A stretch of 64,000 nt of DNA, from the IMG/VR virus record IMGVR_UViG_3300042907_001080, positions 186,001 to 250,000 of that record; one strand, 5' to 3'. The translations under genes were made by a program, and so were the position numbers. Position 1 is the stretch's first letter. Every line of letters begins with the position of its first letter. The notes beneath the pieces were generated by a model. It had not been told where the DNA came from, made no database searches, and saw only the letters and a program-made list of their open reading frames with translations. Origin of the DNA: a virus. Shown here piece after piece: positions 1 to 64,000 of the stretch.

Positions 1-293
1 ATATGCGAGGTAGAACTTTTAAAAACGCAGTGGTTGTAGCTGATGAGATGCAGAATGCTACACCTAGTCAGATGAAGATGTTGCTGACGAGACTAGGACA
101 GAACAGCAAGATGGTAGTTACAGGAGACCTACAACAGGCTGATCGTCCTAGCAACAATGGCTTACTAGAATTTTTGGGATTGTATAATAACTTCCAGGGC
201 CACAGATATGTGGATCTAGTAAAATTTGATGTGCAGGATGTTGAACGTCACGAAGCTGTTAAGGAGATATTAGCAATCTACGGCGACGATTAA
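1..293 (+). CDS. phoH: PhoH-like ATPase, C-terminal part (cut by left edge)
   Basis: The visible 96-97 residues are the C-terminal half of a PhoH-type P-loop ATPase. They run from the conserved MRGRTF segment through the Walker B-like VVVADEMQNATPSQMK, the MLLTRLG helix and the VVTGDLQQAD sensor region. The Walker A loop and true start lie to the left of the window. PhoH is very common in marine T4-like phages and its role in infection is unsettled. The gene is the only plus-strand gene in the first 30 kb, and its TAA shares a TTAA with the stop codon of the convergent downstream gene. Confidence 0.93.
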   Translation, partial: MRGRTFKNAVVVADEMQNATPSQMKMLLTRLGQNSKMVVTGDLQQADRPSNNGLLEFLGLYNNFQGHRYVDLVKFDVQDVERHEAVKEILAIYGDD

Positions 294-532
294 TCTTTAG
301 GGAGGTAGGGGGTCAAGCGATCCCCTAACATTCTTTTATAAAACTCGATCATGTCATCATATCCTGCATCAGGATTGAGCCCGTTTTTGATCACAGTTTT
401 CTTTTCAAAGTCTAGTATAACCTTGGAAGTCTGGATATCTGTGGTTCTGTAGTGCCTTTTGAATTCAGTGACTTCGTCGTATTTGCCATCAGGCTTCTTG
501 ATGTATTTCACTATCATGTATCTATTATCCAT
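290..532 (-). CDS. Conserved hypothetical protein (80 aa)
   Basis: An 80-residue charged protein rich in Lys, Asp and Tyr, with no signal peptide or membrane segment. No family was recognised. It is the last gene of a minus-strand run that starts upstream with the MazG-like gene. Its ATG overlaps the end of the preceding DUF2452-like gene by 8 nt, which suggests translational coupling. Its stop codon overlaps the phoH stop on the other strand. Confidence 0.7.
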   Translation of the reverse strand: MDNRYMIVKYIKKPDGKYDEVTEFKRHYRTTDIQTSKVILDFEKKTVIKNGLNPDAGYDDMIEFYKRMLGDRLTPYLPKD

Positions 533-1019
533 TTACGCTATTTCCTTCTTGATCTATTTCCATCCAGGTGTGATCGCCCATGTATTTTACTCGAGCCTGA
601 TATTCATAGTCTTCTGGAGCACTACTGGACCAATCGTTGGGACCATGTTGTGTTAGCAATGTATATTGCTTTCTCTTGTCCCATGCTAGCCAATAGATAT
701 TACCCATTACCGGTTGAAACTGATACACCGCAGCATGAACAGCATCTGTGATATCTAATCTACGCTTGATAGCCTGCGCCTGTTTTTCTAACACATTAAC
801 CAATTCCACAATTCGATCGTATTCCTGCTGTGCATACATCCTAGCATGATTGATCATTAGATCTTTCTGCTTGGTTACCGGAACTAACTCGAATTTAACT
901 CCTCCGGCTTCCGTGGGATATTCTGATACGTTTCTATTGAAGAAAGGCACCATTGTTCCACCTATATCGGCATCAAAACTATTTCTGCCTTTGGCAAGAT
1001 TAGATTTTTTATCCGCCAT
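525..1019 (-). CDS. DUF2452-like protein
   Basis: This 164-residue soluble protein has a C-terminal half with the pattern of DUF2452 proteins. It shows Q-P-V-x-G-x-I-Y near residue 103, a Tyr/Leu-rich strand, an S-x-x-P-E-D-Y block near 132 and a final strand ending in TWMEID. The middle (about 65-95) is predicted helical. DUF2452 has no established function. The start overlaps the end of the clamp-loader gene by 11 nt, so it is probably translated from the same message. In T4 this position after gene 44 is held by the small clamp-loader subunit gp62, but I see no gp62 resemblance. Confidence 0.6.
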   Translation of the reverse strand: MADKKSNLAKGRNSFDADIGGTMVPFFNRNVSEYPTEAGGVKFELVPVTKQKDLMINHARMYAQQEYDRIVELVNVLEKQAQAIKRRLDITDAVHAAVYQFQPVMGNIYWLAWDKRKQYTLLTQHGPNDWSSSAPEDYEYQARVKYMGDHTWMEIDQEGNSVNG

Positions 1020-1932
1020 TAATCTTTGATAATTTTACCAGAGTAGATGCTAAATTAATTTCTGGATCGATGATCAATGTGTGATCTACCAGAGCCTGCT
1101 TAATGACATGCAAAGCCTTGTCCTGATGTTCTTCTGATCCAAAAATATCTAAATGGTTGTATAGCCACACATATACTTCTTGCATCTCTTCAGCACGTAG
1201 TTTACCGCACAACATCTTACGTGCTTCTTGGATCTTTCCTGCTCTGAACAACTCGACCATATCAAACTTCCACTCTGCAGATCCTACATCTTCCTTAGTA
1301 GCACTGTGCAGTTTGGCATCGTTGGTATTTTGTTGCAATAAATTTAGACATTTACGCAGATCAGGATATGTGGTAGACACATACATATCTAGGGTATCTA
1401 AATCAAATTCAACGTTTTCTTCAACCAACACAGTGGCAGCTCTAGCGGTAAACTCTGTTTGATCAAGTTTTGAGAAATGCCATTGTTGGCAACGACTGTG
1501 CAATGCTGGCACAATCATATTAGGATTATTACAGGTTAAAATAAAGCGAGCATAATTGCTGTATTCTTCTATGATGCCTTTTAACGAATCCTGCGCCTGC
1601 GGACTAAGACGATCTGCTTCGTCTAACAGCACCACCTTAAAGGCACCCCAAGCGATACTGCTGATAAATGGCACTATCTTGTTGCGTATGAAATCAATAC
1701 CTGTTTCTCTACTGGCGTTTACTTCTAGCACATCAGCATCGAGAATTTCGATTTCGTTGACCAGAATCTTAGCCATGGTGGTTTTACCAATGCCTGGAGG
1801 CCCGCTTAACAGTAGATGAGGAATGCTTTTTTCAGCCACCCATGTTTCGACCTGTTTACGTTGTGCAGAGTCACGCCATACATACCCTTCCATCTTTTTA
1901 GGACGATACTTCTCAACCCATAGTTCTTTCAT
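1009..1932 (-). CDS. Sliding-clamp loader large subunit (T4 gp44-like)
   Basis: An AAA+ ATPase of 307 residues that loads the sliding clamp onto primer-template DNA. The Walker A GPPGIGKT lies at 44-51, Walker B LLDEAD at 102-107, sensor 1 (ILTCNN) near 131-136 and the clamp-loader signature SRC at 146-148. The N-terminus, with KYRPKK, is typical of RFC/gp44 proteins, and the C-terminal third is the helical collar domain. The length matches T4 gp44 (about 319 aa). The upstream gene's stop overlaps this ATG as ATGA. It belongs to the phage replisome, with the clamp and DNA polymerase presumably outside the window. Confidence 0.95.
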   Translation of the reverse strand: MKELWVEKYRPKKMEGYVWRDSAQRKQVETWVAEKSIPHLLLSGPPGIGKTTMAKILVNEIEILDADVLEVNASRETGIDFIRNKIVPFISSIAWGAFKVVLLDEADRLSPQAQDSLKGIIEEYSNYARFILTCNNPNMIVPALHSRCQQWHFSKLDQTEFTARAATVLVEENVEFDLDTLDMYVSTTYPDLRKCLNLLQQNTNDAKLHSATKEDVGSAEWKFDMVELFRAGKIQEARKMLCGKLRAEEMQEVYVWLYNHLDIFGSEEHQDKALHVIKQALVDHTLIIDPEINLASTLVKLSKINGG

Positions 1933-2120
1933 TCTTTTGCCTTGTTAATAATGTCTTGTGTAATTATACTATTTTCTGCATCATACAGCGAGAGGTTATG
2001 CAATCGATCTGCGCATGATCGAATGTCGTCGCTTAACTGGCCTCGACCAATTTCTCTTTCTACTGTGCGAGCAATCTCGTGTAATGCAATCACCGCATCA
2101 ACTAATTCAATATTCCTCAT
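1929..2120 (-). CDS. Small hypothetical protein (63 aa)
   Basis: A 63-residue helical protein. I chose the ATG at 2120 because it follows an AGAGGA ribosome-binding site at good spacing and overlaps the stop of the upstream membrane-protein gene as ATGA. A longer in-frame ORF to 2177 has no such signal. The sequence has alternating Ile/Leu and Glu/Arg, consistent with a short helical bundle. No family was recognised. It ends in ATGA overlap with the clamp-loader gene, so it is co-translated with a replication protein. Confidence 0.7.
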   Translation of the reverse strand: MRNIELVDAVIALHEIARTVEREIGRGQLSDDIRSCADRLHNLSLYDAENSIITQDIINKAKE

Positions 2121-2284
2121 ACCAATTCCTCTACCACACCGAGTATCTCTGCTGAAATAATAAGAGCGCCTGCCCAATACAAATTACCAGCAATTAATAC
2201 TGCACCAGCAATAATTCGTAATCCGCTTTTTACAAGACTAACATAAAAATGTCCTTTGCTGGTATCTTTAGGTTGGATTTCCAT
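2117..2284 (-). CDS. Small membrane protein (55 aa)
   Basis: I read this 55-residue gene directly from the reverse strand. The ATG at 2284 is preceded by AAAGGA at normal spacing and the TGA overlaps the next ATG as ATGA. The protein starts MEIQPKDTSKGHF and then has a continuous hydrophobic stretch (about residues 23-45, Ile/Ala/Leu/Gly/Trp) that fits one or two short membrane helices. It overlaps the 3' end of the cytidylyltransferase gene by 17 nt. No family was recognised. Its length and coupling make it easy for gene finders to miss. Confidence 0.7.
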   Translation of the reverse strand: MEIQPKDTSKGHFYVSLVKSGLRIIAGAVLIAGNLYWAGALIISAEILGVVEELV

Positions 2285-2714
2285 CTTTTAGTCCTTTATT
2301 AATTTCTGCTGCAATAACACGTTGTCTAAGTTCGCTAGTTGAGAAATTGTGTTCACGTTTGTTAAAATAAAATTCAATGCCTCGATCGTCACATTCCCAT
2401 CGACCTGTAAAATCTTTTTCTGCGTATTCCTGTCCTAATATTCTAACATTAATAGGATAAGAAAGCAAGATATTTACAAGATCGGCTTCCGTTTCGTAGA
2501 CAAGTATCTCGTCAATATACTTACAGGCTTTCAGTTGTTCGTAGCGTTCAAATACACTTTGAATAGGTTTATTTTTTTCAGTAGGACGATCAATGGTGGG
2601 ATCTGTTTGCAACCCCACAATCAAATGATCGCATTGTGTCTTTGCTTCCTTGAGCATCATGATATGCCCAGCATGAAACAGGTCAAAGGTTGAGCAGGTA
2701 AAGCCTACTGTCAT
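2268..2714 (-). CDS. Cytidylyltransferase-like nucleotidyltransferase (TagD/RfaE-C type)
   Basis: A 148-residue HIGH-superfamily nucleotidyltransferase. The nucleotide-binding HxGH motif is H14-A-G-H17. It also has a KPIQSVFERYEQL helix near 49-61, as in glycerol-3-phosphate cytidylyltransferase, and the late S-T-S-E-L-R motif near 125-131. The family activates a phosphorylated substrate by transferring CMP or AMP. The substrate cannot be told from sequence; glycerol-phosphate, sugar-phosphate and ethanolamine-phosphate are all possible. The gene overlaps the MazG-like gene by 4 nt (ATGA). It may feed surface-glycan or lipid modification, like the KdsA and glycosyltransferase genes further on. 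Confidence 0.85.
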   Translation of the reverse strand: MTVGFTCSTFDLFHAGHIMMLKEAKTQCDHLIVGLQTDPTIDRPTEKNKPIQSVFERYEQLKACKYIDEILVYETEADLVNILLSYPINVRILGQEYAEKDFTGRWECDDRGIEFYFNKREHNFSTSELRQRVIAAEINKGLKDGNPT

Positions 2715-3082
2715 TTTCTACTCAAAAACTCTTTGAGATTTGGTGGAGTCCAACCATCGGGCTTGAGAACTTTGCCATCTTCACGTTTAATTACTTTACC
2801 TGTCTTTTTATCAATTTTAGCAAAGTTGGTACGCATAACTTCTTTCCAGGCACCTTCTGCAGCTGCACCCATTGAGTGAATAGCACCGATAGTTACAACT
2901 AAGATGTCAATTAGCGCATCTAGAGATTCTACTTTGTCGTTATTATCTATTGCTACAGCAAGTTCTCTAGTTTCTTCCTCAATGAGTTTTAGATACATAT
3001 TGAACTGATCTTGATTGAGGGATTCAACTGCTTGATCGCAGGCCCGCATGAATTTTTCTTGATCACGAAATGGATTGGTCAT
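2711..3082 (-). CDS. mazG: MazG-like nucleoside triphosphate pyrophosphohydrolase
   Basis: A 123-residue all-alpha NTP pyrophosphohydrolase. The metal-binding pattern EExxE is at E36-E37-x2-E40, followed by E52-S-L-D55 and A-L-I-D59, the usual EExxE...ExxD arrangement. The C-terminal part (GKVIKREDGKVLKPDGW) is typical of the phage and cyanophage MazG/PRA-PH-like group. The enzyme hydrolyses (d)NTPs to the monophosphate and PPi; in phages it is linked to nucleotide-pool control. A strong AAGGAG site lies upstream of the ATG. It heads the run toward the clamp loader. Confidence 0.88.
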   Translation of the reverse strand: MTNPFRDQEKFMRACDQAVESLNQDQFNMYLKLIEEETRELAVAIDNNDKVESLDALIDILVVTIGAIHSMGAAAEGAWKEVMRTNFAKIDKKTGKVIKREDGKVLKPDGWTPPNLKEFLSRK

Positions 3083-3091
3083 TGTATCTCC

Positions 3092-3331
3092 TTAAGACTT
3101 TAATATCTTAATGATACATTTTTTTTCCTGTTCCTGCAACCACTCTTTTTCCAAATCTCCGAAGTCTGGAGAATCTGCCAAGGCAGTATCTACCAGGACC
3201 TTGATCTGATACAGATCTTGTTTGGCGTAAAAGGCAGTGAAATGATCATTGTACGGATCTCGGCATTCTCTAACCAAGGCACGTAGTTGATTTGAGATAT
3301 CAGCGATATCCGAACTTTTACGTAATTCCAT
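3092..3331 (-). CDS. Conserved hypothetical protein (79 aa)
   Basis: A 79-residue, mostly helical acidic/basic protein ending in a Lys/Ile-rich tail, with no recognised domain. It starts at an ATG that overlaps the stop of the GroES-like gene as TAATG, so it is probably translated by reinitiation. Nothing in the sequence gives a function. Confidence 0.65.
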   Translation of the reverse strand: MELRKSSDIADISNQLRALVRECRDPYNDHFTAFYAKQDLYQIKVLVDTALADSPDFGDLEKEWLQEQEKKCIIKILKS

Positions 3332-3750
3332 TAGTTAATTCTTGACATGTTTCCAGGTAGGAAGTCTTGTGGATCGATATTCATGCTTGATCCGTTTGAA
3401 AATTCCTGACCGATGTAGAAATCATTTGGTCTTTCGTCAGCAACTGCAATAACAGCTGTGGTTTCTACTTTTTGAAATTCTTTATCACCGTCGCCGTCGT
3501 TGATTTTAATCTTACGAGTCCACCGACCGTGTTCAATAAGAACCCACTGACCGATCTTGACATCGAGATCACATTCATCGCCGACTTTATAAACTTCAGC
3601 CCAACGAGGTTTAACACCGTGTGCTTTACCATCGTCACTTTGAATAACGATGCCGCCCGCAGTTTTCATTTCGCCCATGTCCATGTTAATAACAAGAAGG
3701 TCCTTTGGCAGAGGACGAACCTGCATGTGTCGTGCTTCGAGATTGAACAT
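3331..3750 (-). CDS. GroES-like co-chaperonin (T4 gp31-like)
   Basis: A 139-residue GroES-fold protein. Its N-terminal strand (MQVRPLPKDLLVI) is followed by a TAGGIVIQ mobile-loop-like segment at about 31-38. The core strands W-A-E-V-Y-K-V-G...D-V-K-I-G-Q-W-V-L-I-E-H-G follow the GroES pattern. In T4, gp31 replaces GroES so that host GroEL can fold the major capsid protein. I keep the ATG at 3750 because it has an AAGGT site, whereas the internal Met9 does not. It probably works with host GroEL, as no chaperonin gene is visible here. Confidence 0.85.
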   Translation of the reverse strand: MFNLEARHMQVRPLPKDLLVINMDMGEMKTAGGIVIQSDDGKAHGVKPRWAEVYKVGDECDLDVKIGQWVLIEHGRWTRKIKINDGDGDKEFQKVETTAVIAVADERPNDFYIGQEFSNGSSMNIDPQDFLPGNMSRIN

Positions 3751-3758
3751 AGTTTACC

Positions 3759-3989
3759 TTATTTCTTGTTGCTGCGAGCAGCTACTTCTTCATGTAATGC
3801 GTTGGGATTTTGTGCATAATAATCTGCTAGCACTTGTTCGCGTGTGCGTATCACTCTGCCACCTTCGCCAATTTCGTCACCTCGAGCGTTGACTTTCATA
3901 TTGCCCACAGCCGGAGTTTTTTCAAATCTCAAGCTCATCTTTTCCATGTCAATTTCTTTGCCTCTCATTGAGGTATAAGTTCTTCCCAT
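3759..3989 (-). CDS. Conserved marine-myovirus protein (76 aa)
   Basis: A 76-residue protein beginning MGRTYTSMRGKEIDMEKM, with a central AVGNMKVNARGDEIG block and a TREQ...YY segment. I recognise this layout from marine T4-like phages, where it is an uncharacterised conserved protein. The ATG at 3989 was chosen over an upstream in-frame Met because it sits after a perfect AAGGAG site. It lies directly upstream of the GroES-like gene in the same run. Confidence 0.75.
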   Translation of the reverse strand: MGRTYTSMRGKEIDMEKMSLRFEKTPAVGNMKVNARGDEIGEGGRVIRTREQVLADYYAQNPNALHEEVAARSNKK

Positions 3990-3990
3990 T

Positions 3991-4452
3991 TTATTCTCCT
4001 TTAAAGAATTCGTTAATTGGTAGCTTGTATTTAACACTGTCTATTTTGTGTACGCCAATTATGAACAGCACATAACTAGCTACCGAACTGCCTCTACCTA
4101 CTCCCCAAACAATATTATTGCTTCTGAGAGTATCTACCACATATTTCATTGCTCGCAACACAGGAATCAAATTATGATTTCTATATAATTCGATCTCTTG
4201 TAACAATCTATCATAGTTTTGTTCTGGACAGTGATCCACCAAAAATGCTTCTATGTCCATGCATTGATATTCTTTGGGTATAAACCATTCAGTGCAGTCT
4301 ATGTCAGCGGGGGGAATTGGATAGTTCAAATGCTCTTGATGCAATCTATTCACATATTGTGAAAGATCATCAGAAGTCTGGCAATGTTCCAGTATGTCTG
4401 GCCCATGCTGCATCACACCTTGAATAAGTTGTTGCGTTGTATTAGTCCACAT
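3991..4452 (-). CDS. DNA polymerase III alpha-like fragment protein (C-family palm motif only)
   Basis: This 153-residue protein resembles one internal stretch of bacterial DnaE/PolC. Its C-terminal 80 residues run from RLLQEIELYRNHN through an AMKYVVDTLRSNNI helix to VGRGSSVASYVLFIIGV and IDSVKYKLPINEFF. This matches the segment of C-family polymerases containing GPGRGSxAGSLVAY and IDPLxYxLLFERFL. The protein stops just before the PDFDxDF aspartates would occur, so it cannot be a complete polymerase active site. The first 70 residues are not recognised. It overlaps the upstream gene by 11 nt. Similar short ORFs seem conserved in marine T4-like phages; the role is unknown. Confidence 0.7.
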   Translation of the reverse strand: MWTNTTQQLIQGVMQHGPDILEHCQTSDDLSQYVNRLHQEHLNYPIPPADIDCTEWFIPKEYQCMDIEAFLVDHCPEQNYDRLLQEIELYRNHNLIPVLRAMKYVVDTLRSNNIVWGVGRGSSVASYVLFIIGVHKIDSVKYKLPINEFFKGE

Positions 4453-4672
4453 TGATCAATTGACCTAAATCACCATCTGCCTGTTTCAATTTCTGAGCAT
4501 GCCTCTTTGCGAGTTCTTCTCTATATATTGTAACAAAAGTAGATAGCTGTGTCAAGAGATCTCTACTGCCCATTCTTGCAGCAGCATGATATTTTTTATT
4601 CAATTCGATTAGGCGATTTTCAATGTCTTGATCTTTGTATTCTGACAGATCGCCGCTAAGGGGATGAAACAT
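4442..4672 (-). CDS. Conserved hypothetical helical protein (76 aa)
   Basis: A 76-residue charged helical protein starting MFHPLSGDLSEYKD. I chose the ATG at 4672 because it overlaps the stop of the upstream virion gene as TAATG; the ORF could start 18 codons earlier but would then lie inside that gene. The spacing of Leu and Ile residues suggests a helical hairpin. The pattern is familiar from marine T4-like phages but no function is known to me. Confidence 0.65.
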   Translation of the reverse strand: MFHPLSGDLSEYKDQDIENRLIELNKKYHAAARMGSRDLLTQLSTFVTIYREELAKRHAQKLKQADGDLGQLINVD

Positions 4673-5253
4673 TAGCTGTATAATCCTAGATAGTTCAAGA
4701 AAATCACGGTGGCACTGTGCCTCCATACTTCGATGATCACCGGATCGGTAGTAGATGTGACTGTAACTGATACAGGAAACCCTGGTGATTTTTTAATCAC
4801 TGTGCCACCCGAAGTAGTAAATGTAATGGTTCTAGCAGTACCATCACCATAAAGTTCTAGAGTGGCTTTACCAATCTGTCCGAGTCCTGTGACATCCACC
4901 GCTCCGGTAGGAAATTCAGAGAATGACAAGCTGGTGTTTGCTCCGAATTTTACTATGTGATACATGGCCTGCTTAAAACTGATGTCTTGTGTGCCTGCTA
5001 CAATGGCAGCACCATAGTCCTTTTTACGCAGGTATGCATCTTGTAAAGTTAGGGACCCTACTACGTTGTATAAGAAATCGTTGTCTTCGTCTTTGCGGGC
5101 CGCATTATCCTGCAGATCTGTGATCTCATTCTTAGCAGCAGAGAAGTTGGTTTTGATAGTATCAAAGTTATCTCTGAATACCTGCGTGTCGTTGTCCTGT
5201 CCAGCTACAGGAAAGTTTTCATTTATTGCTGCGAAATTGATAAGGCTTGTCAA
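4672..5253 (-). CDS. Virion structural protein with shared N-terminal fibre segment (193 aa)
   Basis: The first 45 residues (INENFPVAGQDNDTQ...FRDNFDTIKTNFSAA) are a variant of the N-terminal segment found in several fibre genes in this block. The rest is Thr/Ser/Val-rich beta sequence with GTARTITFTTSGG, typical of a small baseplate- or fibre-associated protein. The start is a TTG overlapping the stop of the preceding gene as TTGA. No early ATG exists and the reading begins MTSL, which suits this family. It is the last gene of the virion block. Confidence 0.7.
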   Translation of the reverse strand: MTSLINFAAINENFPVAGQDNDTQVFRDNFDTIKTNFSAAKNEITDLQDNAARKDEDNDFLYNVVGSLTLQDAYLRKKDYGAAIVAGTQDISFKQAMYHIVKFGANTSLSFSEFPTGAVDVTGLGQIGKATLELYGDGTARTITFTTSGGTVIKKSPGFPVSVTVTSTTDPVIIEVWRHSATVIFLNYLGLYS

Positions 5254-7751
5254 GGTAATTTTTCTCCACGTTGCGGGAATGCAAGGTATTTATCCTCTAT
5301 TTCTCCGTCTATAATATCTATTATATAGCGATCTGCTACAAAGTCAATGGTTTTAAAATCAAAGCCACTGGCTTTGATTCTAGCTAATATATTTTCAGCC
5401 GGGCTGGCCGCTGCATCATTGTCCGATCCCGGCTTGCAATAGCACAGAGGCAAGGCTGATACATATCCTGTTTCAAAAGATGCTTGGTCTTGTGTGCTGC
5501 GCATCCATAAGGGCAAAAATTCTCGATCTCTGTCCCCTATTGCGCTGATGCGTGATCTCATGTTTTTAATAGAATTAGGAAACACTCGCTGATGATCACT
5601 GTCGCTGACCAAGGGAATGTCGCTGTCTATTTTGATACTGTCATAGCTGATCAATACCTTGCTGTTAATGTTATTGGGTAGATTCACTGTTTGGCTGATG
5701 CTGCGACCGTTTTTTTCTAGGTCGTCTATGATTTCTACATAGATGACTTCATAGATGGTCTCTTGTGTTACAGGATCTTTGGCCTTGGCAGTTTTCACTT
5801 GTCCAAATTTCAATCTCTTGTGATAATGATTGCGACTCATGGCCTGCACAAATTTCTCAGCCTTGACACTTTCTATACCTGCATATATCAAAACTCGAAG
5901 ATCTGTCTGCACACTGAAATTAACGTCACCATATCGATAGATGTCTGTGGGGCGGAATATTGTTGCATCAGTGATAAAATTGAACCACGCTAATCTTTTG
6001 GGCTTTGATTGCAGAGCTTTGACATAGAGATTGGCAAAAGTTTTATTGTTTGCAACCAACACAGATAAATTAAATGTGCGATTTAATGTGGCAAAATTCA
6101 CACTGTCTCTGGCTCGCACAGTAAATGTAAACTTGAGATCGAACGTTGTGGTAGCAGCGTCGAAGGTCGAGGAATAATCTCTACTGAGTGTAGAACTGTC
6201 TTCAGCGGGTGATAGGTTGTCTGTGCGTTCGAAAAATCTTGTTAGTCCTGGACCAGTGTCATCTGCAAACTGTTTGATCTTGCCCTGTATTGCACCTGTA
6301 GGCAAAAATTGTAGTCCAGCAGGGAGATTGCCTGACACCCATTCATAGCTGATTCTCCCGCCATATAGTAGACTGGTTGCTTGAATGTATTTGTCAGAAG
6401 CAGTGTTTGGTTTGATTGTTCCAAGATCACTGTCAGTGATCCATTCTACTGCGCTGTCGATTTCTCCGATCACAGTGACAGTGAAAGTTTTTTCAGTCTT
6501 TGAAGTGCTGGCTCGCCAATATTCTTCATCAGTAGGTAGTCTATTAAGATGAGTTTTCACACTGATATATGTTACCCCAATGAATTCCACAGCGTCATTG
6601 ATTTTGTAAGTGGTAGAGTTATTCCATGTGCCTTTATATAGATAAGACGTATAGGCCAACTCTGCAGGATAATTCACAGCACGGACAGTGAATTGATAAT
6701 TTCTTGAGATTCTAGCCTGATATGGCACAGCCCCTGCTATGTCACCTGTGGTAGTATCTAGTTCCATGCCAGGAGGCAGTTGACTCTGCGAACCGTCGGG
6801 ATTGGTAGGCAATAGAAAGTATGCGATAGTGCCGGATAACGTGGGAGGATCATAGACATCTAAAAATATAGTTACATAGTTATTGGCACGGAAGCGGCCA
6901 AGATCGCTGTCAGTGATCCAAATTGGCACACGAGCACTGCTGGCATCTGCTTGAAATATATTGGTGTCGACCTGCACTATTGAGTTATCGGCTTGTAGAA
7001 ACTCTTCAGTGACCACATAGATTTTAAACAGCCTAGTTTCGGTATACACTCCGTCAGTGACAGCTACTATGAAATTGTAGATCCTGCTGAGACGTCTAGG
7101 AGTTCTGCTGGGTTCATTGTAATCAAACACAGTGATGTCGTAGGTAAATGTGTCAAAACCATTGCCTCGAGCTTGTATAAAGTCTATGGGAAATACGTCT
7201 AAGGGTGCGGTGTCATAGCCACCTGAAGTTTCCAGGTTGTATTCTACGGCAAATATGGGATCGGTGAAACCTGATATTATACCACTCTTGCTGAGGCTGA
7301 GTCCAGGAGGCAATACTCCTCCATTGGGCACAAGATAAAATTCTAATACATCACTGGCAATGAGATCTGTGTCACGTGCTTCAAGTTGAAAGTCGACCGG
7401 TGCATTGTCTAATACAAAGTAAGCTTCTGCTGGGCCGACGTTTAAAAATCCTTCCTTGGTGAGCCATATAGGTCTGTCACTGCCATCCACAGCCAGCTTA
7501 AAAGTGCGGTCTTCAATGTCCACACCGTCCGATGCTCGAATCACAAATCTACTTTCTGTATAGACTTTTACTTCAGTGGGACTGCCTTTGATAGCCCCAT
7601 CGATCAGTTTGAGTCCACGAGGCAAGGCACCTGCGATTAAGCTGTATGAGACAGTGGCTGTGAGATTGGTTGCGGCCTGTAATTGTATATCAATAGGTAT
7701 ACGTTCAGTGAGTAAGCCTAGACTATCTGCAGGAGTGATCCATGTTATCAT
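5250..7751 (-). CDS. Large virion/fibre protein with He_PIG (Ig-like) repeats
   Basis: An 833-residue beta-rich protein built of immunoglobulin-like putative-Ig (He_PIG) modules. Four copies of the L-P-x-G-L-x-(5-9)-G-x-I-x-G signature occur near residues 42-58, 145-163, 317-332 and 462-478. A W-I-T-D-S-D-L-G linker occurs twice and W-L-T/W-I-T variants at other domain borders. The last 250 residues are not repetitive. He_PIG repeats are found in cell-surface and phage fibre proteins and probably act as spacers or glycan-binding domains. The ATG follows an AAGGAT site. It is most likely an adhesin or baseplate-associated structural protein. Confidence 0.8.
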   Translation of the reverse strand: MITWITPADSLGLLTERIPIDIQLQAATNLTATVSYSLIAGALPRGLKLIDGAIKGSPTEVKVYTESRFVIRASDGVDIEDRTFKLAVDGSDRPIWLTKEGFLNVGPAEAYFVLDNAPVDFQLEARDTDLIASDVLEFYLVPNGGVLPPGLSLSKSGIISGFTDPIFAVEYNLETSGGYDTAPLDVFPIDFIQARGNGFDTFTYDITVFDYNEPSRTPRRLSRIYNFIVAVTDGVYTETRLFKIYVVTEEFLQADNSIVQVDTNIFQADASSARVPIWITDSDLGRFRANNYVTIFLDVYDPPTLSGTIAYFLLPTNPDGSQSQLPPGMELDTTTGDIAGAVPYQARISRNYQFTVRAVNYPAELAYTSYLYKGTWNNSTTYKINDAVEFIGVTYISVKTHLNRLPTDEEYWRASTSKTEKTFTVTVIGEIDSAVEWITDSDLGTIKPNTASDKYIQATSLLYGGRISYEWVSGNLPAGLQFLPTGAIQGKIKQFADDTGPGLTRFFERTDNLSPAEDSSTLSRDYSSTFDAATTTFDLKFTFTVRARDSVNFATLNRTFNLSVLVANNKTFANLYVKALQSKPKRLAWFNFITDATIFRPTDIYRYGDVNFSVQTDLRVLIYAGIESVKAEKFVQAMSRNHYHKRLKFGQVKTAKAKDPVTQETIYEVIYVEIIDDLEKNGRSISQTVNLPNNINSKVLISYDSIKIDSDIPLVSDSDHQRVFPNSIKNMRSRISAIGDRDREFLPLWMRSTQDQASFETGYVSALPLCYCKPGSDNDAAASPAENILARIKASGFDFKTIDFVADRYIIDIIDGEIEDKYLAFPQRGEKLP

Positions 7752-7762
7752 GTGATCAATCC

Positions 7763-8338
7763 TTAGAGAAGTGTGCCGCAGTCCAGATCCATGCGTCCAG
7801 GCAGCAGTATGGTGCCAAAATCTATGTTTGCAGATTGTAAAGCTACCTGCATGGCATTGGTATAAGTGCCGTCTATGCGTCCAAAATCATAGGAAGTTAA
7901 AATGTCTGTGACTGGAATAATGGTTTTGAAACTCACTGTGGAGCCAAAAGCAGTGACTTCTATGTCCTTTCTGCTGGTAGTAGATCCAGGAGCTGCTACG
8001 CCAGCCATGGTAATCTGTTGATGTGTGCTGGCCAGCATAACACCAGCATCGGTGTCTATTCTAATAAAAGCATCTGGAGCAGTGCTGTTGACTGTAATAG
8101 TATCTGTGTTTTCGTCCAACAGCATCTTGGTGCCGGATACTAGCTTTTTAAATTTTAGATCAGCGCCTACTTTTTCTTTGAAAACACCTGCACCCACCGC
8201 ACCTACGTTGGTAGCAGTGATAGTTAGTTGTGTGCTTATATCTGCGAAGTTTGCATTTACTTTCTGGAATGCCGTGCGTAGATCATCGCCCAGTCCATCA
8301 TTTACCACATTGCCGATATTGATTGTTTGTATAGTCAT
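7763..8338 (-). CDS. Short fibre/virion protein with N-terminal anchor segment (191 aa)
   Basis: Residues 1-35 (INIGNVVNDGLGDDLRTAF and QKVNANF) are the clearest copy of the anchor segment shared by several fibre genes here. Next comes an F-K-K-L-V-S-G-T segment that also occurs in the 2485-residue fibre protein, then 100 residues of beta-rich sequence. The size suggests an adaptor or short fibre. A late-promoter core lies 18 nt upstream of the ATG, with a purine-rich leader (AAAGAGAG) between them, so the gene can be transcribed separately from the genes before it. Confidence 0.75.
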   Translation of the reverse strand: MTIQTINIGNVVNDGLGDDLRTAFQKVNANFADISTQLTITATNVGAVGAGVFKEKVGADLKFKKLVSGTKMLLDENTDTITVNSTAPDAFIRIDTDAGVMLASTHQQITMAGVAAPGSTTSRKDIEVTAFGSTVSFKTIIPVTDILTSYDFGRIDGTYTNAMQVALQSANIDFGTILLPGRMDLDCGTLL

Positions 8339-8356
8339 AACACGCTCTCTTTAGTG

Positions 8357-8364
8357 TATTTACC
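8357..8364 (-). promoter_or_regulatory. T4-type late promoter (CGGTAAATA)
   Basis: On the minus strand the sequence reads CGGTAAATAC, one or two changes from the T4 late consensus TATAAATA, and lies just upstream of the 191-aa fibre gene at the end of the 2OG oxygenase-like gene. The distance to the ATG leaves an ordinary leader with a ribosome-binding site. Confidence 0.55.
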
Positions 8365-8797
8365 GTTTTTTGAAGTTAAAGGCTATGCTAATTCTAACTG
8401 CCTTACTAGTATTAGGTCTTACTCTATGCTCTAAACTACCAGGAAATACTAGCAGATCTCCTGCTTGGGGTGATTCTGTCCAATATGCTTCGCCCTGCTT
8501 AAACTCTATAAGACCCGCAGGAACCTGTACATACAGCACCCCAACTCTAGCCCACTGACTGTGACTATGCCAACCCGTGCCTTCACCCTGTAGATTAACA
8601 TTAAACCACCATGTGTCTATACTACCCGCTTCTGCTTCAACTGCCCTATATGTTGATTCAAACCATGGAAAAGGCTGACCAGTATAACCTATACTCTGCC
8701 AGCCTGCTCCGTACCTGCGTCTATAGTCCAAACCACGCTGATGTTGTATCAGTTCCGCCAACCCTGCGTCAACTGCCAGCCTGCGTTGTTCAAACAT
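8360..8797 (-). CDS. 2OG-Fe(II) oxygenase-like protein (2OG-FeII_Oxy_5 type)
   Basis: A 145-residue double-stranded beta-helix protein. It has the GWHSHSQW motif near 76-83 supplying metal-binding histidines and a G-V-L-Y-V-Q-V-P strand. The C-terminal FPGSLEHRVRPN...RISIAFN block supplies the distal His and the 2-oxoglutarate-binding Arg. This is the pattern of the phage 2OG-FeII_Oxy_5 family common in marine myoviruses, whose substrates are unknown. I start at ATG 8797; a TTG one codon earlier is also possible. It follows the LamG fibre gene with no gap, so it may act on a virion protein, but that is inference. Confidence 0.85.
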   Translation of the reverse strand: MFEQRRLAVDAGLAELIQHQRGLDYRRRYGAGWQSIGYTGQPFPWFESTYRAVEAEAGSIDTWWFNVNLQGEGTGWHSHSQWARVGVLYVQVPAGLIEFKQGEAYWTESPQAGDLLVFPGSLEHRVRPNTSKAVRISIAFNFKKR

Positions 8798-8800
8798 CAA

Positions 8801-11728
8801 TTACCAATAGAAGTTAAACACATGTGAAGTGCTGGTATTGCCAGTCAACCCGGTATTATCGTATGTTATGGTTCTGCCACCGTTGAAGTCTACCTGATTT
8901 CCTATCACAGTTCTAGTGCCAAAGCCTGCTATGTTGCTGGTTATTCTAGCACCAACTGGTATAGCCGTAGCCTCAGCCAATCTAGGATCATCTACAAGAC
9001 AGTATGTAGCGCCTAGCGTGCCGCCACTATAAGGATGTACTAATCCAGTGAATGTGTTCGGGAACTCTTCACTCACAGTTGTACCGTTGTTGACGATAGT
9101 ATGTCTAGCACCAGTGAAGTTTACTGTGGCCACGCCGCTCCATCCAGGTGAAACATCTACTCCCCAGTTACTAGGATCTGCTGTGAACACTGCTGCGGTG
9201 ACTATGCAAAACGTAGAATCGCTAGTATTTGTTACGGTATTTCCTACTCGAACTTGTTTATCTAAATTAGGATACGCTGACTTGGAAATATAGATAGTGG
9301 TCAGAGTGTTAGTGACTACCGATACACCATTCAACTCATAATAAGATGTATCAGATAACGGGTAACCCAAGTCCAAGAACAATCGAGTATCTGATTCAAC
9401 ACCATAAGTCACTGTGGAAGTAAATGCCGCGGCATACTTGGCCGTGTTACTGATTCTAACCATGGCCATCTTGCCATCAAAGTAGTTGTTGCCACCGCTT
9501 ATATTACCTATGGCTAAACTGTCTGTAGAGTTAGTATAGTTGGCTGTGCCAAATGTTCCTGAAACTTTAGTCTGCTCAACACCATTATAGAATACTTTCT
9601 GTGTGCCTGCGTCGTTGACAATGGCCACGTGTGTCCATTGCGCTGGAGTAGGTTCAGTGTATCGTACATCGTCATATTGAGCGCCTTGACCAACAACTAA
9701 TTTGCTGTCACTTATTGCTATGTTTATAGCATTAGTTGCGGCCCAACCTTCTTGATTTAACAAGCCCCATATGCCGCCAGTCATATTTGCGCTGCCATCA
9801 CCTGAACTATTAGCGTTTAACCAGAACTCTATGGTCCAAGATGTGCCCAAGTTCCAGTCGGTGCTGGCAGGTGTTGATAGATAATCTCCTTGAGGTTGAT
9901 TAAACTGTAAACTAAACGGTGGCTCTGGATCAAGACTGGTGTCATTGATGGTAATGTCATTGTCGGTGGTTGCTAATACTGTACCAGTGATGCTAACTGA
10001 TCGAAGACTGACTGTAAATGTTTCACTACCCTCAGTGGTAGCATCAACATCGGGTGTTACTGTAAATGAACCTGCGTTATTGGTAATTTCTACTTCGCCA
10101 CTGCTTGTACCGAAATCACCAGCGTTAGTTTCTACGGTCCAAAAATAAGTGTCGTCGGGAATATTAGTTCCGCTTACATCAATTATTAAACTACTGCCTT
10201 CATTGACATTGTTGGCTCTAGGTGCTATTTGATAAGTTGGCTCTGGTGTTAGGCTGGTGTCATTGATAGTTACTGAATCACTGGTTACTAAGTTTGGTTC
10301 TAAAAGACCAGTACGCAGGCTTACTGTAAATGACCCAGGGCCTTCGGTGGTATCATCAGCAGTGGGTGTCACCGAGAACGTTCCTGAATTACTTGTAACC
10401 GTAACAGTTCCAAAGGTTGTGGTAAAGTCTTCAAAGCCAGTTTCTATGACCCAGGAATAATTGCCATCTGATATATTAGTTCCACCAACTGTGAATTCTA
10501 AACTACTGCCTTCATCAACGTTGTCAGCGGCAGGTGTTAGTGTATATGTTGGCTCTGGTGTTAGACTTGTGTCATTGATAGTTACTGGATCACTGGTCAC
10601 TAATATATCACCAGCGATACTATCTGCTCGAAGACTGACTGTAAATGTCTCTGCACCCTCGGTGGTGGTATCAGTATCGGGTGTTACTGTAAATGAACCT
10701 TCGTTATTGGTAATGGTAACTAATCCATTATTTGCGCCAAAATCGCCTGCGCTGGTCTCCATAGTCCAATAATAAGTGCCGTTGACAATATTAGTTCCAC
10801 CTACATTAAATGTCAAAGTGCTGCCTTCATCGACGTTATCAGCATCTGGAGTCAGTGTATAAGTTGGTTGGATGCTGCCACTAAAAGCCAGTAGATAGAC
10901 CGGTCCTGTATAACTTGCTACTCCATCACCGATACCAGGATTGGTTTGTCTTTCTCTCCCTGGACGCTGTTGTTGACTGTTGGCGTGGAAATCATTGCCC
11001 CAATAACTCCAAAATGTTTCTAATGGATTATTATTGCGCCATTGATCACCTTTACCTGACAGTAGATTGCCACTGTAAGAGCACAAGGCCTGAATGTCGT
11101 TGTCAGCCTCTCGATTGATACCCATTATGACAAACTTGTCCGGAAGGTCTCCGTCGTTGTCTCTAAACCCTGAGCCGCCGTTGCTGGTCAATAAACCAGA
11201 ATATCCATTTGCGCCAGCAGTGAAATTGGTAACGGCTGGGCTCCCATATACTGTGTCGTTGGTGTGAAATGGAGTGTTGGTTTGAAGATAATAATCTAAA
11301 CGTCTAATAATATCGTAGATGGTTTCTGAACCTGTACTGGACACTAGATCGTATATCAAATAGTTGGTGTTAGAAGTGGGATCTGATAATGTGCCAGAAC
11401 CATCTACCAAGGCTATTTTTGTAATGCCAGTTTTAAGGAAAAAGTTAGCATAAACACCACCACCGTCGCCAAATGCTGTGCGAGTAATCGCACCAGAAGA
11501 TTGGAAGTTGGCTTCTCGGAATCCGGTGGTTCCAATACGGGCAAAAGGATCACTTAAGGTTTCACTAGTTTTTAATCCGGTGGTGGCCATAAGGATTTGC
11601 CAACCTGAGGTGACTATGCCGCTGGTATCTACGTCGGGTGTAAAAGTAGTTGGCGGAGCCAATCCATCGCCACCTCCACCGCCTCCACCGCTGGTGGTGC
11701 TGATTAATAATATTTGTGATATGGGCAT
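8801..11728 (-). CDS. Tail fibre/adhesin: Gly-rich N-terminus, three Calx-beta-like repeats, LamG-like lectin domain
   Basis: A 975-residue modular adhesin. After a short hydrophobic start comes a run of glycines at 14-20. Residues 30-285 are a unique beta-rich domain. Residues 288-598 hold three repeats of about 104 aa with the pattern N-V-D-E-G-S...F-T-V...T-T-E-G-x-x-x-F-T-V-S-L-R...I-N-D-T-S, typical of Calx-beta-like domains. Residues about 605-765 form a LamG/concanavalin-like jellyroll (TSWTIEFWLN, W-T-H-V-A-I-V-N, Y-F-D-G-K-M-A-M-V-R-I-S), which usually binds sugars. The C-terminal 200 residues are unique. The ATG follows an AAGGAA site. Probable receptor-binding fibre. Confidence 0.82.
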   Translation of the reverse strand: MPISQILLISTTSGGGGGGGDGLAPPTTFTPDVDTSGIVTSGWQILMATTGLKTSETLSDPFARIGTTGFREANFQSSGAITRTAFGDGGGVYANFFLKTGITKIALVDGSGTLSDPTSNTNYLIYDLVSSTGSETIYDIIRRLDYYLQTNTPFHTNDTVYGSPAVTNFTAGANGYSGLLTSNGGSGFRDNDGDLPDKFVIMGINREADNDIQALCSYSGNLLSGKGDQWRNNNPLETFWSYWGNDFHANSQQQRPGRERQTNPGIGDGVASYTGPVYLLAFSGSIQPTYTLTPDADNVDEGSTLTFNVGGTNIVNGTYYWTMETSAGDFGANNGLVTITNNEGSFTVTPDTDTTTEGAETFTVSLRADSIAGDILVTSDPVTINDTSLTPEPTYTLTPAADNVDEGSSLEFTVGGTNISDGNYSWVIETGFEDFTTTFGTVTVTSNSGTFSVTPTADDTTEGPGSFTVSLRTGLLEPNLVTSDSVTINDTSLTPEPTYQIAPRANNVNEGSSLIIDVSGTNIPDDTYFWTVETNAGDFGTSSGEVEITNNAGSFTVTPDVDATTEGSETFTVSLRSVSITGTVLATTDNDITINDTSLDPEPPFSLQFNQPQGDYLSTPASTDWNLGTSWTIEFWLNANSSGDGSANMTGGIWGLLNQEGWAATNAINIAISDSKLVVGQGAQYDDVRYTEPTPAQWTHVAIVNDAGTQKVFYNGVEQTKVSGTFGTANYTNSTDSLAIGNISGGNNYFDGKMAMVRISNTAKYAAAFTSTVTYGVESDTRLFLDLGYPLSDTSYYELNGVSVVTNTLTTIYISKSAYPNLDKQVRVGNTVTNTSDSTFCIVTAAVFTADPSNWGVDVSPGWSGVATVNFTGARHTIVNNGTTVSEEFPNTFTGLVHPYSGGTLGATYCLVDDPRLAEATAIPVGARITSNIAGFGTRTVIGNQVDFNGGRTITYDNTGLTGNTSTSHVFNFYW
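9921..10868 (-). repeat. Three tandem DNA repeats of about 312-318 bp (Calx-beta-like modules)
   Basis: The fibre gene contains three in-frame repeat units whose borders can be seen from a recurring GGCTCTGG followed by GTGTCATTGAT on the plus strand, beginning near 9921, 10239 and 10551. The units differ at many positions but retain long matching stretches, so they can recombine with each other. They encode the Calx-beta-like domains of the LamG fibre protein. Confidence 0.85.
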
Positions 11729-11737
11729 CTCGTTTCC

Positions 11738-14700
11738 TTAATCTGGTCCAACATTGCCGGCCAACACCCACGAGTCTGTGTCAATCTTTAACAGCGTGGC
11801 CATACCGTACTCAGATACTAGGAAAGTTCCACCGTTTGAGTAATTATCATCACCGGGAATCATCACTTGTATACTGCCGCCTTCTGTGTTGATAGCCACA
11901 CTATCACCTCGAGGATTCACAATGGTAATCACAGTGCCTATGGGGAACTCTACGCGACTATTGTAGGGGATACGAATGCTTTCGATATCGTCGGTACAGA
12001 GAATGTGATGTCCGCGATCCACCATACCTAGCGTATAATCTACACCATTGAACAGTCTCTGCGGAACATCTGTAGCACTGGTACTCTGTTTGGTACCATC
12101 GGCAAACACAATGTTGCCGCCGTCTGTGTCACGCACAATTTCTACGACCATTGGTGGATAGTAACCAAAAACATCATAGTCGCTGGTGTTGTTGGTGGTT
12201 ACAGTCACTGTGGCTGTGGTTTTGATCAATGGATCACTGCTGTCGTTTAATAGGCCAGCATAATTGTTCACACCTGCTATATCAACAACATCAATAGCGT
12301 AGTTGAAATCGGCGCCCCAGTAGTTGGTCTCTGTATTAACATCTGTGTAGCAGAACTGTCCATACTCGCCTGTGCCCGAGCCGTCTAGAGGCAAGCGAGC
12401 AGCCCAAGCCCAATTATCATCATCGGTGCTATTACGTCCCGTGATATAGAAACTGTTAGCGTCTGTGACTAGACACTCACCAGAACTGCCAATGTAAGCA
12501 CTATAGTCAATGTTAGGAGACAGCCAACGCTTCCACACAGTTTCTCCTGCGGGTGTTAGTAGGAATATTTTAATAGCATAGTCTTCGTCTGTGGTGATAG
12601 TCTCTGAACTGTCATCTTCAACCGCTACCAATAGATTTCCGTCTGGTGTGCGGGCAATGGTTATATCCTGACCATCAGTGCGTCTCTGCCATTTGACTGT
12701 GCCTGTGCTGTCTAACTTGCTGACAAAAGAATCACCGCTGTCGTTTTCGTCTACAACATATATGTCTGTGCCAATGGTCACTACACTATGTCCTTCGTGA
12801 TCGTCGTTTCCAGCGTTGAGTTGACGAGCCCACTGTAGTGTACCTGCGCTGTTGAACTTGTAAACCACCGATAGATCATCAAAATTGTTAGCTGCCAATT
12901 CTCCATATCCACCGCCTACCGCAATGATATTGTCTTGACTGTCCACTGTCAGTGTAATTATTTCATCATACTTATCTTTTGCTGTGCCAAATGTGCGCTG
13001 CCAAGTAGGAGTAATCAGCACACAGTCATTGTCTCGTGAGTAGGTCACTGACCAACTACCGTCAGCAGTAAAGTCAACCTGTGCAGTTGTTTCTATCTTC
13101 CAAGTTGTTGATTGACTTGTACCTGACACATTGTCGATGTAAAACTCGTTTTGGCCAACGAAGAGATTAACTGTTAGGTCGTTAGCGGGACTTGTTCCGC
13201 CTAGGCTTGTTCCAGGAACAACAACAACATCACCGTTGACATAGTTACTACCGTTGGCGGTAATTACACGACTACCGTCTTGATTGCTGTAATCGTTGTC
13301 AAAGAACGGTCCTTGTATTGTAAAGATAAATCCAGAACCTACTTCAAAGTTAGTGCCTGATACTTCAGTATCAGTTGCCACTGTGGTTCCAGCGGCTGTT
13401 CCTGTATGAGTCACATTGTTAATGACACCACCGCCTAGCGTACCCCCTACTGTAATGATGATATCGTTGTCCGGTGTTGCTCCAGGTACGCCAACTAAAC
13501 TTGTACCTAAAATCTTGATCTTGTGCCCTGCTAGATAGTCTGTACCACCACTAACAACCGAAACACTATAAGTACCATCACCGTTGTTGGTGATGTCAAA
13601 TGTAGCACCTGAACCTTCTCGTGTTGTACCAGTCAATCCAGTGTAGCGTTCCGAAAAGTTAACACTTTGGAACGGTGAAATACCAGTTCCGCCAATCTGC
13701 CAGTTGTCATTGATATACTCAACTTCTGGAACAGCACTTCTTAAAATCACAATAGTGCCTACACCGCTGCCTGTTTGTGGGACTACAGGAAACTCAGCAC
13801 TGAACTCGCCCATTTTTCTACCACCTATCACATAGGCTCCGTCGCTGGTCCAGGCAATGGTGTTTAGTTCAACATCGCCGTCACTGTCTTTGAATTCTGT
13901 AACATTTAAAAGACGACCAGTATCTTGATCTAAAGTAAACAATATGCTGTAAGTATAGGTGTCAAAAACATAACCCAACCCCATGATGTTGCCTGTGACG
14001 GGATGAATTTTGAGGCTGGTTAACTCACCATTGTCGCCATTGTCATCTTCAAAAACTCTAACACTCCATAGTCTATCGCCTTCAGGACTGATCTTCATTA
14101 CGAATGCATGGTCGTCGTCATCTTCGTCGCCACCTATATAACTGTAGCCCTGTGAGTCAACTGCAACGCAATCGCCTTCGATGTGATTATTAGAATCGCG
14201 ACTGTCTAGACCAATAAACCAACCTACCTGCGTCTGTGTCAGTTTAAGGTCACCATCGTTGGGAATTGTCAGCGTACCGTCAGCACCAAATGTATAAGCG
14301 TAAGTTTCACTCTTGACAATGTTGTTGGCCACAGTGGTGTCAGCGTCTGGTACCAGTGTGGAATTTGTTGCGGTAATAGTTTCATCCCAGTTTTCATGAG
14401 TTAGAGGACTGTCGCTGGTAGTGTGGGTGACAAAGCGAGCCGGCACACGACTTTCTGTGAAACTTAAATCACCAATGGTCAAGTCAGTGCCTGCTGTGGG
14501 CAACTGTACCACAAAGTAATCGTATTCGTCGTCTGCTGAACTGCCATTTCGAAACGGTGTGGCATTCCAACTGTATCCGTATCCGTCTACGGCAAACTTG
14601 TCACCGAATACTGCTATGGCCTGACCGCGGCCTCCTTCTGGACTATCGGGTTCCTCTTCTTCTAGGTGGGCCACATCAACATAGCGTTGCCAAACCACCG

Positions 14701-15919
14701 CACCCTGTGTGTCATAGCGAACCACGATCATCTTGTTCTGTCCAAGATTTTCTCGGCCATTTTCTGAAACATCAGGTAGTGGGCCTGTTTTCTTGGCAAA
14801 TGTCAAGGATGATAGATAAACATCGCCTGTGGCAGTGGCTGTCAATCCCGCGATCCAACTGCCGCAAGGTCCTGGGCCAAGTCTGCGTGTCCACTGTACC
14901 ACACCACTTGAGTTCAGTTTGGTCAATATACCAGCAGACGCTTCTGGAGTGTTATTGATATCACTGTTTGTAGTTTTAACTTCATAGGCACCTACCGCAT
15001 AGATATTGCCCAGTGCGTCACTGGCACAGTCACCGCCGTACATGTCATAGGTGTCGGGTGCTTCTAGACTCTTGCTCCATACAGGCTCTAGATCCTCGTC
15101 TAGTTTTTCAATGAACATCTTGTTAACACCGGCATTGGTGTCGTGGTAATAACCAGTGACAAAAACATTCTCATCAGGGTCAACATCGATACCTGTAACA
15201 ACTACAAGGTCTGTTACGGGCAACTGTAAGGATTTTTTCAACAGCACTGAGCCATCAGTGATGCTGATTTCCATTATTAATACTGCGCTAGGTCCTGGAC
15301 CACCTTCACCCACTGAAAAGGCCAAGGCCAATGTGGTAGTGCTCTTTTCTTCAATGTAGCCTAGGAAGGACGAAATCTGTCCAATGACATATTCTTTCTT
15401 CCAACCCAAAGTGCCCGTGGATTCAAACTGCATCACGATAACATCAGAACTTTCATCGCCTGCGTTAAGAGTAATGTAAGCACGATCCGAACTGTCTATG
15501 GCCAATGCTATTGGATAATACTCACTGAATGATTTTTGCCAGGCTACGGCACCAGCGGCTGTGTATTTGGTAAGAACTGCTATGGGGTAACTGTCATTAT
15601 CTTCATAAGTTTGAGTCAATGAGTAAAGATTACCCAGGCTGTCATAGCGCAGAGCACGGGGGTTAGTGTCACCTTCTTGGCTACGCTGTGTGGCGATCCA
15701 ATGCTCTGTTGAGCCTGCTGTGACCACAACATTGCCCTCGGCAGTAAGAGTAGCACCATCGCCCCCACCATAACTCAACTGTGACCAAGTACTGGTACCA
15801 TTACCATACTTGACCTTGCCAGTATCTGTTTCTAATCCTGGTTCGCCGGCGGCTAGTACGGGATTAGTTTGTGTCCAGTTGGCCGCAGTGTCACGGCGTA
15901 GTTTGATTCTTGTTGTCAT
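11738..15919 (-). CDS. Giant fibre protein with Mtd-like N-terminus and beta-propeller (SBBP-like) repeats
   Basis: A 1393-residue protein. Residues 1-50 (IKLRRDTAANWTQTNPVLA, then GEPGLETDTGKVKYGNG) match the N-terminal trimerisation/attachment segment found in Mtd-type and many other phage fibres. Residues 70-480 and again about 1010-1230 contain blades of the type T-G-x-V-x-W-Q-K/R...A-I-D-S-x-x-N-I-Y, resembling SBBP beta-propeller repeats. Between them lie two Gly/Thr-rich segments. The C-terminus ends in a compact beta domain. The ATG at 15919 follows GGAGC. Propellers at the tip of a fibre suggest carbohydrate or protein binding on the host surface. Confidence 0.8.
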   Translation of the reverse strand: MTTRIKLRRDTAANWTQTNPVLAAGEPGLETDTGKVKYGNGTSTWSQLSYGGGDGATLTAEGNVVVTAGSTEHWIATQRSQEGDTNPRALRYDSLGNLYSLTQTYEDNDSYPIAVLTKYTAAGAVAWQKSFSEYYPIALAIDSSDRAYITLNAGDESSDVIVMQFESTGTLGWKKEYVIGQISSFLGYIEEKSTTTLALAFSVGEGGPGPSAVLIMEISITDGSVLLKKSLQLPVTDLVVVTGIDVDPDENVFVTGYYHDTNAGVNKMFIEKLDEDLEPVWSKSLEAPDTYDMYGGDCASDALGNIYAVGAYEVKTTNSDINNTPEASAGILTKLNSSGVVQWTRRLGPGPCGSWIAGLTATATGDVYLSSLTFAKKTGPLPDVSENGRENLGQNKMIVVRYDTQGAVVWQRYVDVAHLEEEEPDSPEGGRGQAIAVFGDKFAVDGYGYSWNATPFRNGSSADDEYDYFVVQLPTAGTDLTIGDLSFTESRVPARFVTHTTSDSPLTHENWDETITATNSTLVPDADTTVANNIVKSETYAYTFGADGTLTIPNDGDLKLTQTQVGWFIGLDSRDSNNHIEGDCVAVDSQGYSYIGGDEDDDDHAFVMKISPEGDRLWSVRVFEDDNGDNGELTSLKIHPVTGNIMGLGYVFDTYTYSILFTLDQDTGRLLNVTEFKDSDGDVELNTIAWTSDGAYVIGGRKMGEFSAEFPVVPQTGSGVGTIVILRSAVPEVEYINDNWQIGGTGISPFQSVNFSERYTGLTGTTREGSGATFDITNNGDGTYSVSVVSGGTDYLAGHKIKILGTSLVGVPGATPDNDIIITVGGTLGGGVINNVTHTGTAAGTTVATDTEVSGTNFEVGSGFIFTIQGPFFDNDYSNQDGSRVITANGSNYVNGDVVVVPGTSLGGTSPANDLTVNLFVGQNEFYIDNVSGTSQSTTWKIETTAQVDFTADGSWSVTYSRDNDCVLITPTWQRTFGTAKDKYDEIITLTVDSQDNIIAVGGGYGELAANNFDDLSVVYKFNSAGTLQWARQLNAGNDDHEGHSVVTIGTDIYVVDENDSGDSFVSKLDSTGTVKWQRRTDGQDITIARTPDGNLLVAVEDDSSETITTDEDYAIKIFLLTPAGETVWKRWLSPNIDYSAYIGSSGECLVTDANSFYITGRNSTDDDNWAWAARLPLDGSGTGEYGQFCYTDVNTETNYWGADFNYAIDVVDIAGVNNYAGLLNDSSDPLIKTTATVTVTTNNTSDYDVFGYYPPMVVEIVRDTDGGNIVFADGTKQSTSATDVPQRLFNGVDYTLGMVDRGHHILCTDDIESIRIPYNSRVEFPIGTVITIVNPRGDSVAINTEGGSIQVMIPGDDNYSNGGTFLVSEYGMATLLKIDTDSWVLAGNVGPD

Positions 15920-15922
15920 TGT

Positions 15923-16129
15923 TTATGCTCCGTTGCCACCGTCGATGGTGTTGTCTAAATTGTCGTTGTAGGTTTGATCAGCAAACCCGCCCTCTGCTAC
16001 ATACTGTGCTCTACCTGCTAGCCAAGGAACTAATGTGCTCCAAATGCTGCCGGTCCATTGATAGGTCACAGCGTTGTCACCTACGTATTCTTGCCCTAGT
16101 GTGGGCTCTGTTGGAAATGTTATTGCCAT
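15923..16129 (-). CDS. Small fibre-associated protein (68 aa)
   Basis: A 68-residue protein beginning MAITFPTEPTLGQEYVGDN with V-T-Y-Q-W-T-G-S-I-W-S. This short beta module is often found at fibre ends or as a stand-alone gene beside fibre genes of marine myoviruses. It has a good AGGACA site and its own late-promoter core upstream. It ends 4 nt before the giant Mtd-like fibre gene, suggesting joint expression. Function is not known. Confidence 0.65.
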   Translation of the reverse strand: MAITFPTEPTLGQEYVGDNAVTYQWTGSIWSTLVPWLAGRAQYVAEGGFADQTYNDNLDNTIDGGNGA

Positions 16130-16145
16130 TTTTGTGTCCTATTCA

Positions 16146-16153
16146 TATTTATC
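16146..16153 (-). promoter_or_regulatory. T4-type late promoter (GATAAATA)
   Basis: Minus-strand GATAAATA differs from TATAAATA at one base. It lies 16 nt upstream of the 68-aa fibre-associated gene, between the stop of the 1625-aa fibre gene and this ATG. It would drive the 68-aa gene and the 1393-aa fibre gene. Confidence 0.65.
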
Positions 16154-16154
16154 G

Positions 16155-19100
16155 TTAAACCTTAGTGTAGCCATAGTAGACTGTAACTGATGATCCGCTG
16201 GTGTTGGCAATAGTAAAATCAAATCTATTGCTGGTTGATCCTACATAGGTAGCGTCTGTACTGATTGTACCTGCAGTACCTCTGATCTGATCAGGTATAG
16301 CTGTTAGCAATATAGGTGATCCGCCGCCTGTATAGTTCCACGCATACTGATATCCTATTGCTGGCACATTAGTATTTGTTATGCTTAATGTAGCATTCCA
16401 AGTAATAATGCCATTAGGAATATTTCCCTTAACCCACAAGGTGTAAGTGCCGTCTGACGGAACTGTGAAATTGTAGGTGTTAGTACCTGTGGTAACAGTC
16501 CATGATCCTTCTACACGCTGGGCTGTTTGACTAACGCCTGTACTGTTTACAATGTCGCCGGGAATATTTAAATTACCATCCTCACCAAATGTCCATCTAC
16601 GTAGAGTACTATCACTTAAGTTAATCTCGATATCAATGTTGCCTTCACTCTTAATATCACCAGGAATAGTTAAATTACCATCTGTGTCAAACTCCCAAAC
16701 TTGATTAGTTTCACTAGGTGTAGTAATTTGTATATTACCATTAGTAGTAGTACGCACATTGTGATCGTCTGTGCCCAGAAAGATACTGGTCACTGACAAA
16801 TCACCTGTGGTCAAGTGTAGGTGGTGCTCGCCTTCGAAAGTAGGAGAGCCACTGTTAATCAGTACTGATTCAGCACCCACATTCGCAGGGTCGTAGTTAT
16901 CCTCTTCGGGCGATACCCGAACTCTAAATTCATAAGCATCACTGGTCAAGGTAAAAGTAAAATTGCCTTCACCAAATTCATCTAATACAACTGTGCCTGT
17001 ACTAGGAGTAGATAGGCCAACACCCTCTGGATAGATCCACCAGTAGAGTGTTTGTCCACCTCTGGTCGGTGCGTCTACATACACATAGTCCACATTGCCC
17101 TCTGTCCAAGTGTTGCTAGGGACAGTTAATGTAATACCGTTTTCTGTATTTGAAAATGTGCCGCCGCCTTTGATCACCAACTTCTGGCTAGCCACTGCTG
17201 GCGTTGCTGGAGTTAGTTGAATAGTTGGATTGCTGGTAACAACGCCTTCTGAGATCGTGCCACCTTGTGGCAATGTTAATGTGCCTGTTGATTCTAACAC
17301 TAGTTCGTTAGCACCGTTGGTCAATCTGTCGTCACCACCAACATTACCGTAGTATAGCGTACCAATTAGGTCACTGGTAAGATCATATTCTGGATCAAAA
17401 TCAGTTATGGTAAACTCGTTGATGTAGTCACTGTCTGTTTTGGCAGCGTCAACCACTGTGATATCGCTGGCGTCGGCGTCTAATGTTCCGCTGAATCCAG
17501 AAGGAGTAAATTCATAGTTGCCCACTGCGAATATTGTTCCAGCACTGTCAACCTGTGCTACAAGAGCGTTAGGTTGAATTTCGGGGAAATTTTCTATGTC
17601 TCCAAATCCACCGCCCACTGCCACATAGCCATTCCTCACTGCTAGGTTGCTGCCGCCGCCTAGTTGGACAAAAAAGCCACCGGCAAACATCGACGAGGTT
17701 GTATTGGTCAGCAATCTTTGCCATTCCACTCCACCGTCCGTGTCATACTTGGCGAGGACCATTTTAGTAGTTTCTTCGTTGGCAGAGACGGTTATTCCTG
17801 ATAGGTATAGGTAGTTGTCTGGACCAACTACAATGCTGGTAGCAAAATCTGAACAGGTACCTATTAACTTGCGAGTCCATTGTTTAACACCTGAACTGTT
17901 AAACTTGATTATGATCATGGCCTGGAACTCCTGACCATTGTTATCATAATAAAAATTTCCGCAAACGTAAATGTTGCCCGCACTGTCTATGTCAGCATCT
18001 GCTCCTTTACAGTCGTAGCCTTCTTCAACTGTCACAGACTTTTGCCATGCTATTGTGCCATCACTGAGATACTTGACAACCAGCATTTGATCGTCAGTAT
18101 CCTCTCCCAGTTGAGCCATATAACCTACACTGACTACTTCACCAGTTGGACCAACTGCCATACCATAGGCTTCTTCATTACCTTGTCCGTCAAGTGCTCT
18201 TGACCAAGTGACTGTGCCATCTGCCGCGTTGATTTTAGTGGTGACTACTTGATTATCTGTGTCGCTATCGGCATAACCAACTATAATAGGACTGCCATCT
18301 GATGCTACATCAACAACTGTGTTAAAGTTTTCATAGCCAACATCGTAGGACTTGCTCCAGTTTATACTGCCATCTTCAGTGTCAAGTTTAGTTAATGTGG
18401 CAATATTGTATGCGCCAATGCCCTCCCCGATTGCCCATCCAGCAACATAGATATGGCCGCTGTCGTTGTCCACAGCCAAGCCCCAACCGTTGGTGAATTC
18501 TGCACCCTTAAAAATCATGCTCCATACTTGTGTGCCATTGGGGTTAAATCTAGCCACGCTGCTGTATGATCCGGTGTAGCCCCCACCTGTATCCTCGCTG
18601 TGAACGATCAAGGCAACAACATCACCGTTGGCCAAATATTCAACACTCATAGCCAATGCCGGTACATCGGCCGCGCCTAATGATGTTTCAAATTCCTGTA
18701 TCCAAATATTGCTATTACCGCTGTCTAATACACTATTACCGTTGCTGTCAAGTATGTCACCACCTACTGGTAGTGTTAGATTTCCATCCTCACCAAAACT
18801 CCATCTTCGCAGTGTTGAGTCACTTAGGTTGATGTCAATGTTGATGTTGCCTTCACTAAGAATATCGCCTGGGACAGTTAAATTACCATCTTTACCAAAA
18901 CTCCAAAGATTTGTCGCATCTGTACCAATCTGTACACCCACGTTGGTCAAAGTTGAATCATAGGGTAACTTGACATAGTTAAAGTCATCACCAAAGAATA
19001 GATCCACAGTGGTAGGGTCATCACGCATGATGTGGAAATGACTTGATTGGGTAGGAACACATTGTTCAGGAGTATTACCAAACAATACGGTACCACGGTC

Positions 19101-21032
19101 TGTGGTCAATGCGATACCTTGGGTACTATCACTGCCTCCGATCTGTTGTCCACCGGGTAATGTTAAAGTACCATTGTCTAAAAATGTCCAACCTTGACTG
19201 TTTATGCCAATTTGGACTCCGTATGTATCGTCTTCGTTTTCAATTGGTGTAAGGTTAAAATAGTTTTGTTCAGTGTTGGTGTTGCGTACTAGTAACTGCC
19301 CAAACTCTCCAAAGAATACTGTCCAGTTATTGTTGATTAACCTATCAGAGTATGCTGAAGTTTGAACTGTAGCGTCTGGGAATGTAATTGAATTAACATC
19401 AAGGTCAGTGTCAGGCAGGGGTTGAACTAAAGGTGCCGCATCAACCCAAACATCGCTGTACTTGATATAGAGTCTGCCTTCTACAGTATTGAACCATAAG
19501 GTACCATTGTCTGCTGTGGGTGCTGTGTCCTGACGAACTACGGTTGAACTTCCACTACCGCCGGTGTAGGCTGTGGTCTGAACTGTGCCGTCTGGGAATG
19601 TTAGGTCACCATCTTCACCAAATCTCCATCTGTGTAGTGTGCTGTCTGTAAGGTTGATGTCAATGTTGATAGCACTTTCGCTACGGATATCGCCTGGTAG
19701 TTCTAGACCACCGTCGCCTCGGAAGGTCCATCTGTGTGTAACAACATCTTCTTCATCATTGCCATCATTACTGCGATCATATGATATAATTCTTAGGCCA
19801 CTGCGATCACTGTCTTGCCAGGCTAGTTGAATTCGACCTCGGTTTAGTTCTGTTTCATCATCTGGATTGCCGGTATAGGTTCTGATGATGCTGTGGTCTT
19901 CATTACTAGGCATATTGTACCAACGAACACTAGTGTTATCACCGTCGTTACCGTCTACGATAAGATGACCACCATCAACACCGCCAACAACAATATCTCC
20001 AGGAGCAGTTAAGTCGCCATCGTTATCGAATGTCCAAGTGTGAGCATCTGTGCTGTATTTTGTAGCAATAGTAGCACCGTTGTTGTCAACCCATACCCAT
20101 GAATCTTCATCCTTACCTGCTGGGCTTGCTGGTCCTGCTGTGATACCAGCATAGTTGCCTGCTACGGTTTTTAGTGTAGCACCGTTGATAATGCTACCAT
20201 CTGGCAATGCCACAACACCGCCATCGGTGACTTCCAGTACATACAGGTTGTTGAGTCCCTGGTTAGGATTTTCATTGTACAGTTTGCTGGTGGTAATCTT
20301 TCCATCATCTAATGAGTCAGTAAAGCCTTCACCAAAGTCTGTGATAGATAATCCGCCACCACCTAGTACACTAGCACCTGTGCTGTCTACAATGTCACCG
20401 CCTGGAGGTAGTCGTAGTCTTGTGGTGTCATCAACGAATTCAAATTTAAAATCACCGCCACCATCAATTCCAATTTCTGCTAGGCCATTGCTTGGATCTA
20501 GTCTAAAGTAGGCTCGAACAACATCGTTGTCGTCTTTGGATTCAAGTTGGAAAACTGCGCCTGGGTCCGCAATGATCTTGTTGTTCGCAAATGTGATATC
20601 ACCAGTGTTAGCATTGCCGCCTGTAACCACATCTCCGTCAATAATCAGTTGACCTTGATCAGTAATACTTAATGGAATACCCCCAATAAAAATTGTGTTG
20701 GTACTAACATACAGGCTGCGCCAAGGCAATGTGCTTGAACCTAGATCGCCACCATTGGCAGTCTGCGGCAAAATATCTCCACCCACAGTCAAGTTGCTGG
20801 TTATGGTAGTTGCTTGATCGATAGTGATTGCTGAACTATCAGTAGTGCTCATCACACTGCCCGTAAACTCAAATGCTCCCAGGTTTAATCCGCTTCCGTC
20901 AACTAACCCTAATTTTGTATATAGATCAGTAAATCCTACATTGACTTTTTGGAACGCAGCTCGTAGGCTATCGCCCTTCTTGTCATTAGCTGTGAGGCCT
21001 ACGCCTATTAATACATCTGTTAATTTTGCCAT
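16155..21032 (-). CDS. Giant fibre protein (1625 aa) with anchor segment, propeller blades and repeated E-D-G-x-L modules
   Basis: Residues 1-45 carry the shared anchor segment (GVGLTANDKKGDSLRAAF and QKVNVGF). The body alternates beta-rich modules. Three copies of a block with S-E-x-x-I-x-I-x-I-N-L-x-D-S-T-L-x-R-W-x-F-G-E-D-G lie near residues 450-485, 705-745 and 1480-1520. A beta-propeller region at about 770-1180 has blades such as SSGVKQWTRKL, related to those of the 1393-aa fibre. The C-terminal 100 residues are a Thr/Ser/Tyr-rich beta domain ending VTVYYGYTKV. The ATG at 21032 follows GGAGC. Most likely a long tail fibre subunit. Confidence 0.8.
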   Translation of the reverse strand: MAKLTDVLIGVGLTANDKKGDSLRAAFQKVNVGFTDLYTKLGLVDGSGLNLGAFEFTGSVMSTTDSSAITIDQATTITSNLTVGGDILPQTANGGDLGSSTLPWRSLYVSTNTIFIGGIPLSITDQGQLIIDGDVVTGGNANTGDITFANNKIIADPGAVFQLESKDDNDVVRAYFRLDPSNGLAEIGIDGGGDFKFEFVDDTTRLRLPPGGDIVDSTGASVLGGGGLSITDFGEGFTDSLDDGKITTSKLYNENPNQGLNNLYVLEVTDGGVVALPDGSIINGATLKTVAGNYAGITAGPASPAGKDEDSWVWVDNNGATIATKYSTDAHTWTFDNDGDLTAPGDIVVGGVDGGHLIVDGNDGDNTSVRWYNMPSNEDHSIIRTYTGNPDDETELNRGRIQLAWQDSDRSGLRIISYDRSNDGNDEEDVVTHRWTFRGDGGLELPGDIRSESAINIDINLTDSTLHRWRFGEDGDLTFPDGTVQTTAYTGGSGSSTVVRQDTAPTADNGTLWFNTVEGRLYIKYSDVWVDAAPLVQPLPDTDLDVNSITFPDATVQTSAYSDRLINNNWTVFFGEFGQLLVRNTNTEQNYFNLTPIENEDDTYGVQIGINSQGWTFLDNGTLTLPGGQQIGGSDSTQGIALTTDRGTVLFGNTPEQCVPTQSSHFHIMRDDPTTVDLFFGDDFNYVKLPYDSTLTNVGVQIGTDATNLWSFGKDGNLTVPGDILSEGNINIDINLSDSTLRRWSFGEDGNLTLPVGGDILDSNGNSVLDSGNSNIWIQEFETSLGAADVPALAMSVEYLANGDVVALIVHSEDTGGGYTGSYSSVARFNPNGTQVWSMIFKGAEFTNGWGLAVDNDSGHIYVAGWAIGEGIGAYNIATLTKLDTEDGSINWSKSYDVGYENFNTVVDVASDGSPIIVGYADSDTDNQVVTTKINAADGTVTWSRALDGQGNEEAYGMAVGPTGEVVSVGYMAQLGEDTDDQMLVVKYLSDGTIAWQKSVTVEEGYDCKGADADIDSAGNIYVCGNFYYDNNGQEFQAMIIIKFNSSGVKQWTRKLIGTCSDFATSIVVGPDNYLYLSGITVSANEETTKMVLAKYDTDGGVEWQRLLTNTTSSMFAGGFFVQLGGGSNLAVRNGYVAVGGGFGDIENFPEIQPNALVAQVDSAGTIFAVGNYEFTPSGFSGTLDADASDITVVDAAKTDSDYINEFTITDFDPEYDLTSDLIGTLYYGNVGGDDRLTNGANELVLESTGTLTLPQGGTISEGVVTSNPTIQLTPATPAVASQKLVIKGGGTFSNTENGITLTVPSNTWTEGNVDYVYVDAPTRGGQTLYWWIYPEGVGLSTPSTGTVVLDEFGEGNFTFTLTSDAYEFRVRVSPEEDNYDPANVGAESVLINSGSPTFEGEHHLHLTTGDLSVTSIFLGTDDHNVRTTTNGNIQITTPSETNQVWEFDTDGNLTIPGDIKSEGNIDIEINLSDSTLRRWTFGEDGNLNIPGDIVNSTGVSQTAQRVEGSWTVTTGTNTYNFTVPSDGTYTLWVKGNIPNGIITWNATLSITNTNVPAIGYQYAWNYTGGGSPILLTAIPDQIRGTAGTISTDATYVGSTSNRFDFTIANTSGSSVTVYYGYTKV

Positions 21033-21044
21033 TTATCGCTCCAA

Positions 21045-22835
21045 TTATGCCAATGCTGCTATTCTTGTTTGGAAGTCAGCAAAGCTAGAGCTTGCCGCCA
21101 CAACAGATTTTAATTCTGCAAGATTAATTACTCTACTGCCTTTTAGTGTTAATCTTTCTGCTATTGTTATATCGTTTTCAAAAGTAACATCTGTGTTGAA
21201 TGTTGTCTGAACATCCACTGTCAATCCGCTGGAGTCGCTGGTGCTGATAGTGCTGTTGATAAATTCCAGTGTTGATGTGTAGAATAGTTCTTTGGTTGTA
21301 GTATCATAAACAACCGGCCTTGCTGAACTTGTAGTTGATCTAACGGGATTAACATAGAATCCAGCTGCTGCGCCGTTGAGTATAGCACCGCTGGCATTTA
21401 AGATAATACTGTTTGCTGATTGATTATTGTGTCCTGCATAATGTCCGACAGCGATCGCATAGTCACCCTGACTTGATTGACCAGCATTGTCACCTATGGC
21501 AACCGCACTAGCACCTTGCTCAAAATATGCTGCTGATGCTCCTACAGCCACTCCGTAGTTGCTTTGTCTAAGTTCACCTGCCTGTCCTCCTATAGCGACT
21601 GCACGGGTGCCTTGATCTTCTGATCCAGCTGATGCACCAATGGCAACTGCACGATAGGCTTGATTTAAACCGGCATTTTCACCTAGTGCTATCTTTTCTT
21701 CACTGGTTCTCAATGTTGTGGCTTCTATGTTACCGTAGACTGTGGCAGTGTTGCCATCTATGATCTGTGTTGAATTGTCTGTGAACACAGAGCCTATGAA
21801 AATACCTCGTAAGGTGCCACTCACAGCGTCTACCATCACAGTAGAATCATCTGCAAACACTGAACCTCGTAAATCAAACACTGGATTCACGGCGATGGTT
21901 AAAGTGTCTGTGGCCACGTTTTTACTCAGCGTGATGGTTGCGTCACTGGCAATGTTTAATATGTCACTGGCAGCATCAGCTGCCAGTATATTAGCTATAT
22001 CATTGTTGACTACAATTTGTGTAAACGCATTTACCGCAGGTGCTGAGTTGGTAATAGTCACGTCACCTGTGGCAATGTCTGTACTAACTGTGATACCTAC
22101 ACCAGAAGATATACTTATGACACCGGTGTTGGTTACTCTCAAGTTGTCACCAGTTGTGCCGTTTATGTTAATACCTGCACCTGTGGCTCTGCCTGAGGGC
22201 AAAGCAGTGACGTTCTGTAGACTGCGAACACCGGTATTGGTTATTGTTGACACGCCACTGCTTGTAGCAGTTGATATTCCCAACCCTGCCGCTACACTAA
22301 GTATGCCAGTGTTTGAGAATGTAATTGAGTCTGCTCCTGAACTCACTGCCAGACCTACGCCTGAGCCTGACAAGAAATTCACTGTGTCGCCAAATGTGGT
22401 TGCCACTATAGACAGATCGTTGTTGATCTGTATTTCTTTGAAGAATGTTTTATCAGGATCTATGATCAAACTGGTCCCCACACCAGTTAACGGATCGCCT
22501 CCCACGGTAGATCCTACGGGCAGATTAATGGTGTTGCCCACGCCTTTGATCTGTGCGCTTCCTGCCCACAAGCCGTTTAATGGATCTACTGTGGTGTGTT
22601 CTGCTGTAAACACCGATCGCCACTGATGAGTTACATCTCCCAAACTGCGTAAATTATTTGTAGTAGGAGTAACATCGGTATCTAACGATGAAAAATCTAT
22701 AGGAGCCAGTCCTGACCCAGTACCAATAGTAGCAACTAGTATGTCAAAGTTTTCATTGACTTTGATAAATGCTTCATTGACTTCACTCCATAAAACAGGA
22801 GGACGACCTGGGGTTATATTATTATTAAAAGGCAT
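21045..22835 (-). CDS. Fibre protein with YadA/Hep_Hag-like head repeats (596 aa)
   Basis: Residues 1-45 (LWSEVNEAFIKVNENFDIL) are a divergent form of the shared anchor segment. The middle is a Ser/Thr/Val-rich beta stalk. Around residues 395-495 there are about six 16-residue repeats with A-V-A-I-G-x-x-A-G, the pattern of left-handed parallel beta-roll heads of YadA-type trimeric adhesins. These are followed by a G-F-Y-V-N-P-V-R segment seen in other phage and giant-virus fibres. The final 60 residues contain a Leu-rich helix, possibly a trimeric coiled coil. Its ATG overlaps the previous stop as TAATG. Probable receptor-binding fibre. Confidence 0.82.
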   Translation of the reverse strand: MPFNNNITPGRPPVLWSEVNEAFIKVNENFDILVATIGTGSGLAPIDFSSLDTDVTPTTNNLRSLGDVTHQWRSVFTAEHTTVDPLNGLWAGSAQIKGVGNTINLPVGSTVGGDPLTGVGTSLIIDPDKTFFKEIQINNDLSIVATTFGDTVNFLSGSGVGLAVSSGADSITFSNTGILSVAAGLGISTATSSGVSTITNTGVRSLQNVTALPSGRATGAGININGTTGDNLRVTNTGVISISSGVGITVSTDIATGDVTITNSAPAVNAFTQIVVNNDIANILAADAASDILNIASDATITLSKNVATDTLTIAVNPVFDLRGSVFADDSTVMVDAVSGTLRGIFIGSVFTDNSTQIIDGNTATVYGNIEATTLRTSEEKIALGENAGLNQAYRAVAIGASAGSEDQGTRAVAIGGQAGELRQSNYGVAVGASAAYFEQGASAVAIGDNAGQSSQGDYAIAVGHYAGHNNQSANSIILNASGAILNGAAAGFYVNPVRSTTSSARPVVYDTTTKELFYTSTLEFINSTISTSDSSGLTVDVQTTFNTDVTFENDITIAERLTLKGSRVINLAELKSVVAASSSFADFQTRIAALA

Positions 22836-25800
22836 TATGTTCTCCCTACCGCTATTTCAATTGACCCTATGTGATCCGAATCGTATGCTACCAGAGCTTT
22901 GCCAACTACTGTGCCTACTTTTACGTCACTTGTGGCAGCTACTGCCACTCCTGGAATTCCTGATGTGATCAAAATATCTCCTTTTGATATTTTTCCTACT
23001 ACCTTGCAGGGCACACGACCTTGTAGTGCAACTAGATTCTTCAAGCCCGGGCAAGCATCATACATGACAAATGCTGCATTATTAGACACCACACCAGCTA
23101 CTCTAGTGTCACCTTTGATATTGCCCGTAGTAACTTCTTTGTCTCCACCAAATACAAGAACAGTTCCTACTTCATATTCTCGATCACCTTCGTAGTATTC
23201 TGCAAGGTCAGCAGCATATGTGGCCTGCATCCTTGATCCTGGGTTCAAGCTCCAATTGCCTATGATAGTACCAGCCACGACATTGCCACCAGTGGTTAAT
23301 GTCTGTGCCTGTATGCCTGTGCAAGTGATAGTGCTGCTTGATGTAATTGCTCCCACTGCGGTGATAGGAGCATTAGAAACACCGTTCTGCGTTTTGAATT
23401 CATGACTGTCATTCCAATAAGATGTTTTATCATCTGCAGCCAACGACCCTTCACTGATTAGTATACCGCCAGCACTGTTGTATCCGTAATAGCGTAGGTA
23501 ACCGCCAGTGGCAGTTGTTGCTGAATCAACAGCCAACTGCGTGTCAATTTTGATATTAGACACATCAACGGTCCTGCCACCGAAATCACCGTTTACGTCT
23601 CTTACTATAATCTCACTGGCTCCGACACTACTGCTGCTTCCAGAAGATCCAGCTACTATACTATAAGAACCATCTGATGTTGCAGTAGCACCAGTTCTTC
23701 GTAAGAATCCCAAAGCACTATACTGTGATTTCTTAATGGCCAAACCATCGTTGACCACATCAGCGAATGCCACTGCGGCAGCGTTGGCAGTGCTCACACT
23801 GCTGTTACCGATCAGTGTGTCTGGAGCCAGCTGTGCAAGATCTCCTAGCTGAATACTGTTGGCCTTGATAGTAACATGTCCGTCAGTGACGTCAAAATCC
23901 GCATTGCTGAAACTGCTTAATCCACTAGCTGCTTGAATAACGGCAGCAGATCCTGTAGGTGCTGCGGCCTGTGCAGTAGCAATGGTCATTGCCAACTTGC
24001 TCTGTTCAATAGCTGCGGCCGCATTCACTTCAGCGTTGTTGACCGCACCGGCACTCAACTGCACGTCTATATTGTTTAGTGTAGAGTCTATGCCAGTGCG
24101 TAGATCAAAAGTGAGATCACCAGTGACACTGGCATTTACAAAGATGTCGCCAACACCAGTGAACACCATTACTTGACCTGCCTGCACATTAGATCCTGCA
24201 TAGTTTTGTAAATTGGTAAAAGTCAGACTCTGCAGGTTTACTGCATCTTGAGGGTCAGTTGGATCGGCAACATTAGAAATCTTGTTGAAGTTGAGATTCA
24301 TATTTGCCTGCATGCCCAGTTGGCCATCCAAACTCATGAAACCACCTGTGCCAAGAGGTATTACTTCGGCTGGCGCAACAGCGGCACCTTCATGTGAGAT
24401 TCCCAGTCGGCGATCTATGTATTTGCGTGTGGCATTCTCTGTGGGCACAGTATCTGTGGCGTTATCTGTGAATCCACTGTCTGTGGAAAACTCACTGACC
24501 GGCACACCACGTTTGAATCCAATACCGTCCAAATTACTCAGTGCAATAGAACTTGAGAATGTGACCTGGCCAGTGCCCTGATCCACTCTAAAGTATGGTC
24601 CGACTGAGAAATTACCAAATTGATCTGTGGTAACATAAAACACACGACCCACATCACGTTCTTCTGTTTCTTTGGAGTCGTCTATCGGGTTAACACTACC
24701 TCCATAAATTTCTTTGGGATAGTTGGTGTCTGCATAAGAACCTGTGCCGATCTCGAGTAGATCGTGTCCAGTAACCCGAGTAAGAGCAATTCTAATAGTC
24801 AACGTGCCGAGGCTGCCGCTGGTACGCACAGCCACGGCAGCTTTAATGGTGTAACTTGTGGACAAATTGTTTATGGCATTGACTAACGGACGGTTCAGTG
24901 TGATTCTGCCAAACACGGTGCCAGTTACACCAGGACCTTGATACGAACTAATCACATATTCTTCGCCCAGGTAAACAAACTTAGCTGCAGATAATCTAGA
25001 TATTTCAGTAGTTGAAATAGCAATTACCGCAAAAGCATTGTCACCTGCGCGGCCGGTAACTAGACCTACTTTATGCACTCCACTCTGTGTACCAGAGGTT
25101 TCTATGGCCGGATCACCAGGCACATCTGTAATTTGGAATGTATCAGGATTTCCTGTGCTGACAACAAAATACCTATTTTGAATACTTATTCCTGTGGGCA
25201 AAGCACCAGTGGTAGTGAATTTGACCACATCTCCCGCAGAGAATCCATGGCCGACTAGTGTTACCACAGCTGGATTAGCGATTGATATAGTGCAGGTTGT
25301 ACCAGTTGGTGTTGAAGATATAAATTCTCCAGGCTGGAATACCGTGATATCTATATAGTTGTAGTTTTCTCTGGTCTGGGTGAGAGTCAACCCCACGATG
25401 TTATATCTATGAATGCCACTACCTGCAGTTGTGATACTCACAGCAGCACCGTTTTTCTGTGTGCTTATACTGAATTGTGTTTCTGTGAGATTGTTAGGTA
25501 ACACATAGTAAGTTTCTCCCACTAGCAATGGAGCAGGTAACGTGCCCGTGGTGGTGAAAGTTATGGTATAGGCTTCTAACAGTTTGTGAGTTTTCACGGC
25601 TTTGATACTCAGTCCACTACCATTTGTCAATGTAAATGTGCCTCCTCCCGGAGTTGTGCTGACTGTAAACGTGTTATATGTGGGCTGTGTGATGATGTAA
25701 TAGGTAATGCCGCTGACAAAGTTGTTGGCAGTGCTGGTAGGGATTATTCTATCACCAATTCTCAGTTTGTGATTACCACTGGTAGTGCAGACGTTTGAAA

Positions 25801-28800
25801 CTATATCGGTTATGGTCAATGCCACACGGAATATTGTAGGTGTAGCCGGATTAACTAATATCTCATAAGGACCATTGCTATCTGCGGTATTAGTGAATGA
25901 CAATACACGATACACATTTGAAAGTGTCTCACGCAGTTTAAGACCGGTAGAAGGTCTTACAGCAACATCTTCTAGACTGCCGGTGAGCAGTGTATTGCTG
26001 AGTTGACGCATGGTCATTTTGGTGTTATTTGCTACTACCGCAAATAGACCTTCTGAGGCAGATCCTATGCCAGTGCTGAGATTTAATCTTGCTACTCCTA
26101 CTGGAAGATCAGTGGTAGTCACACTAGTCACTGGGTATCTATATATTTCTGTGCCGTGTAGAACTTCTAATTCTGATCCACTTAATGGTGTATAGTCATA
26201 ATTATACACAAATATAGATAATCCACCTGCCACGTTGGCATATGCACCACTAGGAAAATAACAATCTACTCGTTGATTTAGATCTTCATAGACAGTGGTT
26301 GGGGTAGGAACTTCAAGTGGATCTGCACCTTCCGCAACCAAGGCATAATTACCATGAGCATTTGAACCGCCGACTGAACGAATCTGTCCACCAGTCAATG
26401 AGTAGTAGGCAATATGGCAGTAGTATGTGAACATGGACACTGCTTCAGTCAAGCCACCATTGGCCACAACTATGCCATATCCGAGGTCGTTGATCTGTGT
26501 GAAGTCATTACATAACATGCTTCTGTTACCAGGCATCAACAATTCATATCGATTGCCATTGAAATCCACATAGCTCACAGCCGATGCCTGAAGCGCAGCT
26601 TTATTGGTCTGAATGATGGTTCTAACAGCAATGTTATTAGCAGTGTAACCCACAAAGCTAGGTTCAGTTATGGCTACCACTGCCTGTGCAGCTGTGAAGT
26701 TGGCAGCACCGATGATTGAACTCATGCGGGTCATTAGGGTGTTTATGGTAGCAGCTTCTGTGGCCGAGGCAGGAGTTCCTGAGGTTCTAGTCACTGCAGA
26801 ATAACTCACAGCTGGAGCCAAGTCCTGCACAATTTGTCCTAGCAGATAATTCAAATAGGCATGCCAGGTTGCAGATTGAGCTTGTGTTAGCGAAGAATCA
26901 GTGATCACTGCACCTGTGAGATTGTTGTAGAATTTCAACCCTCTTGTGCGTGTGGCCACATTGCCGCCATAAATCAAGTCATGGATCACTGCGTCTACAG
27001 CTTGTCTAATCTGATATTCTACTTCACTGGCCACATATACCGTGGCAGTGGTAAATCCACTGAGATTGCCTGCTATCTGTGCATCGATATAAGCAATTAG
27101 TTCAGCGATTTCATAGTCTCTGTTTGCCAACAGCAGTGCATAGGCATTAGTGACGTTAGCAGACAGTCCAACCGGTAGTGTAAATGACAGAGCTGGTGCG
27201 GCAACAATGCCGCGTTCTATAGTGTCTGCTATGACAGTATTGCTCTGATCCACAGTTTCTTGAATGGTAGGGTAAGCAGTAATTAGATCGTTTACAGAAT
27301 CATGCACGAACTCAATAGCTTCCAATGTGATTCGTCGTTGATCGGTCAATACCACTGCGCTTTGACTGAGTCTGTAGGTCAAGCCATTTTGTCTGGTCCA
27401 GTAGTTGGTGCCTAGCACAATATCTCTTCCCAGGCCATCTAGGATCAATCCAGTGTCTCGACTGCAGGCAGCGGAATTGTACGTGAATACGCTGAATGGC
27501 CAAGGCGTGGTTTCATCTAATACAAATGTAGCTGTGCTGCCGTCCTTGTCATAGACAAAGTCTCGGACATAGTTTATTCTATATACAGAATCTGCTACAA
27601 TGAATGATGCTGGAAGTTGCGGAAATCTATCAAGATCACTGACTTGCAATCTTGTTGGAGTGACCACGACGTCGATATTAAATTCCAGGTTGCCTGCAAA
27701 TCCGTCTGTGAACATACCGCCAGCAAACACCTGTCTGTCCTTGCTGCGGCTGAATGAAGCACACTCTTGAAAGTATGGAGACCTTGACAATATCTGACCT
27801 GTGGGATCCAATACTCCCATGAAACCGCCATGACCTATGGCTGATATAGCCTGCCAACGCACGGTATCGTTGGCTAGGAACACGTCCATCTCTTCGTTGT
27901 CTTTGGGATAATTCACTGATCCCGATCCATCAATTACATCCTTGAACGCTGTGATCAAGTCTGTGATAACCCCATCAGCACCCACCTCAGACTGGAACGC
28001 AGGATCAATAGTCTGTAAAAATAAATTCTGTTTAGGTGAGGTCACCGCAGTATTAGTGATAATATCTTGAACCAGCTCTTCAAAAAGATCTATCACCGCC
28101 AGATATTCACTGAGCTGTGTGGTAATTACTGTGTTACCAATTTCACTTTGATAATATTTCAGTGCTGCAGATATAGTTCGATTGTATTCTCCGTAGTCTA
28201 GATCAAAAGTAAGATCGTCAACTAAGATACCTATGCTGGTTTTGTAGAATGGTTTATCATAATTAAAAGTAGAAACAAAAGGTATAACATTATTGATTTT
28301 GCGGAATTCAATAGTAGCAACGATTTCTTCCTGTAGAAACTGTCTGTTCAATCTGATCAGGTCCGCAGCTGCTTCGTAGCCGCCTTTGTTTTGTATTTTG
28401 GGGTAGACAGGTTGAGTGCTGTTCTGTAGATAATGATAACCGTAGGCCTGTGTGACCACATCAAGGCCATCAATGACTGGGTCTCTACGGAATTTATTAA
28501 ATGCCCAAGGACTAGCAGATGTGCCTGGACGAGGTCTAAAAATAACTCTACGGAATTCATCTCCTACTACAGAAACGTTTGCAGGAACTTTTAGTGGATA
28601 GTTTTCGAAATATTCTCCACTTTCTACTAGCACAGAAATCTGTATGTTTCTAGCAATGTCTCCATAGGTTATGCTTTCACCTATTTGAAAATTGCCAGAT
28701 AATATATCCACATCAAAAATTTCATTGCCACCACTCTCTAGCTGTCCTGAATGCGCCACAATCTGGGCCAATGCGTTGCTGGTCTTACCTCGTAGGAATA

Positions 28801-30292
28801 GTCCTTCACGTATGTCTCGACCTCGGACAGCTTCAACGGTGTTAGTAGTAACATCTCCTGTGAAGTCTGTGCGCAATCCTGCGGTGTAGATCAAGAATCT
28901 AGGAAGATCTACTACGAAATTTGGCAATGAGCTAAATCCCGAACCTTTGTCTGTAATAGTGATACTGGTAATTGCCCCGCCGGTAACCACAGCGGAACCG
29001 AATGCTCCACTACCACCGCCACCGGTAATTCTTACAGAAACTAAACTGTAACCACTTCCACCATTGCTGATAGATACTGACCCCACTTTGTATCTGATAT
29101 TAAAAGTGGCACCAGTTCCTATTGGACCGATCCCTACAGGCGCAGCACTAGTGATGATTGTGGTCGGCACGGCAGTTGCACCCGGTAGCGCAGTATATGT
29201 GCCAGTAGAGACGACTTTAAAAGTAACAATAGCACCGGGAGTAGTTAGGGTAGTCAATACTTCTATTAAACAAGCCCCACCACCCGAAGGCACAGTTCCT
29301 CCAGAGACTTGTAGTATATCACCGGGATAATAATTTGCACCTACAGTATTAATTACAACAGTGTCCACACTCATACGTATGGTGCCAGCAAATCCTATGC
29401 CAGATGTAGGGGATTCTTCAATGGCAGTCAACGAACATTCGGTAGCTCCGTTATTAAAGGTCAGTGTTTTTTCATAAGGCCCAATAATAGCTCGTGATTC
29501 TAAAACCAATTGTTCTGCACGTTTGAGAGCAGCTTCGAGAGTTCTATAAGCATACGCTAGAGCACGACCTTGCAGTTCTTGCGACACACCCGGGCGATCG
29601 TCTTCACCGCTGAGCGCCACATACAAATTCACACTGCTACCAAATGCCGAACTATCAACATACTGTTTTGTAGCTGCGATCAATCCGCCGTAATTTGTGT
29701 CGTCATCTGGTTCTGGACTTCTAGAAAGTATCAGCGGTCCGCTCATACGTCCAAAGCTGGTATCCGTAAGACCTGTAGCAGGATCTATGGCATTGACTCC
29801 GAATCTAGATATTTTAGAATCTGCATAATTCTTATTAACTAATTCGTGACTGTAAATTGGTGCCAACGGGCTAATTGTTGTTCCGGCATCAATTATACGA
29901 TATTGATTACCGCCAGAGCGCATGGACAAATCGCCGCCTAGTTGTGGTGTTGTATCAGCAGCTATTTCGGCAAAATCTGCATTAATTGCAATTTGATTGG
30001 GGTTAGTGGTAAAATCAATGCTGATACCACTGCCTGCAACAAGTTTTTTAAATTGCAGTCCTGACTCTGTGTTATTCACAGTGACTACAGGAGTATTGCC
30101 AGTAACAACATCGTTCTGACCCACGTAGGTAGATGGAGTGTCTTCTAGGCCTGTGAATTGTAATCTTTCGCCGAGCCCTAGTGAGCTGTAAAGTTCTCTA
30201 AAGTTGTCATTAACTTTACGGAATGAATCTCTTATACTGTCGCCGGTGCCGTCGTTGCCAACGGTACCGATATCAATAGTCTTTCTTGCCAT
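22835..30292 (-). CDS. Giant tail fibre/virion protein (2485 aa)
   Basis: The largest gene in the window. Residues 1-40 (IDIGTVGNDGTGDSIRDSF and RKVNDNF) are the anchor segment, followed by a TPVVTVNNTESGLQFKKLVAG segment also hinted at in the 191-aa protein. Around residues 215-560 is a region with Y-V-A-L-S-G-E-D-D-R-P-G-V-S and beta-helix-like strands, typical of marine myovirus fibres. Residues about 590-1300 are mixed helix and strand. Many beta modules follow. The last 115 residues (D-L-A-E-Y-Y-E-G-D...V-G-T-V-L-V-F-G-G...D-T-R-V-A-G-V-V-S) form a conserved fibre end-domain resembling peptidase G2-type C-termini. I see no evidence for cleavage here. Confidence 0.82.
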   Translation of the reverse strand: MARKTIDIGTVGNDGTGDSIRDSFRKVNDNFRELYSSLGLGERLQFTGLEDTPSTYVGQNDVVTGNTPVVTVNNTESGLQFKKLVAGSGISIDFTTNPNQIAINADFAEIAADTTPQLGGDLSMRSGGNQYRIIDAGTTISPLAPIYSHELVNKNYADSKISRFGVNAIDPATGLTDTSFGRMSGPLILSRSPEPDDDTNYGGLIAATKQYVDSSAFGSSVNLYVALSGEDDRPGVSQELQGRALAYAYRTLEAALKRAEQLVLESRAIIGPYEKTLTFNNGATECSLTAIEESPTSGIGFAGTIRMSVDTVVINTVGANYYPGDILQVSGGTVPSGGGACLIEVLTTLTTPGAIVTFKVVSTGTYTALPGATAVPTTIITSAAPVGIGPIGTGATFNIRYKVGSVSISNGGSGYSLVSVRITGGGGSGAFGSAVVTGGAITSITITDKGSGFSSLPNFVVDLPRFLIYTAGLRTDFTGDVTTNTVEAVRGRDIREGLFLRGKTSNALAQIVAHSGQLESGGNEIFDVDILSGNFQIGESITYGDIARNIQISVLVESGEYFENYPLKVPANVSVVGDEFRRVIFRPRPGTSASPWAFNKFRRDPVIDGLDVVTQAYGYHYLQNSTQPVYPKIQNKGGYEAAADLIRLNRQFLQEEIVATIEFRKINNVIPFVSTFNYDKPFYKTSIGILVDDLTFDLDYGEYNRTISAALKYYQSEIGNTVITTQLSEYLAVIDLFEELVQDIITNTAVTSPKQNLFLQTIDPAFQSEVGADGVITDLITAFKDVIDGSGSVNYPKDNEEMDVFLANDTVRWQAISAIGHGGFMGVLDPTGQILSRSPYFQECASFSRSKDRQVFAGGMFTDGFAGNLEFNIDVVVTPTRLQVSDLDRFPQLPASFIVADSVYRINYVRDFVYDKDGSTATFVLDETTPWPFSVFTYNSAACSRDTGLILDGLGRDIVLGTNYWTRQNGLTYRLSQSAVVLTDQRRITLEAIEFVHDSVNDLITAYPTIQETVDQSNTVIADTIERGIVAAPALSFTLPVGLSANVTNAYALLLANRDYEIAELIAYIDAQIAGNLSGFTTATVYVASEVEYQIRQAVDAVIHDLIYGGNVATRTRGLKFYNNLTGAVITDSSLTQAQSATWHAYLNYLLGQIVQDLAPAVSYSAVTRTSGTPASATEAATINTLMTRMSSIIGAANFTAAQAVVAITEPSFVGYTANNIAVRTIIQTNKAALQASAVSYVDFNGNRYELLMPGNRSMLCNDFTQINDLGYGIVVANGGLTEAVSMFTYYCHIAYYSLTGGQIRSVGGSNAHGNYALVAEGADPLEVPTPTTVYEDLNQRVDCYFPSGAYANVAGGLSIFVYNYDYTPLSGSELEVLHGTEIYRYPVTSVTTTDLPVGVARLNLSTGIGSASEGLFAVVANNTKMTMRQLSNTLLTGSLEDVAVRPSTGLKLRETLSNVYRVLSFTNTADSNGPYEILVNPATPTIFRVALTITDIVSNVCTTSGNHKLRIGDRIIPTSTANNFVSGITYYIITQPTYNTFTVSTTPGGGTFTLTNGSGLSIKAVKTHKLLEAYTITFTTTGTLPAPLLVGETYYVLPNNLTETQFSISTQKNGAAVSITTAGSGIHRYNIVGLTLTQTRENYNYIDITVFQPGEFISSTPTGTTCTISIANPAVVTLVGHGFSAGDVVKFTTTGALPTGISIQNRYFVVSTGNPDTFQITDVPGDPAIETSGTQSGVHKVGLVTGRAGDNAFAVIAISTTEISRLSAAKFVYLGEEYVISSYQGPGVTGTVFGRITLNRPLVNAINNLSTSYTIKAAVAVRTSGSLGTLTIRIALTRVTGHDLLEIGTGSYADTNYPKEIYGGSVNPIDDSKETEERDVGRVFYVTTDQFGNFSVGPYFRVDQGTGQVTFSSSIALSNLDGIGFKRGVPVSEFSTDSGFTDNATDTVPTENATRKYIDRRLGISHEGAAVAPAEVIPLGTGGFMSLDGQLGMQANMNLNFNKISNVADPTDPQDAVNLQSLTFTNLQNYAGSNVQAGQVMVFTGVGDIFVNASVTGDLTFDLRTGIDSTLNNIDVQLSAGAVNNAEVNAAAAIEQSKLAMTIATAQAAAPTGSAAVIQAASGLSSFSNADFDVTDGHVTIKANSIQLGDLAQLAPDTLIGNSSVSTANAAAVAFADVVNDGLAIKKSQYSALGFLRRTGATATSDGSYSIVAGSSGSSSSVGASEIIVRDVNGDFGGRTVDVSNIKIDTQLAVDSATTATGGYLRYYGYNSAGGILISEGSLAADDKTSYWNDSHEFKTQNGVSNAPITAVGAITSSSTITCTGIQAQTLTTGGNVVAGTIIGNWSLNPGSRMQATYAADLAEYYEGDREYEVGTVLVFGGDKEVTTGNIKGDTRVAGVVSNNAAFVMYDACPGLKNLVALQGRVPCKVVGKISKGDILITSGIPGVAVAATSDVKVGTVVGKALVAYDSDHIGSIEIAVGRT

Positions 30293-30324
30293 GGTTAGAA
30301 TCCTAGATTGAGCAAATGCTCTAA

Positions 30325-30332
30325 TATTTAGC
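30325..30332 (-). promoter_or_regulatory. T4-type late promoter (GCTAAATA) with 5' leader hairpin
   Basis: Minus-strand GCTAAATA lies 32 nt upstream of the 2485-aa fibre gene. The leader that would follow contains a small perfect hairpin (GAGC-ATTT-GCTC) and an AGGA ribosome-binding site. A stem-loop near the 5' end is a plausible mRNA stabiliser, but that is inference. Confidence 0.5.
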
Positions 30333-30352
30333 CCAAAGTTTTATAAGCCGGA

Positions 30353-30360
30353 TGTAAATA
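30353..30360 (+). promoter_or_regulatory. Late-promoter core 4 nt before a start codon
   Basis: TGTAAATA ends 4 nt before the ATG of the zinc-ribbon gene. If used as a T4-type late -10 element, transcription would start at or next to the A of the ATG, giving a leaderless mRNA. Confidence 0.45.
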
Positions 30361-30364
30361 CTAG

Positions 30365-30652
30365 ATGTTTCTCACAATCAAAACTCAGCAAAATCAATAC
30401 TCTAGACTCAGTAAACACGGAGTCGAACATCAATATAAGAGAAAAAAGACCGTAGCAGTATTGAGATGTGACGCCTGTGATTCAATATTTGAAAGAGATC
30501 TCAAACATATAGATAAGAAACGCCTCAGCAACAATTTCTTTCATTGTTGCGGGTCTTGTGATGCCAAAAGATTTGCTCAACGCAAGGGGATTGAGCAGAA
30601 GCAGATATGGAACATGCCTGCTAGTTTAGACTTACCTGTGTCTAAATTCTAA
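30365..30652 (+). CDS. Zinc-ribbon protein (95 aa)
   Basis: A 95-residue basic protein with two CxxC pairs, C35-D-A-C38 and C61/C62-G-S-C65, separated by about 22 residues. This is the spacing of a small zinc ribbon. The sequence around the second pair (H-C-C-G-S-C-D-A-K-R-F-A-Q-R-K-G) is familiar from uncharacterised marine-myovirus proteins. A DNA- or RNA-binding role is likely from its charge and fold but unproven. It lies alone on the plus strand and overlaps the 3' end of the convergent iscA gene by 11 nt. No ribosome-binding site is visible, in keeping with a leaderless start. Confidence 0.7.
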   Translation: MFLTIKTQQNQYSRLSKHGVEHQYKRKKTVAVLRCDACDSIFERDLKHIDKKRLSNNFFHCCGSCDAKRFAQRKGIEQKQIWNMPASLDLPVSKF

Positions 30653-30968
30653 ATGATTCGCCGCAGCCGCAGCGATCTCGCTCATTGGGATTGATAAAAT
30701 CAAAGCCTTCATTGAGTCCATTGCGGACCCAATCCATGGTCAACCCGTTTAAATAGGCTAGACTTTTGGCATCAACCAGCACAACAAACCCGTCGTGTGC
30801 AAAATTAGTTACTCCTACTTCAGATTCGTAACTGTCCACGTATTCTAACACATAGGCTAGCCCACTGCACCCTGTGGTTCTAACACCTATGCGAATGCCT
30901 ACACCTTTACCTCGGCGTTCTAAATTCTGTTTAATCTTTTTAGCCGCTGTGTCGGTTACGGTAATCAT
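30642..30968 (-). CDS. iscA: Iron-sulfur cluster A-type carrier (IscA/HesB family)
   Basis: A 108-residue HesB-family protein. The three cluster-binding cysteines are present at C34 (T-G-C-S-G-L-A-Y) and C100-G-C102 near the C-terminus, at almost the same positions as in E. coli IscA. A-type carriers receive clusters from scaffold proteins and pass them to target enzymes. IscA/HesB is widespread in marine T4-like phages. Here it overlaps the IscU gene by 29 nt, so scaffold and carrier are produced together. The nine radical SAM proteins later in the window are obvious potential clients. Confidence 0.93.
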   Translation of the reverse strand: MITVTDTAAKKIKQNLERRGKGVGIRIGVRTTGCSGLAYVLEYVDSYESEVGVTNFAHDGFVVLVDAKSLAYLNGLTMDWVRNGLNEGFDFINPNERDRCGCGESFRI

Positions 30969-31326
30969 CTACGGCCGCCTTGATAGCATCTTCTGCAAGG
31001 ATACTACAATGTATCTTTACTGGTGGTAGAGCTAGTTCTTCTGCTATTTCTTTGTTTTTGATTGTTCCGGCTTGGTCGAGGGTTTTGCCTTTGAGCCACT
31101 CTGTGACAAGGCTCGAACTCGCGATAGCCGATCCGCAGCCATACGTTTTAAATTTTGCATCTGTAATAATACCTGTATCATGATCTACCTTTATTTGTAG
31201 TTTCATTACGTCACCGCAAGCAGGAGCACCGACCATACCAGTGCCCACTGTGGGATCATCTTTGGCAAATGATCCTACATTACGTGGGTTTTCGTAATGA
31301 TCAATTACTTTGTCCGAGTACGCCAT
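30940..31326 (-). CDS. iscU: Iron-sulfur cluster scaffold protein IscU
   Basis: A 128-residue IscU with the full ligand set: C37, D39, C64, H106 and C107, plus the chaperone-recognition motif LPPVK at 100-104. These match E. coli IscU closely. The scaffold builds [2Fe-2S] clusters using sulfur from a cysteine desulfurase (IscS), which must come from the host because no desulfurase gene is visible. The ATG follows GGAG. The gene overlaps the SOD gene before it (26 nt) and iscA after it (29 nt). Complete IscU is much less common in phages than IscA, to my knowledge. Confidence 0.94.
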   Translation of the reverse strand: MAYSDKVIDHYENPRNVGSFAKDDPTVGTGMVGAPACGDVMKLQIKVDHDTGIITDAKFKTYGCGSAIASSSLVTEWLKGKTLDQAGTIKNKEIAEELALPPVKIHCSILAEDAIKAAVDDYRNRHSG

Positions 31327-31858
31327 TGATTATTCTCCAGTTTATTATCTTCCATATATTAGACAAATAGCTTTTTTTATCTGCCTGATAGTCCAATGCC
31401 CATGCATGTTCCCACCAATCTACTAATAGCACAATGTCGTTCTTGATTTCGTGATTCACAATGGTTTTGATCTTGCCATCCCGAGCCAAGTATACCCATC
31501 CGCTGCCCTGTATCTTCATGGCTGTTTTTTCAAATTCTTCTTTGAACCGGTCAAAAGTATCAAAGTGTTTTTCTATAAACTGTAAAATAGCATCATAGGG
31601 TCTATTAGATCCTTCTGGTTTTTGTAGTTGACCAAAATAGATACTGTGTAAAAATGCGCCAGCTTCGTTGAAATCGTCATCACCTTCGCCCTTGTTGTAG
31701 CGATCAACATAGGCTTTGTATAATGTTCCGTAGTGATAATCTATGGTTTCTTTGGATTTCACGGGATCGAGATCTTCGCGATCGTATGGCAGTGTCAACT
31801 GTATGAGTTTGTCTTTTTTGCCTTCAACAATGAACTTTTGAATGAAATTGTATGCCAT
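31301..31858 (-). CDS. Iron/manganese superoxide dismutase
   Basis: A 185-residue Fe/Mn-SOD. The metal ligands are H42 (Y-H-Y-G), H71 (A-F-L-H), D147 and H151 (D-W-W-E-H-A). The second-shell position that is Gln in typical Fe-SODs is Gly67 here, and the Gln of Mn-SODs is replaced by His136 (IVNHEI). That combination recalls cambialistic enzymes, so the metal is uncertain. It removes superoxide, which destroys [4Fe-4S] clusters. I start at the ATG at 31858: an upstream Met (31888) would read through the late-promoter core that ends 5 nt before this ATG. It heads the SOD-iscU-iscA operon. Confidence 0.9.
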   Translation of the reverse strand: MAYNFIQKFIVEGKKDKLIQLTLPYDREDLDPVKSKETIDYHYGTLYKAYVDRYNKGEGDDDFNEAGAFLHSIYFGQLQKPEGSNRPYDAILQFIEKHFDTFDRFKEEFEKTAMKIQGSGWVYLARDGKIKTIVNHEIKNDIVLLVDWWEHAWALDYQADKKSYLSNIWKIINWRIINGVLGQSN

Positions 31859-31861
31859 ACA

Positions 31862-31882
31862 TGTATTTACCGCATAAATAAC
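31862..31882. promoter_or_regulatory. Back-to-back divergent late promoters (SOD operon / K-A-P-rich gene)
   Basis: Minus-strand GGTAAATA (core at 31864-31869) faces left and ends 5 nt before the SOD ATG. Plus-strand CATAAATA (core at 31875-31880) faces right toward the gene at 31901, which has a normal leader and an AAGGAG site. Only 5 bp separate the two cores, so polymerases at the two sites should interfere or alternate. Confidence 0.6.
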
Positions 31883-31900
31883 CGACAAGGAGATTTTAAT

Positions 31901-32140
31901 ATGCTAGGATTAATCAAGAAACTTTTTGGCAGTAAGCCAGCCGAACCTGTTGCAGTTCCCTACAAGGTAGAAACTCCACCAGTCGAAGTCGCACAACCTT
32001 CAGTCGAGCCAACAGCAGCAGAAGTTTCTGCTGAAAACAAAGCAGTGGCAGTGGCAAAAGCCAAACGAGCACCAGCGAAAAAAGCGCCTATTAAGAAAGT
32101 AGCAGCGCCGAAGACTCCGCGAAAGCCAAAGGCTCCGTAA
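31901..32140 (+). CDS. Small Lys/Ala/Pro-rich basic protein (79 aa, histone H1-like tail)
   Basis: A 79-residue protein. Residues 1-12 (MLGLIKKLFGSK) form an amphipathic helix, 13-45 a Pro/Glu/Val/Ala-rich linker, and 48-79 a strongly basic Lys-Ala-Pro tail (AKKAPIKK and similar) like histone H1 or chlamydial Hc tails. It probably binds DNA or membranes, but function is not known. The ATG has a good AAGGAG site, and a late-promoter core lies 20 nt upstream. Its last 50 nt overlap the 3' end of the UV endonuclease gene on the opposite strand. Confidence 0.75.
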   Translation: MLGLIKKLFGSKPAEPVAVPYKVETPPVEVAQPSVEPTAAEVSAENKAVAVAKAKRAPAKKAPIKKVAAPKTPRKPKAP

Positions 32141-33161
32141 CTTTTTTATCCTGCTCGTAAAGGGCAAATGAGGCTAAATTCTTGGCCTTGCTTTCACACA
32201 TGATGTCTGCCCACGGCCTATGTGTCAACGCCCACTCATTGACCGCGGTATTCCAATAAAAGCCACTGTGTGCTCTTAGTTTGGCTTTTTTGTAACCTGC
32301 TTCTAGGAGGGACGGAAGATCGGGGCGGATGTGTCTGGGATGGTCAATAAGACAGTCTTCCCGTGAAACACTATAATGTATGACAGGGCGCACACCACGC
32401 CAGCTATCGATAACCCTTTTAACACGATCATCATTTGCTTCAATGTATTCTCCAGTTTTAATCCAGTGATGATGAATGTCTAGCACCAAGGCACAGTCTT
32501 TGACCAATTCAATGCTAGATTCAATACCCCAGGTCATTTCGTCATTTTCAATGGTAAGGCAGTTGCGAGCCTCGGGTGTCATTTTGCTAAGAGCGTCACG
32601 AATACCTTGTGGTCCCAGCTTGCCGGAGATATGCACATTGATCTTGAAGTCTTGGAATGTTTGACCATATCCCATCCATCGAGCCATGTCCACATGATAC
32701 TCGAACTCTTCTATACTGCGTTCTACTATGCCCGGGTTAATAGACGCCAACACGCAAAACTGGCCAGGATGAAAGCTGAGCCTAACATTATTCTTCCTAG
32801 CCACATCACCCACACGGGCAAATCCTCTTTCTGCAAAGGCTCTAACATCGGGCTGCCGCCAAAACCACTTCCAACTAGGCTCAGTGTATACAGGAAGTAT
32901 ATCACTTGAGAGTCGTACCATTCTAAGATCTTCATCTAATGTTCCTACCCTGCTGACTAATTTATAGCAGGCTTCTATGTTTCGTTCCATTAACTCCCAA
33001 AGACGCTGTTCTGCTTCTTGAGGATGTTCACGCAACCACCTAACTGTGGTAGAGCCTGTATTTAAGTCACGATCAACAGCATTGATTTTCATGCCGTTGA
33101 CTTCGGAAGGATCGTTGATCCATTTGCAGGCAAAGCCTAGACGTCTGAGTGTAGTGTTCAT
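32091..33161 (-). CDS. uvsE: UV damage endonuclease UvsE/UvdE
   Basis: A 356-residue TIM-barrel endonuclease that nicks DNA 5' to pyrimidine dimers and other UV lesions. Diagnostic blocks are R-L-G-F-A near the N-terminus, RLSSDILP, SFHPGQFCVLAS, the T-I-E-N-D-E metal site, LDIHHHW and V-I-H-Y-S-V-S. The length suits the bacterial family plus about 50 residues. Repair of UV damage fits a virus of sunlit water. The ATG lies 6 nt after the -10 box of a near-perfect sigma70 promoter and has no ribosome-binding site, so the message is probably leaderless. Confidence 0.93.
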   Translation of the reverse strand: MNTTLRRLGFACKWINDPSEVNGMKINAVDRDLNTGSTTVRWLREHPQEAEQRLWELMERNIEACYKLVSRVGTLDEDLRMVRLSSDILPVYTEPSWKWFWRQPDVRAFAERGFARVGDVARKNNVRLSFHPGQFCVLASINPGIVERSIEEFEYHVDMARWMGYGQTFQDFKINVHISGKLGPQGIRDALSKMTPEARNCLTIENDEMTWGIESSIELVKDCALVLDIHHHWIKTGEYIEANDDRVKRVIDSWRGVRPVIHYSVSREDCLIDHPRHIRPDLPSLLEAGYKKAKLRAHSGFYWNTAVNEWALTHRPWADIMCESKAKNLASFALYEQDKKVTEPLAFAESSALLLS

Positions 33162-33167
33162 ACTATA

Positions 33168-33196
33168 AGTATAACATCATCACTGCCAGTTGTCAA
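33168..33196 (-). promoter_or_regulatory. Sigma70-type promoter of the UV endonuclease gene
   Basis: Minus-strand TTGACA (33191-33196), a 17-nt spacer and TATACT (33168-33173). The -10 box ends 6 nt before the ATG at 33161. The -35 box lies in the last codons of the glycosyltransferase gene. The hexamers and spacing are close to the bacterial consensus, so host RNA polymerase alone should recognise it, giving early expression. Confidence 0.75.
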
Positions 33197-33986
33197 CTAC
33201 AAATTTGTCCTGAACATCCTGTGGATTTGGTTCTCCGTGAAACACAGCTATACTACAATCTGGAGGAGGTCGCACATCGTGTTTCACTGTTTTGAATCGC
33301 CGTCCGCCATGTGCAACAGTGAGTTCATCTCTGCTGCGTATTTCCCATTTGTAACTCATAATCCATTCTTTGGGCCAAAATATCATTCTATCTTTGGCTA
33401 TCTTCCAAATCCAATCTTGATCTCCTTGCAGCCGTTGTGCCTCCGACGGTTTCGATTTGAATTGATCGTATATATGACCTTGTGTGCCGTGTGTCCATGC
33501 CAACACCGAACTGTTGAGATAATTCCAACTGGGGAAAAATTTTCTATTGAAATCATGGATACCTATAAAACTGGTAGGATGATATCCAGTGAGCTTATTC
33601 ATGTTGGCATGTATGACTACATCTAGATCCAGATATAATATTCTTCCCCTGAGAGGTAATGCAGAATCAAACATGTGAACCTTGTGCCACCAACCTCTAG
33701 CATAATTGGCGTTGGGTTGATATATTTTACGAACTCCGGCAATATCATGTTGATCGTCGGTGAGACAGGCAAACTCATAAGGCACTGTGAGATGTCTAGA
33801 CACCATATTACGTAGACGCTCTACATATTCACGACCATATTTGTTACCGAATCTCACACACAGCACAGTGATAGGTTCGTTGAGATCCGAAGGCACTACA
33901 AGATCGGGATATTCTCCACGTGCTGCCATTTTGGCAGCTCGCTTTTCAGCCTTGGCTTGTATGCGTTGTTCTTTTGACAATTCCAT
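33180..33986 (-). CDS. Glycosyltransferase (GT-A fold, DxD)
   Basis: A 268-residue protein with a basic N-terminal tail (1-35) and a GT-A-like domain. It contains the strand V-L-C-V-R-F-G, a YEFACLTDD segment and the metal/nucleotide-sugar motif D120-L-D122 in RILYLDLDVVI. The QGDQDWIWK and AVFHGEPNP blocks are typical of GT8-like and LPS glycosyltransferases. It should transfer a sugar from a nucleotide donor; acceptor unknown. Its start overlaps the 3' end of the kdsA gene by 41 nt, pairing it with Kdo synthesis. Confidence 0.8.
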   Translation of the reverse strand: MELSKEQRIQAKAEKRAAKMAARGEYPDLVVPSDLNEPITVLCVRFGNKYGREYVERLRNMVSRHLTVPYEFACLTDDQHDIAGVRKIYQPNANYARGWWHKVHMFDSALPLRGRILYLDLDVVIHANMNKLTGYHPTSFIGIHDFNRKFFPSWNYLNSSVLAWTHGTQGHIYDQFKSKPSEAQRLQGDQDWIWKIAKDRMIFWPKEWIMSYKWEIRSRDELTVAHGGRRFKTVKHDVRPPPDCSIAVFHGEPNPQDVQDKFVVDNWQ

Positions 33987-34791
33987 CTATGGCTACCAAG
34001 TCTTTTAAAATATCACCCAGGTCGTCTAGTTTGATCATATTTGGACCATCGCTAGGAGCACTATCAGGATCTTCGTGACATTCCATAAAGACAGCTGCCA
34101 CTGAACCTGTGGCTATAGCAGCTCTCGCCAGGTATGGGACCATGGTCCTATCTCCGCCAGATCTTTCTCCCATTCCTCCAGGCTGTTGAACAGAATGTGT
34201 GGCATCAAAGACCACTGGATAGCCAGTGCTTGCCATAATAGGTAGGCTGCGCATATCAACCACAAGATTATTGTATCCATGAGTGTATCCTCTTTCGCAT
34301 AACATAATGCGTTCGTTTCCAGTTGAAGCAATCTTTGATGCGACGTTTTTCATATCGTGGGGAGCAAGAAATTGTCCCTTCTTGACATTTATAGCACAGC
34401 CTGTAGCACCCGCGGCCAACAATAAGTCAGTTTGTCTACATAAAAATGCTGGAATCTGTAGTATGTCAATGCCAGCATCTGCACATTCCTTTGCCTGCCA
34501 GCTTTCATGAATGTCTGTCAAAACAGGCACTCCGAACGTATGTTTAATCGCATTAAGAACATCAAGTCCTTCTTTGATTCCTACACCACGTTTGGTAGAA
34601 ATACTAGAACGATTGGCTTTGTCAAAACTGCTTTTGTATATCAAAGGAATACCTAATAATGCTGTGATAGCAATTAATCTTGCACAAGTATCTTCTGCAT
34701 GATCTTGACTTTCAATTTGGCAAGGTCCAGCAATTAATACGAACGGAAGATTGTTACTAACAGAGAGAGAATTAATATTAAATGTATGCAT
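33946..34791 (-). CDS. kdsA: 3-deoxy-8-phosphooctulonate (KDO-8-P) synthase
   Basis: A full-length KdsA of 281 residues. It condenses phosphoenolpyruvate with arabinose 5-phosphate to make KDO-8-P, the precursor of the Kdo sugar of LPS. Visible blocks are LIAGPCQIES (19-28), SSFDKANRSS, VLTDIHE, IPAFLCRQTDLL, NVKKGQF and DATHSVQQPGG. C24 in AGPC marks the metal-dependent class; E. coli KdsA has Asn there. I start at Met 34791 because the late-promoter core ends 5 nt before it; a Met five codons earlier would lie in the core. It suggests interference with or support of host LPS in a Gram-negative host. Confidence 0.95.
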   Translation of the reverse strand: MHTFNINSLSVSNNLPFVLIAGPCQIESQDHAEDTCARLIAITALLGIPLIYKSSFDKANRSSISTKRGVGIKEGLDVLNAIKHTFGVPVLTDIHESWQAKECADAGIDILQIPAFLCRQTDLLLAAGATGCAINVKKGQFLAPHDMKNVASKIASTGNERIMLCERGYTHGYNNLVVDMRSLPIMASTGYPVVFDATHSVQQPGGMGERSGGDRTMVPYLARAAIATGSVAAVFMECHEDPDSAPSDGPNMIKLDDLGDILKDLVAIDGIVKRTTHTSQG

Positions 34792-34796
34792 ATAAT

Positions 34797-34804
34797 TATT
34801 TACC
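34797..34804 (-). promoter_or_regulatory. Late-promoter core 5 nt before kdsA
   Basis: Minus-strand GGTAAATA overlaps the stop codon of the small membrane protein gene and ends 5 nt before the kdsA ATG. No ribosome-binding site can fit between, so kdsA would be made from a leaderless late mRNA, in addition to any read-through from upstream genes. Confidence 0.55.
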
Positions 34805-34991
34805 AATGCCTAATGGTGTTGGCAACAATAAAGCAACAGGTTATAACGTGAATGACTACCCAAAAAGTTTTTAAGAATAAAACAATTCGAGCTTCACGTA
34901 GAGTGAGGATAGGCACATCTGGCCTATCCTCATCAGTTTGTCCCATTCTGTGCCCGGTTGCCCGAGCCCATATTTTTTCAAAACTATTCAT
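34800..34991 (-). CDS. Small membrane protein (63 aa), conserved in marine myoviruses
   Basis: A 63-residue protein: a hydrophilic N-terminus (MNSFEKIWARATGHRMG and DEDRPDVP) followed by one clear transmembrane helix at about 34-60 (VLFLKTFWVVIHVITCCFIV). I recognise the EKIWARATG...MGQTDEDRPDVP pattern from marine T4-like phages, where its function is unknown. Its ATG overlaps the stop of the queD gene as ATGA. Confidence 0.75.
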   Translation of the reverse strand: MNSFEKIWARATGHRMGQTDEDRPDVPILTLREARIVLFLKTFWVVIHVITCCFIVANTIRHW

Positions 34992-35515
34992 CCTTCGTAT
35001 ATTGCAGAATTACCTGCGTGTTCGAATACTTCGGCAGATTTTAGTTTAACGCCTACGCCAACAGGATAACGTGCTTCAAAAACACGACCATCAGGATGTG
35101 TCCAGCCACGGCCTTCTTGATAAGCAGTTAGAATTTCGTTCATAGTCTTGTAAACTAGTTCGGCAAACATTTCACAGCCTACACCATCTACAATACGTAG
35201 ATCGATGATGCCCATGTTTTTAAAACCACCTTGGATTTTGTTTAATTCTACAAATGTGCCACGTTCTGGATCGTCTTTGCCAATAACTAGTGTATGATCA
35301 AATTGCCATTCACTCCATTCTTTGAATGCTTTGAGTCCACCAAAGTCCATGACCCAGTTGCGATCATCTAAGGTTTCTGATTCAAAGATTAGTTTAATGC
35401 CAATGGAGTAACCATGTAGCATAGAACAATGTGAGTGCGTTGAACGCCATTGTCTAAAACAGCATGACAGCCCTCTGTCGTTGCCGTAAGTTTTTGTTGA
35501 AAGATATTTTGCCAT
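34988..35515 (-). CDS. 6-pyruvoyl-tetrahydropterin synthase/QueD-like protein
   Basis: A 175-residue T-fold enzyme. The N-terminal S-C-C-F-R-Q-W-R-S-T-H27-S-H29-C30 segment and H34-G-Y supply the usual zinc and catalytic residues. The normal HGH motif reads HGY, so one zinc His is replaced by Tyr36, a variant I associate with marine phage homologues. VMDFGGLKAF and QFDHTLVI match the family. QueD makes 6-carboxy-tetrahydropterin on the path to queuosine and 7-deazaguanine bases. No QueE is seen, but a QueC-like gene lies at 57.3-58.0 kb. The ATG has a strong AAGGAG site. Confidence 0.85.
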   Translation of the reverse strand: MAKYLSTKTYGNDRGLSCCFRQWRSTHSHCSMLHGYSIGIKLIFESETLDDRNWVMDFGGLKAFKEWSEWQFDHTLVIGKDDPERGTFVELNKIQGGFKNMGIIDLRIVDGVGCEMFAELVYKTMNEILTAYQEGRGWTHPDGRVFEARYPVGVGVKLKSAEVFEHAGNSAIYEG

Positions 35516-35582
35516 CTCTAGTCTCCTTTATATAGGTAGCAAGTTTGATGACTGCAGAGTGTTTATAGAGGGATGATGCCAT
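35454..35582 (-). CDS. Possible 42-aa leader ORF overlapping queD
   Basis: Downstream of a perfect late promoter there is an ATG at 35582 with an AGAGGA site at ideal spacing. It opens a 42-codon frame (MASSLYKHSAVIKLATYIKE...) that covers the queD ribosome-binding site and ends 62 nt inside queD. It could be a small protein or a leader peptide whose translation opens or blocks queD. It has no recognisable family and may be chance. Confidence 0.3.
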   Translation of the reverse strand: MASSLYKHSAVIKLATYIKETRDGKISFNKNLRQRQRAVMLF

Positions 35583-35623
35583 AGAGTCCTCTTTGTGTGT
35601 ATTGTAATATTATATTACATTTC

Positions 35624-35631
35624 TATTTATA
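35624..35631 (-). promoter_or_regulatory. Perfect T4 late promoter (TATAAATA) upstream of queD
   Basis: An exact minus-strand TATAAATA at the last codons of the DUF115/GT42-like gene. It leaves a leader of roughly 100 nt before queD, within which the possible 42-aa leader ORF lies. It is one of two exact matches I noticed in the window; the other is at 46889. Confidence 0.75.
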
Positions 35632-36220
35632 ATGCAATGAATTTCACATTATTTTTCTGCCATTCCGGTGGCATCTGCCAGTCTGGTCTATTATAGATCA
35701 CAAATGTTGTATCGGGATAATACATGAATACTGCGGCAATTTGATAGACCCAATAGCTGGGATCTACTGCCTGTGATCCCACTCTAGCATAGTTCACGGT
35801 GCCTTTGTAGATATTATTCACACTGTGATCGATCGGATACAGATCAAATCCGATCATTACAACTTCTTCGTGTCCTAACATCGCTGACAATAGCACAGCA
35901 TAACCGCCACTGCCCCAATGTTCAGCTTGATCCTTTTTCGATTCACCTCGGGTAGGCACCTCAGGTAGAAGATTGATGTTTTTGTTTTTTCTTATTTTTC
36001 TGAAGTAGTGATGCCAATGGTCCCGCACATAGATTTCTGTGTCTTTGGTATTGGGATTATTTACAGCTTCGTCAGCCATTCTGCGATCGCAACAGACCAA
36101 ATGATTGACATTTAGATCTCGATGTATGGCATTACATCCTATAAGAACATGATCGGTGTATGCGCTGATATCAACGCGGCGTCTACTTTCGCCATTGCCA
36201 ATTACCAATGCTCGAGGCAT
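35627..36220 (-). CDS. GT42/DUF115-like glycosyltransferase-fold protein
   Basis: A 197-residue protein starting ALVIGNGESRRRVDISAYTD, with I-G-C-N-A-I-H-R-D and a later G-S-G-G-Y-A-V-L-L-S-A-M-L-G-H-E-E-V-V-M-I-G-F-D-L-Y block. The same order of motifs (AGNGPS, RCN, then SG...A-x-x-L-G...G-x-D-F-Y) occurs in GT42 sialyltransferases and in DUF115 proteins. I infer a nucleotide-sugar-binding Rossmann fold. It is shorter than typical GT42 enzymes. Its ATG overlaps the stop of the fibre gene before it as TAATG, so it may act on a glycan linked to the fibres or the host surface. Confidence 0.6.
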   Translation of the reverse strand: MPRALVIGNGESRRRVDISAYTDHVLIGCNAIHRDLNVNHLVCCDRRMADEAVNNPNTKDTEIYVRDHWHHYFRKIRKNKNINLLPEVPTRGESKKDQAEHWGSGGYAVLLSAMLGHEEVVMIGFDLYPIDHSVNNIYKGTVNYARVGSQAVDPSYWVYQIAAVFMYYPDTTFVIYNRPDWQMPPEWQKNNVKFIAL

Positions 36221-37062
36221 TATTCGATTCTACCGAATCCGTTCCATATTCCAGGGTTGCCTGGCTGAACACATACCCAACCAATTGACTTTCCTGCTTG
36301 AGGTGAACTGTTCCATACGATATCGCCTTCGTTAAACGAACCGCTACTAGGAGGTTCATTCCCACTAAGATGCAACTTGTCGTTGAATTTTAATGCACCA
36401 TTTACGTGTAATGTACTACGAGGATCAGGATTGTTGACATTGATGCCCAGGGAACCTATGATTGTGACCTTGGTATCGCCCACCGTCGGATTGCCTATGA
36501 TAACATTACCGCCAGCTTTGATTTGGATCCTAGCTGTGTTATCGGTTCCTAGTTCTAGGTCAGTGTAATTATAAGTGCCAATTCTTGCAGTGTTGGTACC
36601 TTCTGCACCTATTACTATATCCACATTTTGATCTATGATATTAACAGCAGCTTTGGGTTGATCTGTTCCAAGCCCTAATCGATCAGATATACTGTCATAA
36701 ACTAGATATTGATTTACACTTAATCCGCCATCTACTATCAATCCCTTGAGACGACCAACTTCTCTTAAACTGCTTTTGGTTACGGTAGGACCTAATTCTT
36801 TCTCATCAATTAATTTGATGTTGTTGGTGCTTAGATATTTTCCTTTGGCAAGATCTATATTTTCAGATATAAAAAATCTATCTGGATCGGAATTAAAAAT
36901 GAACTGTTTATTATGTCCCTGTCCATTCCACAGTATGCCTTTGCCATTGATATCGCCTTTGATGATGATGTAAGGGAATTCAGCAGAGTCAATTTCTTGA
37001 CCTTCTTGAAATACTTCTTGCAATAGGGTAGTTAGGGCATTTAATTTTTCTTGGCTTGCCAT
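36220..37062 (-). CDS. Tail collar/short fibre protein, copy B (280 aa)
   Basis: A beta-rich fibre protein with an N-terminal helix (MASQEKLNALTTLLQEV). It has an I-D-E-K-E-L-G-P-T-V-T-K-S block, an L-I-V-D-G-G-L-S-V segment, an L-E-L-G-T-D-N-T-A-R-I-x-I block and a C-terminal G-W-V-C-V-Q-P-G-N-P-G-I-W-N-G-F-G domain common at fibre ends of marine myoviruses. It is a clear tandem duplicate of the next gene upstream, with a shorter N-terminus. The ATG at 37062 was chosen because it follows GGAAA and lies just after the stop of copy A; a longer in-frame start would lie inside copy A. Confidence 0.8.
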   Translation of the reverse strand: MASQEKLNALTTLLQEVFQEGQEIDSAEFPYIIIKGDINGKGILWNGQGHNKQFIFNSDPDRFFISENIDLAKGKYLSTNNIKLIDEKELGPTVTKSSLREVGRLKGLIVDGGLSVNQYLVYDSISDRLGLGTDQPKAAVNIIDQNVDIVIGAEGTNTARIGTYNYTDLELGTDNTARIQIKAGGNVIIGNPTVGDTKVTIIGSLGINVNNPDPRSTLHVNGALKFNDKLHLSGNEPPSSGSFNEGDIVWNSSPQAGKSIGWVCVQPGNPGIWNGFGRIE

Positions 37063-37063
37063 G

Positions 37064-38158
37064 TTATGAATTTCCAATTTTACCGAAAGGCGACCATATC
37101 CCAGGAGATCCGGTTTGAATGCACACCCAACCCACATAAGAGTTCATTCTCGGTTGGATGTTCCATATAATGTCACCTTCGTTATACGATCCATTTGTTG
37201 GATAAGTGCTGTCGTATTTTTGCAGTCTATTGTTGAATCTCACTGCGCCATTTACATGCAGATCAACTTCTGGATCCGGAGTCGAAACCCTTACTGAAAG
37301 TTTACCATGTACATGTATTTGGGTAGGAGCCAGTTTGGGATTACCTAATATAATATTGCCACTCGACGAGATGATTATTCTTGCAGTGTTGTCAGTGCCT
37401 AATTCTAAATTATTACTGGCGTAAGTGCCAATGAATGCTTTTACGGTGTCTTTGGTGCCGAGAACTATCTCTACTCCGTCATCTAGGATGCTGACAGCTG
37501 CGTTAGGATTTTCAGTGCCTAGTCCTAGTCTGCTAGTGTTGGCATCGAATACCATAAACTGACCCACCGATAATCCGCCATCTACTATCAGTCCATTAAG
37601 CCGACCAACTTCTCTGAGATTGCTTTTGGTTATAGTAGGACCTAATTCTTTCTCATCAATTACTTTGATGTTGTTGACAGTGATGCTTTTGCCTTTGGCA
37701 AGATCGATGGATTCAGATGAAAAGAATCTATCCGGACTGGAGTTAAATATAAACTGTTTGGTATATCCTTGGCCACTCCAAAGCAGTCCTTTGCCGTCGA
37801 TGGTATCACCTGAAAACACAATAGGCACATCTTTCTCAAATTTGATATCTGCACGTATCTCATCCACCTCTAGAATCTTGGTTTTTAGGGTGCCTGCGAC
37901 TGTGAGATTATCGATGTTTTCTACGAACAGATTAGTGACAGTGACACCATCATTGTTCACTGTTAATTGAGTTTTTACAGCGGTATCTGTGATACCGGTG
38001 CTGGCAAAGTTATGTATTTTGCCTCCGGAAATATGATCCCCCGATAGAGATCGAAATGGCATTTTTCTTGCGATTTCTTTGACATCTGGGGCAGCGGTTT
38101 GTGCGATCGAGTTGATCTCATCGCCTAGTGCGGCTAATAAATTATTGACATTACTCAT
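37064..38158 (-). CDS. Tail collar/short fibre protein, copy A (364 aa)
   Basis: Homologue of the following gene over about 280 residues (GKGLLWSGQGYTKQFIFNS, PDRFF, IDLAKGK, KELGPTITKSNLREVGRL, then LHVNGA and a GWVCIQTGSPGIW end). It has an extra N-terminal 90 residues beginning MSNVNNLLAALGDEINSIAQ with a helical segment. I start at ATG 38158: a Met eight codons earlier lies within the late-promoter core. Both copies are probably trimeric fibres; having two related versions may allow two receptors or hetero-oligomers. Confidence 0.8.
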   Translation of the reverse strand: MSNVNNLLAALGDEINSIAQTAAPDVKEIARKMPFRSLSGDHISGGKIHNFASTGITDTAVKTQLTVNNDGVTVTNLFVENIDNLTVAGTLKTKILEVDEIRADIKFEKDVPIVFSGDTIDGKGLLWSGQGYTKQFIFNSSPDRFFSSESIDLAKGKSITVNNIKVIDEKELGPTITKSNLREVGRLNGLIVDGGLSVGQFMVFDANTSRLGLGTENPNAAVSILDDGVEIVLGTKDTVKAFIGTYASNNLELGTDNTARIIISSSGNIILGNPKLAPTQIHVHGKLSVRVSTPDPEVDLHVNGAVRFNNRLQKYDSTYPTNGSYNEGDIIWNIQPRMNSYVGWVCIQTGSPGIWSPFGKIGNS

Positions 38159-38165
38159 AGTAATG

Positions 38166-38173
38166 TATTTATC
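38166..38173 (-). promoter_or_regulatory. T4-type late promoter (GATAAATA) for the duplicated fibre genes
   Basis: Minus-strand GATAAATA ends 7 nt before the ATG at 38158, directly after the terminator at 38181-38207. Terminator plus late promoter marks a clean transcription-unit border. No ribosome-binding site is visible in the short leader. Confidence 0.65.
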
Positions 38174-38180
38174 CGCCAAC

Positions 38181-38207
38181 AAAAAAGCGGACCAAAGCCC
38201 GCTTTTT
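38181..38207. terminator. Rho-independent terminator
   Basis: A perfect 9-bp stem (AAAAAGCGG / CCGCTTTTT) with an 8-nt loop. On the minus strand the stem is followed by a run of T, placing it just after the 391-aa gene that ends at 38225. The A/T arms also give it a T run on the plus strand, so it could work in both directions. Confidence 0.85.
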
Positions 38208-38224
38208 ACTGAGAATCTACTTTG

Positions 38225-39400
38225 TTATTGCACTTTAAGTAGCACAGTATCTTCGTTGATACGACCGTTGAGTTTGATATCTACGGCCTTGATATCGTCT
38301 AGAAACTTGCGTAACTGCACTTTACCTGCAGCCTTGAACTCTTTGAGCTGTTCTTCGGGCTTGCGCAGAGTTTTCTGCACACTTTTTATTGGATCAAATC
38401 CAATAACTGTGGTGCCTTTGACTGCAAGATCGCTGAATTCAGCAGCCATATATTTGCCCAATTTGCGTGTTTTGACATTAAAGATCCACAGTTCCTTGGC
38501 TCCGATGATGTCTTGTGGGTTGATAGACACTAATTTAAGTTTTTCATCCTGCTTGAGATACTTCATCTTGGCCACAACTTTGGCCTTGTCAGTGGGCTTT
38601 TTAGCACGAGGCTTTTTATTAACCTTAGCCTCTTGTGCTAGCATATCACAGGCTGCAAGAATTTCGCTATAGAACAGCGTGATCTTCTTTAGATTGGCCT
38701 TGCTCAAATGACTATAACCTTCTTTCAATTGCTCGTCTTTGGTAGTGGCTGCTTCCACTAATTCGTCATAGTTTCGACTGTATAGTGTTTTAATGATTCG
38801 AGCGTGAGCGGCCTTGGCTTGGCGTCCACGTAGAAGATTTAGAAGTTTAAATGCTTTTGGATCAAATGCATCTGGATCTGTTTGAAAAGCTTCAATAGCA
38901 TCTTCAATCTCTTCAGTCATGCCTATTGCAACTTCACGCAGTCGTTCTTGGATGCTAGGAGTACACACTGCGGGTTTGACCTCCACTGCACCTTCTTCGA
39001 GTTCAACTTCGTCATGTTTACCTTCTTCGATGATCTTAGCAATGGCTTTGCTTAACCATTCTGCGGTATTACGGCCCTCGTTGAAGTCTGCTCTTACTGC
39101 TGGCATACCTTTGAGTAAGTTGGCAGCAATGGCACCTACGGTCGTGCCGCATCGATTGTCTTTGGTATCTTTGAATGCTTTAATAACATCTTTTGGATAG
39201 TTCTGGCTGCTCATCCAATTAATAACTTTGGGTTTGAGTTCTTTGCCGCTGGTTTCCAAACGATAATAACTCATAGCCATCCGGAAATGTCGACTGAACT
39301 GGTCAGCAGTCATGATCTCGTGGTCGTCCCATTTTGGACTTAGATCACGTCCTTTGTTTTGGCGGATATCGATACTTGCTTTTTTCAGTTTGGTTACCAT
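38225..39400 (-). CDS. Conserved marine-myovirus protein of unknown function (391 aa)
   Basis: A 391-residue soluble, Lys-rich protein. Segments such as KWDDHEIMTADQFSRHF, SYYRLETSGKELKP and NLLKGMPAVRADFNEGRNTA are familiar from marine T4-like phages but have no assigned function. A basic stretch near 262-277 (NKKPRAKKPTDK) suggests nucleic-acid contact. I start at ATG 39400, which follows AGGAGT; an upstream Met would place the promoter inside the gene. It has a near-consensus sigma70 promoter and its own terminator, so it forms a single-gene early unit and is probably made in quantity. Confidence 0.75.
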   Translation of the reverse strand: MVTKLKKASIDIRQNKGRDLSPKWDDHEIMTADQFSRHFRMAMSYYRLETSGKELKPKVINWMSSQNYPKDVIKAFKDTKDNRCGTTVGAIAANLLKGMPAVRADFNEGRNTAEWLSKAIAKIIEEGKHDEVELEEGAVEVKPAVCTPSIQERLREVAIGMTEEIEDAIEAFQTDPDAFDPKAFKLLNLLRGRQAKAAHARIIKTLYSRNYDELVEAATTKDEQLKEGYSHLSKANLKKITLFYSEILAACDMLAQEAKVNKKPRAKKPTDKAKVVAKMKYLKQDEKLKLVSINPQDIIGAKELWIFNVKTRKLGKYMAAEFSDLAVKGTTVIGFDPIKSVQKTLRKPEEQLKEFKAAGKVQLRKFLDDIKAVDIKLNGRINEDTVLLKVQ

Positions 39401-39431
39401 AGAGTCACTCCTGTTGTTAAACAATACATAT

Positions 39432-39460
39432 ATTATAGCACCAAATGATGAACATGTCAA
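39432..39460 (-). promoter_or_regulatory. Consensus sigma70-type promoter (TTGACA-17-TATAAT)
   Basis: Minus-strand TTGACA at 39455-39460, 17-nt spacer and TATAAT at 39432-39437, an exact match to the bacterial consensus. The -35 box overlaps the 3' end of the 64-aa gene. The leader to the 391-aa gene is about 25 nt and includes its AGGAGT site. Confidence 0.88.
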
Positions 39461-39651
39461 CCATGATTAAATCGTTTGATTTCATGTAGGTCTCCGTTTT
39501 CATCTTCTTGGTAGACCACAGCTTCTGTAATTCCTAATCCAAGATTGGCTTCTGCTATTTCCAATGCTTCTTTTCTACTGCTGGTGGTTTCTACCAATTC
39601 TTCGTGACCGGCCTCATCCACTGCCCAAACTTCGTAAAGTTCAAAGTTCAT
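39457..39651 (-). CDS. Conserved hypothetical protein (64 aa)
   Basis: A 64-residue acidic protein (MNFELYEVWAVDEAGHEEL...), compact alpha/beta in appearance, with no known function. Similar small proteins occur in marine myoviruses. The best ribosome-binding site, AAGGAG, lies about 14 nt before the ATG, longer than usual. The promoter of the next gene overlaps its last codons. Confidence 0.65.
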   Translation of the reverse strand: MNFELYEVWAVDEAGHEELVETTSSRKEALEIAEANLGLGITEAVVYQEDENGDLHEIKRFNHG

Positions 39652-39669
39652 GATACTAACACAATCTCC

Positions 39670-40251
39670 TTAAGTAAATTTTTCCCAGTCCCCACCAGGC
39701 GCCACCACCCAGCCAAGCTGTTGAAGATCATTCCGGATCTCGTCGGTTATACAGCCTTCCGGCACATATTTCTCTACTACTGCCTTCCGAGCTTCTTGTT
39801 CTTCGGTCAGCTGTTCGTTTTCTTTTGCAGGTGCATAGACGCCAATATCACGAATACCTGAACAGTACCAATCTATGTAGTCGCCTTTTTGTTGCATGTC
39901 AGCAATGATGCCACCAGCACTGCGCCAACTACAACCCCATTCCTCTTGTTTAAGGATAGGAATAACATCTAATTTAATAAACCCGTTGTTGCACATGGCC
40001 GCATATAAGTTTTGGGCGTAGTCATCTCTGGCTCGAACTTTCTCTAAAATCCAATCGGTGGTTAAGAGATCGTACTCCATATTGTTTACACGGCGTTGGG
40101 GATCGTCAAACTTATGATCGTGTTCGTTGATTATCTTTTCAAAAAGATCTAGATAATCTTCATTGACGGGTTCGCCTTGTTCAGCCTGACGCTTGACATA
40201 TCCTTGCTTTTGGAAAGAATGCCGTTCAGGGCTGCTTGAAATTTTTGACAT
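39670..40251 (-). CDS. Conserved hypothetical protein (193 aa)
   Basis: A 193-residue soluble protein. The central block L-Y-A-A-M-C-N-N-G-F-I-K-L-D and E-W-G-C-S-W-R-S-A-G-G-I-I-A-D-M, followed by GDYIDWYCSGI, is a conserved feature of marine T4-like phages. Two conserved cysteines are present but no known motif. It overlaps the next gene upstream by 26 nt and belongs to the run of small genes under the promoter at 41626. Confidence 0.7.
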   Translation of the reverse strand: MSKISSSPERHSFQKQGYVKRQAEQGEPVNEDYLDLFEKIINEHDHKFDDPQRRVNNMEYDLLTTDWILEKVRARDDYAQNLYAAMCNNGFIKLDVIPILKQEEWGCSWRSAGGIIADMQQKGDYIDWYCSGIRDIGVYAPAKENEQLTEEQEARKAVVEKYVPEGCITDEIRNDLQQLGWVVAPGGDWEKFT

Positions 40252-40591
40252 CTTGTATTGCTTTCTTTAGTGTTTCTGCGTAGTTAACTGCCTGTTGTTC
40301 GGTCATTATGATGCTGGCTTCGTATTTGACATAGCCTTTAGTTAACAAGATCCAAATGGTCTGCCAGCGATTGAGCTTCCACCATTCTGATTTTTGTGTG
40401 GTATAGGTAGTAACCGTAACATAATGATCGTCAGCTTCAACCCAAACATTGTGATCGTGATTGGCATCTTGACATTCGCAAACAACTTGATAGGTAATAG
40501 CATCGCCCCAGTCGCTGCGTTTCAATACGCCTTCTGCTGGAGTTTGTGGTTTAAGTGTCGTTAAAGGTTCGGACATCATTTCTTCTTTCAT
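40226..40591 (-). CDS. Conserved hypothetical protein (121 aa)
   Basis: A 121-residue protein with a beta-rich core (ITYQVVCECQDANHDHNVW, then YVTVTTYTTQKSEWW) and a helical end. The C-x-C and H-D-H residues could bind a metal but no family motif is certain. The start may instead be the Met at 40576 (MSEPLTTLKP). It overlaps both neighbouring genes, suggesting coupled translation. A conserved unknown of marine myoviruses. Confidence 0.65.
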   Translation of the reverse strand: MKEEMMSEPLTTLKPQTPAEGVLKRSDWGDAITYQVVCECQDANHDHNVWVEADDHYVTVTTYTTQKSEWWKLNRWQTIWILLTKGYVKYEASIIMTEQQAVNYAETLKKAIQDVKNFKQP

Positions 40592-40778
40592 ATATGCTTT
40601 TTACCATACGTTGATAGTCTTCTTCCGGCAACACAGTTCTATACATGCTGAGAGCCTGTGTGACCATGATACCGGCTATCTCTATGTCTTTATATTCTTC
40701 CATCATCACGCTAGTAAACTGTAGATACTTGGTATATAGGTCTTCAATACTGTGTTGATTTTTATCAGATATACTCAT
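40551..40778 (-). CDS. Conserved hypothetical helical protein (75 aa)
   Basis: A 75-residue mostly helical protein (SIEDLYTKYLQFTSVMMEEY...) with no known motif. It starts 1 nt after the stop of the 278-aa gene and overlaps the next gene by 41 nt. Similar small proteins occur at the same kind of position in marine myoviruses. Confidence 0.65.
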   Translation of the reverse strand: MSISDKNQHSIEDLYTKYLQFTSVMMEEYKDIEIAGIMVTQALSMYRTVLPEEDYQRMVKSIYERRNDVRTFNDT

Positions 40779-40779
40779 A

Positions 40780-41616
40780 TTATGTCCATAGACTATCTCG
40801 GGCTTTGATAAGGCGGATCATCATAGCTTCATCTTCGGCCGCATATTCTTCTTCAATCTTCTGTAGCAGTTCGTGTGATCGTGTGCTGAGTTCTTCAAGT
40901 TCGGGAGTCTTCTTGCTGCCAAAAAGTCTGCCATCGTTGAGGAGTCGTGCCTTTTCACAGTATTCAGTCCAGCCGCTGACATCATAAGGATCAGGACGAT
41001 TACGATAAGTCACAGTCCACCATAGGTAAAGTTCTTTGATCTCTTTTGCACGAAGAGCCTGTCCTGTAGGTTTGCCGTAGTCTAGATGATCTGGTTCACA
41101 CCAATCAGTGTTAGTAAGAGTCATAGCCCAATCTAAATGATCAATGCCTGCTTGAGGACAGCGCCAAGTGCGCCAACGGAACCAACCTGTAGCCCAGAAA
41201 GGTGCCTTATACTTTGCCTTATCTTCTTCGCTACCCCAAGCAATATGACTCCATGCTTGTTCTATTTCAACAAAGTCTACAAGTTCGTTGAAGAGGCAAG
41301 GAAGGAACCGGTTGCCCACGTCGCACCAGTTACCGGGCTTAATATCGCGAGGGTGAGCGGTAAGACTATGAGTGCGACTAACCCAACGGTTATTAATGTA
41401 ATACTTAACATCGTAAATCTTTCTAACAGGCCAGGTGACAAAATCTTGGATATAGCTTAGGCCTTCTTCAGCTAGCCAATAACGGACAGGATGATAGCGT
41501 TTGGCTTCATCTTCCCATTCGGCCCAGCCGTCCGAGGTTAGCGCACCCTTTTTAGGTGTGCCTCGAACCCAATCTGCGAACGGGGAGCATGACCAGTAGT
41601 TTGTGTGTTGTGCCAT
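40780..41616 (-). CDS. Conserved marine-myovirus protein of unknown function (278 aa)
   Basis: A Trp-rich 278-residue soluble protein. Its blocks WSCSPFADWVRGTPKKGA, YINNRWVSRTHSLTAHPRD, GNWCDVGNRFLPCLFNEL and WATGWFRWRTWR are strongly characteristic of an uncharacterised protein of marine T4-like phages. No catalytic motif is recognised. It is the first gene of an early unit: a perfect sigma70-type promoter ends 9 nt before the ATG and there is no visible ribosome-binding site. Confidence 0.78.
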   Translation of the reverse strand: MAQHTNYWSCSPFADWVRGTPKKGALTSDGWAEWEDEAKRYHPVRYWLAEEGLSYIQDFVTWPVRKIYDVKYYINNRWVSRTHSLTAHPRDIKPGNWCDVGNRFLPCLFNELVDFVEIEQAWSHIAWGSEEDKAKYKAPFWATGWFRWRTWRCPQAGIDHLDWAMTLTNTDWCEPDHLDYGKPTGQALRAKEIKELYLWWTVTYRNRPDPYDVSGWTEYCEKARLLNDGRLFGSKKTPELEELSTRSHELLQKIEEEYAAEDEAMMIRLIKARDSLWT

Positions 41617-41625
41617 AATAAAGTA

Positions 41626-41654
41626 ATTATACAGTCTTTCTAGAAACTTGTCAA
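41626..41654 (-). promoter_or_regulatory. Consensus sigma70-type promoter (TTGACA-17-TATAAT)
   Basis: Minus-strand TTGACA at 41649-41654, 17-nt spacer and TATAAT at 41626-41631. Only 9 nt separate the -10 box from the ATG at 41616, so the expected transcript would start 2-3 nt before the start codon. Confidence 0.88.
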
Positions 41655-41671
41655 TAAGAATCTTTTTTGAC

Positions 41672-42055
41672 TCAAATTTTTCTTTGGTATCCGGCTAGAT
41701 TGAGCATGATACTATACTGCTCGTAGGCTTTTTGGACAGCAGTATTGGATTGACGATACCAACTTTCCTCACGTTCCTTTTCCATAAGCATGGAAAACAT
41801 GTCGGCATCGCTGTAGCCGTGGGTATGATTGCCAAAAAATCTTTGTTCCATTTCTACAAGAGCTCGAAATCTGCTTTCAGGTATTTGAACTGTGAATACT
41901 TTTTCTGTTTCAAATTTTACAAAATCTCTGTTTACAATATCTGCTCGCAGAGGATCTGTAAAATATTTGGGAGGGTGGTATCTGGCCCTACGTTTTTGAT
42001 CATCTACAATTTGTATTTCGTAGTTTTTACAAAACTGATCAACTTTTTCTTTCAT
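41672..42055 (-). CDS. Hypothetical protein (127 aa)
   Basis: A 127-residue charged, mostly helical soluble protein with an aromatic/basic N-terminal third (QKRRARYHPPKYF) and a long C-terminal helix. No domain was recognised. It overlaps the end of thyX by 4 nt (ATGA), so it is expressed with it. Confidence 0.65.
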   Translation of the reverse strand: MKEKVDQFCKNYEIQIVDDQKRRARYHPPKYFTDPLRADIVNRDFVKFETEKVFTVQIPESRFRALVEMEQRFFGNHTHGYSDADMFSMLMEKEREESWYRQSNTAVQKAYEQYSIMLNLAGYQRKI

Positions 42056-42717
42056 TGTACTAGGCTTTCTGCTAGAGGAAATATTTCTGCAATTACTTTT
42101 GCACAGGCTTTAGCAATTTCTTGATGCTCTTTCTGGGTGCCATTGGCCGAGCGTAGTTCAATAAAATGCACCCATGACCGCAATGTTCCATTCATATACA
42201 AGCGACTTTCTATAAGACCTTCTGGTAATACAGCCCGAGCCTGTTCCTTGGCTATGCCATTAGCGATAGCCCATTCATACTCTCGTTTGGCAGCATAGAT
42301 GACTCGCTGTTGAGCACGGTACCATTCATTTTGTAACAATTGATCATCGACGTCGACGCTATTCTGTCTGTTCTTAGGGTCTTGAAGTCTAGCTTCCCTT
42401 GTAACAAAATTGAGATCTTTCGTTGGGTCAGCATAGCGTTGAGAGAACTCTTGGAAACTGAAACTTCTGTGTCGCAAGATTTGCCGGGCAATGTCTCTTG
42501 TTGTGGTAATTTCGATACAGGCGGAGACCATTTCGAGCGGTGACCAGTGTTGGTGTTTAACCAAGTATCGGATAAGTTTATCTGATGTCTCTGTATTAAG
42601 CTGGTTGCTGGGATTGCTGACACGGGCGCAATACGCAATGAGTTCCTGTGCATCTGCAATACCCATAAGTTTAAATTCGCCTGTGGGTTGGCTGTAGGAT
42701 AAAAGTTTAACATTCAT
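42052..42717 (-). CDS. thyX: Flavin-dependent thymidylate synthase ThyX
   Basis: A 221-residue ThyX, which methylates dUMP to dTMP using FAD, NADPH and methylene-tetrahydrofolate. The ThyX signature RHRxxSxxxxSxRY is at 82-95 (RHRSFSFQEFSQRY). Other conserved parts include ARVSNP near 31-36, the Q-H-W-S-P-L-E segment near 56-62 and the C-terminal E-x-R-L-Y-M-N-G-T-L-R-S-W. The length is typical. It supplies thymidylate for phage DNA synthesis. The ATG overlaps the stop of the upstream methyltransferase-like gene (ATGA) and has an AAGGAA site. Confidence 0.96.
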   Translation of the reverse strand: MNVKLLSYSQPTGEFKLMGIADAQELIAYCARVSNPSNQLNTETSDKLIRYLVKHQHWSPLEMVSACIEITTTRDIARQILRHRSFSFQEFSQRYADPTKDLNFVTREARLQDPKNRQNSVDVDDQLLQNEWYRAQQRVIYAAKREYEWAIANGIAKEQARAVLPEGLIESRLYMNGTLRSWVHFIELRSANGTQKEHQEIAKACAKVIAEIFPLAESLVQ

Positions 42718-43271
42718 TTATAATTCCTTAGTAATTCTATAATTTCTTCTTCTGAATAAAGTTTAATCGTTTTGATAAAAGAATCAAACTCTTCAAAATC
42801 TATATTAGCATATTTTTCCGGAGGAGCAATCTGTGCTGCAGGCATTTTAACTAGAGTCAAACCAAATTCGCAGTTCATAGGATAAACTAAAAAATCTGTT
42901 TCTTTAATAAAATACATTAACAGTTTGTACGAATCCGAACAATATTTTGACTGTGACCAAAATTTTGTTGGAGGAATCATGTCATGTATTAATATCCAGT
43001 GGTTGCAATGATTTACAGAATTATTAAAGTCTTTTAATACAAAATCATAATCGTGATTTGCATCTATAAAAATTATATCAAACGACACTTCTTTGTCTAG
43101 AATTAAAAAAAAATCATCAGTCGTTGATTTTATAAGAGCGTTGTTGTTAGTGTCTACTGATAACTTTACATTGCATTTTATTTGATCAAAGTTTTTATTT
43201 TGATCAATGCCTAACTCTAGATACACAAGATCTTTAATATTTGAAATATTGTTTATTATAGAACAAGACAT
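42714..43271 (-). CDS. Class I SAM methyltransferase-like protein (185 aa)
   Basis: A 185-residue protein. The order VYLELGID, SVDTN, SFDIIFIDANHDYDFVLKDF and HWILIHDMIPP matches the Methyltransf_24 type (motifs I, II, IV and post-IV). The usual glycine-rich loop after motif I is weak, so catalytic activity is uncertain. The start at 43271 gives MSCSIINN and places the ATG just after the upstream gene's stop. It is more A+T-rich than its neighbours thyX and the 163-aa gene, suggesting later acquisition. Confidence 0.65.
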   Translation of the reverse strand: MSCSIINNISNIKDLVYLELGIDQNKNFDQIKCNVKLSVDTNNNALIKSTTDDFFLILDKEVSFDIIFIDANHDYDFVLKDFNNSVNHCNHWILIHDMIPPTKFWSQSKYCSDSYKLLMYFIKETDFLVYPMNCEFGLTLVKMPAAQIAPPEKYANIDFEEFDSFIKTIKLYSEEEIIELLRNYK

Positions 43272-43275
43272 TTTG

Positions 43276-43767
43276 TTATTTCTGTTCTTGTTCTTTTTCA
43301 GGAAAACACAATGATTCCATGGTTTTGTAATGTTCGTAGGCTTTTTTAAGAGCTTCGAATCTTTCAAGTTTTGCCGGATCAGGCACTAGTATGGACAGTC
43401 TTTGTTCCATTTTCTTCATGAACTCTTTGAGGCTCTTACCATCTATTTTAATATCAGTGCCCGCAGCCATGTCAATACCATCGCCGGTAATACTCACAGT
43501 CTGTGGAACAGCAGCGTTGGTAAATGTATATCCACTAGTTCCTGTAGCCCACTGACTGTTATTGCTAATGTTATTAATAGTTGTAATACCGCCTACTGTT
43601 GCTCCGTAATTGTAAGAATACGCAGATGATGGCAGAGTAATTGTTGAAACTCCGGAGCCAAGTGTAATTGTATCTAATGTATCAGTCATGGTGCTTGCTT
43701 GAGCAGCACCATAACTGCTTAGATCAATTTCAATATCATCAAGTGTGATACTGTCCTTGTCGTTCAT
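43276..43767 (-). CDS. Conserved phage protein with C-terminal coiled-coil-like end (163 aa)
   Basis: Residues 1-105 are Ser/Thr/Ala/Gly-rich beta sequence, like virion proteins. The end (DIKIDGKSLKEFMKKMEQRLSIL, then P-D-P-A-K-L-E-R-F-E-A-L-K-K-A-Y-E-H-Y) is helical and familiar from a group of marine-myovirus proteins with the I-D-G-K-S-L-x-x-F-M motif. Function unknown; a virion role is likely. It lies 2 nt downstream of the histone-like gene. Confidence 0.65.
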   Translation of the reverse strand: MNDKDSITLDDIEIDLSSYGAAQASTMTDTLDTITLGSGVSTITLPSSAYSYNYGATVGGITTINNISNNSQWATGTSGYTFTNAAVPQTVSITGDGIDMAAGTDIKIDGKSLKEFMKKMEQRLSILVPDPAKLERFEALKKAYEHYKTMESLCFPEKEQEQK

Positions 43768-43769
43768 GA

Positions 43770-43961
43770 TTAGGCCTTGGCTTCTTTGCGGGCGTTTTTT
43801 TCTTCTGTGATTTCATTGCGACGAGCTTTAACTGCTTTGCCTACTTCTTGTAATGCTTTGCGAGCACGGGTGCCTGCGGCATTGTTACCTGCTGCAAATT
43901 TTGCGTCTTCTGCCAAGAATGCTTCCATTGCTGCTTTTAATTGTTCTACTGTGTTTGACAT
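43770..43961 (-). CDS. Hc1/histone H1-like DNA-binding protein (63 aa)
   Basis: A 63-residue basic helical protein with A-G-N-N-A-A-G-T-R-A-R-K-A-L-Q-E near 24-39 and a Lys/Arg-rich tail (EEKNARKEAKA). This matches the N-terminal part of the bacterial Hc1/histone H1-like family (x-G-N-K-A-A-x-x-R-x-R-K). It probably binds DNA and may compact phage or host DNA. The ATG has a TAAGGA site. It follows the tRNA-like gene, from whose sigma70 promoter it may be transcribed. Confidence 0.75.
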   Translation of the reverse strand: MSNTVEQLKAAMEAFLAEDAKFAAGNNAAGTRARKALQEVGKAVKARRNEITEEKNARKEAKA

Positions 43962-44003
43962 AATGTTTTCCTTAAGTTATGTTCTACTACTTATAATAGT
44001 AAT

Positions 44004-44112
44004 TGGTGTGGTCGGTAGGATTCGAACCTACAAAGCGATGTCTAAGACGTTGCCCTTGCCCAAATGCGTTTCACAACGGACCGGAGGTATACCAAGTTCC
44101 ACTCACGACCAC
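44004..44112 (-). tRNA. Atypical 109-nt tRNA or tRNA-like gene with encoded CCA
   Basis: The minus strand has a perfect 7-bp acceptor stem (GTGGTCG / CGACCAC), a discriminator A with an encoded CCA, and a perfect T arm (GTAGG-TTCGAAT-CCTAC). A D-arm-like segment (GAG...GG...CTC) resembles leucine tRNAs. The middle is unusual: about 50 nt lie between D arm and T arm, and no 5-bp/7-nt anticodon arm fits cleanly. The best candidate loop, TCTTAGA (possible anticodon TTA), has two A-C mismatches in its stem. It may be a class II tRNA with an oversized arm, a tRNA with an insertion, or a tRNA mimic. A sigma70 promoter places the start at its first base. Confidence 0.72.
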
Positions 44113-44118
44113 ACATAC

Positions 44119-44147
44119 AGTATATAACCGCAAACGCAAAAGGTCAA
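44119..44147 (-). promoter_or_regulatory. Sigma70-type promoter of the tRNA-like gene
   Basis: Minus-strand TTGACC (44142-44147), 17-nt spacer and TATACT (44119-44124). The -10 box ends 6 nt before the first base of the acceptor stem, so transcription would start at or very near the mature 5' end and little or no 5' leader would need RNase P removal. Confidence 0.8.
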
Positions 44148-44157
44148 GACTTTTGTA

Positions 44158-44165
44158 GTTAAATA
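44158..44165 (+). promoter_or_regulatory. Late-promoter-like element (GTTAAATA) for the first radical SAM operon
   Basis: Plus-strand GTTAAATA ends 10 nt before the ATG at 44176. It contains the TAAATA core seen before several other genes. It is divergent from the tRNA promoter and would drive the ten-gene plus-strand operon up to 52422. Confidence 0.5.
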
Positions 44166-44175
44166 CTGTCAGATT

Positions 44176-45156
44176 ATGACACAAGACTTCACAAAGATAC
44201 CATTCCATAACATAACAAGATTTGGTCAACGCACCATGTTGCATCGCCCGTTATTTTCTACCAGTTGGATTTTGGGCCGTTTCTGTAATTATAACTGTTC
44301 TTACTGTTGGCCCTATGCTAGATCGGACAAGGTAGATCACCAGCCTTTAGAAGTATATACTAATACTGTAGATGAAATCAAACGACAGGCTCGACTAAAT
44401 GGCTTCAATGAATTCCATTGGAGTTTCAGTGGCGGTGAACCTACTGCTTACCGACAGCTACATGATTTGATTAAACACCTTGACGAAACAGAAAGCACAT
44501 ACCAAAGTATACACATGACAACCAATTTAAGTCCTGGAAGTAAATGGTGGAATACCTGGTGTGCCAACACAGCATTACTACAACGCAGAAGTATCACAGC
44601 ATCATTTCATGATGAGTTTGCTCGAGAGCAGGAATTCGGTGACAAGTGTCTACAGTTATTGCATGAGCGTGTGCATGTCACAGTCAATCAAGTAATGGTC
44701 CCGGAAAAGTTTTATGAGCTTTATGAACGCATGTCTCGGCTACATGCTCGTGGAATCAATGTTACGCTCAAACCGCAAAGTGATCCTACAGCGAGTCGTG
44801 TAGTCGATGGCTACACAACAGAAATGATTGATCTATTACAGACTGGATTTCCTCAAACATCACAAGGCGAAGACGTTTATCAAATAGCATTGTATGATAC
44901 AGACAACAAAGAATATTTGTTCGATCAAGCAGAAAGATTTAATGCTTTTGGTTTTAACAAATTCCAAGGTTGGAGTTGCAATAGTGGGTATCAAAGTGTT
45001 ATAATAAGAGGTAATGAAGTGAAACGATCATATAGCTGTCACGACCGACTATTAGGAACACTAGAGAGCTTTGAGCTTTTTAAAAAACCAACAGTTTGTA
45101 TAACACCTAGTTGTGTCAGCAGTGCTGATTCAAAGATACCAAAATGTATAAACTAG
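44176..45156 (+). CDS. Radical SAM protein 1 (SPASM-like C-terminus)
   Basis: A 326-residue radical SAM enzyme. The [4Fe-4S]/SAM motif CxxxCxxC is C37-N-Y-N-C41-S-Y-C44, followed by the G-G-E motif in WSFSGGEPT. The barrel strands H-M-T-T-N and T-A-S-F-H are visible. The last 80 residues have several cysteines (W-S-C-N-S-G, Y-S-C-H-D-R, V-C-I-T-P-S-C, K-C), suggesting a SPASM/twitch-type auxiliary cluster domain. Such enzymes generate a 5'-deoxyadenosyl radical, often to modify peptides. No substrate can be named. It opens the plus-strand operon; the next gene overlaps it by 13 nt. Confidence 0.9.
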   Translation: MTQDFTKIPFHNITRFGQRTMLHRPLFSTSWILGRFCNYNCSYCWPYARSDKVDHQPLEVYTNTVDEIKRQARLNGFNEFHWSFSGGEPTAYRQLHDLIKHLDETESTYQSIHMTTNLSPGSKWWNTWCANTALLQRRSITASFHDEFAREQEFGDKCLQLLHERVHVTVNQVMVPEKFYELYERMSRLHARGINVTLKPQSDPTASRVVDGYTTEMIDLLQTGFPQTSQGEDVYQIALYDTDNKEYLFDQAERFNAFGFNKFQGWSCNSGYQSVIIRGNEVKRSYSCHDRLLGTLESFELFKKPTVCITPSCVSSADSKIPKCIN

Positions 45157-46121
45157 AAAACATAAAAGACATACATCTAGAATTAACAAGTAAGTGTCAA
45201 GCACGATGCCCAATGTGTCCTCGCCGAGTTAACGGAGGGATACTAAATCCTATTATGTCGTTAAATGAGATAACACTAGAACAATTTAAAGAATGGTTCT
45301 CAGATGAATTTATAAATCAACTGGATAGTCTGTTTATGTGCGGCAATTTAGGTGATCCTATTATTGCTGAAGATTGTTTAGAGATATTTCAATACTTAAA
45401 AGAAACTAATCCTAACATACGATTGAGCATGCATACAAATGGTAGTGCTAGAAATATACACTGGTGGAAAAAATTAGCAAAGTATAAAGTTAAAGTTACA
45501 TTTGGAATAGACGGTTTAGAAGATACACACAAGTTATATCGAATAAGCACTAATTGGAACACCATTATAAAAAATGCCGAGTCATTTATAAAAGCTGGCG
45601 GCGAAGCAGAATGGCACATGTTAGTGTTTAAGCATAACGAACATCAAATTGAAGAATGCCGTGCGCTAAGTCACAAACTTGAATTTAAAAAATTCACAAC
45701 CAAGCATACTAGTCGTTTTAAAGATAACAAATTTCATGTATTGGACGAAACCGGCAAGACTGTTAATATTCTTTATCCTACTAAACTTAGCACTTCACAT
45801 ACAGTAAATGTGTTGTCAGTATTACCAGCAGAGATACAATGCAAGGCAAAGAAATATAGTCAACTATACATAAGTGCAGACGGAGGAGTTAGTCCGTGTT
45901 GCTGGTTGGATTTTTCCTGGCAGTTGCCTAACCAGGACAATAGAATAAATTATATGGATAAAATTGGAGTTTATCCTAACCTAAATAAACAGTCGTTAAT
46001 AGATATATTTAATTCTGGTTTCTTTAGTAAGATTGAAAGTACCTGGTCAGCCGTTCCTTTAATGGAATGCGGCAAACAATGTGGACATTTTGATAAGCTA
46101 GGAGAGCAATTTGTTAGTTGA
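45144..46121 (+). CDS. Radical SAM protein 2 (SPASM-like)
   Basis: A 325-residue radical SAM enzyme with C18-Q-A-R-C22-P-M-C25 and an L-F-M-C-G-N-L-G-D-P segment in place of the usual GGE motif. S-M-H-T-N-G and V-T-F-G-I-D-G-L are barrel strands. Near 250 there is a G-V-S-P-C-C-W motif, and C-G-K-Q-C-G-H near 312-318, the pattern of a C-terminal SPASM domain. This layout resembles peptide- or sugar-modifying radical SAM proteins of marine phages. Substrate unknown. It overlaps both neighbours (13 and 11 nt). Confidence 0.9.
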   Translation: MYKLENIKDIHLELTSKCQARCPMCPRRVNGGILNPIMSLNEITLEQFKEWFSDEFINQLDSLFMCGNLGDPIIAEDCLEIFQYLKETNPNIRLSMHTNGSARNIHWWKKLAKYKVKVTFGIDGLEDTHKLYRISTNWNTIIKNAESFIKAGGEAEWHMLVFKHNEHQIEECRALSHKLEFKKFTTKHTSRFKDNKFHVLDETGKTVNILYPTKLSTSHTVNVLSVLPAEIQCKAKKYSQLYISADGGVSPCCWLDFSWQLPNQDNRINYMDKIGVYPNLNKQSLIDIFNSGFFSKIESTWSAVPLMECGKQCGHFDKLGEQFVS

Positions 46122-46704
46122 TACAGAACACTTACATCACTGGATGCAAGCCATAAGACAAAGCCCAGATCCTATGAGGACCATGGATGCATTCTGGTCT
46201 GGACAACTTAAAAGCAAAGAATGGTTGATCTCAAATTTAAGAAAACACATTAATAAATTTGTAGGTATTGATATACATGGTGGCTGGGTTGGTGTACTAG
46301 CCAGTATGTTGTTCCAAAGTGATATCCCTATTATTAATATTCGTAGTGTTGATATTGACCCTACCTGCGAATCTATTGCAGTTAACATGAACAAGATTGA
46401 AGAAATGGTTGGCAAGTTTCGTGCTGTCACAGCAGACATGTGTGCTCTTCGCAGTGATGCAGATGTCATTATCAACACCAGTTGTGAACACATAACACAA
46501 GACCAATATGACATATGGTTAAGCGGAATGCCACATAGCAGCCTACTAGCATTGCAAAGCAATAATTATAATATAGATGAACATGTTAGGATTGCTAACA
46601 GTTTAGAAGAGTTTAAAAAACAATGCCATCTGGACAATATTTTGTATGCCGGGGAACTTGATTTGCCGTTGTACAAACGATTTATGATTATAGGAAAACA
46701 ATGA
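46111..46704 (+). CDS. SAM-dependent methyltransferase-like protein (197 aa)
   Basis: A 197-residue class I methyltransferase-like protein. F-V-G-I-D-I-H-G-G-W-V-G-V-L-A (motif I region), R-S-V-D-I-D-P (motif II) and V-I-I-N-T-S-C-E-H-I (motif IV region) are in the right order. This type is common in marine T4-like phages and its substrate is unknown. The start is a TTG at 46111, seven bases after a strong AGGAG site and overlapping the preceding stop; the first Met (residue 12) has no such signal. Ends in ATGA overlap with the next gene. Confidence 0.75.
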   Translation: MLVDTEHLHHWMQAIRQSPDPMRTMDAFWSGQLKSKEWLISNLRKHINKFVGIDIHGGWVGVLASMLFQSDIPIINIRSVDIDPTCESIAVNMNKIEEMVGKFRAVTADMCALRSDADVIINTSCEHITQDQYDIWLSGMPHSSLLALQSNNYNIDEHVRIANSLEEFKKQCHLDNILYAGELDLPLYKRFMIIGKQ

Positions 46705-47435
46705 TAGAATTAGGGTTAGTTAAATGGTATAATGACGCAAAGAGATACGGGTTTATTAAAGCAGACTCGGATGGAGAATCTATTTTGGCACAGAGTCATT
46801 CTATTGTGGAAGAACCAAAGACTTTGAGAGAATTTCAACGTGTAACTTTTGAAAGATATGTAACTGATAATGGCCTAGAAGCACGTACTATAAATATCGC
46901 CATGAACCCAGATTTATCGATTTACGAACACGAAGTTATATCATTGAAAAAACAACGACTTCATCTTTCTTCATTTGTAGGACATGTCTTATTAGTGGTT
47001 AATACTGCCAGCCGATGCGGACTTACACCTCAGTACGAAGGATTAGAAAAATTATTTCAAAAATATAAAGATAAAAAATTTACAATCCTGGCATTTCCGA
47101 CAAACAATTTCGCAGGACAGGAGCCTAATACAAATGCCGAAATTTTAGATTTTTGTGAGACAAATTATAATGTAAGTTTTTATGTTATGGAAAAATCAAA
47201 TATTGTAGAACAGGATAGTTCAAGCCCTGCACAATTCGCCGAAACTGCACCTAGAGAAATAAATTCTTTTTATAAAGACCTTGCCACCAGAACAAATGTT
47301 TTACCGCAGTGGAATTTCCACAAGTATCTAATTAATCGTACGGGTTCTATTATTAAAAGTTTTGATCATTTGACTCAACCAGACAATGATGTATTAATTA
47401 ACGCAATCGAAGAATTTTTGGATAGTAACGTATGA
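46701..47435 (+). CDS. Cold-shock domain fused to glutathione peroxidase
   Basis: A 244-residue two-domain protein. Residues 1-66 form a cold-shock OB fold with GLVKWYNDAKRYGFIKADSD and an I-L-A-Q-S-H-S-I second RNA-binding strand. Residues 72-244 form a complete glutathione-peroxidase domain: catalytic C106 (SRCGLTPQY), Q140 (AGQEP), W204 and N205 (WNFHKYL). The resolving-Cys position in F-P-C-N reads F-P-T-N. The peroxidase reduces peroxides using thiols. I know of no standard family with this order of domains. A perfect late promoter inside the gene ends 5 nt before Met68 (see separate entry). Confidence 0.88.
   Translation: MIELGLVKWYNDAKRYGFIKADSDGESILAQSHSIVEEPKTLREFQRVTFERYVTDNGLEARTINIAMNPDLSIYEHEVISLKKQRLHLSSFVGHVLLVVNTASRCGLTPQYEGLEKLFQKYKDKKFTILAFPTNNFAGQEPNTNAEILDFCETNYNVSFYVMEKSNIVEQDSSSPAQFAETAPREINSFYKDLATRTNVLPQWNFHKYLINRTGSIIKSFDHLTQPDNDVLINAIEEFLDSNV
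46889..46896 (+). promoter_or_regulatory. Internal perfect late promoter (TATAAATA) before the GPx domain
   Basis: Exact TATAAATA inside the fusion gene, with 5 nt (TCGCC) to the in-frame ATG at 46902 (Met68), right at the domain border. The geometry matches the sites before SOD and kdsA. Its use would give a leaderless mRNA for the peroxidase domain alone. Confidence 0.6.
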
Positions 47436-48358
47436 AAATATTAATGACTGGATCATCGGGATTTATCGGATCTCACTTAGCACCACTTTTAGAAAAAGAC
47501 CACACAGTTCATCATCTCAAAAGCGATCTAACAGATCACAAGAGTGTTCAGCTAGAAGTAGCTTCTGTACAACCAGATATCATTGTGCACCTAGCTGCAC
47601 GTACAGAAGTAGAACAAAGCTTCTATGAACAAATTACCTTTAGTGAAATAAACTATATAGGAACAGTTAATTTAATTGAAGCAGCCGCCTCTGTTAAAAA
47701 TTTAAAGAACTTTGTGTTTGCTAGTACTATGGAAGTTTATGGTTGGCAACCTATTAGTGATACTGTAAAAAATGGCGCCATACCTAAAGTATTTGAAACA
47801 TTTGATGAGAACACTCAGCCTAACCCCAATGCTCCTTATTCTGTAGCCAAATATGGATGTGAGAAATATTTAGAATACGCTTACAGATGTTATGGATTGC
47901 CATTTACTGCTATACGTCAAACAAACAGCTATGGTCGTAAAGATAACAAGTTTTTTGTTACAGAACAAATTATTAGTCAGATGCTAGAAAATTCCAAAGA
48001 AGTAAATCTTGGATATGCTGAACCATATAGAAATTTTATTTTTATTGACGACCTATTAGATGCTTGGATTACAGTTATTACAAATCCTGATAAAGTAAAC
48101 AGTGGACTAATACTTACTATTGGTCCTGATGCTCCTATAAAGATTAGGGATTATGCACAAAAAATTGCCAAAAAATTAAACTGGCAAGGAACGATTAATT
48201 GGGATACTAAATTGTTCAGGCCTGGGGAGATTTACTGGCTTAATAGCAATCACAATCTAATAACTAAATTAACTGGATGGTATCCTAAAGTCAGTTTAGA
48301 CGAGGGGCTAGATCAAACTATTAAAATCTGGAAAGAAAAATATGATAGTAGAACATAA
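47432..48358 (+). CDS. NAD-dependent sugar-nucleotide epimerase/dehydratase
   Basis: A 308-residue extended SDR. The Rossmann motif GSSGFIG is at 7-13, H-L-A-A near 53-56, S-T near 94-95 and the active-site Y-x-x-x-K in P-Y-S-V-A-K-Y near 135-141. The R-Q-T-N-S-Y-G block and C-terminal F-R-P-G-E segment are typical of NDP-sugar epimerases/dehydratases (GalE/GMD type). It likely converts an NDP-sugar; the exact reaction is not clear. It overlaps its neighbours by 4 and 17 nt. Confidence 0.9.
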   Translation: MKILMTGSSGFIGSHLAPLLEKDHTVHHLKSDLTDHKSVQLEVASVQPDIIVHLAARTEVEQSFYEQITFSEINYIGTVNLIEAAASVKNLKNFVFASTMEVYGWQPISDTVKNGAIPKVFETFDENTQPNPNAPYSVAKYGCEKYLEYAYRCYGLPFTAIRQTNSYGRKDNKFFVTEQIISQMLENSKEVNLGYAEPYRNFIFIDDLLDAWITVITNPDKVNSGLILTIGPDAPIKIRDYAQKIAKKLNWQGTINWDTKLFRPGEIYWLNSNHNLITKLTGWYPKVSLDEGLDQTIKIWKEKYDSRT

Positions 48359-48974
48359 GTTAAACGATGTACCGAGAATATCTGTTTTTGATAATGTACT
48401 ATCTGCTGAATTTTGTAGAGGTATGATAGAAAAACATTCCAATGCTGGAATGAATTCTAATTCTGGTTATCAAAGTCGTGTTGAGTCGTATGCCCAAGTT
48501 ACAGAAGAAGTTGAAAATAGAGGAATTAGTCTAGGTGTTGATCCCTATGATTATGATATAATAGCAACAGCTATTGTTAATGTTGCTAAAATTCCATATT
48601 CTCACATAGAGGCTATTGATATTTACAACTATCACGAAGGACAGTATCTAGCTTATCATCACGATTACTGTTATGACCCTAGACAAATCAACTATTATAA
48701 AAACGGTGGCGACAGAGTTGGAACCGGTATTTTTTATTTTAATGATGATTTTGTAGGCGGAGAAACTTATTTTCCTAAATTTGATGTATCTATTACTCCT
48801 AAGACTGGTTCCTTTTTGTATTTTGAACAATGCTATGACGAAGCAACTAATTGGGACACAATACACGAAAGCAAACTAATTACCAAAGGAACTAAGTGGA
48901 TCGCTAGTTGCTTTTTTAGTGATAGGCCTAGAGTAGGATGGTCTAGTAGAGATCATTTGTATGCTAACGGATAA
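48342..48974 (+). CDS. Prolyl 4-hydroxylase-like 2OG-Fe(II) oxygenase
   Basis: A 210-residue P4H-type protein. The facial triad is H106-x-D108 (A-Y-H-H-D-Y) and H175 (D-T-I-H-E-S), and a Lys near 182-185 (K-G-T-K-W) would bind 2-oxoglutarate. GIFYFNDDFVGGETYFP and PKTGSFLYF are typical P4H strands. These enzymes hydroxylate proline or other residues in peptides. Substrate unknown. It lies between an epimerase and a kinase-like gene, overlapping both. Confidence 0.88.
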   Translation: MIVEHKLNDVPRISVFDNVLSAEFCRGMIEKHSNAGMNSNSGYQSRVESYAQVTEEVENRGISLGVDPYDYDIIATAIVNVAKIPYSHIEAIDIYNYHEGQYLAYHHDYCYDPRQINYYKNGGDRVGTGIFYFNDDFVGGETYFPKFDVSITPKTGSFLYFEQCYDEATNWDTIHESKLITKGTKWIASCFFSDRPRVGWSSRDHLYANG

Positions 48975-49665
48975 TTGGATTCCTTTTTACAAATATAATG
49001 ATCAAGGTGTGCCTGGATGCATGTCTCAGCAAACCTATGAACCGTTAATAAATCCGGAAGGAACTGTATACTGTGCCAACTACGATCATAATAATCTGTA
49101 TCAACGTAAATGGCAACCAGACCGTGTGGGTTACACTCAAGACATTGTTGAATATTTTTTTAACAAAGAAGTTGGATATGCACACAAATTTAGCAACAAG
49201 CTATGGGCGCCGGAAATTATAGATATAGATTATGTTAGCAAACGTATTTTTTATAAATGGTATGGGCCCACTTGCAACGAATTAATATATACAGGCAGAA
49301 CTTTACCATCTGATTGGAAATTACAACTTCGAAATATCATGATGGATTGTTATAATGAAGGAGTTTACAAACTTACAATGTATCCACATTGTCATTACTA
49401 TGATAACAGCGGAATTATGCACACGCTAGATATGTATGGGTGCGTTGAAGTAGATGATCCGTTTATTGAAGCAAAGTATATGGATGGGATAATTCACGAA
49501 ACCGCTAAATTTAGACTAGACGAGACCGGACCTAAAAACAATAATAGATATGATTTAGAAAAAATGTTCTTCAATAGTTTATGCACCCACGTAAAATGGG
49601 GAGAATGCGATTTAAATTTTGTCTATCAAAATATAATTGGAGATAGCGATGAAATATATAGGTAA
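48961..49665 (+). CDS. Degenerate kinase-like protein, copy 1 (234 aa)
   Basis: A 234-residue protein whose middle follows the C-lobe of small kinases/phosphotransferases. P-E-I-I-D-I-D-Y-V-S-K-R-I-F-Y-K-W-Y-G resembles a hinge. NEGVYKLTMYPHCHYYDNSG and I-M-H-T-L-D-M-Y-G-C resemble the catalytic loop (HxD...N) and DFG regions, but without a clear catalytic Asp. It shares this layout with the 231-aa protein at 60250-60945. It may be a pseudokinase or bind a nucleotide or substrate. It overlaps the next gene by 17 nt. Confidence 0.5.
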   Translation: MLTDNWIPFYKYNDQGVPGCMSQQTYEPLINPEGTVYCANYDHNNLYQRKWQPDRVGYTQDIVEYFFNKEVGYAHKFSNKLWAPEIIDIDYVSKRIFYKWYGPTCNELIYTGRTLPSDWKLQLRNIMMDCYNEGVYKLTMYPHCHYYDNSGIMHTLDMYGCVEVDDPFIEAKYMDGIIHETAKFRLDETGPKNNNRYDLEKMFFNSLCTHVKWGECDLNFVYQNIIGDSDEIYR

Positions 49666-50281
49666 CTGCGCAGATAAAATAGATTGGAATGAAGTAATTA
49701 AATTATGCCAAGAGAGCGTAACAGGAGATAGAAACACTGTGGTCTCTGTGGTTGAAAGATCCGAAGTTAATTTACAGAATCGAGAACCTATGCAGGCCAA
49801 GGTTTTATTGTCGGTAGCAGAACAAATAGCCAACGAACAATTGCTTCAAGAGTATAGAAAAGTGATAGGAGATTGGCGTGATGCTGGATGTGACCTGGAT
49901 AAAATTTATTGGTATGATTACTATCCAGGGGATCATTATCCAGAAAGTATATCAGATACATTTGCTGCCATACTAGGAATTCGCCCATTAAGAGTTTTTG
50001 TAAGTGAAGTATATCCGGGTATTACAGTTCCCTATCACTGGGATGTAGAAGATAAGGGACCAGAATGGTTAAAAAAATACGGAATGCTTTATAGATATAC
50101 CTGCTGTATAGATGTGCCGAGGGTCGGAAGTGTATTAATCGTTGACGATCATTGTTTATATGATTTTAAGCAAGGAGACATTTTTGAATGGGATAGTTAT
50201 AGAAACTATCATTCAGCTGCCAACGGCGGCGAACACATACAGTATTATTTTCACATGTTAGGATATAAAATAAAATGTTAG
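49649..50281 (+). CDS. Aspartyl/asparaginyl-hydroxylase-like 2OG-Fe(II) oxygenase, copy 1
   Basis: A 210-residue protein. It starts MKYIGNCADKIDWNEVIK, a segment shared with the next gene. The double-stranded beta helix has H130-W-D132 (VPYHWDVED) and a distal His near 191 (N-Y-H-S-A-A-N-G-G), the facial triad arrangement of Asp/Asn beta-hydroxylase-like enzymes. I start at ATG 49649 because it follows GGAG at good spacing; the longer frame begins with TTG. Substrate unknown, possibly a peptide or amino-acid derivative. Confidence 0.8.
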   Translation: MKYIGNCADKIDWNEVIKLCQESVTGDRNTVVSVVERSEVNLQNREPMQAKVLLSVAEQIANEQLLQEYRKVIGDWRDAGCDLDKIYWYDYYPGDHYPESISDTFAAILGIRPLRVFVSEVYPGITVPYHWDVEDKGPEWLKKYGMLYRYTCCIDVPRVGSVLIVDDHCLYDFKQGDIFEWDSYRNYHSAANGGEHIQYYFHMLGYKIKC

Positions 50282-50820
50282 AAAGAGTTGGTAACTGTTC
50301 AAAAATTATAGATTGGAACGAAGTTATAAAAGAGATTGCTGAACAACGACCGGCCTATATCGGACCTAGCCACAAGGAAGATGATCCAATTCCGGGCCTT
50401 AAAGAAGTAACAGATTTGTGGAAGCGTTCGGGATTCAAAACTGTTGCTGATGGTGGAACAGTGGAATGGGACATGTTTTTGCCTCATACAAATTTTAATA
50501 TTTCTATCGCTGAAAAATTTTGTGAGTTTGTTGGATTGAAAACGTATACAAGCTGCTGGATTAGTAGAATAAATCCTGCACGTTGCTCACCTTGGCATTG
50601 GGATGTCCATGACGATGAAGTAAATTTATCTCAAAGAACAGACATAGTTCGATATCATTGTCATATAGGACAACCGACACACGGTCATGTTTTAATAGTA
50701 GATAATTTTTGTTTATATAAACAGCCTCAGGGAGAAATATATAAATGGCCATCTAGAACAACTTGGCATTGCGGATTAAACAGTGGGCTAACTCCGAAGT
50801 ATCTTTTTAATATATGGTGA
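50275..50820 (+). CDS. Aspartyl/asparaginyl-hydroxylase-like 2OG-Fe(II) oxygenase, copy 2
   Basis: A 181-residue relative of the preceding protein. Its N-terminus (V-G-N-C-S-K-I-I-D-W-N-E-V-I) is nearly the same. The triad residues are H108-W-D110 (SPWHWDVHDDE) and a distal His near 166 (T-T-W-H-C-G-L-N-S-G), with the strand HGHVLIVDNFCLY. The two proteins have diverged elsewhere, so this is an old tandem duplication. It overlaps the previous gene by 7 nt. Confidence 0.8.
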   Translation: MLERVGNCSKIIDWNEVIKEIAEQRPAYIGPSHKEDDPIPGLKEVTDLWKRSGFKTVADGGTVEWDMFLPHTNFNISIAEKFCEFVGLKTYTSCWISRINPARCSPWHWDVHDDEVNLSQRTDIVRYHCHIGQPTHGHVLIVDNFCLYKQPQGEIYKWPSRTTWHCGLNSGLTPKYLFNIW

Positions 50821-50824
50821 TGAT

Positions 50825-51025
50825 ATGATCAATGAAAAATACAGTAATGAAGATGTTCCTATTCAAGATACATTTTATATGCAAAAGTTTATGGAGATTC
50901 AACGTCAAAATGTTGTATTATCAAATAAACTACGAGACTTATATGAAATTCTTGAGATCCGTGATGTTGTAGAAATGCATTTTGGGGATAAGTTTTTTAA
51001 TATCTTAAATGATACACCTGCATGA
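50825..51025 (+). CDS. Small helical protein next to twitch radical SAM gene (66 aa)
   Basis: A 66-residue protein, mostly helix with a heptad-like pattern (VLSNKLRDLYEILEIRD). No family was recognised. Its TGA overlaps the ATG of the 466-aa radical SAM gene (ATGA), so the two are translated together. Candidate roles are a substrate peptide, a recognition partner or a subunit. It lacks cysteines, repeats or a leader-like Gly-Gly site. Confidence 0.65.
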   Translation: MINEKYSNEDVPIQDTFYMQKFMEIQRQNVVLSNKLRDLYEILEIRDVVEMHFGDKFFNILNDTPA

Positions 51026-52422
51026 ATAAAATTAAACACTGGCAAGAGAAAATTGAATCAGTATCAGGAAGCAAAACTTTTTGCATATTGCCCTGGATAC
51101 ATTTTGCCACACGTCCCAACGGCGACATGCGACTATGTTGTAATGCTAACAGTAGTGGAGCAGGAACGGATCACGAAATTGGTCTAGTAAAAAACGAAAC
51201 AGGTCGTCCTGCTAATTTTGGACGGGAAACTCCTATGAGCGCATGGAACAACAAATACATGCGAGATGTACGTTTAACTATGCTAGAAGGAAAGATTCCT
51301 TCTAGCTGTAGTAAATGTATTGCTGAAGAGTCTAAAGGTGTTGCTAGCAAACGTATTTGGGAAACAGGTACTTGGATAGAAGAAGGTCTTGATGTTGAAG
51401 AGCTTGTTAAACAAACAGAAGAAAATGGAACAATTCCTGAACGTCTTGTTTATCTAGATTTAAGATTAGGACATACTTGTAATCTTAAGTGTGTTATGTG
51501 TAGTCCTCATGATAGTAGCATGTGGGTTTCTGATCATAAAAAGATATATCCTCTATTTCAGACTAAAGAACTTAAAGATCAAATGGCATGGGATCAATCA
51601 GAGTTTAACAATAAATGGCACGAAAATCCAGACTTCTGGAAAGAAATGTATACTCAGATTCCTAATCTAAAACAAGTATACTTTGCAGGCGGCGAACCTT
51701 TGCTTATTAAGGAGCATAAACTGTTCCTTGAAGAAATTGTTAGACAAGGATACGCGGACAAGATCCTTGTACGATACAACACAAATGGATTATTAGTAAA
51801 TGACGAAATTATTGAACTCTGGAAAAAATTCAAAAAAGTTAAAGTAGGGTTTAGCATCGATGCTGTCGGCGACCGTAATTACTATATACGCTATCCTAGT
51901 GATTGGGTTACTATCGAACGTAATCTTCACAAGTTAGATAACACTCCTGGCAACATACAAGTTAGCATTGCCACTGCTATACAAATACTAAACATCAAAC
52001 ACTTGCCTGAACTTGCCAAGTGGAAGATACAACAGAATTTTAAGAAAGTAAACTTTGAAAATATAACTGGTGGAATTGAAGCCGGCGGCGGAATTGTTAA
52101 CATGCACTTGTTGTATATACCCACGTTCTTAAGTATTAGATGTTTGCCTGAATATGATAAAGAACAAGTGCGTAAGAGCTTTGCTGATCTTGCTACATGG
52201 TTGTATACTAACTACAGACAAGATGAAGACTTTTGGAAAAACAATCCTTACGGATGGAAACGCTGGCAGGCAGTATTAGACTTTATGGATGCCGAAGATC
52301 ACACTGCTCAGTTACCTGCATTTGTTGAATATATTGAAAAGATAGAAGCTATACGTGATACAGATTTTGTTAAGACTTTTCCTGAGCTAGCACATTTGCT
52401 ACAGTCCCCAATCTTATCTTAG
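51022..52422 (+). CDS. Radical SAM protein 3 (N-terminal twitch domain)
   Basis: A 466-residue radical SAM protein with a Cys-rich module before the core. C21 (T-F-C-I-L-P-W), C39-C40 (R-L-C-C-N) and C96/C99 (S-S-C-S-K-C-I-A-E-E) form a twitch-type auxiliary cluster domain. The core motif is C153-N-L-K-C157-V-M-C160, with F-A-G-G-E-P near 220-225 and Y-N-T-N-G. This matches the 'N-terminal twitch radical SAM' group, which has no characterised member that I know of. It is the last plus-strand gene of the operon. Its 3' end overlaps the convergent radical SAM gene by 53 nt. Confidence 0.9.
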   Translation: MNKIKHWQEKIESVSGSKTFCILPWIHFATRPNGDMRLCCNANSSGAGTDHEIGLVKNETGRPANFGRETPMSAWNNKYMRDVRLTMLEGKIPSSCSKCIAEESKGVASKRIWETGTWIEEGLDVEELVKQTEENGTIPERLVYLDLRLGHTCNLKCVMCSPHDSSMWVSDHKKIYPLFQTKELKDQMAWDQSEFNNKWHENPDFWKEMYTQIPNLKQVYFAGGEPLLIKEHKLFLEEIVRQGYADKILVRYNTNGLLVNDEIIELWKKFKKVKVGFSIDAVGDRNYYIRYPSDWVTIERNLHKLDNTPGNIQVSIATAIQILNIKHLPELAKWKIQQNFKKVNFENITGGIEAGGGIVNMHLLYIPTFLSIRCLPEYDKEQVRKSFADLATWLYTNYRQDEDFWKNNPYGWKRWQAVLDFMDAEDHTAQLPAFVEYIEKIEAIRDTDFVKTFPELAHLLQSPILS

Positions 52423-53464
52423 GATTTTTAAAAATAGGATCAGCAAGCATTTTCTGAAACTCTGCGTATTCAGGATGAGTTGTCTTCCAAATGGTGCGCT
52501 GTTCATACGTGGTCTTATCCCAAGTATTCCAATCAATAACCAATTGAAAATCTACACTATAGAAATTTGGAAATCTGTCCAGGACTAATTGTGCGTAATC
52601 TTTCATTTCTTTGTAGTTTAGATCTTGAACCACATATTGTGTTAGGACATAGATATTAGGATTATTAGATATCTCATTGTTTATATAATCACAATTGTCT
52701 AACAATGTTGGCCAGTGTCCTCCACGGCGAACAACATCATATGTTTCTTCACGAGCTGCATCAAAGCTGATGCGTATAGCTCTAATTTTACTGTGCCATT
52801 TAGATATTCTGCGCCAATACGCAGGTGTAAGCATTACGCCGTTTGTCTGTAAGTCTAATATTAAATTGGGCCAAGGTGTTGGATCAAAGTTAACTAAAAA
52901 GTCTCGGAATATCTTAGAACCAAACGGATCACCACTGCCAGTGATATCTAGTGTAATATGTTTGTCATGCGGTTTGTCAAATACAGCATTAATAATTTTG
53001 TAGTGTAATTCTAGTTTACGTTCGTAATCAACACCTTCGTAATCGTATATCTTTTCAGTGCGACAACTAGGACAAGTTAAATTACAACTAGCATCGTTCT
53101 CAAACATAATATGTGTTGGAAATTCTGCTGGCTTAGGTGTATCTTCTATGTTGGGTAATCGATTGTCAGATATGTCGCCGCACACTGTATGATTACAATA
53201 CCTAAAACTTCCATCTAGTATAGACTCACGAATTATAGTTGCTACTTCCCCGTGCCATATTTCTTCAAACGATTGTTCATTTAAATTACCAATACTATAA
53301 GGCAACCAGCTTGTGCAGCACATCCAACAACTACCATCGTCCCTAATAGACAACGTTTCAAAAGGTTTATTACAAAATTTGCCTTGTAAATTTTTTTGTT
53401 TAACTTTAAGATTAGCTAAATCATGCCCGCTATCTATTTTAAGCATTATAGTTTTATTTTTCAT
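52370..53464 (-). CDS. Radical SAM protein 4 (N-terminal SPASM-like domain)
   Basis: A 364-residue radical SAM protein. The N-terminal module has C31 (K-F-C-N-K-P-F), C46/C49/C50 (S-C-W-M-C-C) and C90/C95, like a SPASM domain placed before the core. Core motif C127-N-L-T-C131-P-S-C134, then I-T-G-S-G-D-P in place of GGE. L-Q-T-N-G-V and RISFDAA are barrel strands. It ends in a C-terminal helical region. It is the last gene of the five-radical-SAM-neighbour minus operon that starts at 57986, overlapping the previous gene by 11 nt. Confidence 0.88.
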   Translation of the reverse strand: MKNKTIMLKIDSGHDLANLKVKQKNLQGKFCNKPFETLSIRDDGSCWMCCTSWLPYSIGNLNEQSFEEIWHGEVATIIRESILDGSFRYCNHTVCGDISDNRLPNIEDTPKPAEFPTHIMFENDASCNLTCPSCRTEKIYDYEGVDYERKLELHYKIINAVFDKPHDKHITLDITGSGDPFGSKIFRDFLVNFDPTPWPNLILDLQTNGVMLTPAYWRRISKWHSKIRAIRISFDAAREETYDVVRRGGHWPTLLDNCDYINNEISNNPNIYVLTQYVVQDLNYKEMKDYAQLVLDRFPNFYSVDFQLVIDWNTWDKTTYEQRTIWKTTHPEYAEFQKMLADPIFKNPKIRLGTVANVLAQEKS

Positions 53465-54560
53465 ATATAGGAATTATAGTTGTTGCTTTCCACAGGTCTT
53501 CAAAGTCTGTGAACTCTTTGGCTTTAGGCACACACATACCACATCCGCATCTTTGGTTAGGGCAAATAATTGGCGTTACCGGTTTAGATAACATATCTTT
53601 AACTTGCGAGATAATAGTTTCAGTATCTCGCAAATTTCCAATAGGACCCCGGCCTGTGTGTGTTGCCTGACATGTTTGATGATGGAACACATTGCCTGTA
53701 TGCTGCTCAACATGCATAAAAAACCAGTTAACTGTGCAATACCAGTCTTTAAACCAGTTGTTCACTAATTTGATATCTTGCCATTCATCTTCAACTTTAC
53801 CCTGTGTGCATCTGCTACCACAACATGCACGACCTACGTTTGTACCCTCGGCAGATGTAGATGCACTACGAGGTTGCCCCATCCATTCAAAGAACCAGTT
53901 CTGTTGTTCTTCTGTGTATTCGTGGCTTGTTCTACGTTGATTGCCGTCGGCATCTTGAAACCATCCCTTTCGAACAATATTTCCATCTCCGATTGGCACA
54001 GGATTCAGTCGTGAAATTCCTTTAGATTTGAGTAGATTACATACTTCAACCGCCTCGTCAAAATAGTCGCAATGTAGCATTACATTTGCCTGAACACTCA
54101 TCCCGGCATCATGCAGGCCTATAATATTTTTAATGCTTCTATCTTTTAATTTCTGATCAGCTTCACTATGCCAACTAACAGTAACGTGAACAAAATTATC
54201 TAAAATTCTTTTAGTAAATTGAGGCCCCCAAGAGCCGTTAGTAGTCAACCCTAACGCAAAATTTCCTTGTGTTTTTATATATTCTATCAATGGCCAAAAA
54301 TTAGGATTGGCGGTAGGTTCGCCACCGGTAAAATCTATGCTGGTTATATCACCATATAGTCTTTTTGAATTGTACAGATCTGCATAGCTCTTGATAAAAT
54401 CAAAAGTAGTTTTTAATTCTTCAAAGCTAGGATACGGACTATAGTTGTTATGACGTGTACTTTCACAGTAAGAACAGTCGTAATTACATCTGCGTAACAT
54501 TTCCCAGGTTACAATAAATGGTGTGGGATTTTTTAATTTAATTGCTGTTGTTTTTATCAT
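53454..54560 (-). CDS. Radical SAM protein 5
   Basis: A 368-residue radical SAM protein. C25-N-Y-D-C29-S-Y-C32 is the cluster motif and D-F-T-G-G-E-P-T the SAM-contact motif. Later strands include L-T-T-N-G-S and V-T-V-S-W-H. The C-terminal 130 residues hold many cysteines (A-C-C-G-S-R-C, Y-C, T-C, C-P-N-Q-R-C-G-C-G-M-C), consistent with one or two auxiliary clusters. Its N-terminal half resembles radical SAM proteins 1 and 6. Substrate unknown. It overlaps the next gene upstream as ATGA. Confidence 0.9.
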   Translation of the reverse strand: MIKTTAIKLKNPTPFIVTWEMLRRCNYDCSYCESTRHNNYSPYPSFEELKTTFDFIKSYADLYNSKRLYGDITSIDFTGGEPTANPNFWPLIEYIKTQGNFALGLTTNGSWGPQFTKRILDNFVHVTVSWHSEADQKLKDRSIKNIIGLHDAGMSVQANVMLHCDYFDEAVEVCNLLKSKGISRLNPVPIGDGNIVRKGWFQDADGNQRRTSHEYTEEQQNWFFEWMGQPRSASTSAEGTNVGRACCGSRCTQGKVEDEWQDIKLVNNWFKDWYCTVNWFFMHVEQHTGNVFHHQTCQATHTGRGPIGNLRDTETIISQVKDMLSKPVTPIICPNQRCGCGMCVPKAKEFTDFEDLWKATTIIPIYEK

Positions 54561-55450
54561 TGTTTTATCTTTGTTAACGGAATGTCTGCTGCGCAGGTGC
54601 AGTAATTCCTATCGCATATAATAGGGTTTATAGGTATTGAAAATGTACCTGCATATATGTTACCAAGACTACCACCGACTCTACAAGTCGCTCGGTGCAC
54701 ATCGCCGTCCCAATTTATCATTAGGCTTTCTATGCCTGCGTTGCAAGTCCAGCCCTTGAATTTGTTTAGATGCAATTTTATTACGTCGTTGGCATGCATA
54801 ATTTCTACATCGTCTATTCTACAGTTAGCCTTTGCCGTGGCATTCTGTGAGAGAATCCATTCTAAGTCGTTACCATCATACCGCATATCGTCAAACACAT
54901 TATGATCGCCCTCAGTCCAGCGTATTCTACGCACAGCAAATCTAATCCCTTTTTCTCGGAACTCTTTGACTACTTTGCGAACACTGTCCATATGATCGTA
55001 GTGAGCCATTATGTTAACAAAAAAGTCTGTTTGAGTTTTGTCATAGAACTCGTTAATTGTTCTCATCACACGCTGCCAGTCATATTCAAAATGCAGACTA
55101 AACACTAGGTGATTAAAATACATTTCGTTTTGCAAATACCAGTTAGCAGATCGAGTTCCGTTGGTTGTTAAGTTGACCCAGAATATATCCTTGCGTTTAA
55201 AGTAGTCTAGTAGATCTTCTATATCGGGATGCACACAAGGTTCGCCACCTGTTAAACTAATACGTAACGGTTTTCCAATTTCGCATAGTTTATCAACAGT
55301 TGTTTCTAGGATGTTAATATCTGTATGCGAACTAAAATTATCATGTATGCTTGAAGGGCAATATGTACAGTCGTAGTTGCAACGTTTGCCTAAATTCCAT
55401 TCAACTTTTATTTGATCTTGATGCGGCCAAGAACTGGTTATTTTATACAT
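54557..55450 (-). CDS. Radical SAM protein 6 (SPASM-like)
   Basis: A 297-residue radical SAM protein. Motif C24-N-Y-D-C28-T-Y-C31, S-L-T-G-G-E-P and L-T-T-N-G-T. The C-terminal end has W-T-C-N-A-G, A-T-C-R-V-G and I-C-D-R-N-Y-C-T-C, an auxiliary-cluster pattern like that of radical SAM protein 1, with a shared K-F-K-G-W-T-C-N-A-G / F-Q-G-W-S-C-N-S-G element. Proteins 1 and 6 are likely paralogues with related substrates. It overlaps the next upstream gene by 8 nt. Confidence 0.9.
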   Translation of the reverse strand: MYKITSSWPHQDQIKVEWNLGKRCNYDCTYCPSSIHDNFSSHTDINILETTVDKLCEIGKPLRISLTGGEPCVHPDIEDLLDYFKRKDIFWVNLTTNGTRSANWYLQNEMYFNHLVFSLHFEYDWQRVMRTINEFYDKTQTDFFVNIMAHYDHMDSVRKVVKEFREKGIRFAVRRIRWTEGDHNVFDDMRYDGNDLEWILSQNATAKANCRIDDVEIMHANDVIKLHLNKFKGWTCNAGIESLMINWDGDVHRATCRVGGSLGNIYAGTFSIPINPIICDRNYCTCAADIPLTKIKQ

Positions 55451-56690
55451 ACTGTTTAAATTCTGGTATAACTGCTAACAAATCTTGATTGCGAGTAGAG
55501 TCTAATGCAAAATTAAAATCTAAAAAGTCTTGCCACAAATTATTTTGATCCTTTGCTTGTAGATAGTTAATGTTATCTTGTATTTGTTGATGCGTAACTG
55601 TGCCTAACAGCGGGTTCTTTTTAACTGCGCTCCATGTATCTACTTGTGACTTAACTGCTAGAAGTTTTGTAATTGCTAGTGCTTTTAATTCTTGTGGTAA
55701 CACTTGTGCTGACAGACAGTTGGGATAACTAACACGGTGGCTATAAAATATAATGTCCATGGTGTTAATAAAATAATCAATACATTCTGCGGCTTGTAGT
55801 ATGTTGCCAGCTTGTGCTGTAAATGCCCCAACTACACGACTCACGTTAGGAATTTTTTTTATTTCTTTAATGTTTGCTTCAACTTGATTAAAGTCGCTGT
55901 TACCGCGAATGTAATTGTAAACATCGTGAATGCCATCAAGGCTGACATTAACGGCAATGCTTCTAAAATATGGCCAGTAGTCATGTATAGTCCTTCCTTT
56001 GCTAATTCCTAGCGTTGTGCCATTTGTGGCGTATTTTAATTCAATGTTAGCACCATAAGGCTTTAACATGTCTAAAATTTTATAATGTTGAGGATCCATT
56101 AGAGGCTCTCCACCTGCAAACTCTACTCGTCTAAAATGAGGTAGAAGTTTTTCAAAACTGGTCCACCAGTTGTCGCTATCGTCAAACTCTCCGATATACT
56201 TTCCGGGATTATCTACAAGCTCTGTAATAGTGTGTACTAGGAAATTATTTTCTTTCTTATAGAACGGAGTTACTTTGTCCCAGTCTTTCCAGTTAGTGCT
56301 ATCTAACGGATTACACATGCGACACTTCAAGTTACACAAGTTGTTAAGTTTAATCTCCATTGTAGGAAATTCAAACGGCATAATTTCTTGTAGCGGTGTA
56401 TCGGGATATAAGTTAATACGTGCTTCTGGAATAACTCCGTTAATATGACGTTGGCGCAAACTTTCTACACCCTGGTCTTCTAAGTCAAAGCAAGGTTTAC
56501 AAACCTCAGGCCGTTCTCCGCATAAGACTTGTTTGCGAACAAGTTGCATGGTTTCATTATTCCATATTTCTTCTAGTGTATTATTTTGTATGAACCCAAC
56601 CGGCGCACTACGACAACAGACTTTGACGGCTCCGTCTTCGCGTGTTGCTAACCCTGTAAAAGGGTGCATACAAAATGTTTTACTTTGCAT
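55443..56690 (-). CDS. Radical SAM protein 7 (N-terminal twitch domain)
   Basis: A 415-residue radical SAM protein of the N-terminal twitch type. C7 (T-F-C-M-H-P-F), C25-C26 (V-K-V-C-C-R-S-A) and C64/C67 (V-C-K-P-C-F-D-L-E) precede the core C119-N-L-K-C123-R-M-C126, followed by E-F-A-G-G-E-P and K-Y-A-T-N-G-T. I use the ATG at 56690, which overlaps the SGNH gene's stop by 11 nt, rather than an upstream Met. It is a relative of radical SAM proteins 3, 8 and 9. Function unknown. Confidence 0.9.
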   Translation of the reverse strand: MQSKTFCMHPFTGLATREDGAVKVCCRSAPVGFIQNNTLEEIWNNETMQLVRKQVLCGERPEVCKPCFDLEDQGVESLRQRHINGVIPEARINLYPDTPLQEIMPFEFPTMEIKLNNLCNLKCRMCNPLDSTNWKDWDKVTPFYKKENNFLVHTITELVDNPGKYIGEFDDSDNWWTSFEKLLPHFRRVEFAGGEPLMDPQHYKILDMLKPYGANIELKYATNGTTLGISKGRTIHDYWPYFRSIAVNVSLDGIHDVYNYIRGNSDFNQVEANIKEIKKIPNVSRVVGAFTAQAGNILQAAECIDYFINTMDIIFYSHRVSYPNCLSAQVLPQELKALAITKLLAVKSQVDTWSAVKKNPLLGTVTHQQIQDNINYLQAKDQNNLWQDFLDFNFALDSTRNQDLLAVIPEFKQYV

Positions 56691-57288
56691 TGATAATATT
56701 GTAAAGTTTTTTGGCCGCAATGCTATGTGCTATTGGGCCGGGATGGTTATTGTCGGACGCTAAATCTTCTGTATTCAAAATGTTATCACGTAACGCATTA
56801 TTGATAAATTTGGGAATACTACCAAAGTATTCGCCAATGGTGACATCAATTACTCGATCTATCAACATCTCCGGTTTCGGTGGAGCCCAAAAAGGATAAT
56901 AACGGAGTCCTAAACTATTAATATATAATTCTGCATGATTAATATAGATACCTGACCTAACATTGTTGTCGTAATTAGAATGAACCTCAGACCATTTCTT
57001 AAACAATTCGTCGTCCTGCCACGGTCCTATTTTTTTGTTCTTTTCTACTATATTAAAAATTACATCTCTATGAGAATAGGTCCAACCCACTACAACCAAG
57101 TCATCTTTCTTAAACCTAAACGACAAGATACGGGATAGTATCTCTAGATTACTACTACCCGGATCTCCGTTATTAATAGTTGTTCTGCCAGTTAATTTTC
57201 CTAACACTGCCGGCCATGATTGACTAGACGGATCATCTAATGCTAATCCAAGGGTAAATGAACAACCGAATGTTATAAGTCTTGACAT
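56680..57288 (-). CDS. SGNH/GDSL-family hydrolase-like protein (202 aa)
   Basis: A 202-residue protein with block I L-I-T-F-G-C-S-F-T (catalytic Ser), I-N-N-G-D-P-G-S-S-N near 38-47 (block II/III) and the C-terminal S-D-N-N-H-P-G-P with the Asp/His pair. This is the layout of SGNH hydrolases, often esterases or acetylesterases acting on glycans or acyl groups. I start at 57288 (MSRLITFG); a Met four codons earlier is possible. It overlaps the genes on both sides by 11-16 nt. Confidence 0.8.
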   Translation of the reverse strand: MSRLITFGCSFTLGLALDDPSSQSWPAVLGKLTGRTTINNGDPGSSNLEILSRILSFRFKKDDLVVVGWTYSHRDVIFNIVEKNKKIGPWQDDELFKKWSEVHSNYDNNVRSGIYINHAELYINSLGLRYYPFWAPPKPEMLIDRVIDVTIGEYFGSIPKFINNALRDNILNTEDLASDNNHPGPIAHSIAAKKLYNIINAK

Positions 57289-57986
57289 GATATTGCCCAT
57301 TGTCTTTCTTTACACCAAAAGCATTCGTTACAAACTGGAACGTATTGACCCGGTATATAGTTTTTATAATCAATGCCTACTATCTCGCCTTCACAACTGC
57401 GGGTAATTTCAAACAGATCCGTGAGGCCAAGCTCACTATACATTTTAACAATTTCTGACTTGTCTGTGAAGCGGAATGGATGATAAACCATAAAGCCCAT
57501 GTGTTCCATTTCTGCCAAATGCTTGTTGTCCTCTGTAGGGTCAATGTCACGTTCACTCATACCATTGAATTGTGCTAATCTTGGGTTACGGGTTACTCCG
57601 TTGTAAAACGCATCTATGTTATATTTCTTACAAATATACTCTGCGTAAGCTCTTGCTTGAATGTTGTCACCGCTCACTTGCTTACCATACTCGTCGGTTA
57701 AGTTTGGTCCTACATTGCCGTACTCTAAATCGGGCGCAATAAAGTTAATATGCCGTTTAAATGTTGTATGATAGAAATTTTGAAATAACCATTTACACAC
57801 AGTATCTGCATTGTCTTGTTGCCAAGGTTTGGTTTTCCAGCAACGTATATGATTAATGATATGTATAGTTATATTATGTTCTTTGGCTTTTTGGCAAACC
57901 ATATAGGCAAGTAATGCGCTATCGGCACCGCCACTAACGGCAATGGCAATGTTTTTCCATTTTGGATTGAAGGGTACCTTGAACAT
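57273..57986 (-). CDS. QueC/ExsB-like PP-loop ATPase
   Basis: A 237-residue N-type ATP pyrophosphatase. The PP-loop SGGADS lies at 18-23 (A-I-A-V-S-G-G-A-D-S-A). The C-terminal end has a C-x20-C-x2-C-x2-C pattern (R-S-C...V-C-N-E-C-F-W-C), like the zinc site of QueC but with a longer first spacing. QueC makes preQ0 from CDG. The enzyme might act with the QueD-like protein in 7-deazaguanine synthesis or activate some other carboxylate. I start at 57986 because a late-promoter core ends 5 nt upstream; a longer frame to 58109 would read through it. It heads the minus-strand operon of radical SAM genes. Confidence 0.75.
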   Translation of the reverse strand: MFKVPFNPKWKNIAIAVSGGADSALLAYMVCQKAKEHNITIHIINHIRCWKTKPWQQDNADTVCKWLFQNFYHTTFKRHINFIAPDLEYGNVGPNLTDEYGKQVSGDNIQARAYAEYICKKYNIDAFYNGVTRNPRLAQFNGMSERDIDPTEDNKHLAEMEHMGFMVYHPFRFTDKSEIVKMYSELGLTDLFEITRSCEGEIVGIDYKNYIPGQYVPVCNECFWCKERQWAISCQDL

Positions 57987-57991
57987 GGATA

Positions 57992-57999
57992 TATTTACA
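57992..57999 (-). promoter_or_regulatory. Late-promoter core 5 nt before the PP-loop gene
   Basis: Minus-strand GTGTAAATA with the TAAATA core at 57992-57997, 5 nt before the ATG at 57986. It faces away from the plus-strand element at 58015-58022 and would drive the minus-strand operon of six genes as a leaderless message. Confidence 0.55.
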
Positions 58000-58014
58000 C
58001 GAGTTATACTAGCA

Positions 58015-58022
58015 CATAAATA
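58015..58022 (+). promoter_or_regulatory. Late-promoter core 4 nt before an oxygenase-like gene
   Basis: Plus-strand CATAAATA (core 58017-58022) ends 4 nt before ATG 58027; a second ATG follows at 58042. Together with the minus-strand core 19 bp away it forms a divergent late-promoter pair. Confidence 0.6.
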
Positions 58023-58026
58023 TTTC

Positions 58027-58695
58027 ATGATTAACATAACCATGTGGCAATGCCCAAAAGGACTAATAGAACAAGCATTATCAGAGTGCCCAATTGAAGG
58101 TAGTCGCACTGCCTTGAATACTCCAACCGGTGACTTCTTCTATGACAGTTGGCAAATCAAAGATGAGTTTAAAGGTACAGCGTGGGAAGAACTACTATCT
58201 ACTTTACCTTACACAATTGGAGAAGCTCGTGTTATTACACTTGATCCCAATCAAAGTTACATGTCCCACGCTGACATTGATAATCGTTGGCATTTAAACT
58301 TGTCGGGCGAGCAGTCATATTTGATAGATTTAGATAATCAAAAAATGTATAAACAACGTGTAGACAATCATTGGTGTTATATGTTTGCTAATAAAATACA
58401 TACTGCTAGTAATTACGGTAGTGTACCACGTAAACAACTTGTAGTTCGCGAACCGTTAAAACGTAGCCACCACAAAAATTTAATCAACGTTGAAATTACT
58501 CCAGCATACGAACAGTTTGACTATCGTTATCAGTTTGACAATATTATTAGCCCGTGGCTGAATCGTAAGAATCAAGAAGGCGTTCTTGACAACTTTGTTT
58601 ACAAAGATACGGTTGTATCCTTTAGTATAGCAGAAGATGTCCAAGGACAACTTGACGCAATTATTTCTAATAAGTTTAAAGTTATCTATGTTTAA
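58027..58695 (+). CDS. 2OG-Fe(II) oxygenase-like protein (Asp/Asn hydroxylase-like, 222 aa)
   Basis: A 222-residue protein with a likely facial triad H81-A-D83 (Y-M-S-H-A-D-I-D) and a distal His near 126 (N-K-I-H-T-A-S-N-Y-G). An Arg follows in Q-L-V-V-R, the position of the 2-oxoglutarate ligand. The spacing fits the Asp/Asn-hydroxylase-like fold. I start at 58027, 4 nt after the late-promoter core; Met at 58042 is the alternative. A frame reaching back to 57943 would run through the divergent promoters. Substrate unknown. Confidence 0.65.
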   Translation: MINITMWQCPKGLIEQALSECPIEGSRTALNTPTGDFFYDSWQIKDEFKGTAWEELLSTLPYTIGEARVITLDPNQSYMSHADIDNRWHLNLSGEQSYLIDLDNQKMYKQRVDNHWCYMFANKIHTASNYGSVPRKQLVVREPLKRSHHKNLINVEITPAYEQFDYRYQFDNIISPWLNRKNQEGVLDNFVYKDTVVSFSIAEDVQGQLDAIISNKFKVIYV

Positions 58696-59134
58696 AGTTG
58701 GAATTACTGGAACTACTCGCGGCCTCGGCCAAGCACTACATGACCACTTTGTCAATAAGGGCTATCATGTAACGGCCTTTAATAGAGGATCAGACATGAG
58801 TGCCGCGGTTGGATGTGATTTGTTTATCAACAATGCCTACGGCATACAAATGGATATACTTAACCAACTTTATGCGAGTGTTGGCAAGATGATTGTCATG
58901 GGCAGTATAGTTACAGATTTTCCCGATGTAGAAATGCCAGACTACACCGCACAAAAAACAAAATTAGAAGAACGTGTGTTAGAGCTTAACCTTCCTAACA
59001 TATTGTTATTAAAGCTATCTAGCACTGCTTACAACGATTCGCAAGTTGTAATTGACGCTATTGAGTATTGGCTAGCAAACCCGTTGGTTAATATTATATC
59101 TTTTAGAGCAATAGGCGGTCCAAATCGTGGATAA
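58688..59134 (+). CDS. Short-chain dehydrogenase-like protein, copy 1 (148 aa)
   Basis: A short SDR-like protein of 148 residues. The cofactor loop is G-I-T-G-T-T-R-G-L-G near 5-14, F-I-N-N-A-Y-G gives the NNAG-like motif, M-G-S-I the catalytic Ser region and D-Y-T-A-Q-K the Y-x-x-x-K. All four landmarks are present, although it is about 100 residues shorter than a typical SDR. I start at 58688 (MFKVGITG), overlapping the preceding stop by 8 nt. Confidence 0.78.
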   Translation: MFKVGITGTTRGLGQALHDHFVNKGYHVTAFNRGSDMSAAVGCDLFINNAYGIQMDILNQLYASVGKMIVMGSIVTDFPDVEMPDYTAQKTKLEERVLELNLPNILLLKLSSTAYNDSQVVIDAIEYWLANPLVNIISFRAIGGPNRG

Positions 59135-59726
59135 AAAAATTATTGTAACCGGTCACACAAGCGGTGTTGGTAAAGCAATTTACGACAAGTTTAAAGAAAT
59201 AAGTTGTAGAGAAATTGTGGGAATGAGCCGTAGCAATGGATATGATATAGATAAAGACTTTGATAAGATTGTAGAAGAATCTACAGGCTGTGAACTGTTT
59301 ATTAATAATGCTTACAGAGACAGTCAGCAATTAAAATTAGTTGAAGCACTTAAAGACAAAGTAGACATGATGGTTGTTATGGGCAGTGTTAGTAGATTCT
59401 ATCCAGAACTTATTCCTACACAGTATGTACACGATAAACAAGCACTAGCGGAAGCCTGTAGACTTATTAGTTTAAATCCCAACGGTATTCCACTGCTACA
59501 TTTAGATTTAGGATTTATAGAAGGTACAACAGTAGAAGAAAACGACCCAACAGCCTTTGTTAGTGACTACACTACGTCCAAGGCCGACATTGTTGATACA
59601 ATTATCTTCTGGGCACAAAAGCCCTCTATTAGACAGATCGAGTTTAGATGGAAACTAACTCCGCAGGTCATGTCTGAATTAAAAAGAATTAATCCCGATT
59701 TAGATCCATCTAGGATAACGTTCTAG
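59127..59726 (+). CDS. Short-chain dehydrogenase-like protein, copy 2 (199 aa)
   Basis: A 199-residue paralogue of the previous gene with V-T-G-H-T-S-G-V-G, F-I-N-N-A-Y, M-G-S-V-S and Y-V-H-D-K in the same order. The C-terminal extension includes L-D-L-G-F-I-E-G-T-T. The start is GTG (59127), overlapping the previous stop by 8 nt; no suitable ATG is nearby. Its last 27 nt overlap the convergent GNAT-like gene. The pair could form a heterodimeric reductase. Confidence 0.78.
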   Translation: MDKKIIVTGHTSGVGKAIYDKFKEISCREIVGMSRSNGYDIDKDFDKIVEESTGCELFINNAYRDSQQLKLVEALKDKVDMMVVMGSVSRFYPELIPTQYVHDKQALAEACRLISLNPNGIPLLHLDLGFIEGTTVEENDPTAFVSDYTTSKADIVDTIIFWAQKPSIRQIEFRWKLTPQVMSELKRINPDLDPSRITF

Positions 59727-60257
59727 ATTCTCTAAAAATCTATCTCCGTATATTTTCCACACAGTTTGATCTGTGTACCTGTAATGAACTTCTTTAACAC
59801 GTTCCACTATGCCTATCTTTTCTAATGTGGGAAAATAATATCTGTGTACTAGCCTTTGACTCGCTACCTTGCTGTCATTAGATGTGGCATATATGTTTTC
59901 TTCTCCGACCCATGCTATACAGGCAGGTAATAAAAATTGGTCAGTTAGATTTTGATGTTCTGCAATTAGACGTTGGGGAGTTATTAATCCACCGTGTGGT
60001 CTTGCCGCACCAAACGTGCAGGTACGTGCTAACACCCTATAACTATCAGGCCCCATGACATCATCAAATGAGTGAGCTACTACACTACCGATGGCTTTAT
60101 TGTCCTGATACAGTATCCATGCTTTCCAGGATTTTTCATTGTGAAAACAATCTATCATGGATTTTTGACTGGAATTGTTTTCGAACCCTTTTTCTTTTGC
60201 TTCTTTATAAAACTCGGAAAGATCTAGATCAGAAGACCAATCTACAATATTATACAT
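59700..60257 (-). CDS. GNAT-like protein (185 aa)
   Basis: A 185-residue protein starting MYNIVDWSSDLDLSEFYKEA. The layout (K-A-W-I-L-Y-Q-D-N-K-A-I-G-S-V-V-A-H-S-F-D-D strand pair, then Y-R-V-L-A-R-T-C-T-F) is like a GNAT acyltransferase beta sheet and familiar from marine-myovirus proteins, but the acetyl-CoA loop is not clear. I start at 60257, overlapping the previous stop by 8 nt. Function uncertain. Confidence 0.55.
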   Translation of the reverse strand: MYNIVDWSSDLDLSEFYKEAKEKGFENNSSQKSMIDCFHNEKSWKAWILYQDNKAIGSVVAHSFDDVMGPDSYRVLARTCTFGAARPHGGLITPQRLIAEHQNLTDQFLLPACIAWVGEENIYATSNDSKVASQRLVHRYYFPTLEKIGIVERVKEVHYRYTDQTVWKIYGDRFLENLERYPRWI

Positions 60258-60945
60258 AAAGTTTTTTACACTCGTCCATAAAATCAGAAGGGAAGTTTGT
60301 TTTAAAACTTTCAAATGCTAACAGTTGTATGTCTTTAAAGGGAGTCGGCTTATCCACGTCTATTCCCATAGCAGACATTTTAGGAAATAGATCTGCTTGC
60401 CTATCTTCACTGATATGGCTCATTACGCTACGTAAACTAATAGCAGGATCGTGATCACGATAACAGAAAAAATAATTGATACTTTTAAGTTGACCGTTGA
60501 CAACAAAATAACTACTGGGATGTAGACTGTATTTGTAGATACCTAATGCTTTGTGTGCTTTAAATATTTCTAACATCTGTTCTCGCCAATTGGGCAGTAC
60601 ACTATCGTAGTCTTGTTTAATAGGATCAGATTGTTGCCAAAAGTCATCACCATCTATTTCAAGATAGAGTTTTCTTTTTTCTAAATCTATATTAATAATG
60701 TTGGGAACTAGGTGCGGAAATATATTACGCATTTGAGTAATAAAATTTACTTCGCGCAACCATTTTTCATTCATTAGACTAGGGTCTACTACTTGATTCT
60801 GACCTTTATGATAATCAGTATCGTTGTGGTACCATTGACAAAATGTTTTTTTATCTTTGCTAATTAAGCTGGTATAAATTAGGTTATTTCGGCAAAGGCC
60901 TTTTCCTGGAACATCGTTATAATAGTATTCATATTCTGCAGTCAT
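60250..60945 (-). CDS. Degenerate kinase-like protein, copy 2 (231 aa)
   Basis: A 231-residue protein sharing its layout with the protein at 48961-49665. It has P-N-I-I-N-I-D-L-E-K-R-K-L-Y-L-E-I-D-G, then L-G-I-Y-K-Y-S-L-H-P-S-S-Y-F-V-V-N-G and K-S-I-N-Y-F-F-C-Y. These mimic the hinge and catalytic-loop/DFG positions of small kinases without a full catalytic set. No substrate or partner can be inferred. A late-promoter-like TAAGTA core ends 5 nt before its ATG, back to back with that of the next gene. Confidence 0.5.
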   Translation of the reverse strand: MTAEYEYYYNDVPGKGLCRNNLIYTSLISKDKKTFCQWYHNDTDYHKGQNQVVDPSLMNEKWLREVNFITQMRNIFPHLVPNIINIDLEKRKLYLEIDGDDFWQQSDPIKQDYDSVLPNWREQMLEIFKAHKALGIYKYSLHPSSYFVVNGQLKSINYFFCYRDHDPAISLRSVMSHISEDRQADLFPKMSAMGIDVDKPTPFKDIQLLAFESFKTNFPSDFMDECKKLYV

Positions 60946-60950
60946 ACAAA

Positions 60951-60967
60951 TACTTATCAGCTAAGTA
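60951..60967. promoter_or_regulatory. Back-to-back promoter pair with TAAGTA cores
   Basis: Minus-strand GATAAGTA (core 60951-60956) and plus-strand GCTAAGTA (core 60962-60967) face away from each other, 5 bp apart, and each ends exactly 5 nt before a start codon. This repeats the arrangement at 31862-31882 with a one-base change (TAAATA to TAAGTA) in both arms. Confidence 0.5.
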
Positions 60968-60972
60968 TTAAC

Positions 60973-61788
60973 ATGATTAGAGGAATTGGCGGCAAGCCTT
61001 ACATTAATTTAGATCCATTTTTGGATGTAAAAGGGTTTACAGAGTTACATCCAGAAATCTGTAAAGGTTTTGCTTTAGCAAGGGATTATGCCAAAGAAGG
61101 CACATGGATGGCTCCAGGCTTTGATCAAAGTCGAGGCAGTTATCAGTGGAACTGGAAACCGATATACAAAGCACATGAAGAATATCTTGCCTTGTCGAAT
61201 GATCATCCCATTAAAATTCAAGGTCAAGAAATATATCCTACAGATTTTAAAGACTACAAACAACGCAATTTATTCACACGTTATCTTAAAAGTGTATTAG
61301 GTGCTAACGATCCTTATACCTATTATTTTCTATGGAACGAAGGCGACTGGAATGAACGCAATGCTGAAAGACAAAAGACTGAGGAAAGCAACTTCTTTCC
61401 CGGTGTTGTTCAGTGGGTAGAAAATCTACAAGAACAAGGTATAATAGATCGCATAGGGCGTGTTATATTTTTTCTTTGCGATCATAACGGCAAAGCATTT
61501 GAACATCGAGACCTAGATGCTAAAAACGGTGTGTTTGAAAATGATTACTATACTCCGCATAATAACGAATTCATACATATAAGATATCGCACCAAGCGAG
61601 GTTTCTATATATGGGATCCCGACACACAAGACAAACACTATATTAATAGCCATGCTGCTATGTGGAACGATCAAGACTGGCACGGTGGGGAATCTAGCCT
61701 AGAACAAGAATACGGACTTAGAATTGACTGTAAGTTTACACAAGAATTCCGTAAACAAATTGGAATAGATCATTTAGAGAATTATTAA
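60973..61788 (+). CDS. 2OG-Fe(II) oxygenase-like protein (271 aa)
   Basis: A 271-residue soluble protein. A likely facial triad is visible as H-R-D in A-F-E-H-R-D-L-D and a distal His in D-W-H-G-G-E, followed by an Arg in Y-G-L-R-I-D for 2-oxoglutarate. Between them lie the strands E-F-I-H-I-R-Y-R and Y-I-W-D-P-D. The N-terminal 150 residues are not recognised. Its stop overlaps the ATG of the next radical SAM gene (TAATG). Substrate unknown. Confidence 0.65.
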   Translation: MIRGIGGKPYINLDPFLDVKGFTELHPEICKGFALARDYAKEGTWMAPGFDQSRGSYQWNWKPIYKAHEEYLALSNDHPIKIQGQEIYPTDFKDYKQRNLFTRYLKSVLGANDPYTYYFLWNEGDWNERNAERQKTEESNFFPGVVQWVENLQEQGIIDRIGRVIFFLCDHNGKAFEHRDLDAKNGVFENDYYTPHNNEFIHIRYRTKRGFYIWDPDTQDKHYINSHAAMWNDQDWHGGESSLEQEYGLRIDCKFTQEFRKQIGIDHLENY

Positions 61789-62942
61789 TGTCTAATACAT
61801 ATTGCCCACTAGCCTGGATTGGCAGAAACATTTTACCTACTAGCATTCAACCTTGTTGTGAATGGTACGGTATTGGAGACCCGGTTGACAGTGCAGAAAA
61901 TATCGGACATAGTCCTGTATTTTTAAATGCTCGAGAAAAAATGAGTAAAGGAGAAAAAGTAGCCGGTTGTAAACAATGTTACTTAGCAGAAGAATCTGGT
62001 ATTAAATCTAGACGGCTACAGGCATTGGAACAATATGGGGTTGTAGATACTGTTGAAAGTAGAGTATTAGATGTTAGTTTTGACAATATATGTAACTTAA
62101 AATGTAGAGGATGTGCTTCGTCGAGCAGTCATCTTTGGTTTTCAGATGAAAAAGAAATATACAGTCACACTATTTTTGGTTCAAAATATGTTGAAAATAA
62201 TACTAATATAGATATTTCAGGATTGGAGTATGTCGGAGTTAGTGGAGGCGAACCGTTTTTAAGTAAAAAGTTTAACTCGTTTGCGGAAAAACTATTATCG
62301 ACACAAACGGCAAAAAATATATGTTTAACAATTAATACTAATGCAACTGTTAAACCTTCTCCTGCGGTATATGATCTAATTTTAACATGTAAAAATTTAA
62401 GTTTACAATTTAGCATAGACGGTATTGGGCACTTAAATTCTTATTTTAGAAGTGGCGCAACGTTTGAAGAATGTGAGAAAAATTTAAATTTCTTTAGAAA
62501 TCTAAAGACTCTAAGACAAGAAAAATCTACAAGTTTGGTCATACATACTACTGTTAGTTTATACAATGTAAATCTTCTTAAAGATATGGAAGACTACTTT
62601 CAAACAAATTATCCCGAATATGCGCTTACACATAGAAACTTATATTGGCCACCTCAACTATCAATTAGAAATCTTCCCCAACCGTATAAAGAAATTTTAA
62701 TTCCGATTGTTGAAAATTTTGGGGATAACTATAAAGATGTTTTATACGAATTAATATTAAATGAGCAGGATTATTTTAACCATTTTTTAAATTTTCATGT
62801 CAAGTTAGATTTATTAAGAAAAGAAAGTTTAAAAGATAGTAATCCATTGTTATCTGAATTTATAAAAAACTATCCTAGAGAATTAATAGATAGTAAAATC
62901 TTTTTTATTGAGCAAATGGATAAACTAAAATGCGGCACATAG
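61788..62942 (+). CDS. Radical SAM protein 8 (N-terminal twitch domain)
   Basis: A 384-residue N-terminal twitch radical SAM protein. C6 (T-Y-C-P-L-A-W), C23-C24 (Q-P-C-C-E-W) and C61/C64 (G-C-K-Q-C-Y-L-A-E-E-S-G) form the auxiliary module. Core motif C102-N-L-K-C106-R-G-C109, V-S-G-G-E-P near 148-153 and I-N-T-N-A. It overlaps the following oxygenase-like gene by 13 nt. The module is closely similar in layout to radical SAM proteins 3, 7 and 9. Confidence 0.9.
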   Translation: MSNTYCPLAWIGRNILPTSIQPCCEWYGIGDPVDSAENIGHSPVFLNAREKMSKGEKVAGCKQCYLAEESGIKSRRLQALEQYGVVDTVESRVLDVSFDNICNLKCRGCASSSSHLWFSDEKEIYSHTIFGSKYVENNTNIDISGLEYVGVSGGEPFLSKKFNSFAEKLLSTQTAKNICLTINTNATVKPSPAVYDLILTCKNLSLQFSIDGIGHLNSYFRSGATFEECEKNLNFFRNLKTLRQEKSTSLVIHTTVSLYNVNLLKDMEDYFQTNYPEYALTHRNLYWPPQLSIRNLPQPYKEILIPIVENFGDNYKDVLYELILNEQDYFNHFLNFHVKLDLLRKESLKDSNPLLSEFIKNYPRELIDSKIFFIEQMDKLKCGT

Positions 62943-63427
62943 GTAATTACAAACATTGGGTAAATCCGCTATGGGAACACTTGGTGTTAACTAGGACAGG
63001 ACAGGCAAGGCCCCGCGACTGGCCGGCATCAACTGCGGTTGAAGCAACTGAATACAAAACATATAAAGAAGCAGGCTATGATTTAAATGCAGTTAATTGG
63101 TGGGTCTATGAAGAACGCGATTTAAATATAGATATCTCTCCTCCTTGGACAACCGGTCAATTACACTGGTGGATCACTAAACTATTACCAGGGCAATACA
63201 TGCCCATGCACACCGATCCTCATACACATGATACTAATTGTTCTCGTTATTGGATCCCGTTGCAGGATTATCATCCCGGACACATATTTGTATACAAGGA
63301 TGAAATGATTACTAATTACAAAAAAGGTGATGTATATGCTTACACTAGTTCTACAGATTTACATGGCGCAGCAAATATAGGTCATATACCTCGACTTGTT
63401 TTACAAATTACAGAATATGATATCTAA
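62930..63427 (+). CDS. Aspartyl/asparaginyl-hydroxylase-like 2OG-Fe(II) oxygenase, copy 3 (165 aa)
   Basis: A 165-residue relative of the two oxygenase-like proteins at 49.6-50.8 kb. It has an N-terminal H-I-G-N-Y...W segment, H94-T-D96 (M-P-M-H-T-D-P) and a distal His near 145 (D-L-H-G-A-A-N-I-G-H). The Arg in P-R-L-V-L-Q is the likely 2-oxoglutarate ligand. It overlaps radical SAM genes on both sides (13 and 10 nt), so enzyme and oxygenase are made together. Confidence 0.78.
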   Translation: MRHIGNYKHWVNPLWEHLVLTRTGQARPRDWPASTAVEATEYKTYKEAGYDLNAVNWWVYEERDLNIDISPPWTTGQLHWWITKLLPGQYMPMHTDPHTHDTNCSRYWIPLQDYHPGHIFVYKDEMITNYKKGDVYAYTSSTDLHGAANIGHIPRLVLQITEYDI

Positions 63428-64000
63428 AACATACTGTGTGTATCCTTTTATAAGTTCTAGTCTGCAAGCAGATAACACAGTTCTGCCCTGCGGACAGTTT
63501 ATGAAATCTACCTTGTTTCAAAATATTATTCCAATTAATGACGTAAGACAAGGTTCTGTAATGCAAGAAATGCGTAGAAAAATGTTAAACGGCGAACGAG
63601 TAGAAGGGTGCCAATGCTACGCCGAAGAAGAAATAGGCATTTCGTCAATGCGGCAAAGCGGCCTTAACAAATATGAATTTACTACTGACACCACAATAAA
63701 AAAATTAGAATTAGTTATGGATAACATCTGTAACATAAAATGCAGAAGTTGTGGATCACCTAATAGTCATACCTGGCACGAGGATGAAATAAAAATTTAT
63801 GGGGAATCTTTTTCTAAGAAAAAATACATTAAAAATACTCTATATAAAGATCTCGAGTTAGATAGCTTAGTTGAAATAGAAGTTCTTGGTGGCGAACCAA
63901 TGTACAGTCCTGGAACTAAAGATTTTTTTAAACTATTAAAGAATAAAGGAATTTTAGAAAATCTTTCTATACAGCTAAGTACAAACGGAACTGTAGAACC
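63418..64000 (+). CDS. Radical SAM protein 9 (N-terminal twitch domain; cut by right edge)
   Basis: I translated this open frame from ATG 63418 to the window end (194 residues, no stop). C7 (T-Y-C-V-Y-P-F), C25 (L-P-C-G-Q) and C65/C67 (G-C-Q-C-Y-A-E-E-E) form the twitch module, with C-G and C-Q-C in place of the usual C-C and C-x-x-C. The core motif C105-N-I-K-C109-R-S-C112, V-L-G-G-E-P and L-S-T-N-G-T are clear. The gene continues past the window. Confidence 0.88.

Follow-up and report, generated by a model that had tools for sequence, protein, structure and literature searches.

A phage gene island of radical SAM enzymes and Fe(II)/2OG oxygenases with a conserved core and a counterpart in Bdellovibrionota chromosomes

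The window analysed here, a stretch of 64,000 nucleotides, belongs to a 281,658-base record of a T4-like jumbo myophage from metagenomes. ORFs of the whole record were called by a simple script, and 19 radical SAM genes are present in it. An island of radical SAM proteins interleaved with Fe(II)/2OG oxygenases begins at position 44176 of the window. The end given in the preliminary description, 64000, is merely the window edge; the island continues for another 12.5 kb, to record position 262544. As described before, start and stop codons overlap, with adjacent genes sharing a few bases each. A tRNA-like element with an acceptor stem, a T-arm and an encoded CCA lies at the left edge (44010–44116, minus strand). 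Neither ARAGORN (without introns) nor Rfam calls this element, and it is also located upstream of the 44176 gene in L019–L022, L031, L044, L046, L050 and L074.

The nine CxxxCxxC proteins noted earlier are borne out by the ORF check, Pfam Radical_SAM and NCBIfam. All nine combine the motif with a Radical_SAM match (E-values 1e-12 to 7e-5, with 52370 and the truncated 63396/63418 slightly below the Pfam cut-off) and thus belong to the radical SAM superfamily. The three cysteines are conserved in the inspected orthologue alignments. Occurrence is given below for a full-view set of 15 phage loci with at least 8 kb on each side of T1. Specifically, A1 (44176–45156, plus strand; PF04055, 2e-11; 13/15 loci), A2 (45144–46121, plus; PF04055, 1.5e-11, and a SPASM domain, 1e-6; 14/15) and A5 (54557–55450, minus; PF04055, 1.2e-12; 14/15) are core proteins. 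A4 (53454–54560, minus; PF04055, 1.2e-11; 9/15) is frequent, and A3 (52370–53464, minus; PF04055, 1.8e-6; 3/15), which has an N-terminal SPASM-like domain (1.5e-12), is optional. The remaining four proteins, unlike these five, exceed the curated cut-off of 170 bits of NCBIfam NF033640 (N_Twi_rSAM), a family whose name carries no function. These N-terminal-twitch proteins are T1 (51022–52422, plus; 407 bits; core), T2 (55443–56720, minus; 315 bits; core, 14/15), T3 (61788–62942, plus; 217 bits) and T4 (63396–64000, continuing beyond the window to give record 249396–250571, plus; 233 bits for the full protein). A direct sequence search of the PDB with T1 returned nothing useful.

Six H-x-D...H proteins are present as described, and the label "oxygenase-like" holds for five of them by profile or model. 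O1 (48342–48974, plus) matches PF13640 (2OG-FeII_Oxy_3) at 5e-9 and phrog_61. O4 (57943–58695, plus), a core 2OG-Fe(II) hydroxylase found in 14/15 loci, matches the 2OG hydroxylase Cpz10 (7v4f, 7e-18) and 4p7w (1e-3). Because M29 is conserved, the true start of O4 is probably near 58027. O2 (49637–50281, plus), its paralogue O3 (50275–50820, plus) and O6 (62930–63427, plus) share an invariant H, D and H in alignment. The best folds for the AlphaFold model of O2 are AspH and Cpz10, and AlkB ranks far lower. Thus O1 by Pfam, O4 by profile and the O2 family by model are assigned to the Fe(II)/2OG class, which carries HxD/E...H on a double-stranded beta-helix. O5 (60973–61788, plus) has an invariant motif (H178, D180, H237), yet profile and database searches gave no match and a PDB sequence search gave nothing useful.

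The two proteins previously described as kinase-like are K1 (48961–49665, plus) and its paralogue K2 (60250–60945, minus). A protein-kinase fold is predicted for both (AlphaFold pLDDT of 92.7 for K1; Foldseek RIO2 and WbdD), in line with that description. However, the HRD Asp is absent from both and K2 has Asn at the DFG position, so that catalysis by either is doubtful.

Among the accessory genes, the NDP-sugar epimerase/dehydratase (47432–48358, plus; PF01370, 1.6e-40; PF16363, 5e-40; optional, 2/15) is firmly assigned. The frequent PP-loop ATPase (57273–58109, minus; 11/15), which has a C-terminal Cys cluster, is weakly matched (QueC, 2.9e-5; ATP_bind_3, 3e-5). Of the two optional SDRs, SDR1 (58637–59134, plus) matches PF00106 below the cut-off (3.4e-5), and SDR2 (59127–59726, plus) has no Pfam match but orthologues of up to 93% identity. 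The optional SGNH-like protein (56680–57300, minus; no Pfam match; 5/15), the frequent GNAT-like protein (59700–60314, minus; 10/15) and the methyltransferase-like core protein M (46111–46704, plus; 14/15) are assigned by motif. M has no Pfam match; its alignment has a mean identity of 54%, with GGW and DxD invariant. PDB sequence searches with M, the PP-loop protein and the PLP protein returned nothing useful. An optional fusion of a cold-shock domain with glutathione peroxidase (46701–47435, plus; PF00313, 2e-9; PF00255, 2e-29; 2/15) had been overlooked. Overall, Pfam matches support all nine radical SAM proteins, the epimerase, one 2OG oxygenase and one SDR, and two further 2OG-type families are backed by profile or fold; the remaining assignments are motif-only.

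The gene order is identical, at 99–100% identity, in six other IMG/VR records (L017–L022), which rejects an assembly accident. T1 has 87 viral relatives, the best 80 of which are 56–100% identical to it, and the relatives found around T1 number 45 distinct phages at the 95% level, in which a constant core is combined with changing modules. In the full-view set, A1, A2, M, A5, T2 and O4 recur in 13–14 of 15 loci, while other modules (the epimerase, glutathione peroxidase, SDRs, kinase-like proteins, GNAT and several oxygenases) come and go. In all genes tested, dN is much lower than dS, indicating purifying selection, which together with the Pfam matches rejects chance or pseudogenes. The preliminary description would have been overturned by genes unlinked in relatives or by mostly pseudogenes; instead, the genes are linked, intact and under purifying selection. 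Its reading of one multi-step modification pathway is partly supported and is refined here to a single system with a constant core of about 6–8 genes and changing additions, not one fixed pathway.

The trio A1+A2+T1, often with M and the putative glycosyltransferases gt3/gt4, also occurs in Bdellovibrionota chromosomes (15/144 and 6/129 genomes, about 8%), compared with 1 of 858 other genomes from three further classes (1/289, 0/274 and 0/295). The scan was seeded with a T1-only alignment, since the N-twitch family aligned in depth proved too divergent to serve as a seed. The bacterial cassettes resemble the phage island in content (A1+A2+T1, often M, gt3/gt4, PLP and SDR). They are flanked by rho, prfA, murA, serS, EF-Tu or peptidase genes and not by phage genes, and the loci are therefore cellular. 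Bacterial A1 orthologues are about 50% identical to phage A1 and longer (open frames of 372–401 aa versus 326 aa). Bacterial and phage versions are separated by a deep split in both trees, so that recent capture from the host is unsupported. Two contigs were excluded from the cellular evidence: a Thermoplasmata contig (L099; 3.5 kb, 65% identity) that is probably misbinned phage, and a Rickettsiales contig (G008:C6) with tail-fibre-like genes. The cellular status of a further contig, G007:C21, is doubtful.

A glycosyltransferase is present in 17 of 18 20-kb windows around the trio versus 0 of 20 control windows from the same genomes, a count for which most query families originated from the cassette neighbourhoods themselves; the Pfam assignment of gt3/gt4 is weak (E about 3e-3). 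In one chromosome (G1033), some 4 kb separate a T1-A1-gt4-GNAT-PLP-A2-SDR cassette from an O-antigen-type cluster, an adjacency that did not generalise to the other bacterial cassettes. A weak homologue of the island GNAT-like protein adjoins one bacterial cassette. A single bacterium has sugar-nucleotide genes near the core, and in the phage such genes lie mostly elsewhere in the record. They comprise a dehydratase of the CapE/FlaA1 type (E 2.4e-68 to CapE), an RmlD-type reductase and a UDP-GlcNAc 2-epimerase, which suggest a probable UDP-L-FucNAc pathway, and the phage also has GT2 and GT8 genes. Glycosyltransferase-like genes also adjoin the second radical SAM cluster of the phage.

To our knowledge, the label "highly unusual", given since 2010 to phages whose radical SAM genes number ten or more, has stood without explanation. 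Multi-radical-SAM phage islands are already known: the T4-like TARA_ERS488813_N000010 has 12 such genes (PMC5332604), Aeromonas phage 332-Vera has 8 (PMC12390700), and pelagimyophages carry radical SAM cassettes (PMC7029224). These phages and Vibrio phage K566 carry many radical SAM genes, often near host-recognition or structural genes, and are not known to share the A1/A2/T1/M/A5/T2 core. K566 has five N-twitch proteins, and its best match to T1 is at 23%. Campylobacter phages CP220 and CPt10 (Firehammervirus) have five clustered radical SAM genes with an amidinotransferase and two nucleotide-diphospho-sugar transferases; the cluster is exchanged as a module between close relatives, and its only published function is "boosting host metabolism" (PMC2853527). 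Where matched, CP220 radical SAM proteins are only 20–30% alike to those of the island, and the A1/A2/T1/M core and 2OG oxygenases were not detected in CP220/CPt10. The island thus shares distant radical SAM and amidinotransferase homology with the CP220-type module, not orthologous genes. Synechococcus phage S-SCSM2R has glycosyltransferases, a PLP enzyme, a radical SAM protein, a 2OG oxygenase and an inosamine amidinotransferase in a row. Its 2OG-amidinotransferase pair is homologous to record 259199–260739, and its 2OG oxygenase to island O9, but the stretch has one radical SAM gene only and the island core genes were not detected there. Amidinotransferase, radical SAM and sugar-transferase genes therefore occur together in two other phage lineages, S-SCSM2R and CP220. 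The Bdellovibrionota cassettes described above were found in this work.

The domains, their linkage, the purifying selection and the bacterial counterpart with glycosyltransferases around it are observed, whereas the sugar substrate, reaction types, order of steps and purpose are inferred. In our judgement, with about even confidence, the island encodes a modular system that assembles and decorates a carbohydrate-based structure in infection, most likely a surface glycan (a host envelope polysaccharide or a virion tail-fibre glycan). Phage sugar-nucleotide genes and glycosyltransferases would supply and link the sugars. The core proteins A1, A2, T1, A5 and T2 would alter unactivated C-H bonds by dehydrogenation, deoxygenation, epimerisation or C-C bond formation, and 2OG-Fe(II) hydroxylases would install hydroxyl groups. 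Strain-specific groups may come from the optional modules (an aminotransferase-like PLP protein, SDRs, GNAT, methyltransferase and amidinotransferase), many of which are assigned by motif only. The chemistry would then be set by the fixed core and the outer pattern by interchangeable modules, an arrangement expected if recognition pressure acts on the product (through superinfection exclusion, receptor masking or host-range change). The occurrence of the core among glycosyltransferases in bacterial chromosomes favours a carbohydrate substrate over a small peptide or phage DNA. Further points in favour of a glycan are the sugar-nucleotide and glycosyltransferase genes of the phage, its amidinotransferase nearest StrB1, the grouping of such a gene with radical SAM and sugar-transferase genes in S-SCSM2R and CP220, and the lack of a conserved precursor-like small ORF in the islands. 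Peptides are at least as frequent as sugars among substrates of SPASM/twitch radical SAM enzymes, which counts against a glycan.

AspH-type 2OG enzymes are able to hydroxylate proteins, and the island enzymes might instead hydroxylate, cross-link or epimerise tail-fibre proteins that glycosyltransferases then glycosylate, varying host recognition. The second radical SAM cluster comes directly after tail-fibre-like genes (record 128974–138789), virion-like 135088/136890 precede gt1-gt2-gt3 and radical SAM genes in G008 and partly in L077, L080 and L090, and radical SAM genes lie within structural or host-recognition clusters of other phages (PMC12390700, PMC7029224; CP21). Modification of virion proteins is nevertheless unlikely, given that the same core resides in bacterial chromosomes without phage genes and that the main cluster is not tied to one constant structural gene across relatives. 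Quite unlikely, too, is a pathway for an aminoglycoside- or nucleoside-like compound (a guanidinylated amino-cyclitol or peptidyl nucleoside) acting on the host or competitors. It would account for the amidinotransferase nearest StrB1 (1e-94), the homology of O4 to Cpz10, which acts in caprazamycin biosynthesis (PMC9814697), and the B12-type radical SAM protein, PLP (aminotransferase-like) protein and PP-loop ATPase of the phage. However, the amidinotransferase and B12-type protein occur in just 2/15 full-view relatives and thus are not core, and no transporter or NRPS/PKS-like gene is found among the annotated island genes.

2OG oxygenases, radical SAM and PP-loop (QueC-like; a weak match here) enzymes are known from base-modification systems, and the phage has a QueE (phrog_2076, 184 bits). 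Even so, it is very improbable that the island hypermodifies the bases of phage DNA as protection from host restriction, since the core is chromosomal in bacteria and linked to glycosyltransferases instead of DNA genes, and the modelled oxygenase fits AspH/Cpz10 far better than AlkB. SPASM/twitch domains are typical of RiPP maturases, and a 66-aa ORF lies directly before T1 (50825–51025, plus). This ORF is found in 4/23 distinct loci, small ORFs of other families do not recur alongside the core, and minimal bacterial cassettes leave little room for a precursor ORF. With no co-encoded precursor peptide recurring in the islands, RiPP-type maturation of a small peptide appears the least probable reading of all.

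Returning to a surface glycan, we tentatively suggest that Bdellovibrionota and their jumbo phages may share a glycan class, undescribed so far, in which a battery of radical SAM and 2OG enzymes rebuilds the sugars; the phages would keep a copy of their own, long separated and constantly re-outfitted, with which to remodel or mimic the surface of the host. The conserved core, the cellular counterpart in a group with cultivable members and the glycosyltransferase linkage make an old puzzle testable in terms of surface-glycan chemistry and phage-host recognition, and the island would also supply new C-H-functionalising enzymes.

Profile searches confirmed all nine radical SAM (rSAM) genes of the preliminary description, at window positions 44176 (A1), 45144 (A2), 51022 (T1), 52370 (A3), 53454 (A4), 54557 (A5), 55443 (T2), 61788 (T3) and 63396 (T4). 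Four belong to N_Twi_rSAM (NF033640), and 45144 carries a C-terminal SPASM domain. Six HxD...H proteins had been read as oxygenases. This holds by Pfam for 48342, a 2OG oxygenase, and by a profile match for 57943, which is related to Cpz10, a 2OG hydroxylase in caprazamycin biosynthesis (PMC9814697). Proteins 49637, 50275 and 62930 form a single family with invariant metal ligands, and the top fold matches of its model (pLDDT 89.6) are AspH and Cpz10, with low overall TM-scores (~0.4); 60973 is a candidate oxygenase by its motif. The kinase-like pair (48961 and 60250) has the fold ascribed to it (model pLDDT 92.7; RIO2 and WbdD among top matches) and lacks the canonical catalytic aspartates, so both may serve in binding or regulation. 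A protein in which a cold-shock domain is fused to glutathione peroxidase (46701-47435) had been missed.

Sequence matches identify the virus record containing the window (bases 186001-250000 of 281,658) as that of a T4-like jumbo myophage. The tail sheath hits phrog_10581 (738 bits) and is 39-44% identical to those of Agrobacterium phage Atu_ph07, Sinorhizobium phage Phosso and Pseudomonas phage PA5oct-type phages; the portal matches phrog_213 and the helicase matches DnaB. From window ~42-44 kb onward, GC falls from ~0.43 to ~0.36 and gene orientation switches. Nearby, a conserved tRNA-like element with encoded CCA (44010-44116, minus strand, ~109 nt) gives no normal tRNA call by ARAGORN or Rfam, and in several relatives lies directly upstream of the first core rSAM. 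The island extends to record 262544, adding the complete rSAM gene 63396, two further rSAMs, three Asp/Arg-hydroxylase-type 2OG enzymes, a PLP protein, two GT-B glycosyltransferase-like proteins (judged by eye), an N-twitch-like rSAM, an amidinotransferase and a B12-type rSAM. Immediately to its right are 27 tRNA genes for nearly all amino acids (L006:3947-10250, record ~265.9-272.3 kb); in L041, L093 and L094, too, the island is bordered by tRNA genes. Across the record, 19 Radical_SAM places form two clusters, at 145-152 kb and 230-262 kb. Beyond the first lies a QueE-type rSAM (157650-158504, at 157.7 kb; phrog_2076, 184 bits), which suggests 7-deazaguanine chemistry distinct from the island. 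Elsewhere, the record encodes a NodU/TobZ-type carbamoyltransferase (8677-10146; phrog_1601, 328 bits) and, in the structural region (62657-66019), adjacent genes of which several are 2OG-oxygenase-like by eye.

A scan found 87 viral relatives of T1, the best 80 of which share 56-100% identity and comprise 45 distinct versions at 95%. In the 15 versions with at least 8 kb on each side of T1, A1 recurs in 13, and A2, the methyltransferase-like gene 46111, A5, T2 and 57943 in 14 each; these counts, like those that follow, are sensitive to BLAST thresholds and fragmentary contigs. Next come 49637/50275 (12), 48961 (12), the PP-loop (11) and GNAT (10) genes and A4 (9), followed by SDR (6-7), the glycosyltransferase-like family gt3 (6), SGNH (5), and epimerase, glutathione peroxidase and amidinotransferase (2 each). 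Clustering is maintained despite shuffled gene order, with 5-16 rSAMs per fragment in 23 relatives' records. For all genes tested, dN/dS is far below 1 (0.06/0.75 for T1, 0.09/1.38 for A1, 0.04/0.46 for A5, 0.05/0.57 for SDR1).

Among 84,980 prokaryote species (one genome each) scanned with the T1 alignment, orthologues occur almost exclusively in Bdellovibrionales, Oligoflexia and Bacteriovoracaceae MAGs, adjoined by A1 and A2. In two Bdellovibrionota classes, 15/144 and 6/129 genomes carry A1; in three other classes the figures are 1/289, 0/274 and 0/295, the one being on a phage-like contig. This contig (G008:C6, 46.9 kb, in a Rickettsiales-MAG bin) has tail-fibre-like genes and >15 rSAM matches, and looks like a marine phage. 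Bacterial cassettes are flanked by ordinary chromosomal genes: rho, prfA, murA and serS on a 936-kb contig (G001), EF-Tu (G004), MoxR and S49 peptidase (G002), and FAA hydrolase (G005). In the T1 and A1 trees a single branch splits phage from bacterial copies (support 91 and 100), so the exchange, in either direction, was old. Given this counterpart, the host of the phage is plausibly, not demonstrably, a member of Bdellovibrionota.

Of 18 bacterial windows of 20 kb that surround the cassette, 17 contain a glycosyltransferase of five query families, one with a homologue that is a firm GT2 by Pfam; 20 control windows taken from those genomes contain none. In one genome (G1033), the cassette T1-A1-gt4-GNAT-PLP-A2-SDR, gt4 being another glycosyltransferase-like family, lies ~4 kb from a gene cluster that reads RfbF, RfbG, CapE/F/G, GT4, sugar-transferase and WbpM-like (CapE/F/G named by homology to phage proteins, the rest by eye). 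The phage itself carries CapE-, CapF- and CapG-like genes, the set known for UDP-L-FucNAc synthesis, plus GT2 and GT8 genes. These CapE/F/G-like genes, outside the window at record 15938-20271 with a 2OG oxygenase interposed, are probably a UDP-L-FucNAc gene set. Ahead of the phage's other rSAM cluster stand four GT-like genes as well as a series of tail-fibre-like genes. The same rSAM/amidinotransferase/sugar-transferase theme appears in two unrelated phages: S-SCSM2R, with the order GT-GT25-GT-PLP-rSAM-GT-2OG-amidinotransferase-GT2 and a 2OG protein homologous to that beside this phage's amidinotransferase (E 2.8e-11), and CP220, where an amidinotransferase and two nucleotide-diphospho-sugar transferases accompany five rSAMs.

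Multi-rSAM phages were known already: Campylobacter phages CP220/CPt10 with 11 and 12 rSAMs (PMC2853527), a TARA T4-like genome with 12 (PMC5332604) and phage 332-Vera with 8 (PMC12390700); a pelagimyophage host-recognition cluster contains rSAM cassettes (PMC7029224). In the open-licence literature, where earlier work may be missed, we found no explained function for any of these rSAM sets. What is new relative to that literature is a defined core and its breadth, together with the counterpart in Bdellovibrionota and a statistical link to glycosyltransferases.

The preliminary description proposed one virus-encoded modification pathway. The analysis establishes what the island contains, its linkage, the selection on its genes, the cellular counterpart and the association with glycosyltransferases. 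We infer that the rSAM core would perform radical chemistry on sugars or sugar-bearing lipids or proteins, that the 2OG enzymes would hydroxylate, and that optional genes would attach amino, acyl, methyl or amidino groups. Modification of the virion fibre carries the highest weight among the rivals. A small-molecule product is given less weight, DNA modification less again, and RiPP maturation the least. A constant core with exchanged modules is a pattern consistent with recognition pressure on the product.

Follow-up and report, generated by a model that had tools for sequence, protein, structure and literature searches.

A cold-shock domain (CSD) and a glutathione peroxidase (GPx) are joined in a single open reading frame of a T4-related phage, and in related phages the same CSD is fused to a 2OG-Fe(II) oxygenase (OG) that is encoded nearby, a link that is absent from the initial annotation of this DNA. 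The CSD appears to have changed its partner more than once, and the states before and after the change as well as intermediate ones (OG, CSD-OG, CSD-GPx plus OG, and free GPx) are met within one conserved operon, which makes for a readable case of phages building new multidomain enzymes. The window analyzed here, 64,000 bases in length, covers positions 186001-250000 of a virus record that totals 281,658 bases. Among the proteins encoded by the phage is a T4-type gp23 capsid protein (E=5.8e-99). The fusion gene and its parts are:

46692-46695, + strand: Shine-Dalgarno-like AGGA ahead of the CSD-GPx ATG, read directly
46701-47435, + strand: CSD-GPx fusion gene, open reading frame with ATG start, 244 aa
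46701-46904, + strand: CSD, residues 1-68 (Pfam PF00313, AlphaFold2 model, NmCsp 3cam profile)
46914-47432, + strand: GPx domain, residues 72-244, thioredoxin-like fold (Pfam, profile and Foldseek)
47016-47018, + strand: codon of C106, predicted peroxidatic Cys, aligning with the Cys of NVASKCG in Hyr1
47118-47120, + strand: codon of Q140, catalytic tetrad
47154-47156, + strand: codon of C152, probable resolving Cys, aligning with the Cys of AQFC in Hyr1
47310-47315, + strand: codons of W204 and N205, catalytic tetrad

The initial annotation had proposed that one uninterrupted frame connects the two domains, and this is borne out. The frame is open over its whole length and is linked to its neighbors by ATGA overlaps at both ends, with the stop codon of the previous gene at 46701-46704 and with the ATG of the next one at 47432-47435. 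Both domains score above their Pfam cut-offs, PF00313 on residues 5-65 with E=1.9e-9 (37.7 bits versus a cut-off of 27) and PF00255 (GSHPx) on residues 74-172 with E=2e-29 (101.8 bits versus a cut-off of 27). The closest solved chain to the CSD is NmCsp 3cam (profile E=3.7e-18), while the GPx half matches yeast Hyr1/Gpx3 3cmi with a profile E of 1.8e-40. An AlphaFold2 model, calculated from an alignment of 35 sequences, is confident for both domains (mean pLDDT 93.6, pTM 0.85) and predicts a five-strand barrel for the CSD (E2-11, E16-21, E27-31, E47-55 and E58-68) followed by the GPx fold from residue 72. When the modeled protein was searched with Foldseek, the top PDB matches were GPx without exception (2p5q, E=2e-17). 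A match to the Pfam family Ceramidase was weak, lay far under its cut-off and was discarded.

The domain search for CSD-GPx fusions that had been suggested along with the initial annotation led to 18 IMG/VR contigs, which fall into four sequence groups and reach down to 43% identity. Eleven of the 18 are near-identical to the window, two of these running off contig ends, and the divergent groups share 52-56% (L011/L013), 50% (L016) and 43% (L018) identity with the window. In L018, the most divergent fusion, the CSD scores 18.3 bits and thus stays below the PF00313 cut-off of 27. The possibility that the join is a sequencing error, which had also been raised, is ruled out because the fusion recurs in 18 contigs and four groups, including those at 43-56% identity; the joining of the two domains is far beyond chance. 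The architecture had been described as unfamiliar, and we did not find it elsewhere either. Named phage records match GPx or CSD separately and none of them covers 80% of the CSD-GPx fusion, nor was a CSD-OG fusion found in such records. Among solved structures and in a viral structure library no match spans both CSD and GPx, and the best 80 GPx loci of a genome scan do not include any cellular CSD-GPx fusion. Among the matches listed by two more scans for further partners, the CSD was either free or joined to OG or GPx. Our literature search yielded no paper that describes a phage CSD fused to GPx or to a 2OG oxygenase. CSD-GPx is a new arrangement of known, ordinary domain families.

The residues of the peroxidase half fit a 2-Cys thiol peroxidase. 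C106, Q140, W204 and N205, all named in the initial annotation, are present and, together with C152, invariant across all aligned CSD-GPx homologues, the divergent groups included. C152 is situated 46 residues past C106, about where 2-Cys, thioredoxin-dependent GPx enzymes have their resolving Cys in a helix, with the same spacing as between C36 and C82 of Hyr1, which we take to be the peroxidatic and resolving pair of that enzyme. Most likely, peroxide would be attacked by C106, C152 would resolve the oxidized residue as a disulfide, and a thioredoxin-type reductant of the host would then recycle the enzyme. In the 2-Cys cycle, the sulfenic acid formed on the peroxidatic Cys is converted to an internal disulfide that is reduced by thioredoxin or glutathione (PMC9404953). 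As no thioredoxin or glutaredoxin is recognizable in the phage record, the electron donor would be a host protein; both the donor and the peroxidase activity itself are predicted from sequence. It is a reasonable guess that GPx shields the infected cell and perhaps those enzymes of its operon that are sensitive to oxygen, the radical-SAM and Fe(II) ones.

The gene resides in a run of + strand genes at 44176-50820, in which it has the following neighbors:

46111-46704, + strand: upstream gene, 197 aa, no family match
47432-48358, + strand: NAD-dependent sugar epimerase/dehydratase (Pfam Epimerase, E=1.6e-40)
48342-48974, + strand: prolyl-4-hydroxylase-like 2OG-Fe(II) oxygenase, OG (Pfam 2OG-FeII_Oxy_3, E=4.8e-9)

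For OG, the profile comparison with Bacillus P4H 3itq gave E=3.1e-24. Most genes of the operon have homologues in about 30 related contigs, in varying order. Homologues of the 46111 gene directly precede genes for CSD-OG, CSD-GPx, free GPx or free OG in the relatives. The epimerase gene separates CSD-GPx from OG in the window lineage alone, and its position varies among relatives. The larger segment at 44176-52422 is conserved as an operon but reordered in L048, L053, L056, L076, L191, L196 and others, and comprises three radical-SAM genes (44176, 45144 and 51022), the 46111 gene, the genes for epimerase and OG, 48961 and the pair 49637/50275. The 51022 product is a twitch-domain radical SAM protein (NCBIfam NF033640, 406.8 bits). 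The pair, 49637-50281 and 50275-50820, consists of adjacent paralogues without a Pfam match and is found in almost all related contigs; an HWD motif and His residues downstream hint at another kind of Fe(II)/2OG-like enzyme. The operon is adjoined by a gene for a 63-aa Histone H1-like Hc1 protein on the - strand (43770-43961, Pfam E=2.2e-14), possibly a nucleoid or packaging protein or else a substrate for the operon enzymes. Further away, the - strand genes 38225-39460 and 40780-41616 are preceded by good sigma-70-type promoters (TTGACA and TATAAT-like), unlike T4 late genes.

The second partner of the CSD is the oxygenase of this same operon. At about 30 related loci the CSD is fused in one ORF to a prolyl-hydroxylase-like 2OG oxygenase that is 61-81% identical to the free-standing OG of the window. 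Searches with the window OG revealed four arrangements, namely OG alone without any CSD (L188-L197, 47-49% identity), CSD-OG as a single ORF in the majority of loci, CSD-GPx directly followed by OG (L138, L156, L162 and L165), and CSD-GPx, epimerase and OG in the window and the contigs near-identical to it. A fifth is represented by L218, where a GPx gene without CSD directly follows a 46111-type homologue and the oxygenase, CSD-less as well, is encoded elsewhere on the contig. A separate OG gene sits directly after CSD-GPx in L048, L050, L053 and L055; this is the arrangement of the other three fusion groups. EHKL, which forms the linker between CSD and OG in the fused relatives, is found at the very start of the freed OG proteins of the window and L053 (MIVEHKLNDVPRISVF and MKEHKLNSIPRISVF, respectively). 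In all its fusions, the CSD is N-terminal. L173, L174, L177, L181, L184 and their relatives constitute a further CSD-OG clade with a longer linker and a near-uniform IICEKWH replacing RNP2.

Both the OG trees and the gene order of the operon speak for more than one entry of GPx between CSD and OG. The oxygenases without CSD branch off separately (100/100) and served as the outgroup on which the OG tree was rooted. Carriers of CSD-GPx appear in three places of this tree (the window with L138, L156 with L162, and L165), and a single clade uniting their oxygenases was rejected by the AU test (p=0.0004). As to operon order, the gene ahead of CSD-GPx is of the 46111 type in the window, L053 and L055 but of the 50275 type in L048 and L050. 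The GPx domains of the phages make up one clade (100/99) apart from cellular GPx, in which the free GPx of L218 is sister to the fused one of L018; it is therefore possible that L218 has lost the CSD. GPx was present in five of 21 contigs tested, all of them GPx carriers, and in none of the 16 with CSD-OG or CSD-less OG, which is weak evidence as the contigs are fragments. The CSD itself is too short to resolve a tree, and a single clade of GPx-linked CSDs was not rejected (AU p=0.198), so a joint transfer of CSD and GPx is conceivable.

On the simplest interpretation, a phage GPx gene has moved into the junction of CSD and OG repeatedly and acquired the CSD. The CSD would originally have been the N-terminal part of the neighboring 2OG oxygenase. 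A phage GPx gene would have arrived at the CSD/OG border, having been inserted there or having recombined via the CSD and OG sequences on either side, and would have taken the CSD, leaving the oxygenase with a start codon of its own. The order of events rests on parsimony and the outgroup root, from which we infer the direction of the rearrangements. An opposite course, with CSD-GPx followed by OG as the ancestral state and repeated deletions of GPx that fused the CSD to OG, would agree with the monophyly and depth of the GPx domains from three to four groups and is compatible with the CSD tree; yet it demands many precise in-frame deletions dispersed over the OG tree where about three gains would suffice, and the deepest CSD-bearing oxygenases in that tree, L171 and L175, are of the CSD-OG type. 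We consider it improbable.

What the CSD contributes to its partners can be approached via its conservation. It is under purifying selection: for the pair L011/L013, dN and dS are 0.049 and 1.07 in the CSD and 0.047 and 0.75 in GPx, corresponding to dN/dS of about 0.05-0.07, and since the CSD is as constrained as the enzyme halves it is no decaying passenger. RNP1 and RNP2 are motifs associated with RNA binding (PMC7825780). The RNP1 side (Trp9, Lys14, Gly17 and Phe18) is largely retained in fused CSDs, with KRYGFI in the window and Gly17 and Phe18 in nearly all of them, whereas RNP2 (aromatic-x-His-aromatic) is lost, the window having ILAQSH instead. The RNP2 His (H29 of CspB) is found in none of 35 fused CSDs but in 16 of 17 free phage ones; for the aromatic residue after it (F30) the counts are none of 35 versus 14 of 17, and for the first aromatic residue (F27) eight of 35 versus all 17. 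Most CSD-OG proteins exhibit Glu-Lys-Trp at the RNP2 end. The initial description of an RNA-binding fold is doubtful in the light of these losses, and we call the window domain, going by its residues, a CSD-fold domain rather than a working cold-shock protein. The findings point to a subfamily of cold-shock folds in which the RNP2 surface has been rebuilt.

Because RNP2 is lost, RNP1 is mostly kept and the CSD is constrained, we favor a docking or targeting role, the CSD acting as a portable module with possibly weakened or altered nucleic-acid binding. A more specific version is tentative and, in our estimate, rather unlikely as worded: the derived CSD could be an interchangeable docking module that was passed from OG to GPx by insertion at the border several times and directs both enzymes to a common site or partner in the infected cell via the surface on which Glu-Lys-Trp has replaced RNP2. 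It is likewise conceivable that the CSD is a working nucleic-acid binder that holds the peroxidase or the oxygenase on RNA or single-stranded DNA. Fold and family match, the RNP1-side residues and purifying selection are consistent with such a tether, but of the two motifs that define RNA binding (PMC7825780), RNP2 has been lost, its His and next aromatic residue being absent from all 35 fused CSDs, while free phage CSDs mostly keep them, and the Glu-Lys-Trp that stands in its place in most CSD-OG proteins argues in the same direction; we deem a tether of this kind possible and give it limited credence. The stretch might also merely be a well-translated start segment that is inherited by whichever gene follows, the domain as such being without a role. 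That the CSD is always N-terminal and goes to the enzyme that comes first would be explained in this way, and no reason is known why a peroxidase should carry an RNA chaperone. A segment of this sort would hardly have its amino acids constrained like those of the enzyme halves, nor would it be expected to acquire a conserved new Glu-Lys-Trp motif, and we judge a roleless domain decidedly unlikely. Taken as a whole, our preferred account, i.e. one two-domain protein in which a derived cold-shock-fold module from the oxygenase precedes a Cys-type GPx that works as a 2-Cys peroxidase and is docked by that module, appears somewhat more probable than its negation.

The initial annotation further envisaged an internal late promoter of the T4 type, by which the fusion would be made early and a free peroxidase late. 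It was based on this element:

46889-46896, + strand: TATAAATA in codons 63-66 of the fusion gene, regarded as a chance match

The box is indeed at the place reported, stopping 5 nt ahead of the in-frame ATG of Met68 at 46902, at the domain border. In the model, the final strand of the CSD extends to Met68 and the GPx fold begins with residue 72, such that a free product would be predicted to fold. The phage has the T4-type capsid protein mentioned above, and a search for the T4 late sigma factor gp55 gave one weak match (E=1.2e-6, 34% over 95 residues). Box and Met are both kept in L016. However, stretches of 16 nt that are equally conserved in L016 occur at several other sites in the gene, and the box is absent from L011/L013 and L018, i.e. 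from two of the three divergent groups, where residue 68 is Glu and Arg, respectively. Nor is it enriched in the genome, with two copies in the window versus 5.0 expected and 12 in the 281,658-base record versus 17 for the reversed string, or upstream of ORFs, as it is present in only one of 33 upstream regions examined. Counts of k-mers in upstream regions show no clear motif that could serve as another late motif of this phage. Met68 lacks a Shine-Dalgarno sequence, while the ATG of the ORF itself has its AGGA. In T4, late transcripts start a few bases after this box, which here would be on the ATG and would leave no leader. We regard an internal late promoter as very improbable.

Several known systems resemble parts of the fusion protein. 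Cys-type GPx enzymes, such as yeast Hyr1/Gpx3 (3cmi), poplar GPX5 (2p5q) and bacterial BtuE/Gpx, share the fold, the C/Q/W/N tetrad and the spacing of 46 to the resolving Cys; the window protein differs by the additional N-terminal CSD, an insertion after residue 170 and the replacement of the FPCN cysteine by Thr, and it is 44-47% identical to its nearest cellular relatives among the genome-scan matches listed. Stand-alone GPx proteins of phages (PHROG 5295, BtuE of uncultured Caudovirales and L218) are likewise products of accessory phage genes but do not carry a CSD. Bacterial Csps (CspA, CspB, CspD and NmCsp 3cam) and free phage Csps have the five-strand barrel and the RNP1 side in common with the window CSD, which in contrast is devoid of RNP2 and fused to an enzyme. 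The P4H-like 2OG-Fe(II) oxygenases (Bacillus P4H 3itq and, in phages, PHROG 61) include the other partner of the CSD; most of the phage 2OG relatives that we found form one chain with it, whereas the oxygenase of the window is free.
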